DNA of 64,000 bases from Bolinopsis microptera (lineage: Eukaryota; Ctenophora; Tentaculata; Lobata; Bolinopsidae), in the NCBI RefSeq assembly GCF_026151205.1, contig NC_087074.1, forward strand, positions 620,001-684,000, read 5' to 3'. Positions 1-64,000 of this stretch are shown piece after piece. The translations under genes were made by a program, and so were the position numbers. How positions within the stretch are numbered: the first letter of the stretch is position 1; each line of letters begins with the position of its first letter. The notes beneath the pieces were generated by a model. That model had not been told where the DNA came from. It did no database searches and saw only the letters and a list, made by a program, of their open reading frames with translations.

Positions 1-1664
1 CACCCCCTCCCCTCAGCAGTTACGCCACTGAGTTCCACCCCCTCCCCTCAGCAGTTACACCACTGAGTTCCACCCCCTCCCCTCAGCAGTTACACCACTG
101 AGTTCCACCCCCTCCCCTCAGCAGTTACACCACTGAGTTCCACCCCCTCCCCTCAGCAGTTACGCCACTGAGTTCCACCCCCTCCCCTCAGCAGTTACGC
201 CACTGAGTTCCACCCCCTCCCCTCAGCAGGTGAGCCACTGAGTTCCACCCCCTCCCCTCAGCAGTTGCTCCACTGAGTTCCACCCCCTCCCCTCAGCAGT
301 TACACCACTGAGTTCCACCCCCTCCCCTCAGCAGGTGAGCCACTGAGTTCCACCCCCTCCCCTCAGCAGGTGAGCCACTGAGTTCCACCCCCTCCCCTCA
401 GCAGGTGAGCCACTGAGTTCCACCCCCTCCCCTCAGCAGTTACACCACTGAGTTCCACCCCCTCCCCTCAGCAGTTACGCCACTGAGTTCCACCCCCTCC
501 CCTCAGCAGGTGAGCCACTGAGTTCCACCCCCTCCCCTCAGCAGTTACACCACTGAGTTCCACCCCCTCCCCTCAGCAGTTACGCCACTGAGTTCCACCC
601 CCTCCCCTCAGCAGTTACACCACTGAGTTCCACCCCCTCCCCTCAGCAGGTGAGCCACTGAGTTCCACCCCCTCCCCTCAGCAGGTGAGCCACTGAGTTC
701 CACCCCCTCCCCTCAGCAGTTACTCCACTGAGTTCCACCCCCTCCCCTCAGCAGTTACGCCACTGAGTTCCACCCCCTCCCCTCAGCAGTTACTCCACTG
801 AGTTCCACCCCCTCCCCTCAGCAGTTACGCCACTGAGTTCCACCCCCTCCCCTCAGCAGTTACGCCACTGAGTTCCACCCCCTCCCCTCAGCAGGTGAGC
901 CACTGAGTTCCACCCCCTCCCCTCAGCAGTTACGCCACTGAGTTCCAACCCCTCCCCTCAGCAGTTGCTCCACTGAGTTCCACCCCCTCCCCTCAGCAGG
1001 TGAGCCACTGAGTTCCACCCCCTCCCCTCAGCAGTTACACCACTGAGTTCCACCCCCTCCCCTCAGCAGTTACGCCACTGAGTTCCACCCCCTCCCCTCA
1101 GCAGGTGAGCCACTGAGTTCCACCCCCTCCCCTCAGCAGTTACGCCACTGAGTTCCACCCCCTCCCCTCAGCAGTTACGCCACTGAGTTCCACCCCCTCC
1201 CCTCAGCAGGTGCGCCACTGAGTTCCACCCCCTCCCCTCAGCAGGTGAGCCACTGAGTTCCACCCCCTCCCCTCAGCAGTTACGCCACTGAGTTCCACCC
1301 CCTCCCCTCAGCAGTTACACCACTGAGTTCCACCCCCTCCCCTCAGCAGTTACACCACTGAGTTCCACCCCCTCCCCTCAGCAGGTGAGCCACTGAGTTC
1401 CACCCCCTCCCCTCAGCAGGTGAGCCACTGAGTTCCACCCCCTCCCCTCAGCAGTTGCTCCACTGAGTTCCACCCCCTCCCCTCAGCAGTTACGCCACTG
1501 AGTTCCACCCCCTCCCCTCAGCAGTTACACCACTGAGTTCCACCCCCTCCCCTCAGCAGTTGCTCCACTGAGTTCCACCCCCTCCCCTCAGCAGTTACAC
1601 CACTGAGTTCCACCCCCTCCCCTCAGCAGGTGAGCCACTGAGTTCCACCCCCTCCCCTCAGCAG
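1..1664 (+). repeat. 35-bp minisatellite, about 47 copies, splice-acceptor-like units
   Basis: Head-to-tail 35-bp units begin before the window and run to 1664. Each holds a C-rich pyrimidine tract ending CCCCTCAGCAG, which is a strong 3' splice-site shape on the + strand. The following six bases vary: TTACGC, TTACAC, TTGCTC or GTGAGC. About fourteen units, counted by eye, read CAG|GTGAGC, so an acceptor is directly followed by a donor. No protein is encoded. The last unit runs directly into a possible short exon. Confidence 0.97.
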
Positions 1665-1698
1665 TTGCTTTAACGTGGCGGGGAGGAGATTGACGAAG
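1665..1698 (+). other. possible short exon after the last acceptor-like repeat
   Basis: After the final CTCAGCAG of the array, 34 bases stay open in one frame and end at ACGAAG|GTATCT, a reasonable donor. No homology is recognised and no flanking exon is visible, because the array runs off the window edge. It is listed only because the array upstream behaves like the acceptor-derived arrays seen elsewhere in this window. The region 1699-1946 shows nothing further. Confidence 0.2.
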
Positions 1699-1946
1699 GT
1701 ATCTGAAATTACCGTTCTTCAAACCAAGAGACCGCATAAACAGTCATCAAATTTAATTAAGGGGTAATAGCCTTTCCATGTTCGTTATGCGAGGGCTGTT
1801 TAGTCATTCAAACAAGGATTTGCACGAGACATTATTTCGACACTGATAATGAGCAAATAATACACGTTTTATTGCTTCTTCAAAGTTGTAATTAACTGAT
1901 ATTTGCTAAGTTATGACAATGTTCAATCTGATACATCATGAGGTTG

Positions 1947-3282
1947 CTAACAAGCGTAACCAATGGCTTGCCAGTCAATTCTCCACTTGTCAGCCTTGTA
2001 AAAACTGTGGATGTTGCCGTATTCTGCTCGCATATGAACGTAGTTCCTGTAAAGTTATGGTTCAAGATAGGGAAGATAATATGATGAAAACCTAAACTCC
2101 CTAGTTAATTCAACACATTAACACGGCATGTATAGTGTATAGTGTATAGTGTATAGTATATAGTGTATAGTGTATAGTGTATAGTTTATAGTGTATAGTG
2201 TATAGTGTATAGTGTATAGTGTATAGTGTATTATAGTGTATAGTGTATAGTGTATAGTGTATAGTGTATAGTGTATAGTATATATAGTGTATAGTGTATA
2301 GTATATAGTGTATAGTGTATAGTATATATAGTGTATAGTGTATAGTATATAGTGTATAGTGTATAGTATATAGTGTATAGTTTATCGTGTATAGTGAATA
2401 GTGTATAGTGTATAGTATATAGTGTATAGTGTATAGTGTATAGTATATAGTGTATAGTGTATAGTGTATAATAGTGTATAGTGTATAGTGTATAGTGTAT
2501 AGTGTATAGTGTATAGTTTATCGTGTATAGTGTATTATATACGTAATTACAAATAAATGTAGTAAATTGTACTTACACGAAACTGGATGATGTGAGGGAG
2601 TATATTTCTGATCCACCAGTAGTCACCCAAAGGTGACTTTCTCCAGCCAATACAGATGTTACTATTGGAGTCAAACCAGGTTTGAAGTCGCAGTTTGTCA
2701 TGTCTACTTTAACATAGATTCCATCAGTACTGTAATATTTCCAGGGTGTCGAGCCTGCATTAGATCGAGAATGTTAATTTTACTCTCACATCTAATTCCT
2801 ACTCAACTAAGGCTAGTTGAAAATTATTACAGTAAAAACTAAAAAACAATGGTCCTATAATTTTTCCTGAAAGAAAGGTGAATCAGGTAAATTAGCCATC
2901 ATATAATAATAGGGGCTAGTTGGCCTAGTGGTTACAACCACTACAATATATATAAAATATATATACAAGTTATAATAATGGGGGGGGGGGGGGGGGGGGG
3001 GTGGTGACATGAAAAAGTTATAATACAATATATATATAATATACAAGTTATAATAATTGGGGGGGGGGGGGGGGGGGGTGATATGACAAAGTTATAATAA
3101 TGGGGGGGGGGGGGGGGTGATATAGAAAGTTATAATAATATGATACCTTTTCCTGTTGTCCCAGTGCAAAGTCTGAGACAAGGCTCATCTCCACCTTCTT
3201 CATAAGGGGCCGCCACTTTGATGTCGATACATTCGAGAAGGCCAAAACTAAGAACAAAAAAGAAGATACTGGCAAAGATCAT
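1947..3282 (-). CDS. small secreted protein, three exons, 137 residues
   Basis: Exons on the - strand are 3282-3147, 2754-2577 and 2046-1947. They sum to 414 nt including the stop and join in phase, with donors GTATCA and GTAAGT and acceptors TGCAG and TACAG. Residues 1 to about 19 are a hydrophobic signal peptide (MIFASIFFFVLSFGLLE), so the product is secreted. The mature chain has an early CLRLC pair, then GSTPWKYYSTDGIYVKVD, TNCDF, HLWVTTGGSEIYS, and ends ADKWRIDWQAIGYAC. This order resembles an unnamed domain I recall from secreted marine-invertebrate proteins (TPW...GIYVDVD...W.TTGA.SIYS...W.INWIG); I know of no function. Intron 2 holds a TATAGTG array and intron 1 holds poly-G repeats starting just after its donor. 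A damaged copy of exon 3 lies at 4345-4439. Confidence 0.8.
2131..2535. repeat. TATAGTG-type AT-rich tandem array
   Basis: Short 8- to 10-bp units (GTATAGTG with TATATAGTG variants) repeat for about 400 bp inside intron 2 of the secreted gene. Higher-order periodicity comes from the GTATATAGTG variants. It encodes nothing. Confidence 0.95.
2911..2945 (+). other. tRNA-like A-box fragment, possible SINE head
   Basis: GGCTAGTTGGCCTAGTGG followed by TTACAACC matches the 5' half of a tRNA with a Pol III A box. No B box follows, so at best it is a truncated tRNA-derived SINE in intron 1 of the secreted gene. Confidence 0.35.
2965..3135. repeat. poly-G tandem units in intron 1
   Basis: Three units consist of a short AT-rich segment (AAGTTATAATAAT) followed by 15 to 20 G and then GTGATAT or GTGACAT. 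On the gene's strand the series starts only a few bases after the exon 1 donor. Confidence 0.9.
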
Positions 3283-4344
3283 AGTGTTATCGGAAAAAGG
3301 GACCTGCTGATAATGCCCGATTATTCAAGTGTTCCCCATTTATACTATTAAAGCGGCTTTCTTCTCACTTTGAAGATATGAAGGACAAGGTGTTATTAAA
3401 CCAGAGAATAATACAACAAAGCTCAGAATCCATCTGTTGAGTTCTTCCAGAGCTAGAGGTGTGATAAATTCGAAATAACTGACAAAAACAACACTCTTCT
3501 CTCTTTGCTGATATAATAGAAAAATATAGCGAACTATAAAGTCTTAAGAAAATCGATGTTTCAGAAAGATATTAAAGTTTAACAATACTTGTCAAAATAT
3601 GATAAACAATCGAAAATTCGGCGGAGGAAGAAGAAAGTTCTTTCTTTTGTACGATTAATTCGACCTGAAAATTGTAATTAGTAACACTATTCTCTTTCTT
3701 TGCTAGAAAAACAAGTAAACCGTATGATAACGATTCAGTGCATTGTTGTTATTGATAGATACTTCAGCAGAGGGAGAAGCTGGCGCAGAAAGTAGTGAGG
3801 CAGGTGAAATTCTTAGCTGTCTGATAGTTACAGAGTCTGCGGCAATAACTTGTTTGTGAGAATCATAGAACTGTATTTCGGCTCATAATAAAGATAATGT
3901 CATAATATTGCCACCAATTTTGGCTAACTGAGTTCATTTTAATTTTGCTACGAGTTACTGTAAACCTGCTTACTGGGTAAAAGTGGCCACAAATCATAAA
4001 ACCACAGATTTACCACGGCTATTTCCTTTCCTCCAAATAGGGCTGAATATACATAGATTGTCACTATGTAACATAGTGACAGTGTAAACACTTAAAACCC
4101 TGATTTACTGTGTTACTGTACAACCATGCAGTGGAATGAGTTCCGTCTGAACAGCAGTAATCACATAGTCAAGTACAGACAATTCCAAGGCCATCTGCTG
4201 AAGATATTTGACTGTATTATATTATAACTAATAACCATAATATCATAAGTTGGTGACTTAAAAATAGTTCTTACAAATTTGTTGTTAATGATACGCTTTT
4301 TAGAATCTCAAAAATAATAAAACTGAACTTCATTGGTAGTTGAT
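3283..4344. other. gene-free stretch
   Basis: This is AT-rich sequence upstream of the secreted gene. No splice-bounded open frame, RNA gene or repeat is recognised. Confidence 0.6.
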
Positions 4345-4439
4345 TTAACAAATGTAACCAATGGCTTGCCAGTCAATCCTCCGCTTGTCACGTTTATAAT
4401 AACTTTTGATCCCACTCTGTCCTCAAATTAATGTAGTTC
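4345..4439 (-). pseudogene. decayed copy of exon 3 of the secreted gene
   Basis: On the - strand this segment parallels exon 3 at 1947-2046: the same acceptor context before GGAACTAC, then a shared block ending DWQAIGY and a stop. About five bases are missing in the middle, so the frame is broken between the NYINLR part and the RRIDWQAIGY part. No matching exon 1 or 2 is visible upstream, so it is a partial duplication or relic of a neighbouring paralogue. Confidence 0.7.
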
Positions 4440-4695
4440 CTGTAAGGTAAGGGCACATTAAAAATACCTTTTACTGCAGCCAAATTATTATTATTTAATA
4501 TAGGGATAAAGACAGTACACAAACATAGAATCTTATAACATAGCCATGTTTCATATTTGAGACTTGTAACTTTGCATGTTACATACTGTAACTAATGAAC
4601 TACTGAATGAGAATTCTGCCGTCAACATTTAAATATTCAAATATTTAAAATCACGCTCATTCAATATTGAATTGCTCATACAGATTTAACCACAT

Positions 4696-6021
4696 TACTC
4701 TAGTAGCAGAGAGGAGTTGAGTGTGCACTTCAATGTCCACAATTTTTGACCATACAGGGTCTTTCATTAGGTCATTCCAAACCAAAATCATCTAGGTAGC
4801 AATTTTGTGTCGCTAGTCCCAGTCCTACAGGGCGAAATTTCTAAATTGCCCTCAGGCGCCAATTTGGGATTTTTGTATCTCTGCTTCTAAAAGACTTAGA
4901 GACTTGAATATTGGCTTAAAATAACGGCAATACCCTTATTTATATACAAGTTATGAAGCAATATAAGGTCTCAAGTGCCTAGTTTTAAAGATATTTACGA
5001 AAAACTGTTTTTTGGCTCATCGCAGCCGGAATTATCGGATTATTTTTATATCTCGAGCTAGAAAGGTCGTAGAAACTTCTCCGATATTGAAAAATATTTG
5101 CAATGAGCACATTTATATAAGACTTATGAATCATTGTATGCTCTAAAATGCTTATTTGTAGAGATATTAGCAAAAATCGGTAATTTTGGCTACACCAATA
5201 CAAATTTGGTAATTCGTTTTGTCTTTTTTTTGCAAATTTTCACGTTGCAATTTTCAAGATGCGGTTTGTGGCTATCGATAGGGCTTTATATGCTATTGTA
5301 TGGTTTTGATACAATCCTTCAGCACCTAGGACATAGGCAATAGGGGTCACAAACCCTGAAATGTCAGGAACTGGGCAGTGGCCGAGATAAATATTTGATA
5401 ATTACTTGGACTCTTGACTCACATTCATCTTTTCAACGGTTAGTTAGACATCTTAAACCAGTATTGAACGTTGAGTAAAACTTCTAATCCATTAGTACTT
5501 TGTAGCTCAGGTCATGTGCCCCAGAAAAACACGCCTGAGTGACAGTGGGCCTTATCGATCATGAGCCGCAAATCACAAGGGCATTCGTACTCTTGGCTTA
5601 AATTGGCTCTTCGTTAGTATCATCAATTAGGTTTCTAACTTCTATTATATCATCTGCCTGTCCAGTGTCCAATGTCCATCCGTCTCTTTGAGATTCATTA
5701 TTAATTCAAGTTCAGTCATTTCGTTTCTGTTCAACTGTAGGCGCAATGAGGGACTTCAGTCCAGCAATAAAGTCAATATCTCTAGATTTAGCAATATTTG
5801 GTTTCGCTACTTTTAAGGTAATTGTGTTCAGCAAGCAAGGTTGTAAGTTTTCAGCCCTACGCCCCTACTGTAATGCACATGGTATAATGCTGATTTTTTG
5901 CTTAACATAGCTCATTTTAAAGTTCCTTTTTCAGCAGTCTTCCCTATCATAATTCATACTGGCATAAAAACAGATTCACCTCCTTTATCTCTAGATATAA
6001 TCTTGAACCTGGGCTCTACAG
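4696..6021 (+). repeat. left arm of a large inverted repeat (foldback)
   Basis: This 1.33-kb arm is the near-exact reverse complement of 6278-7646. The outer ends read TACTCTAGTAGC inward on both sides. Differences are a few substitutions and one insertion in the partner arm. Small open frames occur identically on opposite strands in the two arms and do not look like genes. The 250 bp before it hold nothing recognised. Confidence 0.97.
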
Positions 6022-6277
6022 GTTATTGAATATCCACCAACCTCTTGCCCCAATTGTCAGCCTAAGGACCGCTGCCACCTGCAACTTTGGGTCCCAGAAC
6101 TTCGGGCCCAACGATACCTGTCCCTCAGTGACTTTGTGCCCCACATAATTCTAATTTATGACTCAATGTAAATTGTAAATGCTGAGATGGACATTAGATA
6201 ACCTGTATCTATCGCTAAATTATTTACTATTATTATTGTATTGCTGTGTAAATTTTATTCTAATTCTAATTTTAATT
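6022..6277. other. spacer of the inverted repeat
   Basis: This 256-bp unique loop separates the arms. No open frame or RNA gene is recognised in it. Confidence 0.85.
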
Positions 6278-7646
6278 CTGTAGAGCCCAGGTTTAAGATT
6301 ATATTTAGAGATAAAGGAGGTGAATCTGTTTTTATGACAGTATGATATGGTACACTGCTGAAAAAGGAACTTAAAAATGAGCTATGTTAAGCAAAAAATC
6401 AGCATTATACCATGTGCATTACCAGTGCTCCAGTATAACTAGTGCCCCGGGGGTGGGGGGGGGGGCAATATTTTGAGGCAGTAGGGGCGTAGGGCTGAAA
6501 ACTTACAACCTTGCTTGCTGAACACAATTACCTTAAAAGTAGCGAAACCAAATATTGCTAAATCTAGAGATATTGACTTTATTGCTGGACTGAAGTCCCT
6601 CATTGCGCCTACAGTTGAACAGAAACGAAATGACTGAACTTGAATTAATAATGAATCTCAAAGAGACGGATGGACACTGGACAGGCAGATGATATAATAG
6701 AAGTTAGAAACCTAATTGATGATACTAACGAAGAGCCAATTTAAGCCAAGAGTACGAATGCCCTTGTGATTTGCGGCTCATGATCGATAAGGCCCACTGT
6801 CACTCAGGCGTGTTTTTCTGGGGCACATGACCTGAGCTACAAAGTACTAATGGATTAGAAGTTTTACTCAACGTTCAATACTGGTTTAAGATGTCTAACT
6901 AACCGTTGAAAAGATGAATGTGAGTCAAGAGTCCAAGTAATTATCAAATATTTATCTCGGCCACTGCCCAGTTCCTGACATTTCAGGGTTTGTGACCCCT
7001 ATTGCCTATGTCCTAGGTGCTGAAGGATTGTATCAAAACCATACAATAGCATATAAAGCCCTATCGATAGCCACAAACCGCATCTTGAAAATTGCAACGT
7101 GAAAATTTGCAAAAAAAAGACAAAACGAATTACCAAATTTGTATTGGTGTAGCCAAAATTACCGATTTTTGCTAATATCTCTACAAATAAGCATTTTAGA
7201 GCATACAATGATTCATAAGTCTTATATAAATGTGCTCATTGCGAATATTTTTCAATATCGGAGAAGTTTCTACGACCTTTCTAGCTCGAGATATAAAAAT
7301 AATCCGATAATTCCGGCTGCGATGAGCCAAAAAACAGTTTTTCGTAAATATCTTTAAAACTAGGCACTTGAGACCTTATATTGCTTCATAACTTGTATAT
7401 AAATAAGGGTATTGCCGTTATTTTAAGCCAATATTCAAGTCTCTAAGTCTTTTAGAAGCAGAGATACAAAAATCCCAAATTGGCGCCTGAGGGCAATTTA
7501 GAAATTTCGCCCTGTAGGACTGGGACTAGCGATACAAAATTGCTACCTAGATGATTTTGGTTTGGAATGACCTAATGAAAGACCCTGTGTGGTCAAAAAT
7601 TGTGGACATTGAAGTGCACACTCAACTCCTCTCTGCTACTAGAGTA
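6278..7646 (-). repeat. right arm of the large inverted repeat
   Basis: It mirrors 4696-6021. Relative to the left arm it carries an extra block at about 6422-6479 that includes a run of G (GTGCCCCGGGGGTGGGGG); otherwise the arms match almost base for base. No transposase is visible inside. The outer end is followed by unrelated sequence to 7850. Confidence 0.97.
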
Positions 7647-7852
7647 CATAGTTTGGGGGAAGGGAAACATCTGCGGTAAATCGGGATGGCCGCAGTTTTA
7701 CTGTTCTGCTCTTGAGAACATGCTAGACATTTTGTATTATATTGCAATCGATCATGAACTGTTGCATCTGCTCTAAAAAATGATATTTGAAATGAACAAA
7801 AATGTTGTTAAAATTAAGCAGATGTTAATATAAGATACAGCAATCAAAATGT

Positions 7853-7950
7853 ACAGGGCGGGCCAAAAGTCAGTGTGCAAACGTTGGCCTTAATAGCTCA
7901 GTCACTGAGCGCCCAACTGAAATAATTCTTTCTGGTATGACTTAATACTT
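7853..7950 (+). mobile_element. one-ended fragment of the 9245-10011 MITE family
   Basis: It starts CAGGGCGGGCCAAAAGTCAG and follows the first 98 bases of the complete element at 9245 with scattered changes, then diverges. No opposite terminus is found. The bases from 7951 to 8166 contain nothing recognised. Confidence 0.85.
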
Positions 7951-8166
7951 TTAACACTTCTTCTTCGTAGGGGGCTGTGGTCATTATCACTAATGGAAAG
8001 ATCGTGACCACTGTAAGATAGAGCATTGGAGCCCTGTGCTTACCCTGGTAAAATATTAATTAGTGGAGAAAAAGTTAAACTTTGTTTTCTCCACATTTAG
8101 TAAATCATTTTGTTGCTTGTATGAAGCCAATGATCCTTGGTAGTGAGAACTTGTCCACTATGTCTG

Positions 8167-9210
8167 TCACACTAAGATAGAATGAGTCAAAGTATCCTCC
8201 TCATTGGTAAGACCATTTCGGGCACTGACCAATAAAGTGGTCTCCTCTTCCATAAGACAGTGTGGACAAGTTTTGGGGACTGTTGTCGGCTTGAACTTAT
8301 TAATGTGGTAGTTTAGTTCACAATGTCCAGTAAGGAATTGTGTTGCTGTTCTTGTGCTCTCTTTGCCAAGTTTCGGGATTGATCTGGCAAACTTATGTCT
8401 CCATAATCGTTTGAAGTGAGTGTTGGCCAACGTTCTCCATCTTTCCCTCATTTTCGATGATTTCCATAATACTTTTGGTATTGGTAGTAGCACTTAGGCA
8501 GAGTCTAAGTTATCAGAGCCTTTTTTGGCAAGAGAGTCTGCCTTTTCGTTACCACCATAGACTTTATGAGCTGGTATCCATCGTAGTAAGTTGCTAGTTG
8601 GTTCAGCTCACTTATTGCTGTGCTGATGCTTTTTGATTTGACTTTGATATTGCTCATTGCCATTATTGTTGCCTGGCTATAACAGTTTATGATGATTTTT
8701 CTAGTGTTGGTTCCAGATTCCCGTAGTATTTTTGCTGCTGTGCCTACGGCAAAGGTATCGGCCTGGAAGACGGTTTAGTTGGTTCCTAGGTGGTAGGACT
8801 CCTCACATGGCCTGGAGGGGTGCAGTGGCGTAACGTTGCCTGTTGGCGCCCCCCCACCCCCCCCCCCCCCCCCCCCCCGCCGAAGAAGCGCCCCCCTGTT
8901 GGCGCCCCCTCCCCTTTTGGTTCCCCTCCCTAAAATTGAACAAATTAGATGATTTTAGAGGATACGCCCGTAAATCTCTAAAAAAGTGTGTATCTAGAGC
9001 AAAACGTGCAGTTTTGCTAGTACTTTAGTTAAGTTTTCGAAATTGTCCCACATTCAAACGACGATTTGGCGCCCCCCCTAAGACGGCGCCCTCGCTGTGC
9101 GGGATCAGCGGGCCCTTCGTTACGCCACTGGAGGGGTGTCGTTATCCACAACGTACACTCCAGCTCCAACTTGTTCATTCATTTTGGAGCCATCTGTGTA
9201 GCATTTTTTT
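8167..9210 (-). pseudogene. RNase H / C-terminal fragment of a non-LTR retrotransposon, broken
   Basis: On the - strand a YTDGSK motif (the first RNase H acidic motif) near 9200 leads into a glycine-rich strand. A MITE at 8823-9130 interrupts the frame, which resumes with VFQADTFAVGTAAKIL and ends with the zinc-knuckle-like tail FLTGHCELNYHIN...CPHC near 8250. That tail is typical after the RNase H domain of non-LTR elements. An in-frame stop lies just after the MITE and the acidic residue usually present in the D-S/Q-A motif is a tyrosine. No reverse transcriptase domain remains. It is a dead fragment. Confidence 0.75.
8823..9130. mobile_element. hAT-type MITE with 8-bp target duplication
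   Basis: The termini are inverted: CAGTGGCGTAACG at the left and its complement at the right. Both flanks carry the 8-bp direct repeat GAGGGGTG (8815-8822 and 9131-9138). Eight-base duplications and CAGTGG ends are typical of non-autonomous hAT elements. It contains a long poly-C run and no transposase, and it splits the RNase H fragment. Confidence 0.9.
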
Positions 9211-9244
9211 TTATTTGAAAATTCAATTAATTATTATATATATA

Positions 9245-10011
9245 CAGGGTGGGCCAAAAGTCAGTACCCATACGTTGGCCTTTATAGCTCAGTCACTGAG
9301 TGCCCAATTTAAATACTTCTTTCTGGTATGACTTAGTACCACCACTGGTTCGAGGAATTTGTCAACTCGAAAAATATTCGCGTTCATTTTTTTCAAATGG
9401 AGGTTCATTTTCACATTTATTTGATAGTTTGGATAGTCGGATCAAGCTAAATATTATTGAATTGTGTTTGGCCATTCGAATTACGTTTGTCCTGAAAGAA
9501 TTAGAACTGTAGCTTCTCAGATGACCGAGATATGAAGCATAACGAGTTTATTCATTACGTGTGATCAGGTGATTGGTTTACCTAATCACGTGATAAGGTG
9601 CCCCCGTTAACTACCCCTTTAAACATTATGGGAATTGTTAAGGGTGCCCAATTAAGGTGTCGTGTCACGGTGTCACATAATCACCCAGTCAATATTGTTA
9701 ACGAGATACAGAAAATGCTTGATAACTTCGTCATTTCTAATCCGTTTTGCCTCATGTTTTCAGATCATATGCAACATTTGATAATCTACCGTCTCTGAAA
9801 AAATTAGGCGTTCAGCATGTTCAGAAAAAACAATATAGGTGTTTTAATATTGAATGGGCGTGGTCTAAAATATTCGAATTTTCAAATTTTGACGACGGAA
9901 TCCTCGAACCAGTAAGTACAGTATGCCATCTGCAAAGCAACAGCTCTCAAATATAAAACACGACGGAGCTATTAAGGCCAACGTATGGGTACTGACTTTT
10001 GGCCCACCCTG
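9245..10011. mobile_element. MITE with about 40-bp terminal inverted repeats, TA target
   Basis: Left end CAGGGTGGGCCAAAAGTCAG and the matching inverted right end share roughly 40 bases. Both sides are flanked by TATA, consistent with TA target duplication as in Tc1/mariner-like elements. The interior (767 bp in total) has only short unrelated open frames and no transposase motif. Confidence 0.85.
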
Positions 10012-10318
10012 TATAAATCAAGCGTTACATTTCAGCCATGCAAAATTACAATGACATATTTTGATAAACTAATTGATAAATGGTACTGCAATATAAGTTG
10101 CTTAATGTTTGGCCGGATGACAACTAACTAAAAGAGAAAAATAAACTTGATTACATAATAATTAATTCGGCTGAACCAACACATAGCAAGAGCCACATTA
10201 ACGTTGGGGCCGTCATGGGGGCATTGTATGGTGTTGGTATCGTTATCGATTTCCTCATACGTTCAACACTACTATGTAACAAATAGTTTTATGCATGACT
10301 ACCGATGAGTAATTATAC

Positions 10319-10449
10319 CTTGGAGTAAAGACTGCCGGTGTCCTGGGTGTGATGGATCTGAGTTTGATGGCAGGTTGTGGAGGTGGCAATCGTTTCTTGT
10401 ACTGCCGGGGCTCCTGCGGTCTGCAGTCTGGTACGAGGTTAGTTTCCAT
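10319..10449 (-). CDS. orphan first coding exon, proline-rich, unknown
   Basis: A start codon at 10449 opens 43 codons that end at the donor CCAAG|GTATAA. The peptide is basic and proline-rich (METNLVPDCRPQEPRQYKKR, then PPPQPAIKLRSITPRTP). It has no signal peptide and no domain I recognise. No in-phase continuation can be identified at lower coordinates, where MITEs and foldback repeats intervene, so the gene is either broken or has a distant next exon. The codon use and clean donor are why it is kept. Confidence 0.4.
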
Positions 10450-10545
10450 GTTAGAGATCTATTGATGATTCAAATTTATTAACTCCTGTTTAGCTACCCC
10501 TCCTTACATTAAGTAGTGCATTCTTTGTTTTGCTTTACAGTTCAT

Positions 10546-10760
10546 TACTGATAGTTGGATAATATCCGGTTAGAAGAGACAAGGACTAATGAAACAGGAA
10601 GTTAGGAATGTAGGCAAATTTTTATTAAAATACTTTCAACACCAATATATAAAAAATAATTTGAGCCTGAAGATGTGCCTACATTTGACATTCCTAATTT
10701 CCTGTTTCATTTGTCCTTGACCCTTGTCTCTTCCAACTGGATATTATCCAACTATCAGTA
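10546..10760. mobile_element. short foldback MITE
   Basis: The arms TACTGATAGTTGGATAATAT (left) and their complement at 10740-10760 extend inward for about 75 bases, including AGAGACAAGG and GAAACAGGAA, around a loop of roughly 60 bases. There is no coding sequence. A short acidic open frame beyond it at 10777-10857 is not bounded by convincing signals. Confidence 0.8.
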
Positions 10761-11786
10761 TTTCAATACTGATAGTTGATGATGACAGGGGTGATGATGA
10801 AGATGAGGAAGTTGATGATGAGGTTGATAATGTAGAGGAAGAGGTTGCAGAAGAGTGAGCTGAAAAGAAGACTAGATTCTATTCTAATTTATTGATTATC
10901 ATATTTATTGAAATAAACATATAATATCCATTACTCCAGGAGTGATGACAGGATATAAGAAAAAATCAGTATTTCAATCATGAGACTAATAAACAGCTAA
11001 GCGTACTACTTCATCATTTGACAGTCCATTACCCTTTGTACATTAAAATTTAAGATTTTTCATTCTGAACTATAAATTTTTGGCTTCTTAACTGTTTCAG
11101 ACCCGAATTGCCGGAATTATATCGATGCCACTAAAACATCCTGCTGTTGATATTTATCTGGGTCTCTCTTTGTTCCAAAAAAAAGGAAAATGCTTTTCCA
11201 AAAAAGTTGGATATTTGAAGCAATATCTTATTACCTCTCTCTCTCTCTTGGTAAACTGTACAACTTGGTAAACTGTACAACTTTAATAGTAGATTGTTCT
11301 AACCAGAGCACTCTCACTTGCACTAGCGCGGCGCGCGATCACCACCGAAGGCATCACGCAGTACGGTCCTGTCGACGAGGATATCCTAGTTTGGAGCAAA
11401 TATTTTACGAGTATCACCCCGTCACCCGTTAAGTTAATTGTTTGAAACAGATATTTTACGAGTATTACCCGTTAAATAATTTATTGTTCAATGCAATTGT
11501 ATAGTTCTTTGGAGGGCTTCTTATTTAATGATGCGCGGCTTTTTGAGCAAAAAAGCAGCTTATTTGAGCATTGATTCACGATGTCAATCGGCCTTCCCAG
11601 CTCGGCGAGGCCCAGTGGTGCATCTCGCCAATCTACGGAAGGTTGCGCGGCGCGGCCCAGTAGTGCATTGCGCTATAAATTTGAGCAATAACATAATGTC
11701 TGACAATTGGATATGCTCCAACCCTTTCGGAAAGTTTCCTTTTAAATATATTTAAAGGTTTCCGAAAATGTTTGTTAGGATTATAT
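10761..11786. other. gene-free stretch with diverged repeats
   Basis: No splice-bounded gene is recognised. GC-rich patches with CGCGGCGCG words at 11328-11340 and 11641-11665 resemble those of the dispersed element at 11787. The segment 11240-11340 is a diverged relative of 12110-12165 (shared GTAAA.TG, CTAACC, CCAGAGC and CTTGCA words). Confidence 0.5.
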
Positions 11787-11905
11787 ATTACTTGTCATAC
11801 GTTGTACATTGTATGACCCGCCGCGCACGAGTGCGCGGCTCCCCCTGTATCGTAGAAAATCTACAGGGGTCACCATAGTGGGGGTCACGACATGATACAA
11901 AGGAT
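11787..11905 (-). repeat. dispersed palindrome-rich repeat, copy 1
   Basis: It contains the short palindromes GTCATACGTTGTA and CCGCGCACGAGTGCGCGG, followed by a CTGTATCGTAGAAA block and GTGGGGGTCAC. The same order recurs inverted at 63606-63716. It could be a transposon end or a structured non-coding repeat; nothing inside codes. Confidence 0.75.
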
Positions 11906-13179
11906 TACTAGACTGATGGAAGTTTATTAAATATTTACTTTTTGCTTGCCGAAATTAGCGCTAAACAACCATCCTACACTTACAGACACAGTCAGTTTGC
12001 GCGGCTCATTGTCGATGACATACACTTGGTCCGGCTGCAAATATAATAGCCACACGACTCCTGGAGCTGGACATATACAAGAGAGAAGCGAGTAATATAG
12101 GCTAACAAGCTAGGTAAATTGCTCTAACCTGAACCAGAGCCCTCGCGCTTGCAGTAGCCCGCGAAGACCCACGGTTAGTTGAACTAGGTAAAGCAGACCC
12201 ACAACTGTCTACCGTAATTTTTGTGTTTAGTAATTAAACAGATCAATTTTCGGAAGAAAATGGAAAATTACCACTGCTTTATTGGTTCAGGAAAGATACA
12301 AACCAAAAACACGCGACCGCAACCAGCTAAGTTAACTAATAGTAATATTATGGTGCAAGGAAAAAGTCATACGATAGGTTAAATATTAAATATTAAAAAT
12401 CAAACCGAATTTTAAGCACTCTCACTTTCAATACTCAATACTTGATACCATGTATTATATAGTTGACACATAATTCTGACGCTTTACAACTTCTAGTTCT
12501 AGTTCACAGCCAATCTGCAAAAGTATGTTTTCTAATTGCTTAAATGTGTCAAGACGTATGAATTAATAATATCAATAAATAATTCAAATATCACTTCTCG
12601 CAGAGACTTCTCACTTCTGGCTATGCCTGATATAACATTAGTATAACAAACCTGATACCATTAGTATTACAAACTATAGAGGACGATTACCATGGAGAGT
12701 TGACTGAAACTTCCTATCAAAATTGCAATCTGGGATCCCGCATAGGGAAGCCCACAATGTGGTGCCACATTTTCGCAATTGCCACATTAGTTTAAGTTTT
12801 TGAGTTATTTCAGTTTTATGGCGCATCTCCTCATGATGACCGTCATCTTATAATTTAACCAAAAGACCAAATGTTAAATACTGAATACTGATTAACATAT
12901 TGCTAATCTTAATCTCTGTAATTCAGAATCGTCAATCCTAAAAATGTCAAACATTTAATATCATTGAATTGCCAAATTAATTAAAATGCGTATTAGCACA
13001 TAAAAAACAAATGATCAACATCAAATTTATTCCCTAACAACAGATGCTATTAAAGATTAATTGTCTTGATTTCTTATCAACACATATTGTGTCCGAACAG
13101 CCTGGCAACACGGGGTTCACACGTGCAGCACCAGACACTCGCCCACGTGCTGCAACACGGGGTCCACAACATTTCCAGC
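11906..13179. other. gene-free stretch downstream of DNA ligase
   Basis: No exon-like frame or RNA gene is recognised. The bases 12110-12165 are a diverged relative of 11240-11340. The ligase 3' UTR presumably occupies the part next to 13180. Confidence 0.5.
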
Positions 13180-16100
13180 TCAATAATCATCCTCCTCATC
13201 AACTTGCTTCTTGTGCTCTTGCTTGTTGTCTTGTTTGTTGTACAACTCAGCCACCTGCTCCGCTGAGGTGGCCTCCTCTGCTGTTTTGTCATCTCTGATC
13301 CTTATAAAACGGGGGAACCTGAGAGAAATACCCTTATCCGGATCAACCTGCCCGACAGCAGCAGTATAAATAGGAGATATGGTCATGTCAGCACACTTCA
13401 CCTCCCACACCAGAGCCGGCTCAAACCACACATCAGGAGCACTAGACTCCGGGAAGGAGTAGTAAGGTTTAGCTTGAGTAACTATGTGTTGAGCGAGGGC
13501 TGCGTGGTGTCCTGCCAGGTCCTCGTCAGTAAAACCCGTCCCTATCTTACAGATAGCTTGATACTGCTCACTGTCCGGGTCGTAGCAAGCTAACAAGTAT
13601 CCACCATACGAACCTGATCTCTTACCCTTGCCGTTAAACGCTCCGATAACAACCAAATCTAGAGAATCACCACAGCCCTCCAGGTAGTCCTTCTTCACTT
13701 TCAGCCAGTTGTGTGATCGTTTAGCTATCTCATATGTCGCGTCCACGTCCAGTGTCTTGACCATGAGGCCCTCACACTGTCCTTTGATGGATTCTTCCAA
13801 AAAAATTTGGATCTCCTCCGTATCATTACAATCTTTGGCTGTAGCGAATATAAATTGTCCGGGTACTTCTTTAAAAGCGGAGTGGAGGAGTTCCCGTCTC
13901 TTCCTGAAGGGTTCTCTGATGAGACTTTCTCCGTTCAGATAGAGTAGATCAAACGCAAACAAACATACTATTACTTTGATCTCGTTGACGTCCGCATCTT
14001 TTCGTTTCCTTGTGGTCAGAATCTGAAGAAGATGATATAACATATCGTTTTCATTAGTGATATGATCACTTGATATAGCTAAATGGGCTGTTCTAAATAG
14101 AAACATAGGCTTAATTGTCGACTGCAAGAAAGCTTAAGTGTTAAATTAAAAGTACAAAACATAATTGAATTAATACGAATATAAACAAGTTGTTTAAAGG
14201 TTACCTGAAAAGGCAAGATTTGTTCCCTCTCCACATCCCACGCTACCACCTCACAGTCCAGCATGAAACTGTTGGTTCCCTCTGTCAAACAGCTTCCTAT
14301 CCTACTGATAATATCCGGATATTTAGATGTGTTGTTCTCCTGGTTCCTGGAGAAGATACTGATCTCTCCGGTCTCACTGCACTGGATCTGGGCTCGCTCC
14401 CCGTCGTATTTATACTCGCACGTAAATTTAGATCCTTCAAATCTGGTTAGAACCTGAAATCAGATAGATAATAAAGTAAAGAAATGTCAGCAAGCTCACC
14501 GCCCAGAAGCAACATATGAGTGCAGCAAAATTTTGCAATCCTGCACTTGCATAAAATTGCTTTATGTATGGCAAATTTAAAAAATTGAGCGGGCGATTAT
14601 TTGCAAAATGTGTGGCATGCGTGCGGATTCTACTGCAGTGAGTTTCCACAACCTCTGTAACCGCCTATATTGAGCTGCACTAACTGACGTAATTTATCAC
14701 TGCATAAAAAACTACAAACATGATTTAACGAAACTACAAACGCCAAAAAAGGATCCTGACCTCTGAAATACCCTTAGTGGGATGGGCTAACATGGGCTTG
14801 ACGGGAACTCCTGGTGTTAGTTTACAGTACGCAGCACTCTCCAGCACACCGTGTTCCCTGATCATCTCAATAATGTGCTCGAAGTTGGGGAACTCGCAGA
14901 ACGACGTCTTTACCACCTCAGCAGCGTCCTCCTTGGCTGACACCATGTTTTTGGAGGACACGGCACAGTCCTCACTACCCCCAGGAGGGGTGAGGACAGT
15001 GGCGTGGCCTAGAGACACAAGGACCGTCTGGTCTGCTAGACCACACCGCAACTTGCCGAGAAGGGAGCGGGTTATGTAGCGAGCTTCGCTCCCTTGTGCA
15101 GACACCAGCATCTTCTTTATCAGTGCTATCTTCTGGGCTGAGGGGAGAAGTCATTTAAACACGTGTTATAAAAACAAGGCAATAAGTTTACTTGCATTGC
15201 GATGTTCCGCTTTAATATATAACTTTGAAAAGTTAGCTCATAATTAGCACACATCAAGTTTGTTCACAACTTACATTGTCCTTGATTACCGCTTATGGCA
15301 GTTATTTTGAGAAAAGTCTCGAACACCAGCTTTACGGTAAGAGGCTTCGGTTTAAACATCATCTTTTGGTTGGACCGGGAGGATTCTGCTACCAAGCCCA
15401 GGTCTCCTGTAAATAATGCTTACAACTATTGGAGTTCATAGTTTCAGCTCTTAAAAAGAAAATCCTACAATCAGGTGATAATGGACTGACTTCAGTTTGA
15501 ATAGAACTACTACAAACTTACCGAGTTCACTCATTTTAGATTTCTGAGTCTTGATGTTTACCCCACATGCCTCAGCGACTGCCCTCATGACCACCGTCTC
15601 CCCCACACCTAGCTCCACTCCTTTATACGCTGGTGCTACCTGGTATGTTAATTAATTACCTGGTATGTTAATTAATTACCTGGTATGTTAATTAATTACC
15701 TGGTATGTTAACTAATTACCTGGTATGTACAAATATCCTTTGTAATATAATCCTGTGTATCTGAAGATTCAAGATATTTTGTGCAGTGTTCCACCTTATC
15801 TAACCCTTAAGGGATTGGTAGAATTAGCGAGGCTCGACCCTACAACCTATCCATTTTAAATTATCAAAGCTACCACTATACCACCAGCTCTTTAAAAAAT
15901 TATTTCTGACAGAAGTGGGATTCGAACCCACGCTCTTTCGAACTGGTGCCTAAAACCAGCGCCTTAGACCGCTCGGCCATCCTGCCATGAAACAAATTTC
16001 CAAGATGTAGAAGATAACATGTCCACTGCACTGGACATTGTCCAGTAACGTGTTTAATTATGCACACTACAATTATCGTTAAAATAAGTCTTTTATTAAG

Positions 16101-17561
16101 TAAGAAGCAGACCTGGTTAGTACACAGATAGACACAGAGATGTAGATCATCAGGTGTCAAAATACACACGGACCGTAAGAAGTTACTCAGCAACATTGTC
16201 TTTTCTAGTCGCTTTGTCGTTCCTTCTATAACCTGTAATTTGAAAATTACGTGTTTTAATTTAACGTTTTCTTAATAATGGCAGCAATTTAAAAAATAAA
16301 GCGGGCTGGTTTATGAACCATTGTTCGATGTAAAAAATGGCGAATTTTCTTACGAAATACCAGTTTGGTTTGTGTTTTAAGTCAATCGAAATAGAGGATC
16401 AGATTTATCATATAATTTATCAATTTGCTGGCAGTATCGCACGATATAAAATGATTATAAAATGTTCTACAAAAGAATATAGATTAACAAACCTTAAGGT
16501 ATCAGAAAGAGCTTTGTACGGTACATCCTGACCAGATTTCCAGATAGCATCCTTACTTGGAACGTAGCCAGATTTACCCGGATTATAACCACCTGTAGAG
16601 TTAGCTGACACAAGGGATACTCCTTTCGAACCCACACCAGGAGTTTCTATCTCTTTTTTCACAGGTTTAGATTCCGGAGTTTTTGTTTTGGACAATCGAG
16701 GCTTAGACTCCGGGGTTTTCGTTTTTGAGGCTGTGGGAGATTTTGTTTCTTTTTTTAGGACAGGAGACTTGCCTTTGCTTTTCGTGACAGAGGCCTCCTC
16801 GGAAGATTCGGGACATAAAGTTTCTTTAAGATTAACCTTCAGACTATTATCCTTAGTACTGTTGTCTGATTTATCAGCACAATTTTCAGAGCTCACTGCT
16901 CGTTTCTTGTAAGAGAAACTAGAGAGTTTAGAGGATACAGGAGATGGTCGGATGGCGGAGGATGGTGGAGGTGATGTTTCCATCTCCTCTGGAGATGAGA
17001 TATCCTCAGGTATCTGCACTTTTAGTTTGTTAACATGGGGGGTCTGGACCCTGTTCTTAAGTTTAGATCTGAATTCTTTAGACAGTTTGGCAGTTTTACG
17101 TTTAGGTATAGAGGAAGGGGCGGCAGGGCTCGGTGTGCAAGGAGATGCTGGTTTAGTGGTTATTAAGGTGTTTTCAGTATCTGACCCACTTTCGTCGGAC
17201 TCTAGTATTTGAACCCTTCTTCGTTTTCCTGATTTTATGGGAGAAGAGGTGGGTGAAGATTGCGGGTCCTCCCTCGGTTCCTCATCTGCTATTCTTACTT
17301 TTTTAACTTCCGTCACAGCTGCTTCAACCTCATCCCTTTTAACTCCTTTTGGCGAATTCTTTGATTTCCCGTTGTTTTTGCTTTTGAATTTTTAGTCTGG
17401 GGCTTTTCTTTCAAAACATTTGGAGATTTTGAAGATTTTGAAGAGGCGGAATTTGAAGAAGTGGTGGAATTTGACGGTGGAGATTTTAGTTGACTGAAAG
17501 GGCTTGAGGAAGAGGCCTTATTGGAGAAGAAGGAAGTGATGGACTTTTGATTCTCCGACAT
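13180..17561 (-). CDS. LIG1: DNA ligase I, ATP-dependent, eight coding exons
   Basis: Seals nicks during Okazaki-fragment joining and excision repair in the nucleus. Exons on the - strand: 17561-16493, 16232-16113, 15639-15522, 15406-15275, 15137-14761, 14453-14205 and 14022-13180; the first block may contain a small extra intron, giving eight. The start [12 protein letters not shown] is a PCNA-binding PIP box, followed by a long Ser/Lys/Pro-rich disordered tail. Then come the DNA-binding domain (KYL.. region ending [18 protein letters not shown]), the nucleotidyltransferase core with the adenylated lysine in [62 protein letters not shown], and the OB fold to WEVKCAD and [15 protein letters not shown]. 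All catalytic motifs are intact. Between about 17340 and 17400 the tail changes frame without a usable intron; an A-run indel is likely. A tRNA gene lies in the 15640-16112 intron. Confidence 0.96.
15640..15728 (-). repeat. 20-bp tandem copies of a ligase 3' splice site
   Basis: On the gene strand the unit is GTAATTAATTAACATACCAG, about four copies, ending flush with the exon that starts at 15639. Every unit begins GT and ends AG, so each joint reads CAG|GT and is both an acceptor and a weak donor. The exon-proximal AG is the one that keeps the protein frame. Confidence 0.93.
15826..15890 (-). other. tRNA-derived SINE-like fragment
   Basis: On the - strand TGGTGGTATAGTGGTAGC (A-box region) is followed after about 30 bases by GGTTGTAGGGTCGAGCC, which resembles a Pol III B box. 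The cloverleaf is too degenerate for a functional tRNA. It lies about 20 bases beyond the tRNA-Leu, in the same ligase intron and orientation. Confidence 0.5.
15894..15899 (-). terminator. Pol III oligo-T terminator of tRNA-Leu
   Basis: A run of six T on the tRNA strand starts eight bases after the tRNA 3' end, as expected for RNA polymerase III termination. Confidence 0.7.
15907..15986 (-). tRNA. tRNA-Leu (anticodon UAG)
   Basis: The 80-nt class II tRNA has a fully paired acceptor stem (GGCAGGA with TTCTGTC, allowing G-U pairs) and discriminator A. The D-arm has A box TGGCCGAGCGG; the anticodon arm is CTGGT-TTTAGGC-ACCAG with anticodon TAG; a short variable arm and T-arm with B box GGGTTCGAATCCC follow. 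There is no intron and no encoded CCA. It sits in a DNA ligase intron on the ligase strand, with its own internal Pol III promoter and a T-run terminator. Confidence 0.96.
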
Positions 17562-19132
<1,571 letters not shown>

Positions 19133-20371
19133 TTATTTCGTCCTGCAAAGTCTCTCGGGCGTTCCGATGATATTGAGCGCTTTTACAGCAGCAGAGCGAA
19201 CATCGCTGATCATGTCATTCCTCCAGGTGTCCAGCAACGCGGTCACAGAACCAGGACTCTGAAACTTACCTAGAGCCACACACGCGCTCTCACGCACCAA
19301 CCTGTCTACATCTTTCAGCAGCTTGCTAACTTTATCAATAGTAGCAGGGCTGGAGTTACCGGTGTACGAGAGGGAAATACAGGCTACCGCACGTATGTTA
19401 GGGTCGTGGTCTCTCAGCAACTTACACAAGGCAGTCACAACCCGCTTGTTTTTAATTTGCCTTAAATTCTGAATACTATCATATCTCACTGAACTCTGAG
19501 CATTGAACACCTCCTGCATGCTCAGTCGGACACTGAACCCGTCCTTACAGCGAACCCAAAAGCTATCTGGCATCTCCCTCTGTTCCTCAGATTTCCCATT
19601 AGGGAAGACAAACTGGTCATACTGTTCACGGGTTATTGAAGTGGCACTGCGCTCCAAATCAAAACACCAGAATGTCAGAGCTTTTAGAGCCCATGCCTCT
19701 TCAAATTGCAACCGACTGTAGTCGTAAGTGTAGTCAGCTTCGATACGTGCTAACACTTTCTTTAATTCAACTCTCTTTTCACTGTCGCCGAAGTTACGGG
19801 TCCAAAATCCAACTAGGTGTAGGGAATTGGTTCGACGCAGAAACTTAGATTTAGACCTGGGAAAGGAAACAGATTCCTCCTCCGAGAAGAAAATGTCGTA
19901 GTTGGCTAATCTGGAGTCGTCAGATAGGTCCGATTGTAGGGTTTCATTCAAACTCTGGACTATTTGTCGATCATTTTCTTCATCGTCTAGTTTAGGATCA
20001 AGGCATATCCATTGCACACAACTCAAAATCAAGCGGAGACCCGCATCCATTTCAGGAGCAACGTCCTTGGGATCACAATAGGTGACAGGAAGTATTTTCT
20101 TGTTAGAAATCCGAGCTAACGACACCTCATCTTGGCAAAACTTGGAGGCTACAGAGTGCTCAGTCAAAATGTAAAAGAAAATGTCACATCCAATAACAGC
20201 ACTACCAATATTCTTGAAGAAGTTACTGCCACCCTTTAATTTCGTGTCCACCCAGACGTCAAAACCGTTAGCTGTTAGAAGATCTCTGATTCTCAACATT
20301 AGTTCGGAATCTTGGTGGGAGTAGCTGATCATGACATTGAACTTTGTTGAGTCTGTGAACGGAACAGTCAT
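19133..20371 (-). CDS. TIR-HEAT protein 1, intronless
   Basis: The 412-residue protein has an N-terminal TIR domain (about 11-140: FNVMISYSHQD, GFDVWVD, then a BB-loop-like KLKGGSNFF). Glu82 in FCQDEVSLARISNKKILPV aligns with the catalytic glutamate of NAD-cleaving TIR domains such as SARM1. A helical linker with FW..NFG and FWVRCKDGFSVRLSM follows, then about three HEAT/PBS-lyase-like repeats (about 310-405: DPNIRAVACISL, DRLVRESACVALGKF, ISDVRSAAVKALNIIG). There is no signal peptide or membrane span, so it is cytoplasmic. It is about 60% identical by eye to the gene at 32670. Its end is unusual: after IGTPE the frame runs into RLCRTK-stop, while a TLQDEINKLG segment matching the paralogue continues in another frame. 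Whether it acts as an NADase or a scaffold is inference. Confidence 0.88.
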   Translation of the reverse strand: MTVPFTDSTKFNVMISYSHQDSELMLRIRDLLTANGFDVWVDTKLKGGSNFFKNIGSAVIGCDIFFYILTEHSVASKFCQDEVSLARISNKKILPVTYCDPKDVAPEMDAGLRLILSCVQWICLDPKLDDEENDRQIVQSLNETLQSDLSDDSRLANYDIFFSEEESVSFPRSKSKFLRRTNSLHLVGFWTRNFGDSEKRVELKKVLARIEADYTYDYSRLQFEEAWALKALTFWCFDLERSATSITREQYDQFVFPNGKSEEQREMPDSFWVRCKDGFSVRLSMQEVFNAQSSVRYDSIQNLRQIKNKRVVTALCKLLRDHDPNIRAVACISLSYTGNSSPATIDKVSKLLKDVDRLVRESACVALGKFQSPGSVTALLDTWRNDMISDVRSAAVKALNIIGTPERLCRTK

Positions 20372-22607
20372 CTTGGAGCTATTGGAAAAATAATTGTTAT
20401 GTGGATTTTGAAGGCAATGTTCTCTATTACGTAATAATTGTTCTAAAGAAGATTCTAAACATTTTCACAACAGTCTGTATACTCTGTAAAGACCTATATT
20501 CAATTCAAATAAACGTTTGGTGAAGGAAATGACAACGTTAGCCACGAAAATAGGAACAACAGTCAACAGATGCGACGAGAACTCAAATAAAACATACCTA
20601 TAAATGTAAACAGTAGGATTTCAAATAACAATGAGTTTACGGTCACTTTTTGTTTTGATAGATCATAGAAGTTACATTAGCAGTAAGAGTTGAAATAATA
20701 TCCCGAGTACTTAAGTCTTAATTATGTTGAGCTGCACTTGTCCGCAATTGATGGACCATATTACGGTGGTCACGTGCTATTTTGGTCCGGTATTGGCTGA
20801 TCCAGAGTTTCATGTTTCGCTGTATCAATTATGAGAGTGAAAATTGGAAATGTGTACTCGGAAATTATCTCGTAAACCTGTCAAAATCAAATCAAATAAA
20901 ACTTGAATTGGCGCGATTTGAATAAATGCGCGCGAATTCGATAAATGAGCCAAAGCATATTGCTAGCAATAAGTAAAATGTAGACCCTCTCGATATTCTG
21001 GCCATACTCGGATCTGTGGTAGTGTGGCAGAAACTATAAATAGTGGCAAGAAGTTAAGTTGTTCAGTCACGTATCGTTGACAAACAACAGTTTAACATCA
21101 ACCACCGAGACCTAACAGTTAAAATATTCACAAAGACTCTCGTTAATCATTTTTTTCGTCCTAAGATCAGAGATGTATTACTGGTCATTGGATTGGCCAC
21201 GCTCAATTTAACATCTATATAAAAAGCCTTGCTGTTGATATGAGATAGTTTAAGCGGTTTCAACTTGTAAATTGTAAGTATTCCGATCCAGAAACCTGTG
21301 TGATTACTAGAGAGTAGGGGGGGATGGAACCATATTAAAGTACAGTAGACGACTAACAACTTTATTCGCAGTTGTTTTCCAAACTTAGCGAATACAAAGC
21401 AAAAAAACAATGGCATGTAAAGAAACACAAAGTTAGAGAACTAGCGAATAAAAAGTATGTAGTAGGTAATAACATATTGAATACCACTGCTAGGAAACAC
21501 AAATAAATTACATCAAACCTACAAACGATTAACCATGTAATATGTCATTACGAACCAACATTGGTTTCCAGAATAATCGAGCCAACATAATAGGAAGCAC
21601 AGTATATACATATAACATATATAGGATATCCAGGATATACTGTATATCCTGGATAGCAGATCATGCGACCACTTATCACGCTGAATGGCTGTTAAAATGA
21701 AACAATAATATTGGCTGAACAAAAACTAAAAACTGTGAGTGTTCGGTTTCAAATTCCATCAAAATTAGAGCAACCTCTAGACTGCAAACAGAGCAAACAG
21801 AGCAAACAGAGTGCCACAAACAAACCAACACACTGTGGTATGTGTCGAATATTGTGATGATACAGCGATAACACGATCTCAAATTAATTTGACTGTCATT
21901 CAAACGAGACCGTAATCAATGTCTAGCAGTAGTACAGCACATGCCGGATACTTGGAATATTTGCTGTCAGACGTACGGGAACATGGCCGAACTTGTTAAG
22001 CAGTATACTTATAACTTAATCACGTGAAATAGCAATCATATTGTATGCTAATAAGCAGTGGAGAGCACAAAGTCTGGCCAAAACTGCTTAAATATTCTTC
22101 ACAAGTTAGTTCAGGACTAAGGTATTATAGTAGAAAACTGGACAGAAGCTAATTTACCAGTGTTCAAATCTGTCAGCAGAATGGCTGCGGTTCTCAGAGT
22201 CCCCCACAATTTCCATCCCCACAATATCATGATCCCTCAATCTCATTTGTAACTACCAAAAAGACTAAACAGGGACAACCTCGAACAATTCAATGTTGAC
22301 AGATTGGACACACCGCAATGCATAATGCACAGTGCACAGTTCATAGTGCACAGAGCACCCACACCTTCAACAAGAGATCTCCAGGCAACACCTGGCAACA
22401 GACCTGACACATGAGGCTGCAACATGAAGCTGCCCCCCCCCCACTCCACTCCACACAGCTTCAGAGTACTGTACCCGTGAATAGCTGCTTAACTTTCAAA
22501 CTTGTGCATTTATATACTATTTACGGTTATACTATTTTCTTTTAAAAAAAACCTTTTGCCGATTTGCGTTATTATGGATGTGAGCCTTTCGGCAGGTTCA
22601 ACACAAT

Positions 22608-22638
<31 letters not shown>

Positions 22639-23978
22639 GGGATCATGAGTATTTTTGATCTCAGAATTTGACCATTTTCGCCGGGAATACTTAAGAATGT
22701 CTCTAAAATTATTTTTGAATCTGAGAAATTTTCTCCCTCTCCTGAAAACGTTTCTCAAAAATACTCAAAAACAACTTTTGAGAATGAGAATTTGGCCATT
22801 TTAGTCGGGACTCTCAAAAAAACTCATGATCCGCCTTCCCACAATAGCATCAAATCTGTGGCTTGCTACTAGCCTGCCCAGTCCTTATCTTAACCGAATG
22901 CAATACTGAGTCTGACTAATGGTATAGAAAACCACAGGCTATAAGTTAGATGTATAACTTATACTATAAGTTAACGCGTGGACTATTCTCAGATATTGAA
23001 CCCTCGATGCTCAGAGCATACACATCCTGAGGAGTGAGCTACCGTTGCCATGGTTATGGACCTATGGTTACACCGGTTTCTTGGTTATATCTTTAGTCTC
23101 CAAGCATGAGAGCAATAAAATTGTAACACCGGGGCAAAGCTTATCTGGTGCTCTTATTCTTCTTGTTTAAAGCTTCAATTCATTTTGCTCATTTTGCTAC
23201 AGCGGGCCCGCTAGTAAAAGGACTATTACAATGCATAACAGTTGGCACGTGTACCATATTTATTTATTCCCAGGCAATGAGGCAATAGTATTAGTAATAC
23301 AAATAATGTATCAGCTCACCTCCGGCTCTTAGCCCCTATATCACGCATGGCTGGCGCATGATTGGCTCATATTGAACACGTGACATATTTACAAAATTCG
23401 TGGCGACTTAAAGTCGGAGTCTCTAATCTCTATTAGTATTAATAACTGTTTACCATTTCTATAATTGCTCACTGTTTCAGTGATAAACCGTGAAATTTTA
23501 TGTCGTAGATGCTTACAGTTTACAAACTTGCCGAGTCATGCGGCAACTCGGCAAGTGGGGGGGGGGGGGGGGGGGGAAGTATTTTGATCGTTTACATGCA
23601 ACAATGAGCTGAATAGTTGTTTGATAGCGGCCGGTTTTTCGTGGGTTACTCTATCATATCTGTCTATTTGTGTTCTATAGTTTTGCCCTCTTCTTCATCT
23701 TAAACTATTTAAATAAGCAACATGATTTTCTCGCAAATTTGAAACTTTAGTCTGAAATCTTTTACTTTAATTAAAAGATAGCACTCGGGCCCTACTCCGG
23801 GCTATACGAAGATATGTCGTCCTTGGGCTAGTATAGCGCCCTCGAGGACATATATCTATATTATATGTCACACGCGCGGGCGCGTGCGATATATTGTTCC
23901 GCCTGCTGCGTTGATATATATTTATATAATAGTTATCATAGAACCGCTAAGTTTATATTTCACATTATTCATTCAGAT
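20372..23978. other. gene-free stretch, 3.6 kb
   Basis: No supported exon. It contains poly-G runs at about 22608-22637 and 23557-23577, a run of short CAGAGCAAA direct repeats near 21787-21812, TGCACAGTTCATAGTGCACA-like repeats near 22318-22357, and a possible solo LTR (see rejected items). Numerous short open frames lack codon or splice support. Confidence 0.5.
21034..21066 (+). promoter_or_regulatory. possible TATA/Inr core promoter
   Basis: CTATAAATAG is followed about 25-30 bases later by TTCAGTC, a TATA box with initiator spacing. No gene is recognised downstream, so it may belong to a non-coding transcript or to a transposon relic. Confidence 0.25.
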
Positions 23979-25878
23979 ATGACAGGCAATAAACTTGGTG
24001 TATTTCTACTATTAATGTACATAAGAATAACATCAGCTGACTCCCTCGGTAAGTTCACTTAGTTGTAAAACTTTAAATACATAGTAAACAAAAAAGCAAT
24101 CTGATCATGCCATCATAGAAGCTCACTAAATTTCCTGTTTAGATGTGGTGTATTTTGTTGTTCCTCAAGTTCTTTGATCATAGGATTTCATTATTTCTAA
24201 TTAAAACAGTAAAATGGCGACTAATCCTCCAACCATCCTATCTTCAGCTCCATCGTACAGCGAGTGGATACAAGTTCCCTGCGCTAAACGCACGAGACGA
24301 GTGGGTAAACGAAATTATAGAGGGCAAGAAGTTCCAGATTAGACCGACAAGAAGATAGATAACGTTAACTTTATCTCATGGACGATACAATTTAAAGGAG
24401 GATCTAAAACAGCATTCTGGTTTAAAAGAGCGAGTATAAGTGCTGACACTTGTGACGGAGGTTATAAATTCTCTGACGAAAATAAAGATTTCTTCAAACA
24501 AGGTGGAGTTCTGACATTCTTTAAGACGTCCACTCAGCTCCAAGTCTGGTTTAACGATGTTGTGGAGGTTACCTGGGTCTACGAGGATGATGAAGACACT
24601 GCTGACAGATGTGGCATGAGAGGGGAAATGTCAGGATTAAAGTTCAAGACCAACTATAGGAAAGACAAGGTGTCAGCGGAGTATAGATATGAAATTGGTA
24701 AGACAAGTTGTATGATTTTTAAAACTCGTTTTTGATCTTGATACATAATCAAGATTGGTGTTAATTGAACAAGTAGTTGTAACAAAGTGAAACTAAGATA
24801 CAAAGAAACATGCGAATGACTGAAATTATCCCAGATCAATGCAGCATCAGCGGTTACCCAAACCACGTGTTCAAGACAGCAAGCACAACAATAACAGGTC
24901 CCGTGGGTGAGGGTAACAGAGTCTGGATCAGCTGCCTCTGTAACCCTCACAGAGTCAGCTGTCTCGATGATGGAAACCCAGGGACAGAGTTTACATGTAC
25001 GGGTGGTTCATTCAGAGACATTAAAAAGAGCGCTGAGTTGCTCGATATCCTAACTTGCCCTTCAACAGGTAACACTTATTAACACTACTAACACTTATAA
25101 CACGTACTAACCATTTAGTATAAATTATGCTGATCCAGCTTAACTTGGATATTTCCCCTCAAATACGGACTCATGCACACGTGACTAGCTGACCGCACCC
25201 TTTTCATCTGTCCTGTGAAACATATCATAGCTCAAGAAATAGGATGAAACCAGAATTATATCCCGATATTCCTTTACCTATCCTGCTCTACAACTTCGTA
25301 AACAGGTAATGGTAGATAAAACCTATGGAGAGAGAAATTCAGTGCGTCAGCTAAGTTAAATAGGGAATGTGTGTCTCTTTCATTTGAGGGTGGAATCCAA
25401 TTCTTTAATTAGTTAATCTTTACTGAAAATAATTGCGGAAATATTTTAAGAATTCCAGTTATATTTCCCTAACAAGCTACCACAGCTACAGGCAGTGTAA
25501 ATAAGCAAACAGCGCCGGCCGGCTTTTAACCAGCTATTAACCGGCTATTAGCCTGTGTTTTGTTATGGTTATTAACCGGCTATTAACCGGCTATTAACCG
25601 GCTATTAGCCTCTGTTTCGTTATGGTTATTAACCGGCTGTTGCCGTGTGAATATTACAATTCTCACTGTTTGTGGTAGTGGCGTCAGGTTCCTTTAAAGT
25701 GCTACTAAGCGAGTGCTTTGCATCTGAAACTACATCTGGGGCCGGGAAAACCAAGAGCTGGAGACAGAATGGATTGATCACTGGTGGTGCTGTGAAGTAC
25801 TAGGATAATGCAGGCAATCCAGAAGATGAAAATCTCCGCTTCATGGCGACTAACAGGGCCATGTTAGTGACTGACTAA
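23979..25878 (+). CDS. secreted cysteine-containing protein, four exons, unknown
   Basis: Exon 1 (23979-24048) encodes a signal peptide (MTGNKLGVFLLLMYIRITSA) and ends CTCG|GTAAGT. Exon 2 is 24248-24697 after a strong TATCTTCAG acceptor, exon 3 is 24835-25068, and exon 4 starts at 25679 or 25688 (two in-phase acceptors). All introns are phase 1. The visible chain includes NVNFISWTIQFKGG, TQLQVWFNDVVEVTW, paired cysteines DTCDGG and DRCGMRG, then WISCLCNPHRVSCLDDG and ILTCPS. I do not recognise the family. Two UAG codons interrupt the longest reading: 24340-24342 and 25801-25803. The first could be avoided with a weaker acceptor, giving exon 2 as 24359-24697; the second may be the true stop, although the frame stays open to 25878. 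It is therefore either a working gene with the shorter exon 2 or a young pseudogene. Confidence 0.6.
25513..25650 (+). repeat. AACCGGCTATT repeats with a 65-bp higher-order unit
   Basis: TTAACCGGCTA words repeat seven or so times, twice punctuated by a GTTATGG segment, inside intron 3 of the secreted gene about 30 bases before the exon 4 acceptor region. Confidence 0.9.
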
Positions 25879-27578
25879 GATATAGGTAATTACTTTTACT
25901 AATTATAGCCTTATACGTAATTACTGTTACTAATTTGAGACTTGAACTATTTTTTTATTAAATTATAAGTCATTACAAAATTGATATTTCAGGAACTCGG
26001 CGGACGTGAAATTAGACGGAATCTGGTAAAAGAAGAAGAAGATGAAAGGGATGAATTTTCGGCTTAAATTGAATATAATCGCACGTTTTTAATGCTAATA
26101 CAAAGCAGAATCTGTGCAGCGCTTTAGTGTTATGACTTTATTTGTTGTCTTCACAGCACCACCAGTATATATCTTCAACAACTTGTGCTCTAATATACAA
26201 AAACAATAACTTGCCAAAGTGGACGGTATTACGCTGAAGACGAGCATATTTAATTTGATTCTGTTTTTATTCTTAATAACTAAATAACTGAGCTGTTCGC
26301 GGGAAAATTATATTCTTTTAATTCTTGTACGCATTTAAAACAAATTGCAGGAACTTGATATTGCAAAAGAGTTTATTCAGTTTTTCATGTTCATATAGTT
26401 GTATCTTATATATTATATATATTAGCAAACTTTCAATTCTCTTAACTTAAAATGAACTGTTAACAGACTAAAGATCACACTCGTATCAGGATTGTCAGAA
26501 GTAGCAAGTATTTAGATCATTTGCCCTCACGGAATACAGGCACGTAGCCAGGGGGGGGGGATAAACCCACAGTAAAGTGAGAAATAGGGAGTGTTATGCT
26601 GCTGTGAGATACTAGGACGGGGACCACCATTATAATTATATGTAATCTGACAGAGGAGAACTTTCAATTTAATGTTGTCTGTTGCCTAAAACAAGGCAGA
26701 GAATTTCTAGAATCAGGATGGTGGATGTGAATGATAAATAGGCAACGACAAGCGGCTTCGTAAAGCAAACAAACAACATTCCTAGTTTAATACTCACACA
26801 GAATGAAAAATAAGCAATTATCATTGAATATTGAAAACAAACCAACACTTACCTTTGTATAATGGGTGTAAAGACTCGAACTATCCGCACTATTCTATGC
26901 ATACATCACACCTAGTAAACAATGTAAATGTAAATATGTAAATTGTAAATGTAGAGATCACTTTATAAATAATGTAGATTGTAGTACATGTATGTATGTG
27001 TAGATTCATCACTTTATTTTAATTCCACATCATCCAAGACATTGCTAACATGCAAAGTGTGACGTCACACCACGTGATGTGACGTCACAAAGTGCCATGT
27101 ACGGAGTTCCGAGAATTCAGTAATACCCAATGATTGACGTAATTACAAAAATAGTAGAAAATAATTGCCATGCTATGATACACAAGTCAATGTAACAACA
27201 GTAAACAGTTAAAATATCATTTACCGATCAAAAGTAAACTGATTAATTAAATTTCAATTCAATTTAAACAAAAAGCAAGACAATGTAATATTAACTCAAA
27301 AGGAGGGGATCATGATCTCTCCAGCGTTTCATAAAAGTTTTGTTCACATTTTATAATTGTGTTGCTCTTGCTGTAAATAAATTAACTTGGTCACATATTT
27401 TGGATCTTTCAAGCCCCCCCCCCCCCCACTCACAGGTTCAGAAGATGGCTTGTTCTCAGGGACTTCAAACCGCAAAACTGAACTCTTGAATCTCACTTAG
27501 ATCTCGCAGAAGATGACTTGAATCTCACTTACATTACCCCCCCCCCCCCCCCCCCCCGGCCCCCACTCGCAGATTTCA
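25879..27578. other. gene-free stretch between convergent genes
   Basis: The secreted gene (+) and TTK (-) converge here. Poly-G/C runs lie at 26549-26558, 27415-27427 and 27537-27557. No exon is supported; 3' UTRs of both neighbours probably occupy the edges. Confidence 0.5.
27060..27087. promoter_or_regulatory. two CRE-like palindromes
   Basis: TGACGTCA occurs twice, 20 bases apart, with CACGTG between them. These are consensus CREB/ATF and bHLH sites. There is no adjacent start codon, so their use is unknown. Confidence 0.35.
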
Positions 27579-30500
27579 CTACATTTTAAGTAGCTGCGCA
27601 ACTGTGGCTCGCTTCGTCCTGTCTTTCTTCAGACATACTTCCAGAATCTGTCTGATATCTTGATACTGTAACTTTTCCGGAATGTTTATAGGTTCAGTTG
27701 ATGTTATCGCTAAATACTTCATCTATGGGGGTTGATTTTTGCGGTGAGGTTTTATAACATTGCTAGTTTGCTTAGGTAATACTCAGAATTTTATTTATAA
27801 TTATTACTTATTCAGATAAATTCCAAGTATAGTTAGCTTACGAAGGAAATGTTAAAAATGAGAGAAATAATAAAAACCTGCATTTTCTCTATGTGTTGAT
27901 AAGGAGTCACGCCAAAACACATTTTAAATAGAATACACCCCAGAGAATACACGTCACTCCTGTATCCCAACACGTTCGCTTCTGCATCTCCAAACGTTCC
28001 TGATAACATCTGAGGTAGGTAGCGTTTAGTATAAACAACTAGTTACCATAGTTACACTACTAGTTACCATAGTTACACTACTAGTTACCATAGTAACACT
28101 ACTAGTTACCATAGCTTAGTAACACTACTAGTTACCATAGTAACACTACTAGTTACTACAACATCTGAGGTAGGTAGCGTTTAGTATAAACAACTAGTTA
28201 CCATAGTTACACTACTAGTTACCATAGTAACACTACTAGTTACCATAGTAACACTACTAGTTACCATAGCTTAGTAACACTACTAGTTACCATAGTAACA
28301 CTACTAGTTACCATAGTTACACTACTAGTTACCATAGTAACACTACTAGTTACCATAGTAACACTACTAGTTACCATAGTTACACTACTAGTTACCATAG
28401 TAACACTACTAGTTACCATAGCTTAGTAACACTACTAGTTACCATAGCTTAGTAACACTACTAGTTACTACAACATCTGAGGTAGGTAGCGTTTAGTATA
28501 AACAACTAGTTACCATAGTTACACTACTAGTTACCATAGTTACACTACTAGTTACCATAGTAACACTACTAGTTACTACAACATCTGAGGTAGGTAGCGT
28601 TTAGTATAAACAACTAGTTACCATAGTTACACTACTAGTTACCATAGTAACACTACTAGTTACCATAGTTATACTTCTAGTTACCATAGTAACACTACTA
28701 GTTACCATAGTTACACTACTAGTTACCATAGTAACACTACTAGTTACCATAGTAACACTACTACTCTACTAGTTACCATAGTTACACTACTAGTTACCAT
28801 AGTTACACTACTAGTTACCATAGTTATACTTCTAGTTACCATAGTAACACTACTAGTTACCATAGTAACACTACTACTCTACTAGTTACCATAGTTACAC
28901 TACTAGTTACCATAGTAACACTACTAGTTACTACAACATCTGAGGTAGGTAGCGTTTAGTATAAACAACTAGTTACCATAGTTACACTACTAGTTACATA
29001 GTTACACTACTAGTTACCATAGTAACACTACTAGTTACCATAGCTTAGTAACACTACTAGTTACCATAGTTACACTACTAGTTACCATAGTAACACTACT
29101 AGTTACCATAGTAACACTACTAGTTACCATAGTTACACTACTAGTTACCATAGTAACACTACTAGTTACCATAGCTTAGTAACACTACTAGTTACCATAG
29201 CTTAGTAACACTACTAGTTACTACAACATCTGAGGTAGGTAGCGTTTAGTATAAACAACTAGTTACCATAGTTACACTACTAGTTACCATAGTTACACTA
29301 CTAGTTACCATAGTAACACTACTAGTTACCATAGTAACACTACTAGTTACTACAACATCTGAGGTAGGTAGCGTTTAGTATAAACAACTAGTTACCATAG
29401 TTACACTACTAGTTACCATAGTAACACTACTAGTTACCATAGTTATACTTCTAGTTACCATAGTAACACTACTAGTTACCATAGTTACACTACTATTTAC
29501 CATAGTAACACTACTAGTTACCATAGTAACACTACTACTCTACTAGTTACCATAGTTACACTACTAGTTACCATAGTTACACTACTAGTTACCATAGTTA
29601 TACTTCTAGTTACCATAGTAACACTACTAGTTACCATAGTAACACTACTACTCTACTAGTTACCATAGTTACACTACTAGTTACCATAGTTACACTACTA
29701 GTTACCATAGTTACACTACTAGTTACCATAGTAACACTACTAGTTACCATAGTAACACTACTAGTTACCATAGTTACACTACTAGTTACCATAGTAACAC
29801 TACTAGTTACCATAGCTTAGTAACACTACTAGTTACCATAGTTACACTACTAGTTACCATAGCTTAGTAACACTACTAGTTACCATAGTTACACTACTAG
29901 TTACCATAGTTACACTACTAGTTACCATAGTAACCTACTAGTTACCATAGTAACCATACTAGTTACCATAGTTACACTACTAGTTACCATAGTAAACACT
30001 ACTAGTTAACCATAGTAACACTACTAGTTACCATAGTTACACTACTAGTTACCATAGTAACACTACTAGTTACCATAGTTACACTACTAGTTACATAGCT
30101 TAGTAACACTACTAGTTACCATAGTAACACTACTAGTTACTACAACTTCTGAGGTAGGTAGCGTTTAGTATAAACAACTAGTTACCATAGTTACACTACT
30201 AGTTACCATAGTTACACTACTAGTTACCATAGTAACACTACTAGTTACCATAGTAACACTACTAGTTACTACAACATCTGAGGTAGGTAGCGTTTAGTAT
30301 AAACAACTAGTTACCATAGTTACACTACTAGTTACCATAGTTACACTACTAGTTACCATAGTAACACTACTAGTTACCATAGCTTAGTAACACTACTAGT
30401 TACCATAGTTACACTACTAGTTACCATAGTTACACTACTAGTTACCATAGTAACACTACTAGTTACCATAGTTACACTACTAGTTACCATAGTTACACTA

Positions 30501-33500
30501 CTAGTTACCATAGTAAGTAGTAACACTACTAGTTACCATAGTTACACTACTAGTTACCATAGTTACACTACTAGTTACCATAGTAAGTAGTAACACTACT
30601 AGTTACCATAGTTACACTACTAGTTACCATAGTTACACTTCTAGTTACTATAACATCTGAGGTAGGTAGCGTTTAGTATAAACAACTAGTTACCATAGTT
30701 ACACTACTAGTTACCATAGTAACACTACTAGTTACCATAGTTACACTACTAGTTACCATAGTAAGTAGTAACACTACTAGTTACCATAGTTACACTACTA
30801 GTTACCATAGTTACACTTCTAGTTACTATAACATCTGAGGTAGGTAGCGTTTAGTATAAACAACTAGTTACCATAGTTACACTACTAGTTACCATAGTAA
30901 CACTACTAGTTACCATAGTTACACTACTAGTTACCATAGTAACACTACTAGTTACCATAGTTACACTACTAGTTACCATAGTAACACTACTAGTTACCAT
31001 AGTTACACTACTAGTTACCATAGTAAGTAGTAACACTACTAGTTACCATAGTTACACTACTAGTTACCATAGTTACACTTCTAGTTACTATAACATCTGA
31101 GGTAGGTAGCGTTTAGTATAAACAACTAGTTACCATAGTTACACTACTAGTTACCATAGTAACACTACTAGTTACCATAGTTACACTACTAGTTACCATA
31201 GTAACACTACTAGTTACCATAGTTACACTACTAGTTACCATAGTTACACTACTAGTTACCATAGTAACACTACTAGTTACCATAGTAACACTACTAGTTA
31301 CCATAGTTACACTACTAGTTACCATAGTAACACTACTAGTTACCATAGTTACACTACTAGTTACCATGGTTACACTACTAGTTACCATGGTTACACTACT
31401 AGTTACCATAGTTACACTACTAGTTACCATAGTAACACTACTAGTTACCATAGTTACACTACTAGTTACCATAGTTACACTACTAGTTACCATAGTAACA
31501 CTACTAGTTACCATAGTAACACTACTAGTTACCATAGTTACACTACTAGTTACCATAGTTACACTACTAGTTACCATAGTTACACTACTAGTTACCATGG
31601 TTACACTACTAGTTACCATGGTTACACTACTAGTTACCATAGTTACACTACTAGTTACCATAGTAACACTACTAGTTACCATAGTTACACTACTAGTTAC
31701 CATAGTTACACTACTAGTTACCATGGTTACACTACTAGTTACCATGGTTACACTACTAGTTACCATAGTTACACTACTAGTTACCATAGTAACACTACTA
31801 GTTACCATAGTTACACTACTAGTTACCATAGTTACACTACTAGTTACCATGGTTACACTACTAGTTACCATGGTTACACTACTAGTTACCATGGTTACAC
31901 TACTAGTTACCATAGTAACACTACTAGTTACCATAGTTACACTACTAGTTACCATAGTAACACTACTAGTTACCATAGTTACACTACTAGTTACCATGGT
32001 TACACTACTAGTTACCATGGTTACACTACTAGTTACCATAGTTACACTACTAGTTACCATAGTAACACTACTAGTTACCATAGTTACACTACTAGTTACT
32101 ACTTTACTACAACATCTGAGGTAGGTAGAGTTAAATAATTTATATAATATATTTTTTATCAAGTCCTTTTTTTGGTTTAATAAGGTTAAAACGAAGGTGC
32201 ATACTGCATACTCGAGTATACTGAGTATACTCATTGAGTAGTTTCCCATTATTATAGAGTATAACTCAACTACAGTAAGCTTCTAAAGTAACAAGATAAG
32301 GGTACAGATATAATGGCTCCTGGGGTACCTCATGAAACAATAATTCGAGCATTCCTGCTTCACCATGTACGTGTGCTTCACGGTTATGACGTTGCCAGGC
32401 TTATAATTTGAAAATATCATCCCTATTGTTTTTCGATTAATCGAAGCTATCTCTGAAGAATACAATTTCGGGCTATAAATAATGCAGCTACTTTGCCTGT
32501 TCCTCTGTTCACGCTCATATTGTCCGAGCACATTGTTCTCGGCTGGTCTTAATTCGACCGTTTGTACTTCATATCTAGCTGTCCTGACTGTCGTTTTCTG
32601 TTTGAATTTGTAAACAATTGTGAGTCGTGATTTTTTATACCACTGTGAATTTATTTCCGGACCTGCAAGATGGATGAAACATACGTAGACTCTAGCAAAT
32701 TAAACGTAATGATCAGTTACTCCCACCAAAACACTGAGCTGATGTTGAGAATCAGGGACCTGCTATCTTCTAGCAACTACGAGGTATGGGTGGACACTAA
32801 CCTTAAGGCAGGGTGTCAGTTTTTCAAGAATATTGGCAGTGCTGTTATTGGATGTGATGTCTTCTTGTTCATTTTGACTGAGCACTCTGTTGCTTCCAAG
32901 TTTTGCGAAGATGAGGTGTCTTTGGCTCGGATCTCCAACAAGAAAATATTGCCTGTCACTTTTTGCAATCCCATGGATATTTCGTCGGAAATGAACCCTG
33001 GTCTTCGTCTAATTTTGAGTTGCACTCAATGGGTATGCCTTGATCCAAAAGTTGATGACGATCAAAACGATCGTCAAATTGTCCAAAATCTTAACCAAGC
33101 CTTACAATTAGAACATACTGAAAATTCGAGGTTGGATATCTATGATATCGCTTTCTCTGAAGAAGAATCTGCCGCTTCCGTAGGACAAAATAATAAAACC
33201 CTTCATCGAACTGATTGTAATCTATTTTTAGAACCATTTTGGAAGAGACATTTTGGAGAAACAAAGAAGAAAGTAGAGGTCAAGAAAGTGCTAGCGCATA
33301 TAAAGGAAGACTACAAGTTTGATTATGAGAAATTAGGTTTTGATGACACGCAAACGGCCAAAGCTTTGGCTCTGTGGTGCTTTGACTTACAACATCATGA
33401 TACAGTCGTTACAAGAGCTCAATATGACATGCTGGTGTACGCCAATGGATACTTGAAAGGGAAAGAAGAAGGGCCTGATACATTTTGGATACGATGTAAG

Positions 33501-36500
33501 GATGGATTTAGCATGGAGCTCACTATGGGGCAAGTTTTCAATGCAGAGAGTTCGGTGCGATACGATTGCATCGAGAATCTTGGCGAGATTAAGAACAAAA
33601 GATTTACCACCATGCTGTACAAATTGCTAAAAGACAGTGATCCAAATATTCGTGCAGTGGCCTGTATTGCTCTTCCCCGCACGGTAAACATGCAGACTAT
33701 GAACACAACAATTGAACGTGTTCTAAAGCTTCTCAAAGACCCAGACAGGTTAGTCCGTCAAAGTGCGTGTGTTGCTCTAGGTATCTTCAGAAAACCTGCC
33801 TCAGTTCCAGCCTTGCTCATCACCTGGAGAAACGATATGATAAGTGATGTGCGCAGTTCAGCACTGAAGTCGCTGGAGACTATAGGGACATCTGAGGCTC
33901 TTGAGGGCATCAAGGTTGTGAAGACACTGCAAGATGAAATTAAAAAACTTGGCATGTAAAAATATCGTTAGATAAGACTTACCGGATTTGTTTTAGCTAG
34001 AAACCTTTTGTATAGATAGGGCCCCCTCTCTTGTGTAAAAGCGACATGAACCCTAAAAGGTAGCCAGAAGCGACCCAAAAGCGACCGGAAGCGACCTAAA
34101 GGGCCCCCTTTCTTGTGTAAAAGCGACATGAACCCTAAAAGGTGACCAGAAGCGACCCAAAAGCGACCGGAAGCGACCAAAAAGCGACCAAAAGCGACCA
34201 AAAAGCGACTAGAAGCGACTAGAAGCGACCAGAAGCGACCAAAAAGCGACTAGAAGCGACCAAAAGCGACTAAAAGCGACCAAAATTTAAAAAGCGACCA
34301 GAAGCGACCAAAAAGCGGCCTCAACGTGAAAAAAGCGACCAAAAGTCGACGTTGTTAAAAAAAAAGTGACCCAAAAGGGCCACTTTTCGTCATCAAAAGC
34401 GACGGTCGCTTTTACACAAGAGAGGGGGCCCTAGATATTTTTATTTGTCTGATGTTACAATAGTGCATATATTTTACAAAAGTACATATTATGTATTTTA
34501 TAATGCATTTAACCATACATTTTGCTATATTTGTATTTTATTGCTGATATTAATAAATCTGTATTGTGAAATTGGGAATGTTATGTGTACAGGAATACAG
34601 TTGTGGTGTTCTCGAGAGCACGGTACATGGTGAGCATGGTGAGCATGGTACATGGTGAGCATGGTGATATCAGACACCTGACGACGCAATATAAAATAAT
34701 TTTCGTCTACAGCGATCTGAAACTACTAGTGACCATAGTAAGTAGTAACACTACTAGTTGCTATAGTAACACTACTAGTTACTATAGTAACACTACTAGT
34801 TACCATAGTAACACTCCTTCATAAACCTAACGATCTAAAACAACTGCTTTTGCCACCACAACAAATAGTCGCACCACTGATTTTACTGCTGAAATTATAA
34901 TCTTCTAATTTTGTAGATAATACCCCAGCGCAGTTAAGTACTATACGCTTGAGCGATTCGTGAATAACTATACTAAGTAGTGCGAAGTTGAACTGATAAT
35001 TTTACTTGAGTAACTTGTATATCTATTGAGTTTCTTTGGAAATCCATTATTGATAAAATCTACATTCCCATTAAGACAGGAATTCCGATAGCGGTATCCT
35101 AATAGTAGTCCCGTGCTTTGTACCCTATAAAACTCAAGTTCGGAAGGAATAAGCTTTAACTTAAAGCCACAGGTATTTTGAAACTTTCGGATATAATATG
35201 CTTTGAAGAAGATAAATCTGAAACTTACAGATTGCGGGATTGCCGCTAAGTTGTATTATATAGACACACGTGTCACCCCCCGGCCCCCCCCCCCTGTATA
35301 AAACCCTCACAATTATTGAGAAGGTTGTTTAGATGATCCTCTAGTAAATGTTGGGAAGACAGATACTATCTGACTAGTGACAAACATGAATAAATAGAGA
35401 AGCACGTGACGCTGTCACGTGACGTCACGGTCTACTAACCGGTCAGGCTTGACGCTGATTAACGTGACTAAATGTCCCTAAATGTGTTATCGAGCTGACT
35501 GATCGATTAGACTTTGCCCAGGTGGCATTATTGACATACAAAATATCCCATGCGGGAAGAAAACTCAACTTTTTCAAGCTACATCGGGCAGTTTACGTTG
35601 TAAAGTTGAGTGACGTTTTTATCTTTGGTTACCATCCGGCAAAATCATTATTTCAGAGATATCCACGTGATATTTTGTGGCTCTAGTAACTCGTAATGAC
35701 AGATTCTCAATTAATATTAGAATAATTTTGCTCTTACAACCTGATCAAGATAAAATGCAGCCTTCAAGGAAATGCAATACTGAACTTGTGGTAGAATTCT
35801 TATTTTCAAGACGAACGTCGTTGTTGAAAACCTTAAATTATCTAATAACTTTGATTTTTAATTAAGTTTGCCAACAGCTGAAAAAAAGTCCTCTCTTATG
35901 CGTATTTGAATTAAGCCAACAGTAACAGCTGCTGCACAGTTAGCTTTGAATTAGTCTTGAGGGTTCTGTATCAATAAATCAGGCACGGGTCTGGGTGGTA
36001 GTTGGTGAAGTTAACGGAAACATAGTGCTGCATAGTCTGCAGTCGAAGTCATGGATCCACAATAACTGTTATTGTGGATCTTCGACTGCACGTGATCGTT
36101 TCGTTATATTTGTTCCAACTGTTGCACGTCTAGCTCCCAAGCGTTATTTATATGTTCCTGCCCGGCAGTTAAAGAACTAATATCTTTCTGATATTGATAA
36201 GATTTGAGTCCGTTCATTTTCATAGTACAGTAGTAGTAGTATTATAGTACAGTAGTAGTACAGTAGTAGTACAGTAGTAGTAGTATTATAGTACAGTAGT
36301 AGTACAGTAGTAGTAGTATTATAGTACAGTAGTAGTACAGTAGTGGTAGTATTATAGTACAGTAGTAGTACAGTAGTAGTAGTATTATAGTACAGTAGTA
36401 GTACAGTAGTGGTAGTATTATAGTACAGTAGTAGTACAGTAGTAGTACAGTAGTAGTAGTATTATAGTACAGTAGTAGTACAGGGAGTAGTAGTATTTAG

Positions 36501-39500
36501 TACAGTAGGTATACAGGTAGTAGTAGTATTATAGTACAGTAGTAGTACAGTAGTGGTAGTATTATAGTACAGTAGTAGTACAGTAGTAGTAGTATTATAG
36601 TACAGTAGTAGTACAGTAGTAGTACAGTAGTAGTAGTATTATAGTACAGTAGTAGTACAGTAGTAGTAGTATTATAGTACAGTAGTAGTACAGTAGTAGT
36701 AGTATTATAGTACAGTAGTAGTACAGTAGTAGTAGTATTAAAGTACAGTAGTAGTACAGTAGTAGTAGTATTCATATTAATGAATTTAAAAGGTAGTCTG
36801 TTAAAGCAACGTAAAAATTCTGCAAATGAGCACATCTACAAAACAGTTCCATGTTCCATGTTAGTTCCACACGTTAAAGACCATGTATTGTTTTTTTGTA
36901 TATTAGAGCTTCAGCCACAGGTAGGTTGGTCTGCACGGAGCCCCACAGTTTCAATTCCTTGTTTAACTAGCCGTACAGCAAGGATATCCACTGTGCTCAC
37001 CATAATCAAAGACGATGATGTTATGAAGCAAACAATCCTAGTATTTGGCTTGGTTCTGCTGTGCAGGTTATCTGACCAAGGTAAAGATTGTCATGTTAAT
37101 TGTAGTAGCTTTAATTTTAGACAGTTCTTGAATTTATTATTATTATCTGCTACACTGCTACAGTCTAAAGCAAGCGAAAGTGTTTTCAATATACTATTTT
37201 TATGTGCAATCAATTTTAAACGTCATTTACTTCAGGACTACTGTGGCCTTCAGTGAGGATAACGCCGGTAGCAGCACAACAATCTAGCATATTACCAGGT
37301 CACGAGGCAGGATATGCTATAGATAACGACTTAAAGACCTACGCAGAAGTAACAAAAGATGGTTCACAGTGGTTGAGGGTGGACCTGGGAGGTATCTACT
37401 GCATCGACCAGGTTAGAATGAGTCACGTGACCAGGTTAGAATGGATCACGTGACCAGGTTAGAACGAGTCACGTGGAATAAACCAAGGAGGCCTTTAAAA
37501 CAATATGTGCAAAAATTGTGATAGAAATAATATATATCGGGTAAAGAATATAATTAGTTAACAATCCGTATCCCCTCCAGGTTGTCTGGTACCGTGGTAA
37601 CAAAACAGAGAGTAACCTAGAGCCCCGGATATACTCCTGCTCAAAGGAGGATTGTACTTGTGAAGGGAGTCACTGTAATGTCTTCCCACTGTCTGTCTAC
37701 TTATTCAATATTAAGTTTTACCAGCACAGCCCAAACAGAAGAGGAGGAACTCTGGAGTGTAAGATCGGAGACTCGGTTAAAGTTATGGTTAACTCTACCA
37801 AAACTGTTGTCTTGCGGGTGTATGAGATGGTGGTTACTGCTATACAAGGTTCGTTAACACTACAAGTGTCACCCCCCCCCACAACAAGTGTCACCCCCCC
37901 ACTACAAGTGTCACCCCCCCCCCACTACAAGTGTCACCCCCCCCACTACAAGTGTCACCCCCACACTACTACAAGTGTCACCCCCCCCCCCCCACTTCAA
38001 GTGTCACCCCCCCCCCCCACTACAAGTGTCACCCCCCCCACTACAAGTGTAACCCCCCCCATGCCACTACAAGTGTCACACCCCCCCCCCACTACAAGTG
38101 TCACCCCCCCACTACAAGTGTAACCCCCCCAACTACAAGTGTCACCCCCCCCCACTACAAGTGTAACCCCCCCCCCACTACAAGTGTTACCCCCCCCCAA
38201 CTACAAGTGGCACCCCCCACTACAAGTGTCACCCCCCCCCACTACAAGTGTCACCCCCCCCCCCACTACAAGTGTCACCCCCCCACTACTACAAGTGTCA
38301 CCCCCCCCCACTTCAAGTGTCACCCCCCCACTACAAGTGTCACCCCCCCCCACTACAAGTGTCACCCCCCACTACAAGTGTAACCCCCCCACTACAAGTA
38401 TAACCCCCCCCCCCCACAACAAGTGTCACCCCACCCCCCCCGCCCCCCCCCCCCACTACAAGTGTCACCCCCCCCCACTACAAGTGTCACCCCCCCACTA
38501 CAAGTGTCACCCCACCCCCCCCCCCCCCGCCCCCCCCCACTACAAGTGTCACCCCCCCCCACTACAAGTGTCACCCCCCCCCCCACTACAAGTGTCACCC
38601 CCCCCCCACTACAAGTGTCACCCCCCCACTACTACAAGTGTCACCCCCCCCCCACTTCAAGTGTCACCCCCCCCACTACAAGTGTCACCCCCCCCCACTA
38701 CAAGTGTAACCCCCCCAACTACAAGTGTCACCCCCCCCCCCCCCACTACAAGTGTCACCCCCCCACTACAAGTGTCACCCCCCCACTACAAGTGTAACCC
38801 CCCCCCCCCACTACAAGTGTCACCCCCCCCCCCCCCCCACTACAAGTGTCACCCCCCCCCCCACTACAAGTGTCACCCCCCCCCCCACTACAAGTGTCAC
38901 CCCCCCCCCCCACTACAAGTGTAACCCCCCCACTACAAGTGTAACCCCCCCACTACAAGTGTCACCCCCCCCCACTACAAGTGTCATCACCCCCCCCCCC
39001 CCCCCCCAACTAAAAATAAACCCATCTACCCAACAGTGGCGGCGTGCACCACTGCTACCCAAACACTCACAGATCTAAAAACAAAACCATTTTTGAAAGA
39101 TTTAAAAAAACACCACCATTGAAAAATCATAAATGCAATCGCATATTCCGAACGTTCAATATTGTACAGTAAAAGAGTTAAGGAACATCAGCTTTATTTT
39201 TAACTCAGATATCAATACCGTAATTTTGAGGGGAACAATTAATTTTACAAGTCATGTGACCAGGTTACAAAATAGACATTTGTGGACGGTCCAAGACAAA
39301 ATCTAGTGAGTGTAAGCTTTAATTAGATTGAGTGTCAGACGAGTCGATTATGAGTATTTTTATCGCGAAATCTTTGCATGCAACAATCAACCACAGATGA
39401 TCTAATCTATGAATATTTAAATTGGCAGTGTAATTAAAGGTACATACCTCTGGTGCAATGTAATTGGGCGTGCCCTCAGGTTGCTTGATTATCATACTGG

Positions 39501-42500
39501 TAACCTCGTCTTGTATCATTTGACTGATACCAAAGTCAATCAGCTTCAATTTCCCTTTCACTAACATAAAGTTCTGAGGTTTCAAATCCTGCAAGAATAC
39601 ATAATATTTTAGAGCCGAGCGTGCTTAAAATCAGATGTTGTAAATTTAACAAATGTTTTGACAATCTTAAACCTACACAATATAATGACAGCACAAACCT
39701 TGTGGACTATGCTATAACAAACCTTGTGGACTATGCTATAACAAACCTTGTGGACTATGCTATAACAAACCTTGTGGACTATGCTATAACAAACCTTGTG
39801 GACTATGCTATAACAAACCTTGTGGACTATCCTATAACAAACCTTGTGGACTATGCTATAACAAACCTTGTGAACTATGCTATAACATACCTTGTGGACT
39901 ATGCTATAACAAACCTTGTGGACTATGCTATAACAAACCTTGTGGACTATGCTATAACAAACCTTGTGGACTATGCTATAACAAACCTTGTGGACTATGC
40001 TATAACAAACCTTGTGGACTATGCTATAACAAACCTTGTGGACTATGCTATAACAAACCTTGTGGACTATGCTATAACAAACCTTGTGGACTATGCTATA
40101 ACAAACCTTGTGGACTATGCTATAACAAACCTTGTGAGTTGTGAACTATGCTATAACAAACCTTGTGGACTATGCTATAACAAACCTTGTGGACTATGCT
40201 ATAACAAACCTTGTGGACTATGCTATAACAAACCTTGTGGACTATGCTATAACAAACCTTGTGGACTATGCTATAACAAACCTTGTGGACTAAGCTATAA
40301 CAAACCTTGTGGACTATGCTATAACAAACCTTGTGGACTATGCTATAACAAACCTTGTGGACTATGCTATAACAAACCTTGTGGACTATGCTATAACTCT
40401 ATAACAAACCTTGTGGACTATGCTATAACAAACCTTGTGGACTATGCTATGGGAGTGTATACAGTGGACTGCTCGCAACATCTGCTGCCACAACAAGCAC
40501 ACCTCGTAATAGGACTGCTTGCAGGGCGACTTTACAAGCCAAGGCGTCTGCTGCATGTAGGTGTGCAGATCTGTCTCTCCAAACTCCAGTACCATACTCA
40601 GACGACAGCGCTCTACTCTAAACTGGGATACAGATATTGTTAGCTTGTACCATACTCAGACGACAGCGCTCTACTCTAAACTGGGATACAGAGATTGTTA
40701 GCTTGTACCATACTCAGACGACAGCGCTCTACTCTAAACTGGGATACAGATATTGTTAGCTTGTACCATACTCAGACGACAGCGCTCTACTCTAAACTGG
40801 GATACAGATATTGTTAGCTTGTACCATACTCAGACGACAGTGTTCTACTCTAAACTGGGATATAGATATTGTTAGCTTGTACCATACTCAGACGACAGCG
40901 CTCTACTCTAAACTGGGATACAGATATTGTTAGCTTGTACCATACTCAGACGACAGCGCTCTACTCTAAACTGGGATATAGATATTGTTAGCTTGTACCA
41001 TACTCAGACGACAGCGCTCTACTCTAAACTGGGATACAGATATTGTTAGCTTGTACCATACTCAGACGACAGTGCTCTTCTCTAAACTGGGATACAGATA
41101 TTGTTAGCGTGTACCATACTCAGACGACAGCGCTCTACTCTAAACTGGGATCTACAGATATTGTTAGCTTGTACCATACTCAGACGACAGCGCTCTACTC
41201 TAAACTGGGATACAGATATTGTTAGCTTGTACCATACTCAGACGACAGCGCTCTACTCTAAACTGGGATACAGATATTGTCAGGATGTACCATACTCAGA
41301 CGACAGCGCTCTACTCTAAACTGGGATACAGATATTGTTCGCTTGTACCATACTCAGACGACAGCGCTCTACTCTAAACTGGGATACAGATATTGTTAGC
41401 TTGTACCATACTCAGACGGACAGCGCTCTACTCTAAACTGGGATACAGATATATTGTTAGCTTGTACCATACTCAGACGACAGCGCTCTACTCTAAACTG
41501 GGATACAGATATATTGTTAGCTTGTACCATACTCAGTACGACAGCGCTCTACTCTAAACTCTGGGATACAGATATTGTTAGCTTGTACCATACTCAGACG
41601 ACAGTGCTCTACTCTAAACTGGGGATACAGATATTGTTAGCTTGTACCATACTCAGACGACAGTGTTCTACTCTAAACTGGGATACAGATATTGTTAGCT
41701 TGTACCATACTCAGACGACAGCGCTCTACTGTAAACTGGGATACAGATATTGTTAGCTTGTACCATACTCAGACGACAGCGCTCTACTCTAAACTAGGAT
41801 ACAGATATTGTTTAGCTTGTACCATACTCAGACGACAGCGCTCTACTCTAAACTGGATACAGATATTGTTAGCTTGTACCATACTCAGACGACAGCGCTC
41901 TACTGTAAACTGGATACAGATATTGTTAGCTTGTACCATACTCAGACGACAGCGCTCTACTCTAGACTGGGATACAGATATTGTTAGCTTGTACCATACT
42001 CAGACGACAGTGCTCTACTCTAAACCTGGGATACAGGTATTGTTAGCTTGTACCATACTCAGACGACAGCGCTCTACTCTAAACTGGGATACAGATATTG
42101 TTAGCTTGTACCATACTCAGACGACAGTGCTCTACTCTAAACTGGGATACAGATTTTGTTAGCTTGTACCATACTCAGACGACAGTGCTCTACTCTAAAC
42201 TGGGATACAGATATTGTTAGCTTGTACCATACTCAGACGACAGTGCTCTACTCTAAACTGGGATACAGATATTGTTAGCTTGTACCATACTCAGACGACA
42301 GTGTTCTACTCTAAACTGGGATACAGATATTGTTAGCTTGTACCATACTCAGACGACAGCGCTCTACTCTAGACTGGGATTACAGATATTGTTAGCTTGT
42401 ACCATACTCAGACGACAGTGCTCTACTCTAAACTGGGATACAGATATTGTTAGCTTGTACCATACTCAGACGACAGCGCTCTACTCTAAACTGGGATACA

Positions 42501-45500
42501 GATATTGTTAGCTTGTACCATACTCAGACGACAGGCGCTCTACTCTAAACTGGGATACAGATATTGTTAGCTTGTGCCATACTCAGACGACAGCGCTCTA
42601 CTCTAAACTGGGATACAGATATTGTTAGCTTGTACCATACTCAGACGACAGCGCTCTACTGTAAACTGGGATACAGATATTGTTAGCTTGTACCATACTC
42701 AGACGACAGCGCTCTACTCTAAACTGGGATACAGATATTGTTAGCTTGTACCATACTCAGACGACAGCGCTCTACTCTAAACTGGGATACTGATATTGTT
42801 AGCTTGTACCATACTCAGACGACAGCGCTCTACTCTAAACTGGGATACAGATATTGTTAGCTTGTACCATACTCAGACGACAGTGCTCTACTCTAAACTG
42901 GGATACAGTAAGGTTTTTTTTTTACAAATGTCTCAGACCCATAGCTAGATCTGTGAATTTTAGGCAGACCCACTCGACAGCGGCCAAATTTTGCGCATTA
43001 TGAGCCCCAAGCCCGATACCCACTTTGCCTCCCAATTATATTATCATCTCGTAACTTCATAATGAAGGTTCCGTTATTCATTTAAAGATTAAGTTTTTTC
43101 GATTCTCGGCACGTAGCCCGACACGACACGTAGCCGGGGCGAAGCTTCTTTGGTTGGCTAGGGAGGGGGGAAGGCGCAGCCCCCCCAGAAAATTTTTGAG
43201 AAATTATGTGTTTTAGACGACATTTGGCTTTAAAGAAATTTTTAGGACAGTAATAATCAGACATCACAATAATACAAAGTTGGGGGGCTAGGGGGGCGCA
43301 GCCCTGGCCTTCGGAAAATTTTTGAGAAATAGGGTGTTCCAGACGACATTTGTAGGACAGCAATAATCAGACATTACAATAATACAAGGTTGGTGGGCTG
43401 GGGGGGGGGGGGGGGGCGCAACCCCCGGAAAATTTTTGAGAAATAGGGTGATTCAGACGACATTTGGCATTAAAGAAATTTGTAGGAGAGCAATAATCAT
43501 ACATCAGAATAATATAAAGTTGGTGGGCTAGGGGAGCGAACCCCCAGGAAAATTTTTGAGAAATAGGGTGATTAAAACGGCATTTGGCATTAAAGAAATT
43601 TGGGGATAGTAATAATCAGACATCACAATAATATAAAGTTGGGGGGCCGGGGGGGGGGGGGGGGGGGCGCAGCCCCCCAGAAAATTTTTGAGAAATAATG
43701 TGTTTTAGACGACATTTGGCATTAAAGAAATTTGTAGGACAGTAATAATCAGACATCACAATAATCTAATAATACAAAGTTGGGAGGCTAGGGGGGCGCA
43801 CCCCCCGGAAAATTTTTGAGAAATAGGGTGATTCAGACGACATTAGGCATTAAAGAAATTAGTAGGGCAGTAATAATCCTGAGACATCACAATAATATAA
43901 AGTTGGTTGGCTAGGGAGGGGGGGGGGGGGGCGCAGCCAATCAGAAAATTTTTGAGAAATTATGTGTTTTAGACGACATTTGACATTAAAGAAATTTGTA
44001 GGACAGTAATTATAATCAGACATCACAATAATAAGTTGGAGGGCTAGGCAGGCGCAGCCCTGGCCTTCGGAAACTTTTTGAGAAATAGGGTGTTCCAGAC
44101 GACATTTGTGGGACAGCAATAATCAGACATTACAATAATACAAGGTTGGTGGGCTGGGGGGGTGGGCGCAGTAATAATCAGACATCACAATAATATAAAG
44201 TTGGGGGACTGGGGGGGGGGGGGGGCGCAGCCCCCAAGAAAATTTTTAGAAATTATTTGTTTTAGACGACATTAGGCATTAAAGAAATTTGTAGGACGGC
44301 GATAATACAAAGTTGGGGGTGCAGCCCCCGGAAAATTTTTGAGAAATAGGGTGTTCCAGACGACATTTGTGAGACAGCAATAATCAGACATTACAATAAT
44401 ACAAGATTGGTGGGCTGGGGGGGGGGCGCAGTAATAATCAGACATCACAATAATATAAAGTTGGGGGACTGGGGGGGGGGGGGGGGCGCAGCCCCCAAGA
44501 AAATTTTTAGAAATTATTTGTTTTAGACGACATTAGGCATTAAAGAAATTTGTAGGACGGCGATAATACAAAGTTGGGGGTGCAGCCCCCGGAAAATTTT
44601 TGAGAAATAGGGTGTTTCAGACGACATTTGGCATTAGAAATTTGTAATTTCAGACATCACAATAATACAAAGTTGGGGGCTAGGGGGGAACTCAGTACTT
44701 GTCACATTGAATAAGTACATATTGTATAGTGGGATTTGGGAATAATTTACGAAATGCTAAAGTCGATTGCCTGTCGTGTCGTTTAATCAAACAGTCATAA
44801 ACACAGCCCACTTACCAGGCGACCATTGCATGGGGACTAGGGGGCTTATTTTTTTTGGGGTTCAATTTTTTTCCGGGGGTCTTCCCCTTGGCTACGTGTC
44901 TGCATTCTAGTTGCCAGACCCACTCTATTAGAGTGCAGACTCAACATTTTGGTTGCCAGACCCACTATTCTAGAGTCCAGACCCACAATTCTGGTTGTCA
45001 TATCTCCTATATTCTAGTTCATAGACCCCCAATTCTGGTTGACAGAGTGAAGAATTACCATTCTGGTTGCCAGATTCACTCTTCTAGAGAGGAGACCCAC
45101 TCTTCTAGTAGGTACAGAGTCAAGACCCACTATTCTAAAATGCAGACCCACCATTCTGGTTGCCAGACCCACTCTTCTGAGGCGAAGACCTACCATTCTG
45201 GTTGCCAGCCCCACTCTTCTAGAGTGTAGACGCACCATTCCGATTGCCAGACCCACTATTCTTGAGTGAACACCCACCTTTCGGGTTGCCGGACCCACTA
45301 TTCTAGACTCTAGACTCCAGACGCACAATTCTGGTTGCCATATATCCTATATTCTAGTTTAGACCCCCAATTCTGGTTGACACTTGACAGAGTGTAGACT
45401 TACCATTCTGGTTGCCAGACCCACTCTTCTAGAGTGAAGACCCACTATTCTAGAATTCTTACCCACCATTCTTGTTGCCAGACCCACTCTTAGCTAGAGT

Positions 45501-48500
45501 GAAGACCCACTATTCAAGAATTCTGACCCACCATTCTTGTTTCCAGACCCACTACCCTAAGGTGCAGACCCACCATTCTGATTGCCAGACTCACTCATCT
45601 TGATTCCCTTGATTGCCGACCCACTATTCTGGTTGCCAGACCCACTCTTATAGATTGCAGACACACCAATCTAGTTGCCAGACCCACTCTTCTAAAGTGT
45701 AGACCCACCTATTATTCTAGAGTGAAGACCCACCATTCGGGTTGTCAGACTCACTCTTCAAGGGTGTACGTACACCCACCATTCTGGTTGCCAGACCAAC
45801 TTCTAGATTGCAGACCCACCATTCCAGCTGCCAGACCCTCTCTTCTCAAGTCCAGACCCACTACTCTGGTTGTCAGACCCATTCTTCAAGGGTGTACGTA
45901 CACCCACCATTCTGGTTGCCAGACCAACTTCTAGATTGCAGACCCACCATTCCAGCTGCCAGACCCACCACTCGGGTTGTCAGACCCACTCTTCAAGGGT
46001 GTACGTACACCCACCATTCTGGTTGCCAGACCAACTTCTAGATTGCAGACCCACCATTCCAGCTGCCAGACCCACTCATCTCAAGTGCATATCTACCACT
46101 CTGGTTGTCAGACCCACTCTTTAAGGGTGCAGACTGCAGACCGACCGTTCTGGTTGCCAGACCCACTTATAGATTGCAGACCCAACATTCTAGCTGCCAG
46201 ACCCACTCTTCTCAAGTGCAGACCCACCACTCTGGTTGTCAGACCCACTCTTGATCTTGAAGCCTGAAGGGTGCAGACCCACCATTCTGGTTGTTAGACC
46301 AACTTCTAGATTGCAGACCCACCATTCCAGCTGCCAGACCCACACTTCTCAAGTGCAGATCTACCACTCTGGTTGTCAGACCCACTCTTTAAGCCTGAAG
46401 GGTGCAGACCCACCATTCATGTTGCCAGACCCACGTCTAGATTGCAGACCCACCATTCTAACTGCCAGACCCACTTCTAGATTGCAGACCCAACATTCTA
46501 GCTGCCAGACCCACTCTTCTCAAGTGCAGACCCACCACACTGGTTGTCAGACCCACTCTTCAAGGGTGCAGACCCACCACTCTGGTTGTCAGACCCACTC
46601 TTCAAGGGTGTACGTACACCCACCATTCTGGTTGCCGGACCCACTTCTAGATTGCAGACCCACCATTCCAGCTGCCAGACCCACTCTTCTCAAGTTCAGA
46701 CCCACCACTCGGGTTGTCAGACCCACTCTTCAAGGGTGTACGTACACCCACTATTCTGGTTGCCAGACCAACTTATAGATTGCAGTCCCACCATTCCAGC
46801 TGCCAGTTGAGTGCCAGACCCACTCTTCTCAAGTCCATACCCACCATTCTGGTTGTCAGACCCACTCTTAAAGGGTGCAGACTCACCATTTAGCGGCCAG
46901 ACCCACGCTTCTCAAGTGCAGACCCACCACTCTGGTTGCCGGACCCACTCTTCTAGAGTGAAGACTCATTATTCTCGAATGCAGATCCACAATTCTGTTG
47001 CTAGACCAACTTCTAGATTGCAGACCCACCATTCCAGCCGCCAGACCCACTCTTCTCAAGTGCAGACCCACCATTCTGGTTGTCAGACCCACTCTTCTAG
47101 AGTGAAGACTCATTATTCTCGAATGCAGATCCACAATTCTGGTTGCTAGACCAACTTCTAGATTGCAGACCCACCATTCCAGCCGCAAGAACCACTCTTC
47201 TCAAGTGCAGACCCACCATTCTGGTTGTCAGACCCACTCTTCAAGGGTGTAGACCCACAATTCTGGTTAACAGACCCACTTCTAGATTGCATACCCACCA
47301 TTCTAGCTGCCAGACCCACTATTCTCAAGTGCACACCCACCACTCTGGTTGTCAGACCACTCTTTAAGGGTACAGACCCATCATTCTGGTTGCCAGACCC
47401 ACTTCTAGATTGCAGACCCACCATTCTAGCGGCCAGACCCACTCTTCTCAAGTGCAGACCCACCACTCTAGGCAACAGGGGTGAATAATATCAACAAATG
47501 GGTCACGAAATCCTCTCCGAACCTCCACGTGGTGTGGCCTGGTTGGCACTAACGGGTGGTGTGCTCTCTTGTTGAGTACAAAGGTTGGGCCTTGCCAACT
47601 CAAAGTTCCCATAGGAACCAGGAAGTCAACACTAACAGCTACCAAGCACCAGGAAATTTCTCTTTCAGATATCAGGTTACAAGATAGTACACACACAAAT
47701 GACGATACATTGGACATTCCTGGTGATTTAGTAGCTCTAAGAGCTACTAAATCACCAGGAAATTCTCTTTCAGCTTTCAGGTCCCATCGAAGTCACCCAC
47801 CACAGAGCTAGGGATTCCAATTCGCTCATCCTGACTACAAGGACACACTGATATTGAGTAGTCCTGGCACTTCTCCCTCCAGTAACCACTTTTCAGGTCT
47901 TTTCAGTTAAAACAGCTAATGCGTAAGGGCTGACACACGCTAGACACAGGCTCGTGATAAGACAGAATTAGGGATTTAAACTCTGACTACGAGGACACAC
48001 TGATAGCGAGAATTCCTGACACTTCTTCCTCCAGTAACCACTTTTCAGGGGACCGGGTTAGCTTTGCCACACTCTTCATTGAAGTGTGACTGGACGCTCT
48101 ACAATCATCTAGTAGCAGCAGAGTTTGACTGACACCCTTACTGGTTCTATTCAGTTTCTACAGCGGAAGATCTCAACACTCGAAAACAGTTCATCTCGGA
48201 CATCCTGCAGAGCTGCTTTTTCACAGCCTGCCCCATTACACGGGGAACCCTTAGATCTACAGTACCCTGGTGGCGAGCATAGCTCACTAAAGCATAGTGG
48301 ACCTCTTTAGTTCTGAGACGCAAAGCTAACCGGATCAGGAATAAACATCAATGCAATGCTTAGGGGATGCAAATAGAACATACAATGTTTATCGAATGCA
48401 TTACTCAATCTTTTGATTCATTTTTTTAGCTCGACGTTACATGGTAACATTTCAGGACTGACATTCCTCCTTCAGGTTAATTGAGGAAATCATACCCGCT

Positions 48501-51500
48501 ATTTGCGTTATACATGGCAAGTATCTGGACTTATGATAACTTAGGATCTCCATCAATCATAAATTCCTCTCAGATTCCCAGGCTGCATTTAAAGCGCTTA
48601 ACAGCACCAGTTTTAACTCCAGGTTCGTTCTGAACATCTCAGACCAACTCACTAGGTATTCACATCGAGTAGGACTTCGTTCCAGGACATTAAGGAGTAT
48701 ACGGTAAAGAACTAGCGGAAGAATTCGCAAGGGACGATCAATCCAACAACATCCCCATAGGACCAGAACCCTTCCTCCCAAATAGGCCACACTCAGTGAC
48801 AAAGGAACATTCCACTTGTGATGTTCCTCCACAAATTAAATACAGGAACTTTTATTTTTCTGGAACTCACATCAGATGGCTAACATGGTCGCTTTCAGAA
48901 TAGGTCACAGCCCACTAGTTTATTTTCAGAACGTGGCAAACAACGTCAACTTCAAGACGCAAGATTGCGAACACTTTTCAGGAGAAGCAGCAACATCCCA
49001 GCACCTCCTCTACAAGTGCATCCAGATCATGACGTTCAGAATGAGAATAATTGGTAAACTCTACCTTAACACCAGTAAACTACATCATATCTTCAAATTT
49101 GTGGAACAGTCGACAAGACTGGATAGGGAAAACTCTTTTGGGTAACCTCCTTGGATTCTTCACCAGGAACTTTCGCTAAACCCCATACTAGGAACTCAAC
49201 CTAGGCCCATCTCCGCATAGAGACATATCTCCCAGGCTTTGACCTTGCTCGGAAGTCCCTTGTCTACCCGCAGAAGTACTACAACGGAAGTGGGTTTGCT
49301 CTGAGACAGGTAGTGACAGCTTCAAGACTCCAGGGGTCTGTTGCATTGATATTTATTATTTTATGATTTCGTATATACTTTGGGAGTCCTGGCGTGCAGC
49401 TAGCAGGAGTTGCATTCTGTGGGCACGGTGAGAAGGCCTCCATCTTAACGTAAGAGGCCAGAAACCGTTGACCAGAACAGAGAGAGAGAGAATATCAACA
49501 AATAAAGATTGTTTAATTTTTGCAAAAAATTTCTCGTCATGTGACAACCCTTCCCAACCCCCCTCAACCCCCTACCCCTCCCCCCCTAAAAAACTCATCG
49601 GATTTTTGCTTCCCGCGAACATGATTTTTTCTGAAAATTTTTGTCAAGCCAGATCTGTAAATCTATCAAATATGTAAAAAAAAAACCTTAGGATACAGAT
49701 ATTGTTAGCTTGTACCATACTCAGACGACAGCGCTCTACTCTAAACTGGGATACAGATATTGTTAGCTTGTACCATACTCAGACAACAGCGCTCTACTCT
49801 AAACTGGGATACAGATATTGTTAGCTTGTACCATACTCAGACGACAGTGCTCTTCTCTAAACTGGGATACAGATATTGTTAGCTTGTACCATACTCAGAC
49901 GACAGCGCTCTACTCTAAACTGGGATCTACAGATATTGTTAGCTTGTACCATACTCAGACGACAGCGCTCTACTCTAAACTGGGATACAGATATTGTTAG
50001 CTTGTACCATACTCAGACGACAGCGCTCTACTCTAAACTAGGATACAGATATTGTTAGCTTGTACCATACTCAGACGACAGCGCTCTACTCTAAACTGGG
50101 ATACAGATATTGTTAGCTTGTACCATACTCAGACGACAGCGCTCTACTCTAAACTGGGATACAGATATTGTTAGCTTGTACCATACTCAGACGACAGCGC
50201 TCTACTGTAAACTGGGATACAGATATTGTTAGCTTGTACCATACTCAGACGACAGCGCTCTACTCTAAACTGGGATACAGATATTGTTAGCTTGTACCAT
50301 ACTCAGACGACAGTGCTCTACTCTAAACTGGGATACAGATATTGTTAGCTTGTACCATACTCAGACGACAGCGCTCTACTCTAAACTGGGATACAGATAT
50401 TGTTAGCTTGTACCATACTCAGACGACAGCGCTCTACTCTAAACTGGGATACAGATAATGTTAGCTTGTACCATACTCAGACGACAGCGCTCTACTCTAA
50501 ACTGGGATACAGATATTGTTAGCTTGTGCCATACTCAGACGACAGTGCTCTTCTCTAAACTGGGATACAGATATTGTTAGCTTGTACCATACTCAGACGA
50601 CAGCGCTCTACTGTAAACTGGGATACAGATATTGTTAGCTTGTACCATACTCAGACGACAGCGCTCTACTCTAAACTGGGATACACATATTGTTAGCTTG
50701 TACCATACTCAGACGACAGCGCTCTACTCTAAACTGGGATACACATATTGTTAGCTTGTACCATACTCAGACGACAGCGCTCTACTCTAAACTGGGATAC
50801 ACATATTGTTAGCTTGTACCATACTCAGACGACAGTGCTCTACTCTAAACTGGGATACAGATATTGTTAGCTTGTACCATACTCAGACGACAGCGCTCTA
50901 CTCTAAACTGGGATACACATATTGTTAGCTTGTACCATACTCAGACGACAGTGCTCTACTCTAAACTGGGATACAGATATTGTTAGCTTGTACCATACTC
51001 AGACGACAGCGCTCTACTGTAAACTGGGATACAGATATTGTTAGCTTGTACCATACTCAGACGACAGCGCTCTACTCTAAACTAGGATACAGATATTGTT
51101 AGCTTGTACCATACTCAGACGACAGCGCTCTACTCTAAACTGGGATACAGATATTGTTAGCTTGTACCATACTCAGACGACAGCGCTCTACTGTAAACTG
51201 GGATACAGATATTGTTAGCTTGTACCATACTCAGACGACAGCGCTCTACTCTAGACTGGGATACAGATATTGTTAGCTTGTACCATACTCAGACGACAGT
51301 GCTCTACTCTAAACTGGGATACAGATATTGTTAGCTTGTACCATACTCAGACGACAGCGCTCTACTCTAAACTGGGATACAGATATTGTTAGCTTGTACC
51401 ATACTCAGACGACAGTGCTCTACTCTAAACTGGGATACAGATTTTGTTAGCTTGTACCATACTCAGACGACAGCGCTCTACTCTAAACTGGGATACAGAT

Positions 51501-54500
51501 ATTGTTAGCTTGTGCCATACTCAGACGACAGCGGTCTACTCTAAACTGGGATACAGATATATTGTTAGCTTGTACCATACTCAGACGACAGCGCTCTACT
51601 CTAAACTGGGATACAGATATTGTTAGCTTGTACCATACTCAGACGACAGCGCTCTACTCTAAACTGGGATACAGATATTGTTAGCTTGTACCATACTCAG
51701 ACGACAGCGCTCTACTCTAAACTGGGATACAGATATTGTTAGCTTGTACCATACTCAGACGACAGCGCTCTACTCTAAACTGGGATACAGATATTGTTAG
51801 CTTGTACCATACTCAGACGACAGTGTTCTACTCTAAACTGGGATACAGATATTGTTAGCTTGTACCATACTCAGACGACAGCGCTCTACTCTAAACTGGG
51901 ATACAGATATTGTTAGCTTGTACCATACTCAGACGACAGCGCTCTACTCTAAACTGGGATACAGATATTGTTAGCTTGTACCATACTCAGACGACAGCGC
52001 TCTACTCTAAACTGGGATACAGATATTGTTAGCTTGTACCATACTCAGACGACAGTGCTCTACTCTAAACTGGGATACAGATATTGTTAGCTTGTACCAT
52101 ACTCAGACGACAGCGCTCTACTCTAAACTGGGATACAGATATTGTTAGCTTGTACCATACTCAGACGACAGCGCTCTACTCTAAACTGGGATACAGATAT
52201 TGTTAGCTTGTACCATACTCAGACGACAGCGCTCTACTCTAAACTGGGATACAGATATTGTTAGCTTGTACCATACTCAGACGACAGCGCTCTACTCTAA
52301 ACTGGGATACAGATATTGTTAGCTTGTACCATACTCAGACGACAGCGCTCTACTCTAAACTGGGATACAGATATTGTTAGCTTGTACCATACTCAGACGA
52401 CAGCGCTCTACTCTAAACTGGGATACAGATATTGTTAGCTTGTACCATACTCAGACGACAGCGCTCTACTCTAAACTGGGATACAGATATTGTTAGCTTG
52501 TACCATACTCAGACGACAGCGCTCTACTCTAAACTGGGATACAGATATTGTTAGCTTGTACCATACTCAGACGACAGCGCTCTACTCTAAACTGGGATAC
52601 AGATATTGTTAGCTTGTACCATACTCAGACGACAGCGCTCTACTCTAAACTGGGATACAGATATTGTTAGCTTGTACCATACTCAGACGACAGCGCTCTA
52701 CTCTAAACTGGGATACAGATATTGTTAGCTTGTACCATACTCAGACGACAGCGCTCTACTCTAAACTGGGATACAGATATTGTTAGCTTGTACCATACTC
52801 AGACGACAGCGCTCTACTCTAAACTGGGATACAGATATTGTTAGCTTGTACCATACTCAGACGACAGCGCTCTACTCTAAACTGGGATACAGATATTGTT
52901 AGCTTGTACCATACTCAGACGACAGCGCTCTACTCTAAACTGGGATACAGATATTGTTAGCTTGTACCATACTCAGACGACAGCGGCTCTACTCTAAACT
53001 GGGATACAGATATTGTTAGCTTGTACCATACTCAGACGACAGCGCTCTACTCTAAACTGGGATACAGATATTGTTAGCTTGTACCATACTCAGACGACAG
53101 CGCTCTACTCTAAACTAGGATACAGATATTGTTAGCTTGTACCATACTCAGACGACAGCGCTCTACTCTAAACTGGGATACAGATATTGTTAGCTTGTAC
53201 CATACTCAGACGACAGCGCTCTACTCTAAACTGGGATACAGATATTGTTAGCTTGTACCATACTCAGACGACAGTGTTCTACTCTAAACTGGGATACAGA
53301 TATTGTTAGCTTGTACCATACTCAGACGACAGCGCTCTACTCTAAACTGGGATACAGATATTGTTAGCTTGTACCATACTCAGACGACAGCGCTCTACTC
53401 TAAACTGGGATACAGATATTGTTAGCTTGTACCATACTCAGACGACAGCGCTCTACTCTAAACTGGGATACAGATATTGTTAGCTTGTACCATACTCAGA
53501 CGACAGCGCTCTACTCTAAACTGGGATACAGATATTGTTAGCTTGTACCATACTCAGACGACAGCGCTCTACTCTAAACTGGGATACAGATATTGTTAGC
53601 TTGTACCATACTCAGACGACAGTGCTCTACTCTAAACTAGGATACAGATATTGTTAGCTTGTACCATACTCAGACGACAGCGCTCTACTCTAAACTGGGA
53701 TACAGATATTGTTAGCTTGTACCATACTCAGACGACAGCGCTCTACTCTAAACTGGGATACAGATATTGTTAGCTTGTACCATACTCAGACGACAGCGCT
53801 CTACTCTAAACTGGGATACAGATATTGTTAGCTTGTACCATACTCAGACGACAGTGCTCTACTCTAAACTGGGATCTACAGATATTGTTAGCTTGTACAA
53901 TGTACCATACTCAGACGACAGCGCTCTACTCTAAACTGGGATACAGATATTGTTAGCTTGTACCATACTCAGACGACAGTGTTCTACTCTAAACTGGGAT
54001 ACAGATATTGTTAGCTTGTACCATACTCAGACGACAGCGCTCTACTCTAAACTGGGATACAGATATTGTTAGCTTGTACCATACTCAGACGACAGTGCTC
54101 TTCTCTAAACTGGGATACAGATATTGTTAGCTTGTACCATACTCAGACGACAGCGCTCTACTCTAAACTGGGATACAGATATTGTTAGCTTGTACCATAC
54201 TCAGACGACAGCGCTCTACTCTAAACTGGGATACAGATATTGTTAGCTTGTACCATACTCAGACGACAGTGCTCTACTCTAAACTGGGATACAGATATTG
54301 TTAGCTTGTACCATACTCAGACGACAGCGCTCTACTCTAAACTGGGATACAGATATTGTTAGCTTGTACCATACTCAGACGACAGTGTTCTACTCTAAAC
54401 TGGGATACAGATATTGTTAGCTTGTACCATACTCAGACGACAGCGCTCTACTCTAAACTGGGATACAGATATTGTTAGCTTGTACCATAGTCAGACGACA

Positions 54501-57500
54501 GTGCTCTTCTCTAAACTGGGATACAGATATTGTTAGCTTGTACCATACTCAGACGACAGCGCTCTACTCTAAACTGGGATACAGATATTGTTAGCTTGTA
54601 CCATACTCAGACGACAGCGCTCTACTCTAAACTGGGATACAGATATTGTTAGCTTGTACCATACTCAGACGACAGTGCTCTACTCTAAACTAGGATACAG
54701 ATATTGTTAGCTTGTACCATACTCAGACGACAGCGCTCTACTCTAAACTGGGATACAGATATTGTTAGCTTGTACCATACTCAGACGACAGCGCTCTACT
54801 CTAAACTGGGATACAGATATTGTTAGCTTGTACCATACTCAGACGACAGCGCTCTACTCTAAACTGGGATACAGATATTGTTAGCTTGTACCATACTCAG
54901 ACGACAGTGCTCTACTCTAAACTGGGATCTACAGATATTGTTAGCTTGTACAATGTACCATACTCAGACGACAGCGCTCTACTCTAAACTGGGATACAGA
55001 TTATATTGTTAGCTTGTACCATACTCAGACGACAGTGTTCTACTCTAAACTGGGATACAGATATTGTTAGCTTGTACCATACTCAGACGACAGCGCTCTA
55101 CTCTAAACTGGGATACAGATATTGTTAGCTTGTACCATACTCAGACGACAGCGCTCTACTCTAAACTGGGATACAGATATTGTTAGCTTGTACCATACTC
55201 AGACGACAGCGCTCTACTCTAAACTGGGATACAGATATTGTTAGCTTGTACCATACTCAGACGACAGTGCTCTACTCTAAACTGGGATCTACAGATATTG
55301 TTAGCTTGTACAATGTACCATACTCAGACGACAGCGCTCTACTCTAAACTGGGATACAGATATTGTTAGCTTGTACCATACTCAGACGACAGTGTTCTAC
55401 TCTAAACTGGGATACAGATATTGTTAGCTTGTACCATACTCAGACGACAGCGCTCTACTCTAAACTGGGATACAGATATTGTTAGCTTGTACCATACTCA
55501 GACGACAGTGCTCTTCTCTAAACTGGGATACAGATATTGTTAGCTTGTACCATACTCAGACGACAGCGCTCTACTCTAAACTGGGATACAGATATTGTTA
55601 GCTTGTACCATACTCAGACGACAGCGCTCTACTCTAAACTGGGATACAGATATTGTTAGCTTGTACCATACTCAGACGACAGTGCTCTACTCTAAACTAG
55701 GATACAGATATTGTTAGCTTGTACCATACTCAGACGACAGCGCTCTACTCTAAACTGGGATACAGATATTGTTAGCTTGTACCATACTCAGACGACAGTG
55801 CTCTACTCTAAACTGGGATCTACAGATATTGTTAGCTTGTACAATGTACCATACTCAGACGACAGCGTTCTACTCTAAACTGGGATACAGATATTGTTAG
55901 CTTGTACCATACTCAGACGACAGCGCTCTACTCTAAACTGGGATACAGATATTGTTAGCTTGTACCATACTCAGACGACAGTGCTCTACTCTAAACTAGG
56001 ATACAGATATTGTTAGCTTGTACCATACTCAGACGACAGCGCTCTACTCTAAACTGGGATACAGATATTGTTAGCTTGTACCATACTCAGACGACAGCGC
56101 TCTACTCTAAACTGGGATACAGATATTGTTAGCTTGTACTTTATTATGCCTCAAATAAGAATTACTAAGAATGATATGCTTCATCGACACGATGATAAAA
56201 TCTAAGGAAACTCACCGTGTGTAAAAATATAATACCGATATTTAATTCTGTTAAATTATAAAATTTTGCAACACGAATAAATATTCAATGAAATATTCAA
56301 TGAAATGGTGCTTCTCATATGTTGCAGAATGCTCCTGTAAAGCTATAATAAGAATCCTGTTCTTTTCGTGGGGCAGCTAATTCAGTACCGTAGCACCATA
56401 CTTGTAGTACATACAGTACAAATGTATATATTATACATGTAGTACATACAGTACTAATGTATACATTATACAAAGTAATAAAATATTCATTATAAAATAG
56501 AATTCTTCACCTCGTGATAAAAGAGATTAATAATACAGTCCTCACCTCGTGATAAAAGAGATTAATAATACAGTCCTCACCTCGTGATAAAAGAGATTAA
56601 TAATACAGTCCTCACCTCGTGATAAAAGAGATTAATAATACAGTCCTCGTTTTTCAGGTTTTGTAAAAGTTCGATCTCCCGCCTCATCTCGTCATTACTC
56701 TGAGGATTGAGCTTTTGCAGGCTCACCACTTTAATTGCCACCATGACGTCACGTGATCTATCTACACCTTTGTAAACCATACAGGAGGCTCCTTTTCCTA
56801 TCTCCTTCTAAAAATAATTTGTCTCTAATAAAATGTAGATTACAAATGTAATATTGTGTTACGTATATATTATGAATAATATTCTGTCTTCAAAAATAGC
56901 AACTAATAAATTTCCAGACTACAGATCTACAGGTACACACTTTAATTCCATCATATTTACTGAAATCTAAGAAGTTAGCTACCTTCCACACATCGAACTC
57001 GTTGCCAGCAATAGTGACTGGTGCCATAGCTCCGCTATAGTGCTCCTTTGCAGGGAATACAGACTTCAAACTGGCCGCTTCTTGCATCTTCTTAACTTGA
57101 TTCTGGGATAATATTAAGATAATTAATCGTGCATCACTACGAATAAAAGATTTTCATCTTTTACCTTGGCTAAATCTAAAACATCGCCAAGTTAACTATC
57201 AGCAAACAAAACCACAACTTTTCAGATATTTATCCTAAACTTACCGCAAGATATTTGTTCTCTTTTTCGAGCTCATGTATTTTATTTTTCAAATCGTTTA
57301 GTTGTCCATCGGGAGAGAATGCTGCTTTCAAGCTTGCTTGTTCTTGCATCTTTTTAACTTGTGCCTGTAGGTAAGTTATCAAAATTAATCAACTTAACTA
57401 GGATGTAACATATCCATTCTTACTTTATATAATTATAGGAGTATCTACACTCATCAGTCGCTTCTTCAATAAAAGTAAATATCAGTTCTCAACTTAACAA

Positions 57501-58771
57501 AAGCAAATTAAACAAGTTTCATTACAAACCACCAAATATTCGTTTTCTTTCTTTAATCGTGCTTCCATTTCTTGAGCCTGTTTCTTCAGTGCATTGTAAG
57601 CAGCTTGATTACCTAAAGTGAAACAAGATAATCATCAAGAATATTTCAAGAAGATTTTCAAGGATGGCCATCTTCTCAATTTTTTCAGGATGTCGATTTT
57701 TTTAAAGAGGTCGGTGAAACAAAAACTAATACTTTACTTGGTGGAGTATTTTCATCATTTTCTCCTTTCATCAGATTAGCCTGCACACCTTTTTCGAAAA
57801 ACTTGATCTGAAATTCAACAATCTGTGATACATAGTATAGACATTTTTATACTCAGAAATTGTCATAACACTTATAATAATACTACTACTGAATTTGGTT
57901 AATAAGATTATACAGGTGCAGGGTGGCCCAGAAGTAACTGCCCACACGCAACCCTTTAATAACTCACGTAATTCTTCTTAGAATTGCACAGAAATTTCAG
58001 AGATTATACCCACTGTCATATTTAATTAATTACAGTGGGTGTGGCACGCCACTCCCTCTTTTTCACTATTTTCACCATAAAGTGAGAACGATTTCAGCAG
58101 AGGAACTTCAAAGTTTCTACTAGACACATTTGGTTTGATAATTGAAGTGCTTTCCCAAAATTTCAAGTTGGTTGTTCACAATTTAACCGAGTTATGACCC
58201 TTTTTAGATCTTGCAGATACGTGATCCAGCACTTAATCAGTGATATCAGTGAAAAAGAGGGATTGGCGTGCCACACCAACTGTAGTAAAACAATTTTTTT
58301 TGCAATTTTAAGAGGAATTATGTGAGTTATTGAAGGGTTGCGTGTGGGCAGTTACTTCTGGGCCACCCTGTATTACATGGGTATTGTTCCAAATCAACAA
58401 ACCTTTGTAACAGAATTGATCTTTCTAGGTCGCGGAGTTATACGAGCACTATAAGACAAAGGAGGTCTAGTTCTGACAGACGCAACATTTGGAGCAGGCG
58501 TAAAAGATGCAGGTAACACGGAACTATTAGATGATGTAGAACAGACCGAATTAAGTGAGATCGATAGACTTGGCACTGGGTCTGACTGTTGGCGTTCTCT
58601 AGTCATTTGAAAGGGAAGTTTCATTGATACACAGCTATCTTCAGCCTTTGTTTTCCTACCATCTGATCCATATTTATTCAACAACTCTTGAATTCTAGTA
58701 GTGCTAACTTCTCCATGTTTGGAACTGCTCACATCACTTATCTCCGACATTTTAACATCAGCATCTTCCAT
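27579..58771 (-). CDS. TTK: TTK/Mps1 dual-specificity kinase, ten coding exons over 31 kb
   Basis: Exons (- strand): 58771-58403, 57807-57738, 57612-57530, 57364-57245, 57102-56983, 56807-56616, 40622-40434, 39588-39448, 28009-27878, 27722-27579. They sum to 1,560 nt, joining in phase to 519 residues. The spindle-checkpoint kinase acts at kinetochores. The N terminus is Ser-rich; exons 3-5 encode coiled-coil, and exons 4 and 5 (120 nt each, QVKKMQEQASLKAAF and QVKKMQEAASLKSVF) are duplicates. The kinase domain has IGKGASCMV (P-loop), VAIKVV, REIELLQNL (C-helix Glu), MVLEFGETDLHTYM, SIVHKDLKPQN (HRD with Lys for Arg), KLIDFGIS, EGTPNYIAPE, RSDVYSLGCILFKM and the end DRTKRATVAQLLKM. The DLKP.NF, KLIDFGI, GT.NY..PE pattern is diagnostic for Mps1. 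It is shorter than the human protein (857 residues), lacking the TPR region. Introns carry two + strand genes and huge minisatellites built from its own splice sites. Confidence 0.92.
28010..32115. repeat. 21-bp minisatellite with a splice-acceptor-bearing higher-order unit
   Basis: About 4.1 kb is built of 21-bp units (ACTAGTTACCATAGTAACACT and GTTACACT variants). Roughly every 100 to 900 bp it is punctuated by a block reading on the TTK strand ACGCTACCTACCTCAG|ATGTT. This block is the acceptor and first bases of the TTK exon at 28009. About a dozen extra copies of the block are present, the last near 32113. Long open frames on both strands are repeat translations (VTMVTSS, LLVTIVT) and not genes. 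Confidence 0.96.
32116..32669. other. upstream region of TIR-HEAT 2
   Basis: Non-repetitive sequence between the array and the TIR-HEAT 2 start. It presumably holds that gene's promoter; no motif stands out. Confidence 0.4.
32670..33959 (+). CDS. TIR-HEAT protein 2, intronless, nested in a TTK intron
   Basis: The 429-residue paralogue of the gene at 19133 has the same order. The TIR domain is about 11-140 (LNVMISYSHQNTELMLRIRD, YEVWVDTNLKAG) with Glu82 in FCEDEVSLARISNKKILPV at the position of the SARM1-type catalytic glutamate. A linker with FWKRHFGE and FWIRCKDGFSMELTM follows, then HEAT repeats (DPNIRAVACIALP, DRLVRQSACVALGIF, ISDVRSSALKSLETIG) and a full C-terminal helix, TLQDEIKKLGM. 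TIR domains signal by oligomerising or by cleaving NAD+; which applies here is not shown. The start is the first ATG, matching the paralogue's offset. It lies antisense within the 11.4-kb TTK intron between 28009 and 39448, flanked on both sides by the same 21-bp minisatellite family, as if inserted into it. Confidence 0.9.
   Translation: MDETYVDSSKLNVMISYSHQNTELMLRIRDLLSSSNYEVWVDTNLKAGCQFFKNIGSAVIGCDVFLFILTEHSVASKFCEDEVSLARISNKKILPVTFCNPMDISSEMNPGLRLILSCTQWVCLDPKVDDDQNDRQIVQNLNQALQLEHTENSRLDIYDIAFSEEESAASVGQNNKTLHRTDCNLFLEPFWKRHFGETKKKVEVKKVLAHIKEDYKFDYEKLGFDDTQTAKALALWCFDLQHHDTVVTRAQYDMLVYANGYLKGKEEGPDTFWIRCKDGFSMELTMGQVFNAESSVRYDCIENLGEIKNKRFTTMLYKLLKDSDPNIRAVACIALPRTVNMQTMNTTIERVLKLLKDPDRLVRQSACVALGIFRKPASVPALLITWRNDMISDVRSSALKSLETIGTSEALEGIKVVKTLQDEIKKLGM
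34019..34431. mobile_element. MITE-like element with 27-bp inverted ends and GCGACC filler
   Basis: Left end GGGCCCCCTCTCTTGTGTAA continues through AAGCGAC, and its exact complement closes the element at 34431. The flanks share TAGATA (34013-34018 and 34432-34437), a 6-bp target duplication. The interior is a degenerate AAAGCGACC / GAAGCGACC repeat, including a second internal copy of the left end near 34101-34130. No transposase is present. Confidence 0.82.
34724..34816. repeat. outlying copies of the 21-bp minisatellite
   Basis: Four units of the ACTAGTTACCATAGTAACACT family lie on the far side of TIR-HEAT 2 from the main 28010-32115 array. They suggest that the gene sits within a formerly continuous repeat region. 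Confidence 0.9.
35403..35427. promoter_or_regulatory. E-box and CRE cluster
   Basis: CACGTG occurs at 35403 and 35416, the second overlapping TGACGTCA at 35420. These are consensus bHLH and CREB/ATF sites; no start site is visible nearby. Confidence 0.3.
36039..36090. other. strong imperfect hairpin
   Basis: TGCAGTCGAAG and GATCCACAATAAC pair with GTTATTGTGGATC and TTCGACTGCA, leaving only a small bulge (TCATG). It may be a tiny foldback element or a cruciform-forming site. Confidence 0.7.
36225..36772 (+). repeat. AGTACAGTAGTAGT minisatellite
   Basis: Units of about 32 bp, built from ACAGTAGTAGT and ATTATAGTACAG blocks, run for 550 bp upstream of the discoidin-like gene. Reading frames through it are low-complexity artefacts. 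Confidence 0.95.
37023..39122 (+). CDS. secreted discoidin/fucolectin-like protein, three or four exons
   Basis: Exon 1 (37023-37080) is a signal peptide (MKQTILVFGLVLLCRLSDQ). Exon 2 (37236-37411) has YAIDNDLKTYAEVTKDGSQW then LRVDLGGIYCIDQ, the sequence signature of F5/8C (discoidin) and fucolectin domains, whose members bind sugars or lipids outside the cell. Exon 3 (37581-37848) continues VVWYRGN and has cysteine-rich SCSKEDCTCEGSHCNVF, ending CAAG|GTTCGT in phase 1. A possible exon 4 (39037-39122) follows the 1.1-kb poly-C array: CCAACAG acceptor, open in the right phase, ending at TGA, for about 195 residues in total; this exon is tentative. The gene is antisense inside a TTK intron. 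The exon 2 donor is tandemly triplicated and an array starts 12 bases after the exon 3 donor. Confidence 0.72.
37412..37475 (+). repeat. 23-bp tandem copies of the discoidin-gene exon 2 donor
   Basis: The exon ends CGACCAG|GTTAGAATG. A 23-bp unit that starts GTTAGAA and ends GTGACCAG follows twice more, so GACCAG|GTTAGAA occurs three times in tandem. Only the first is needed for the modelled protein. Confidence 0.93.
37860..39008 (+). repeat. ACTACAAGTGTCAC-polyC minisatellite
   Basis: Units combine ACTACAAGTGTCA (or GTGTAA) with a run of 6 to 15 C and vary between about 18 and 28 bp; there are more than 45 copies. It occupies the putative last intron of the discoidin-like gene. Proline-rich open frames across it in several frames are artefacts of the composition. 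Confidence 0.96.
39123..39447. other. TTK intron sequence beyond the discoidin gene
   Basis: AT-rich intronic sequence ending at the TTK exon donor (GAG|GTATGT at 39447). No gene or repeat is recognised. Confidence 0.5.
39690..40433 (-). repeat. 24-bp tandem copies of a TTK donor site, about 31 copies
   Basis: On the TTK strand the exon ends AGCATAGTCCACAAG|GTTTGT, and the array repeats that junction every 24 bases with a TAT link. Each unit carries 15 exonic bases and the donor. It starts GT and ends AG. In the kinase frame every unit reads V-C-Y-S-I-V-H-K with no stop. Confidence 0.97.
40589..42908 (-). repeat. 58-bp copies of a TTK acceptor and exon start, block 1, about 40 copies
   Basis: On the TTK strand each unit contains GCTAACAATATCTGTATCCCAG-type acceptor sequence (branch-point-like CTAAC 15 to 20 bases before CCCAG), then TTTAGAGTAGAGCGC and the rest of the exon start to AGTATGGTAC. 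The copy at 40622 continues into the kinase exon as GTACTGGAG; all others continue as GTACAAGCT. Single-base indels are common. Confidence 0.97.
43130..44690. repeat. imperfect 130- to 280-bp GC-poor/G-rich repeats
   Basis: About ten units share GGAAAATTTTTGAGAAATA, AGACGACATTTGGCATTAAA, GTAATAATCAGACATCACAA and a G-run followed by GCGCAGCCCCC. They lie in the left part of the 6.8-kb element. No coding capacity is recognised. Confidence 0.9.
44900..47475. repeat. degenerate 40-bp CAGACCCACCATTCTGG repeats
   Basis: More than 60 diverged units alternate GCAGACCCACCATTCTGGTT with GCCAGACCCACTCTTCTAGA-like halves. CAGACCCA also occurs in the element's left subterminal region (42940-42975), tying the array to the element's ends. 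Open frames through it are repeat artefacts. Confidence 0.9.
47480..49150 (+). pseudogene. decayed non-LTR-like retroelement segment
   Basis: Near 48975-49030 the + strand reads CEHFSGEAATSQHLLYKC, like the C-x-x-C...HLL..C tail after RNase H in non-LTR elements. Upstream frames are scrambled, with duplicated segments (47830-47900 against 47980-48050 share CCTCCAGTAACCACTTTTCA). No intact enzyme is present. The remaining bases to 49640 hold nothing recognised. Confidence 0.4.
47718..47760. other. perfect 21-bp palindrome
   Basis: TCCTGGTGATTTAGTAGCTC plus T at 47718-47738 is repeated as its exact complement at 47740-47760, with one base between. It would form a tight hairpin or cruciform. 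Confidence 0.9.
49691..56139 (-). repeat. 58-bp copies of the TTK acceptor and exon start, block 2, about 111 copies
   Basis: This is the same unit as 40589-42908, continuing on the other side of the 6.8-kb insertion. Higher-order patterns recur, for example units with GGGATCTACAG and a 7-base TACAATG insertion near 53875, 54930, 55290 and 55818, showing block-wise amplification of several units at once. Units are nearly identical over long spans, indicating recent expansion. Confidence 0.97.
56140..56505. other. TTK intron sequence next to the array
   Basis: AT-rich sequence with a short direct repeat (ATATTCAATGAA, twice) and a TACATACAGTAC duplication near 56406-56460. No gene is recognised. 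Confidence 0.5.
56511..56650 (-). repeat. 35-bp tandem copies of the TTK exon 6 end and donor, four copies
   Basis: The exon ends CTTTTATCACGAG|GTGAGG. The same 35-bp junction unit is repeated, placing donors after 56616, 56581, 56546 and 56511. The unit includes about 29 exonic bases, begins GTGAGG and ends ACGAG. Using any distal donor shifts the frame and meets a stop. Confidence 0.95.
57919..58370. mobile_element. MITE in TTK intron 1
   Basis: The ends CAGGGTGGCCCAGAAGTAAC are inverted over roughly 50 bases (through ACTGCCCACACGCAACCC), and a second inner inverted pair (TGGCACGCCA near 58040 and 58265) makes most of the 452 bp fold back. No clear target duplication is visible. It is related in its first bases to the CAGGGTGGGCC family at 9245. 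Confidence 0.85.
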
Positions 58772-58871
58772 CTGTAATTTTCATAATAAGAACATGAATA
58801 AAATTGTAATAATGAACAAGTTTTCAATTCTATACTTTATTGACAGTTTATTTAAAAATAAGATCCTTTAT

Positions 58872-58958
58872 ATTGTATTATGTACTAACTTATTAACTTC
58901 AGGGGTTCAGCTTTGAGCTAAATGACTAGTTTCTCTGAGTACTATAGAAGACACTTTA
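58872..58958 (+). mobile_element. remnant of a 5' LTR
   Basis: These 87 bases match 62709-62796 with only one or two changes and precede TTGGCGACGAGG, a sequence typical of the region just after the 5' LTR of Ty3/gypsy-type elements. The rest of the 5' LTR is missing. Confidence 0.6.
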
Positions 58959-58977
58959 TTGGCGACGAGGAGAAAAG

Positions 58978-60421
58978 ATGGCACACGTGGGTATGAGAGT
59001 ATTTGCTGAGGGACAGAATTATGAGGAATGGGTCGAGGATCTCGAGTTCTTCATTATGGGGATGGGACTGGGAAGTGGGAGAGACAGATGATACTAGGAA
59101 GTTGGGGCTATTTATCACTTGCGGGGGAGCCAAGGTGAAGGAAGTCTACATGCTAAATAAGAGTGAGACAAAAGCTAAAAAGGAGGATGAAACAACTGAT
59201 GTTTCAGAATACCAACATGCAAGAAACGTGGTAGACAAAAAGATGAAGGTGAGCAAGAATGCAACTTATGAAGCATTCCGGTACAGAAACCTAAGTCAAC
59301 GAGAAGGTGAAAGCTTCGCTCATTTTGTGCACAGATGTGAGGTTGGTGTAAGCAGTTGTGGTTTCAATGCTGGAGACAAGAACAGACACATCCAGGATCA
59401 AGTAGTGTTTGGGACGACTAACACGGCGATAAGAGAGAAGGCCCTGTCAGAGAATTTAGAGTTGAATGAGCTTACTCAGAAAGGCTTGGGAATTGAGTCT
59501 TCTACCAAGCTTGGATCGTCTATGAGGATAAAAGAAGAGCCAGCGTTTGCGGTGTTTGGAGGTAATTCTGATAGAGGAGGTAATTCTGATAGAGGAGCTA
59601 GAAGAGGGTCGTCTCATGGTTGTTATAGAAACTTGGAGTATTACAAATGTGGCGGAGTGTATCCACATGAAGGGAGTTGCCCGGCTAGAGATTGAAATAA
59701 ATTTTCGTGCACATACAGAATGAATGGTTAATAATTTAATATATATGTAGACCAAGCTCTGTGCACGGGATGCTTCCTGGAAGAATCCAGTTCTTTTAGC
59801 GGGGCACCCTACCTAAAGCCAAATTGAGATCATCAGTGCCCAAGTTGTAAGCGTTATGGACACTTCAAAGAATTTTGCAACGGAAACCCAGGGTTTGGTA
59901 GAGGTCAAAGGGGTGGCTGGAGAGGTTCCCGAGGTTATGGTTCCCGAGGCTATAATGGACAACGAGGTAATCAAAGTAGGGGTTACAATGGGCAGCGTGG
60001 TGGTTGGTCAGGAGCTAACAATGTGACGTATGAGGGTGAAGGCCAGGAGTATGAACAGACAGAACAACAAGTTGAGGTGGCACAGTCGTTACAGGCTGCT
60101 ACAGTCGTTACAGGCTGCTACGGAGAGCGATATGTGGGTCTTCGCTGCTTCTGATGCCAGTAAGTTGAAGGGGAGGGTGAACATTCTTTTTGACAATAAG
60201 GTCCCCGTGCAGTTTCTGCCAGACACCGGGGCCTCTGTAAATATAATAGATAGGTCAACTTATGATATTTTGTGTCAATCAGGGTCCTACCCTTTATTTG
60301 AAACTAATACCCGAATTTTTGCGTATGGGAGTGATGAACCATTGAAACTTAGAGGGTACTTTAGTGCTAAATTTTTTATCTTGTTTTTATGGATGTATTT
60401 AATTATTTGACAAAGTGACAT
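58978..60421 (+). pseudogene. gag and aspartic-protease remnant of a Ty3/gypsy-like retrotransposon
   Basis: Starting at the ATG at 58978, the frame is gag-like and shifts near 59085. A zinc-knuckle-like cysteine/histidine stretch lies at about 59640-59690, then a stop and a short non-matching insert. A second knuckle (CPSCKRYGHFKEFC) lies near 59840, followed by an Arg/Gly-rich tail. A 19-bp tandem duplication near 60085-60122 shifts the frame again. An aspartic-protease motif (LPDTGAS) lies near 60217. There is no reverse transcriptase, RNase H or integrase: the sequence jumps from protease to a polypurine tract at about 60448. It is a dead, internally deleted copy. Confidence 0.75.
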
Positions 60422-60529
60422 GTTTTATCTCAAATGTTAACATTTTGGGGGGGGTGTCATGTCCGTCTATGTCCGCCTATGTCCTGTCCTTTTTGGATTC
60501 TATGAGACAACGGACGTGTTTTTTGGGAC

Positions 60530-60680
60530 ATTGGCGGACACGGACGGACATTGGCGGACTCGGACGGACATTGGCGGACTCGGACGGAAATTGGCGGACT
60601 CGGACGGACATTGGCGGACCCGGACGGACATTGGCGGACTTGGATGGACATTAGCGGACATTGGTGGACATTAGCGGACA
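60530..60680. repeat. 20-bp GGACGGACATTGGCGGACTC array
   Basis: About seven units, inside the LTR-like region. The related ATGTCCGCCT words at its start and near 62262 are the inverted form of GGCGGACAT. Confidence 0.93.
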
Positions 60681-60689
60681 AACATTTTG

Positions 60690-62095
60690 AGGACTGAAGA
60701 GTACTGAAGAGTACTGAAGAGTACTGAGGAGGATGGCTGAGAAGGATGGCTGAGAAGGATGGCTGAGGAGGATGGCTGAGGAAAATGACTGAGGAGGATG
60801 ACTGAGGAGGATGACTGAGAGGGAGGAGAAGGATCAGGAAGACCCAGGAGGAGGAGGAGGAGGAGGAGGACCCAGAAGGAGGACCTACGAGGAGGAGGAG
60901 GAGAACTGAGGAGGATGACTGAGGAGGAGGAGGACTGAGGAGGAGGACTGAGGAGGACTGAGAAGGAGGAGGACTGAGGAGGATGGCTGAGAAGGATGAC
61001 TGAGAGGGAGGAGGAGGAGGAAGAGGACTGAGGAGGAGAAGGAGGACCCAGGAAGAGGAGGACCCAGGAGGAGGAGGATCCAGGAGGAGGACCAAGCAAA
61101 AGACCCCAGGAGGAGGAGGAGGACTGGGAGGAGGAGAACTGTTGAGGACTGATGAGGAGGACTGAGGACGAGGAGGAAGAGTAGGAGGAGGACTGAGAAG
61201 GGGAGGAGGAAGAGGACTGGGGAGGATCAGGAAGACCCAGGAGGACCCAGGAGGAGGAGGAGGAGGACCCAGGAGGAGGAGGAGGACTGAGAAGGAGGAC
61301 TGACGATGACTGAGAAGGAGGAGGACTGAGGAGTACTGAGGAGGATGGCTGAGGAGGATGGCTGGGGAGGATGGCTGAGGAGGATGACTGAGGAGGATGA
61401 CTGAGAGGGAGGAGGAGGACTCAGGAGGAGGACTCAGAAGGAAGAGAAGGAGGACTGAGGAGACCTGAGGAGGAGGAGGAGGAGGAGGACTGAATAGGAG
61501 GAGGAGAAAGAGGGGGACTGGGAGAGGACTGGGGAGGAGGAGGACTGATGAGAAGGATGAGGAGGAGGACCCAGGAGGAGGAGGACTGAGGACCGAGGAG
61601 GAAGAGGAGGAGGATGAAGAGGAGGAGGATGAAGAGGAGGAGGAGGACCCAGGAGGAGGACTGAGGAGGAGGACTGAGGAGGACTGAGGAGGACTGAGGA
61701 GGATGGCTGAGGAGGATGACTGAGAGGGAAGAGGAGGAGGAGGAGGAGGAGGACTGAGGAGGACTGAGAAGGAGGAGGAGGAGGAGGAGGACTGAATAGG
61801 AGGAGGAGGAGGGGGACTGGGGGAGGACTGAGGAGGAGGATGGAGGACTGAGGAGAATGATGAGGAGGACTGAGGACTGAAGAGGAAGAGGAGGACGATG
61901 AAGAGGAGGAGAAGGACCCAGGAGGACTCAGGAGGAGGAGGAGGACTGGGGAGGAGGAGGACTGTTGAGGACTGATGAGGAGGACTGAGGACGAGGAGGA
62001 GGAGTAGGAGGAGGACTGAGGAGGGGAGGAGGAAGAGGACTGAGGAATATCAGGAAGACCCAGGGGGAGGAGGAGGAAGAGTAGGAGGAGGAAGC
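60690..62095. repeat. GAGGA/GACTGAG purine-rich array
   Basis: About 1.4 kb of almost pure purine on the + strand, built from GGAGGA, GACTGAGGA, GGATGGCTGA and GACCCAGGA words with block duplications (60840-61110 resembles 61230-61290 and 61540-61670). Ser/Pro-rich frames on the other strand are artefacts. Such tracts can form triplex DNA. Confidence 0.95.
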
Positions 62096-62796
62096 ATCTA
62101 AATGTTATTTCCATTTTTGTCCGTTTTTGTCCATTTTTGTCCGTTTTTGTCCGCTCTATTTTTTGTCCGTTTTGAAAATATAGGGTACCGAACGGACAAA
62201 AAACATGATCCCCCTATAACAGCAAAAATTGAACATTTTATTTAGCAATTTAGGTGTCCATTAATGTCCGCCTATGTCCGCATATGTCCGTCTATGTCCG
62301 CCTATGTCCGCCTATGTCCGCTTATGTCCGTCTATGTCCGCCTATGTCCGCCTATGTCCTGTCCTTTTTGGATTCTATGAGACAAGCGGACATAGACGGA
62401 CGTGACACCCCCCCCCCCCCATTTTCTACATTTTTTTACGATTTCGAGGCTGTAGAAAGTATCTTGTTGTCAACATTTCAGTCGCCGCACGCGCGCCGCG
62501 CCGTTTGTATGTTGATCGGTAAAGAGAGTTTCTAGCTTTGACTTTTGGGGGACAGTTAAATTATTAAAATTAGTCTTGTTTCTGGAACTCTTGGAAGAAG
62601 GAGTGTGACCGGATCTAATATCATTTTGTATGTTTTTGAATTTTTGGCTTGTTCCAGACGCGCGCTGCGTTGGATTTAATATTTATTAAAATATTTAAAG
62701 AGGAGTGATATTGTATTATGTACTAACTTATTAACTTCAGGGGTTCAGCTTTGAGCTAAATGAATAGTTTCTCTGAGTACTATAGAAGACACTTTA

Positions 62797-64000
62797 CTTT
62801 AATACTTCGGAACTCAGTGTAATGAATATATTAAAGGTTTTCAAAACTGCAAGTTTTGAATTTCCCAATTCACCATTGATACTAGTTTCAATGTACTATA
62901 ATTCCTTCATAATGGATTCAGTGTAAATTGCTCCATCACCGACTAACAACCCAGGTGCCTTCTGTCGGGACACTGGTCCGGGGATAACTTAACAGGTTGG
63001 TTTCTAACTCAATTATTTTTGTTTGTAAAATTATTCAAACAATATACACATAATTGTCACAATGTCCCTTATATAAAAATACCCTTTAAAAAATCAATAT
63101 ATTCCCTATCTCAAATATTGGGAGAAACATTTGAATATTAACCTTGGCCTTGTGGCTCCAAATTCAATTATAACTCAATTATACGTTATAAATGTTATTA
63201 TCATTGGATCACTCAGAGAGCAGTGGAGGGAAACATCGTAAAAACTTTATTTTACAGTTACACTGTGTAGAAAAACCTGGCAACCTTGTTGCCTGCACAA
63301 ATCAATTCAACCTGTACATTCGCATTCTTGTTCAAATTATTATTATATCTAAAATAAGTAATAATTTAACAATTATAAATCATCCCTTTCAAGTGAGTAA
63401 TAACATACTTTTAGCTAATCATCTTTGGAATCTTATTTTTGTAAATAAAAGACATTGCTTTATTTTGATTTTAAACTATGCTGATTTTTAAAATTTACCT
63501 TTTTGTCAATTTCAGAAAACTTTACTGGCTAGACCCTATTTTCAAAAATAAAAGAAATAAAAACATTTTTCAAACAGTTCGTCTCGTAAAAATAACGTTT
63601 TCGCCAGGGGTAAAATTTGTATCACGTGGTGACCCCCACTGTCGCTTCACTATAGTTTCTACGATACAGGGGAGCCGCGCACTCGTGCGCGGCGGGTCAT
63701 ACAACGTATGACAAGGTAAAATTTGGAAAAATGTACATTTTGAGTTATCCCGAAAAGTTTCACTTTGAGCCGAATAAAAGTTCGAAACTTTTACTTTGTA
63801 CTTTGCAGATTCCACTTAACTAATTCCTGTCCTCTGATTGGCAGATTGGCTGAATTGTGTCACATAAAACTTAAAATGCTTCACCATTCACGTGTAGTTT
63901 GCAATAAACATAAGTGCGCACGAGCATGAGGAAAACAAGTTTTGAATTTTGGTATTTATTAATAACAATAAAGCATATCATATTATATTAACAAGTGATA
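62797..64000. other. gene-free right end of the window
   Basis: AT-rich, with no supported exon or RNA gene apart from the dispersed repeat at 63606-63716. Confidence 0.5.
63606..63716 (+). repeat. dispersed palindrome-rich repeat, copy 2
   Basis: Inverted relative to 11787-11905. It shares GTGACCCCCAC, TTTCTACGATACAG, the CCGCGCACTCGTGCGCGG palindrome and GTCATACAACGTATGAC. The order and spacing match with small indels. Confidence 0.75.

What the first reader, a model, noticed from the sequence alone, without database searches (positions are those of the whole stretch)
15640..56650. Tandem repeats that are copies of splice junctions, at six exon edges in three genes
In ligase (15639), the discoidin-like gene (37411) and TTK (28009, 40434, 40622, 56616), the repeat next to the exon copies the exon-intron junction in register, usually with exonic bases, and donors and acceptors are both affected. 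Units mostly begin GT and end AG. This fits the tandem-duplication model of intron gain and expansion and gives each exon a field of decoy or alternative splice sites. I know of no description of a genome where this recurs so densely. Limits: any array containing AGGT can be phased as GT...AG, so the strength lies in the exonic bases and the flush contact with exons.
Basis: partly seen in the sequence, partly recalled or inferred. Interest (0 to 1): 0.92.

Follow-up and report, generated by a model that had tools for sequence, protein, structure and literature searches.

The report
Minisatellites born across splice junctions
In a comb jelly genome, short DNA repeats have repeatedly grown out of the exact edges between exons and introns, filling introns with copies of real splice sites; the repeats are probably tolerated rather than useful, and one appears to have spread to other chromosomes as satellite DNA.

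Summary
The window (C3:620001-684000) matches the Bolinopsis microptera assembly. Each array copies its junction in register with 3-34 exonic bases, giving 2 to 130 further copies, splice dinucleotides all intact. Intron gain is not supported: no affected intron has the same array at both ends, and a relative holds one of these introns at about 132 nt without the repeat (845 here). Best reading: a tandem duplication spanning an existing junction is tolerated because the exon-proximal copy still splices; the array then grows into the intron. It recurs outside the window: gelsolin-like and SMC2 acceptors, an ADAM-like donor, one unnamed donor. No excess over neutral placement is shown: 1 observed against 1.19 expected in an unselected 200 kb; 4 or 5 against 0.82 in this selected, repeat-rich window. 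The 58-bp TTK-acceptor unit also matches over 72 kb of C5 and 16.6 kb of C1, so a splice junction probably founded a satellite. Use of the copied sites is untested.

The parts
15637..15728 (-). LIG1 intron 2 acceptor array: 20-bp unit ATTAATTAACATACCAG|GTA (17 intron + 3 exon bases), 4.6 copies; true acceptor at 15639
28004..32099 (-). TTK/Mps1 intron 8 acceptor (28009): dispersed 21-bp family with 11 further copies of a 39-bp junction segment (34 intron + 5 exon bases) in higher-order repeats
37406..37475 (+). Discoidin-like gene donor (37411): 23-bp unit, 6 exon + 17 intron bases, 3 copies in all; exon edge inferred, no reference protein
39693..40450 (-). TTK/Mps1 intron 7 donor (40434): 24-bp unit, 17 exon + 7 intron bases, 29 further copies; no other place found by the genome search
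40589..42908 (-). TTK/Mps1 intron 6 acceptor (40622): 58-bp unit, 24 intron + 34 exon bases
49691..56139 (-). Second block of the same 58-bp TTK-junction unit in the same intron, about 110 copies by TRF
56507..56648 (-). TTK/Mps1 intron 6 donor (56616): 35-bp unit, 31 exon + 4 intron bases, 3 further copies; no other place found by the genome search
13183..16983 (-). LIG1 coding exons (7), from P0001
27582..58750 (-). TTK/Mps1 coding exons (10), from P0123

Best explanation
These are minisatellites that began as tandem duplications spanning an existing exon-intron junction. Such a duplication leaves an intact junction next to the full exon: the upstream copy at a donor, the downstream copy at an acceptor. 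The mature mRNA can therefore stay the same, while the duplicated exonic bases become intron. Selection tolerates it, the array then grows and is homogenised into the intron, and the intron lengthens. No function of the copies is needed. Shown: register, exonic bases, existing junctions, absence of the repeat in a relative at one intron, recurrence at four other exon edges. Inferred: the duplication mechanism, neutrality, and that splicing prefers the exon-proximal copy.
For: Junctions match NCBI-named proteins exactly. 3-34 exonic bases lie in the units. Relative P0121 aligns to P0123 with a 44-aa insert exactly at HSIVHK|DLKP, i.e. 132 nt, while Bolinopsis has 845 nt, 741 of them inside the 24-bp array. 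P0121 also shows a single copy of what became the 58-bp unit (...VQANNNIPSLSQ|FKVEHCRLSMVLEY). P0124 aligns without gaps across 40622, 40434 and 28009, so the 34 exonic bases are old coding sequence. Independent cases: gelsolin-like acceptor C1:5041047 (homology continuous across the junction), ADAM-like donor, unnamed donor C1 about 4.1835 Mb, SMC2 acceptor C2 about 10.9466 Mb. In the unselected C1 sample 1 of 28 array clusters spans a junction against 1.19 expected. AG is intact in 132 of 132 TTK 58-mer copies, so no sign that decoys decay.
Against: In the window, observed exceeds the neutral expectation (4 or 5 against 0.82), which might mean that junctions are favoured; but the window was selected. 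The neutral model is crude (TRF clusters, uniform placement, predicted genes on C1). No RNA evidence shows that decoys are ignored.
Confidence: 0.72

Rival explanations
1. Splice junctions are mutational or selective hot spots for array birth (for example through transcription- or splicing-linked DNA breaks, or because AG|GT flanks act as microhomology), so junction arrays exceed neutral placement.
For: Window excess 4-5 against 0.82. Arrays holding the donor motif AGGTAAGT three times: 1260 matches against 329 for the same-dinucleotide motif AAGGTAGT and 11 for the reversed motif, with equal single-copy counts in 220 kb of repeat-masked sample (7 and 7). 3 of 10 arrays picked by these two motifs span a junction, one flank read for each.
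Against: Matches are not independent arrays: on C1 plus the first 2.72 Mb of C2 I count 7 donor-motif and 3 control-motif arrays in the listings, too few to tell apart. C1 sample 1 against 1.19 expected. AAGGTAGT can itself be a weak donor, so it is not a clean control. The further control AAGTAGGT did not complete.
Confidence: 0.15
2. Intron gain by tandem duplication of AGGT-containing exon sequence: the arrays made the introns.
For: AG|GT at 4 of 6 junctions, units partly exonic. A duplication crossing an intron-exon boundary made a new intron in potato (PMC4974935, abstract).
Against: No affected intron has the same unit at both ends. A relative has one of these introns without the array.
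Confidence: 0.03
3. The copied sites are used: arrays of dual AG|GT sites act in recursive or stochastic splicing and regulate LIG1, TTK and others.
For: All counted copies keep GT or AG; the first 40434 decoy would add 8 residues in frame. Human UBC splices by a tandem array of dual-specific sites (PMC10809524, abstract and passages).
Against: 17 of 19 modelled decoys give stops and one shifts the frame; the array is absent in a relative at one junction; homogenisation alone can keep sites intact.
Confidence: 0.06
4. The exon edges were taken from an older satellite (exonisation), or the arrays are assembly artefacts.
For: The 58-bp unit also matches on C5 and C1.
Against: The 34 exonic bases code a kinase stretch aligned without gaps in P0124 and P0121. 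The C5 TRF consensus equals the TTK unit while its copies differ from it. Different units at different genes make artefact unlikely (inference).
Confidence: 0.04

Closest known systems
Minisatellite giving multiple splice donors in the interferon-induced 6-16 transcript (Turri et al. 1995; only its reference entry seen, in PMC2915984; content recalled)
   Same: Minisatellite units carry a donor at an exon edge
   Different: One human gene; here several genes, acceptors too, and one unit found on other chromosomes
Internal tandem repeats at exon-intron boundaries in human segmental duplications (PMC2812944, passages)
   Same: Minisatellite-size units (30 bp on average) at exon-intron boundaries change introns
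   Different: There put forward as making novel introns in recent paralogs; here existing introns of conserved genes expand
Dual-specific AG|GT sites in tandem repeats, UBC (PMC10809524, abstract and passages)
   Same: AG|GT repeated in register; 792 human introns reported inside tandem repeats
   Different: UBC repeats are coding and spliced stochastically; here the copies lie in introns and their use is unknown
Intron gain by tandem duplication crossing an intron-exon boundary, potato RdRp (PMC4974935, abstract)
   Same: Duplication crosses an intron-exon boundary and copies its signals
   Different: It made a new intron; here no new intron is seen, but expansion of existing ones

Membership tests
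Intron gain by tandem duplication | Intron bounded by two copies of the duplicated segment | tested here: not met
   Different arrays at the two ends, or an array at one end only
Intron gain by tandem duplication | Intron absent in relatives | tested here: not met
   40434/39588 intron present in P0121 as a 132-nt read-through; the other affected introns were not tested
Junction-spanning minisatellite | Unit holds exonic and intronic bases of the adjoining real junction, in register | tested here: met
   five of six edges by reference protein, 37411 by frame only
Junction-spanning minisatellite | Copies are used as splice sites in RNA (6-16 type) | not testable with these tools
   No RNA reads available
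Dual-specific splice site array (UBC type) | AG|GT in each unit | tested here: inconclusive
   4 of 6 junctions AG|GT; 28009 AG|AT, 40622 AG|TT
Dual-specific splice site array (UBC type) | Same element spliced as donor and as acceptor | not testable with these tools
   No RNA reads
Satellite DNA | Long tandem array at more than one chromosomal place | tested here: met
   58-bp unit: TTK intron (8.8 kb in two blocks); listed matches from C5:5080769 to 5153028 and C1:19014987 to 19031542 (listing cut off); 3.5 kb of continuous array read at the C5 left edge

The most novel reading that the evidence does not exclude
Splice junctions are a regular birthplace of tandem repeats in this ctenophore, and the TTK/Mps1 exon 7 acceptor founded a 58-bp satellite (24 intron + 34 coding bases) that left its gene and now lies over some 72 kb of another chromosome: a satellite whose founder is still a working splice junction.
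Probability: 0.55. Interest if true: 0.72.

Novelty: new variant of a known kind. Interest (0 to 1): 0.6.

Why it matters
Satellites and long introns usually have no traceable beginning. Here the founding unit carries coding bases, so birthplace, direction and in one case the state before duplication can be read. It gives a natural set of near-identical competing splice sites (up to 130 extra at one exon) for testing how the spliceosome picks the exon-proximal one, and a route by which short introns become long without transposons.

Tried and rejected
Intron gain rejected as above. AGGT phasing artefact rejected: 3-34 exonic bases lie in register and two of six junctions are not AG|GT. Exonisation of a satellite rejected by relatives P0121 and P0124. 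The reversed-motif control (11 matches) looked like a hundredfold excess but proved too lenient: a same-dinucleotide motif gave 329 matches, and 3 arrays against 7 in the same stretch, so no excess is claimed. A permissive gene finder gave many false tiny exons; a stricter one recovered 9 of 17 reference exons exactly. From its 16 genes on C1 I kept 9 for the count and dropped 7 (low complexity, transposon-like or array-coded, by my reading of the sequences); before dropping, 7 of 135 (strict) or 15 of 158 (looser) predicted junctions lay in arrays, which I judged mostly false exons in low-complexity arrays. A first TTK query was too short and found only fragments. My first decoy model for 40434 used regular 24-nt steps although the second step is 32; redone at the real sites. 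Papers: ctenophore with tandem repeat, splice site and exon-intron; Bolinopsis microptera with tandem repeats and introns; ctenophore with minisatellite returned 2, 0 and 2 papers, none on this by title and abstract. The library holds open-licence PMC only.
Full report
Identity. The window is C3:620001-684000 of a 264.65-Mb genome. Its LIG1 matches an NCBI protein named for Bolinopsis microptera on a contig of exactly the length of C3; the kinase gene likewise. The organism is therefore this ctenophore, by inference from protein names.

The observation. I mapped the two NCBI-named proteins to the window base by base. LIG1 has 6 introns and TTK/Mps1 has 9. Each lies in a tandem array whose unit contains the junction in register, with 3, 5, 17, 34 and 31 exonic bases. 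The sixth edge, 37411 in a discoidin-like gene, has 6 exonic bases but rests on reading frame and a sub-threshold domain match. Every further copy counted keeps its GT or AG. In the 15 introns 64% of bases are array.

Is it chance? The exonic bases exclude a phasing artefact. For a rate test I collapsed each intron to one copy per array and asked how often a randomly placed ancestral unit would cover a junction. Window: 18 array clusters, 0.82 expected, 4 observed by TRF, 5 with the higher-order repeat at 28009 (Poisson P 0.010 and 0.0016). This window was selected for the pattern and is unusually repeat-rich (39% against 9% in C1). In C1:5000001-5200000, chosen without regard to content, 9 of 16 predicted genes gave 61 introns and 28 clusters: 1.19 expected, 1 observed. 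Pooled, 5 or 6 against 2.01 gives P 0.054 or 0.017, but this includes the selected window. Array coverage 3-10 bases inside predicted introns was 3.8%, against 8.7-11.1% at 60-150 bases in the stricter run; the looser run showed the opposite slope. So recurrence is real, but an excess over neutral placement is not shown.

Independent cases. The one in the C1 sample is an acceptor of a gelsolin-like gene (Pfam Gelsolin 2e-56) with up to 9 exonic bases copied; homology to villin and gelsolin runs through the junction, YFWL|GSHSTTDERG. I then searched the whole genome for AGGTAAGT three times at spacings of 16-46 and read the upstream flank of the first six arrays (five unit families). Two adjoin an exon in register. 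One is an ADAM-like donor: 36-37 exonic bases with 1-2 mismatches in a 44-bp unit, ADAM22 in PDB E 2e-9, Pfam Reprolysin only below its cut-off. The other is a donor of an unnamed gene: 40 of 44 unit bases equal the exon end, strong acceptor, coding score 5.9, about the 90th percentile of open segments, best-scoring internal exon on that strand in 4 kb. The other four do not: two share homologous flanks, one is low-complexity, one shows no open frame over 8 codons. Of four arrays found with the control motif AAGGTAGT, one spans the acceptor of an SMC2 exon (9 exonic bases with one mismatch; PDB SMC2 E 1e-43); on the one flank read, the other three showed no exon edge at the array. In all, 3 of 10 arrays so chosen, with the far flank of each unread.

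Existing introns, not new ones. No affected intron has the same array at both ends. P0121, a predicted protein from an unnamed source, aligns to Mps1 with a 44-residue insert exactly at the 40434/39588 intron, which I read as a 132-nt intron read through. Bolinopsis has 845 nt there, 741 of them array; with one unit left it would be about 128. P0121 has one copy of the later 58-bp unit around the 40622 acceptor, with valine codons at both ends where Bolinopsis has GTA, which fits a start by microhomology; this is inference from protein. P0124 aligns without gaps across the junctions, so the 34 exonic bases are old coding sequence.

A satellite from a splice junction. For the 24-bp and 35-bp units the genome search, which skips very common words, found no other place. 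The 58-bp unit also matched on C5 (listed matches spanning 72 kb) and C1 (16.6 kb); paired C5 and C1 positions sum to a near-constant, so one looks like an inverted copy of the other (listing cut off). At the C5 left edge (L029, 6 kb read) about 59 copies have the TTK unit as consensus and hardly any exon sequence beyond the 34 bases (one match reaches base 36). Copies in the TTK intron differ from the unit at 1-2% of sites; most of those on C5 more. Since the exonic part is old coding sequence, the direction gene to satellite is the simpler one; it is inferred. Whether a TTK copy lies on C5 could not be tested, since that search did not complete.

Mechanism. A duplication spanning a donor leaves the upstream copy next to the exon, and one spanning an acceptor leaves the downstream copy; either way the old mRNA remains possible. 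Later growth adds only intron. That explains exonic bases inside introns, both kinds of edge, and the lack of decay of the copies. Of 19 decoy uses modelled at real sites, 17 bring a stop, one shifts the frame and one, the first at 40434, adds 8 residues in frame.

What is known. Single cases and related classes exist: multiple donors from a minisatellite in 6-16 (reference entry seen only), repeats at exon-intron boundaries in human segmental duplications (PMC2812944, passages), dual-specific sites in tandem repeats (PMC10809524, abstract and passages), and a junction-crossing duplication in potato (PMC4974935, abstract). I found no report for ctenophores. Hence a new variant of a known kind.

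Noticed in passing
window 32649-33956 (+) and about 37220-37850 (+): A TIR-HEAT open frame and the discoidin-like gene lie on the opposite strand inside TTK intron 8; a second TIR-HEAT frame lies at 19136-20464 (-).
   Followed up: partly
window 15907-15986 (-): A tRNA gene sits inside LIG1 intron 2, near the junction array.
   Followed up: no
C5:5.12-5.14 Mb and C1:19.015-19.032 Mb: The two 58-bp satellite stretches look like inverted copies of each other (coordinate sums nearly constant); recent duplication or assembly error.
   Followed up: no
window 28027-32099 and several other contigs: The 21-bp family is dispersed; among the scored hits those on other contigs lack the junction-holding start of the query.
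   Followed up: partly
L030 and L031: The same 32-bp donor-motif array with similar flanks at two places on C1, perhaps carried by a mobile element.
   Followed up: no
window 1-1666 and 18130-18527: Arrays with acceptor-like (CCCCTCAG) and donor-like (AGGTGAGA) units; no exon edge seen beside the ends that I read.
   Followed up: partly
window 40434: The first decoy donor would add eight residues in frame (VCYSIVHK), so an isoform there would be translatable.
   Followed up: no
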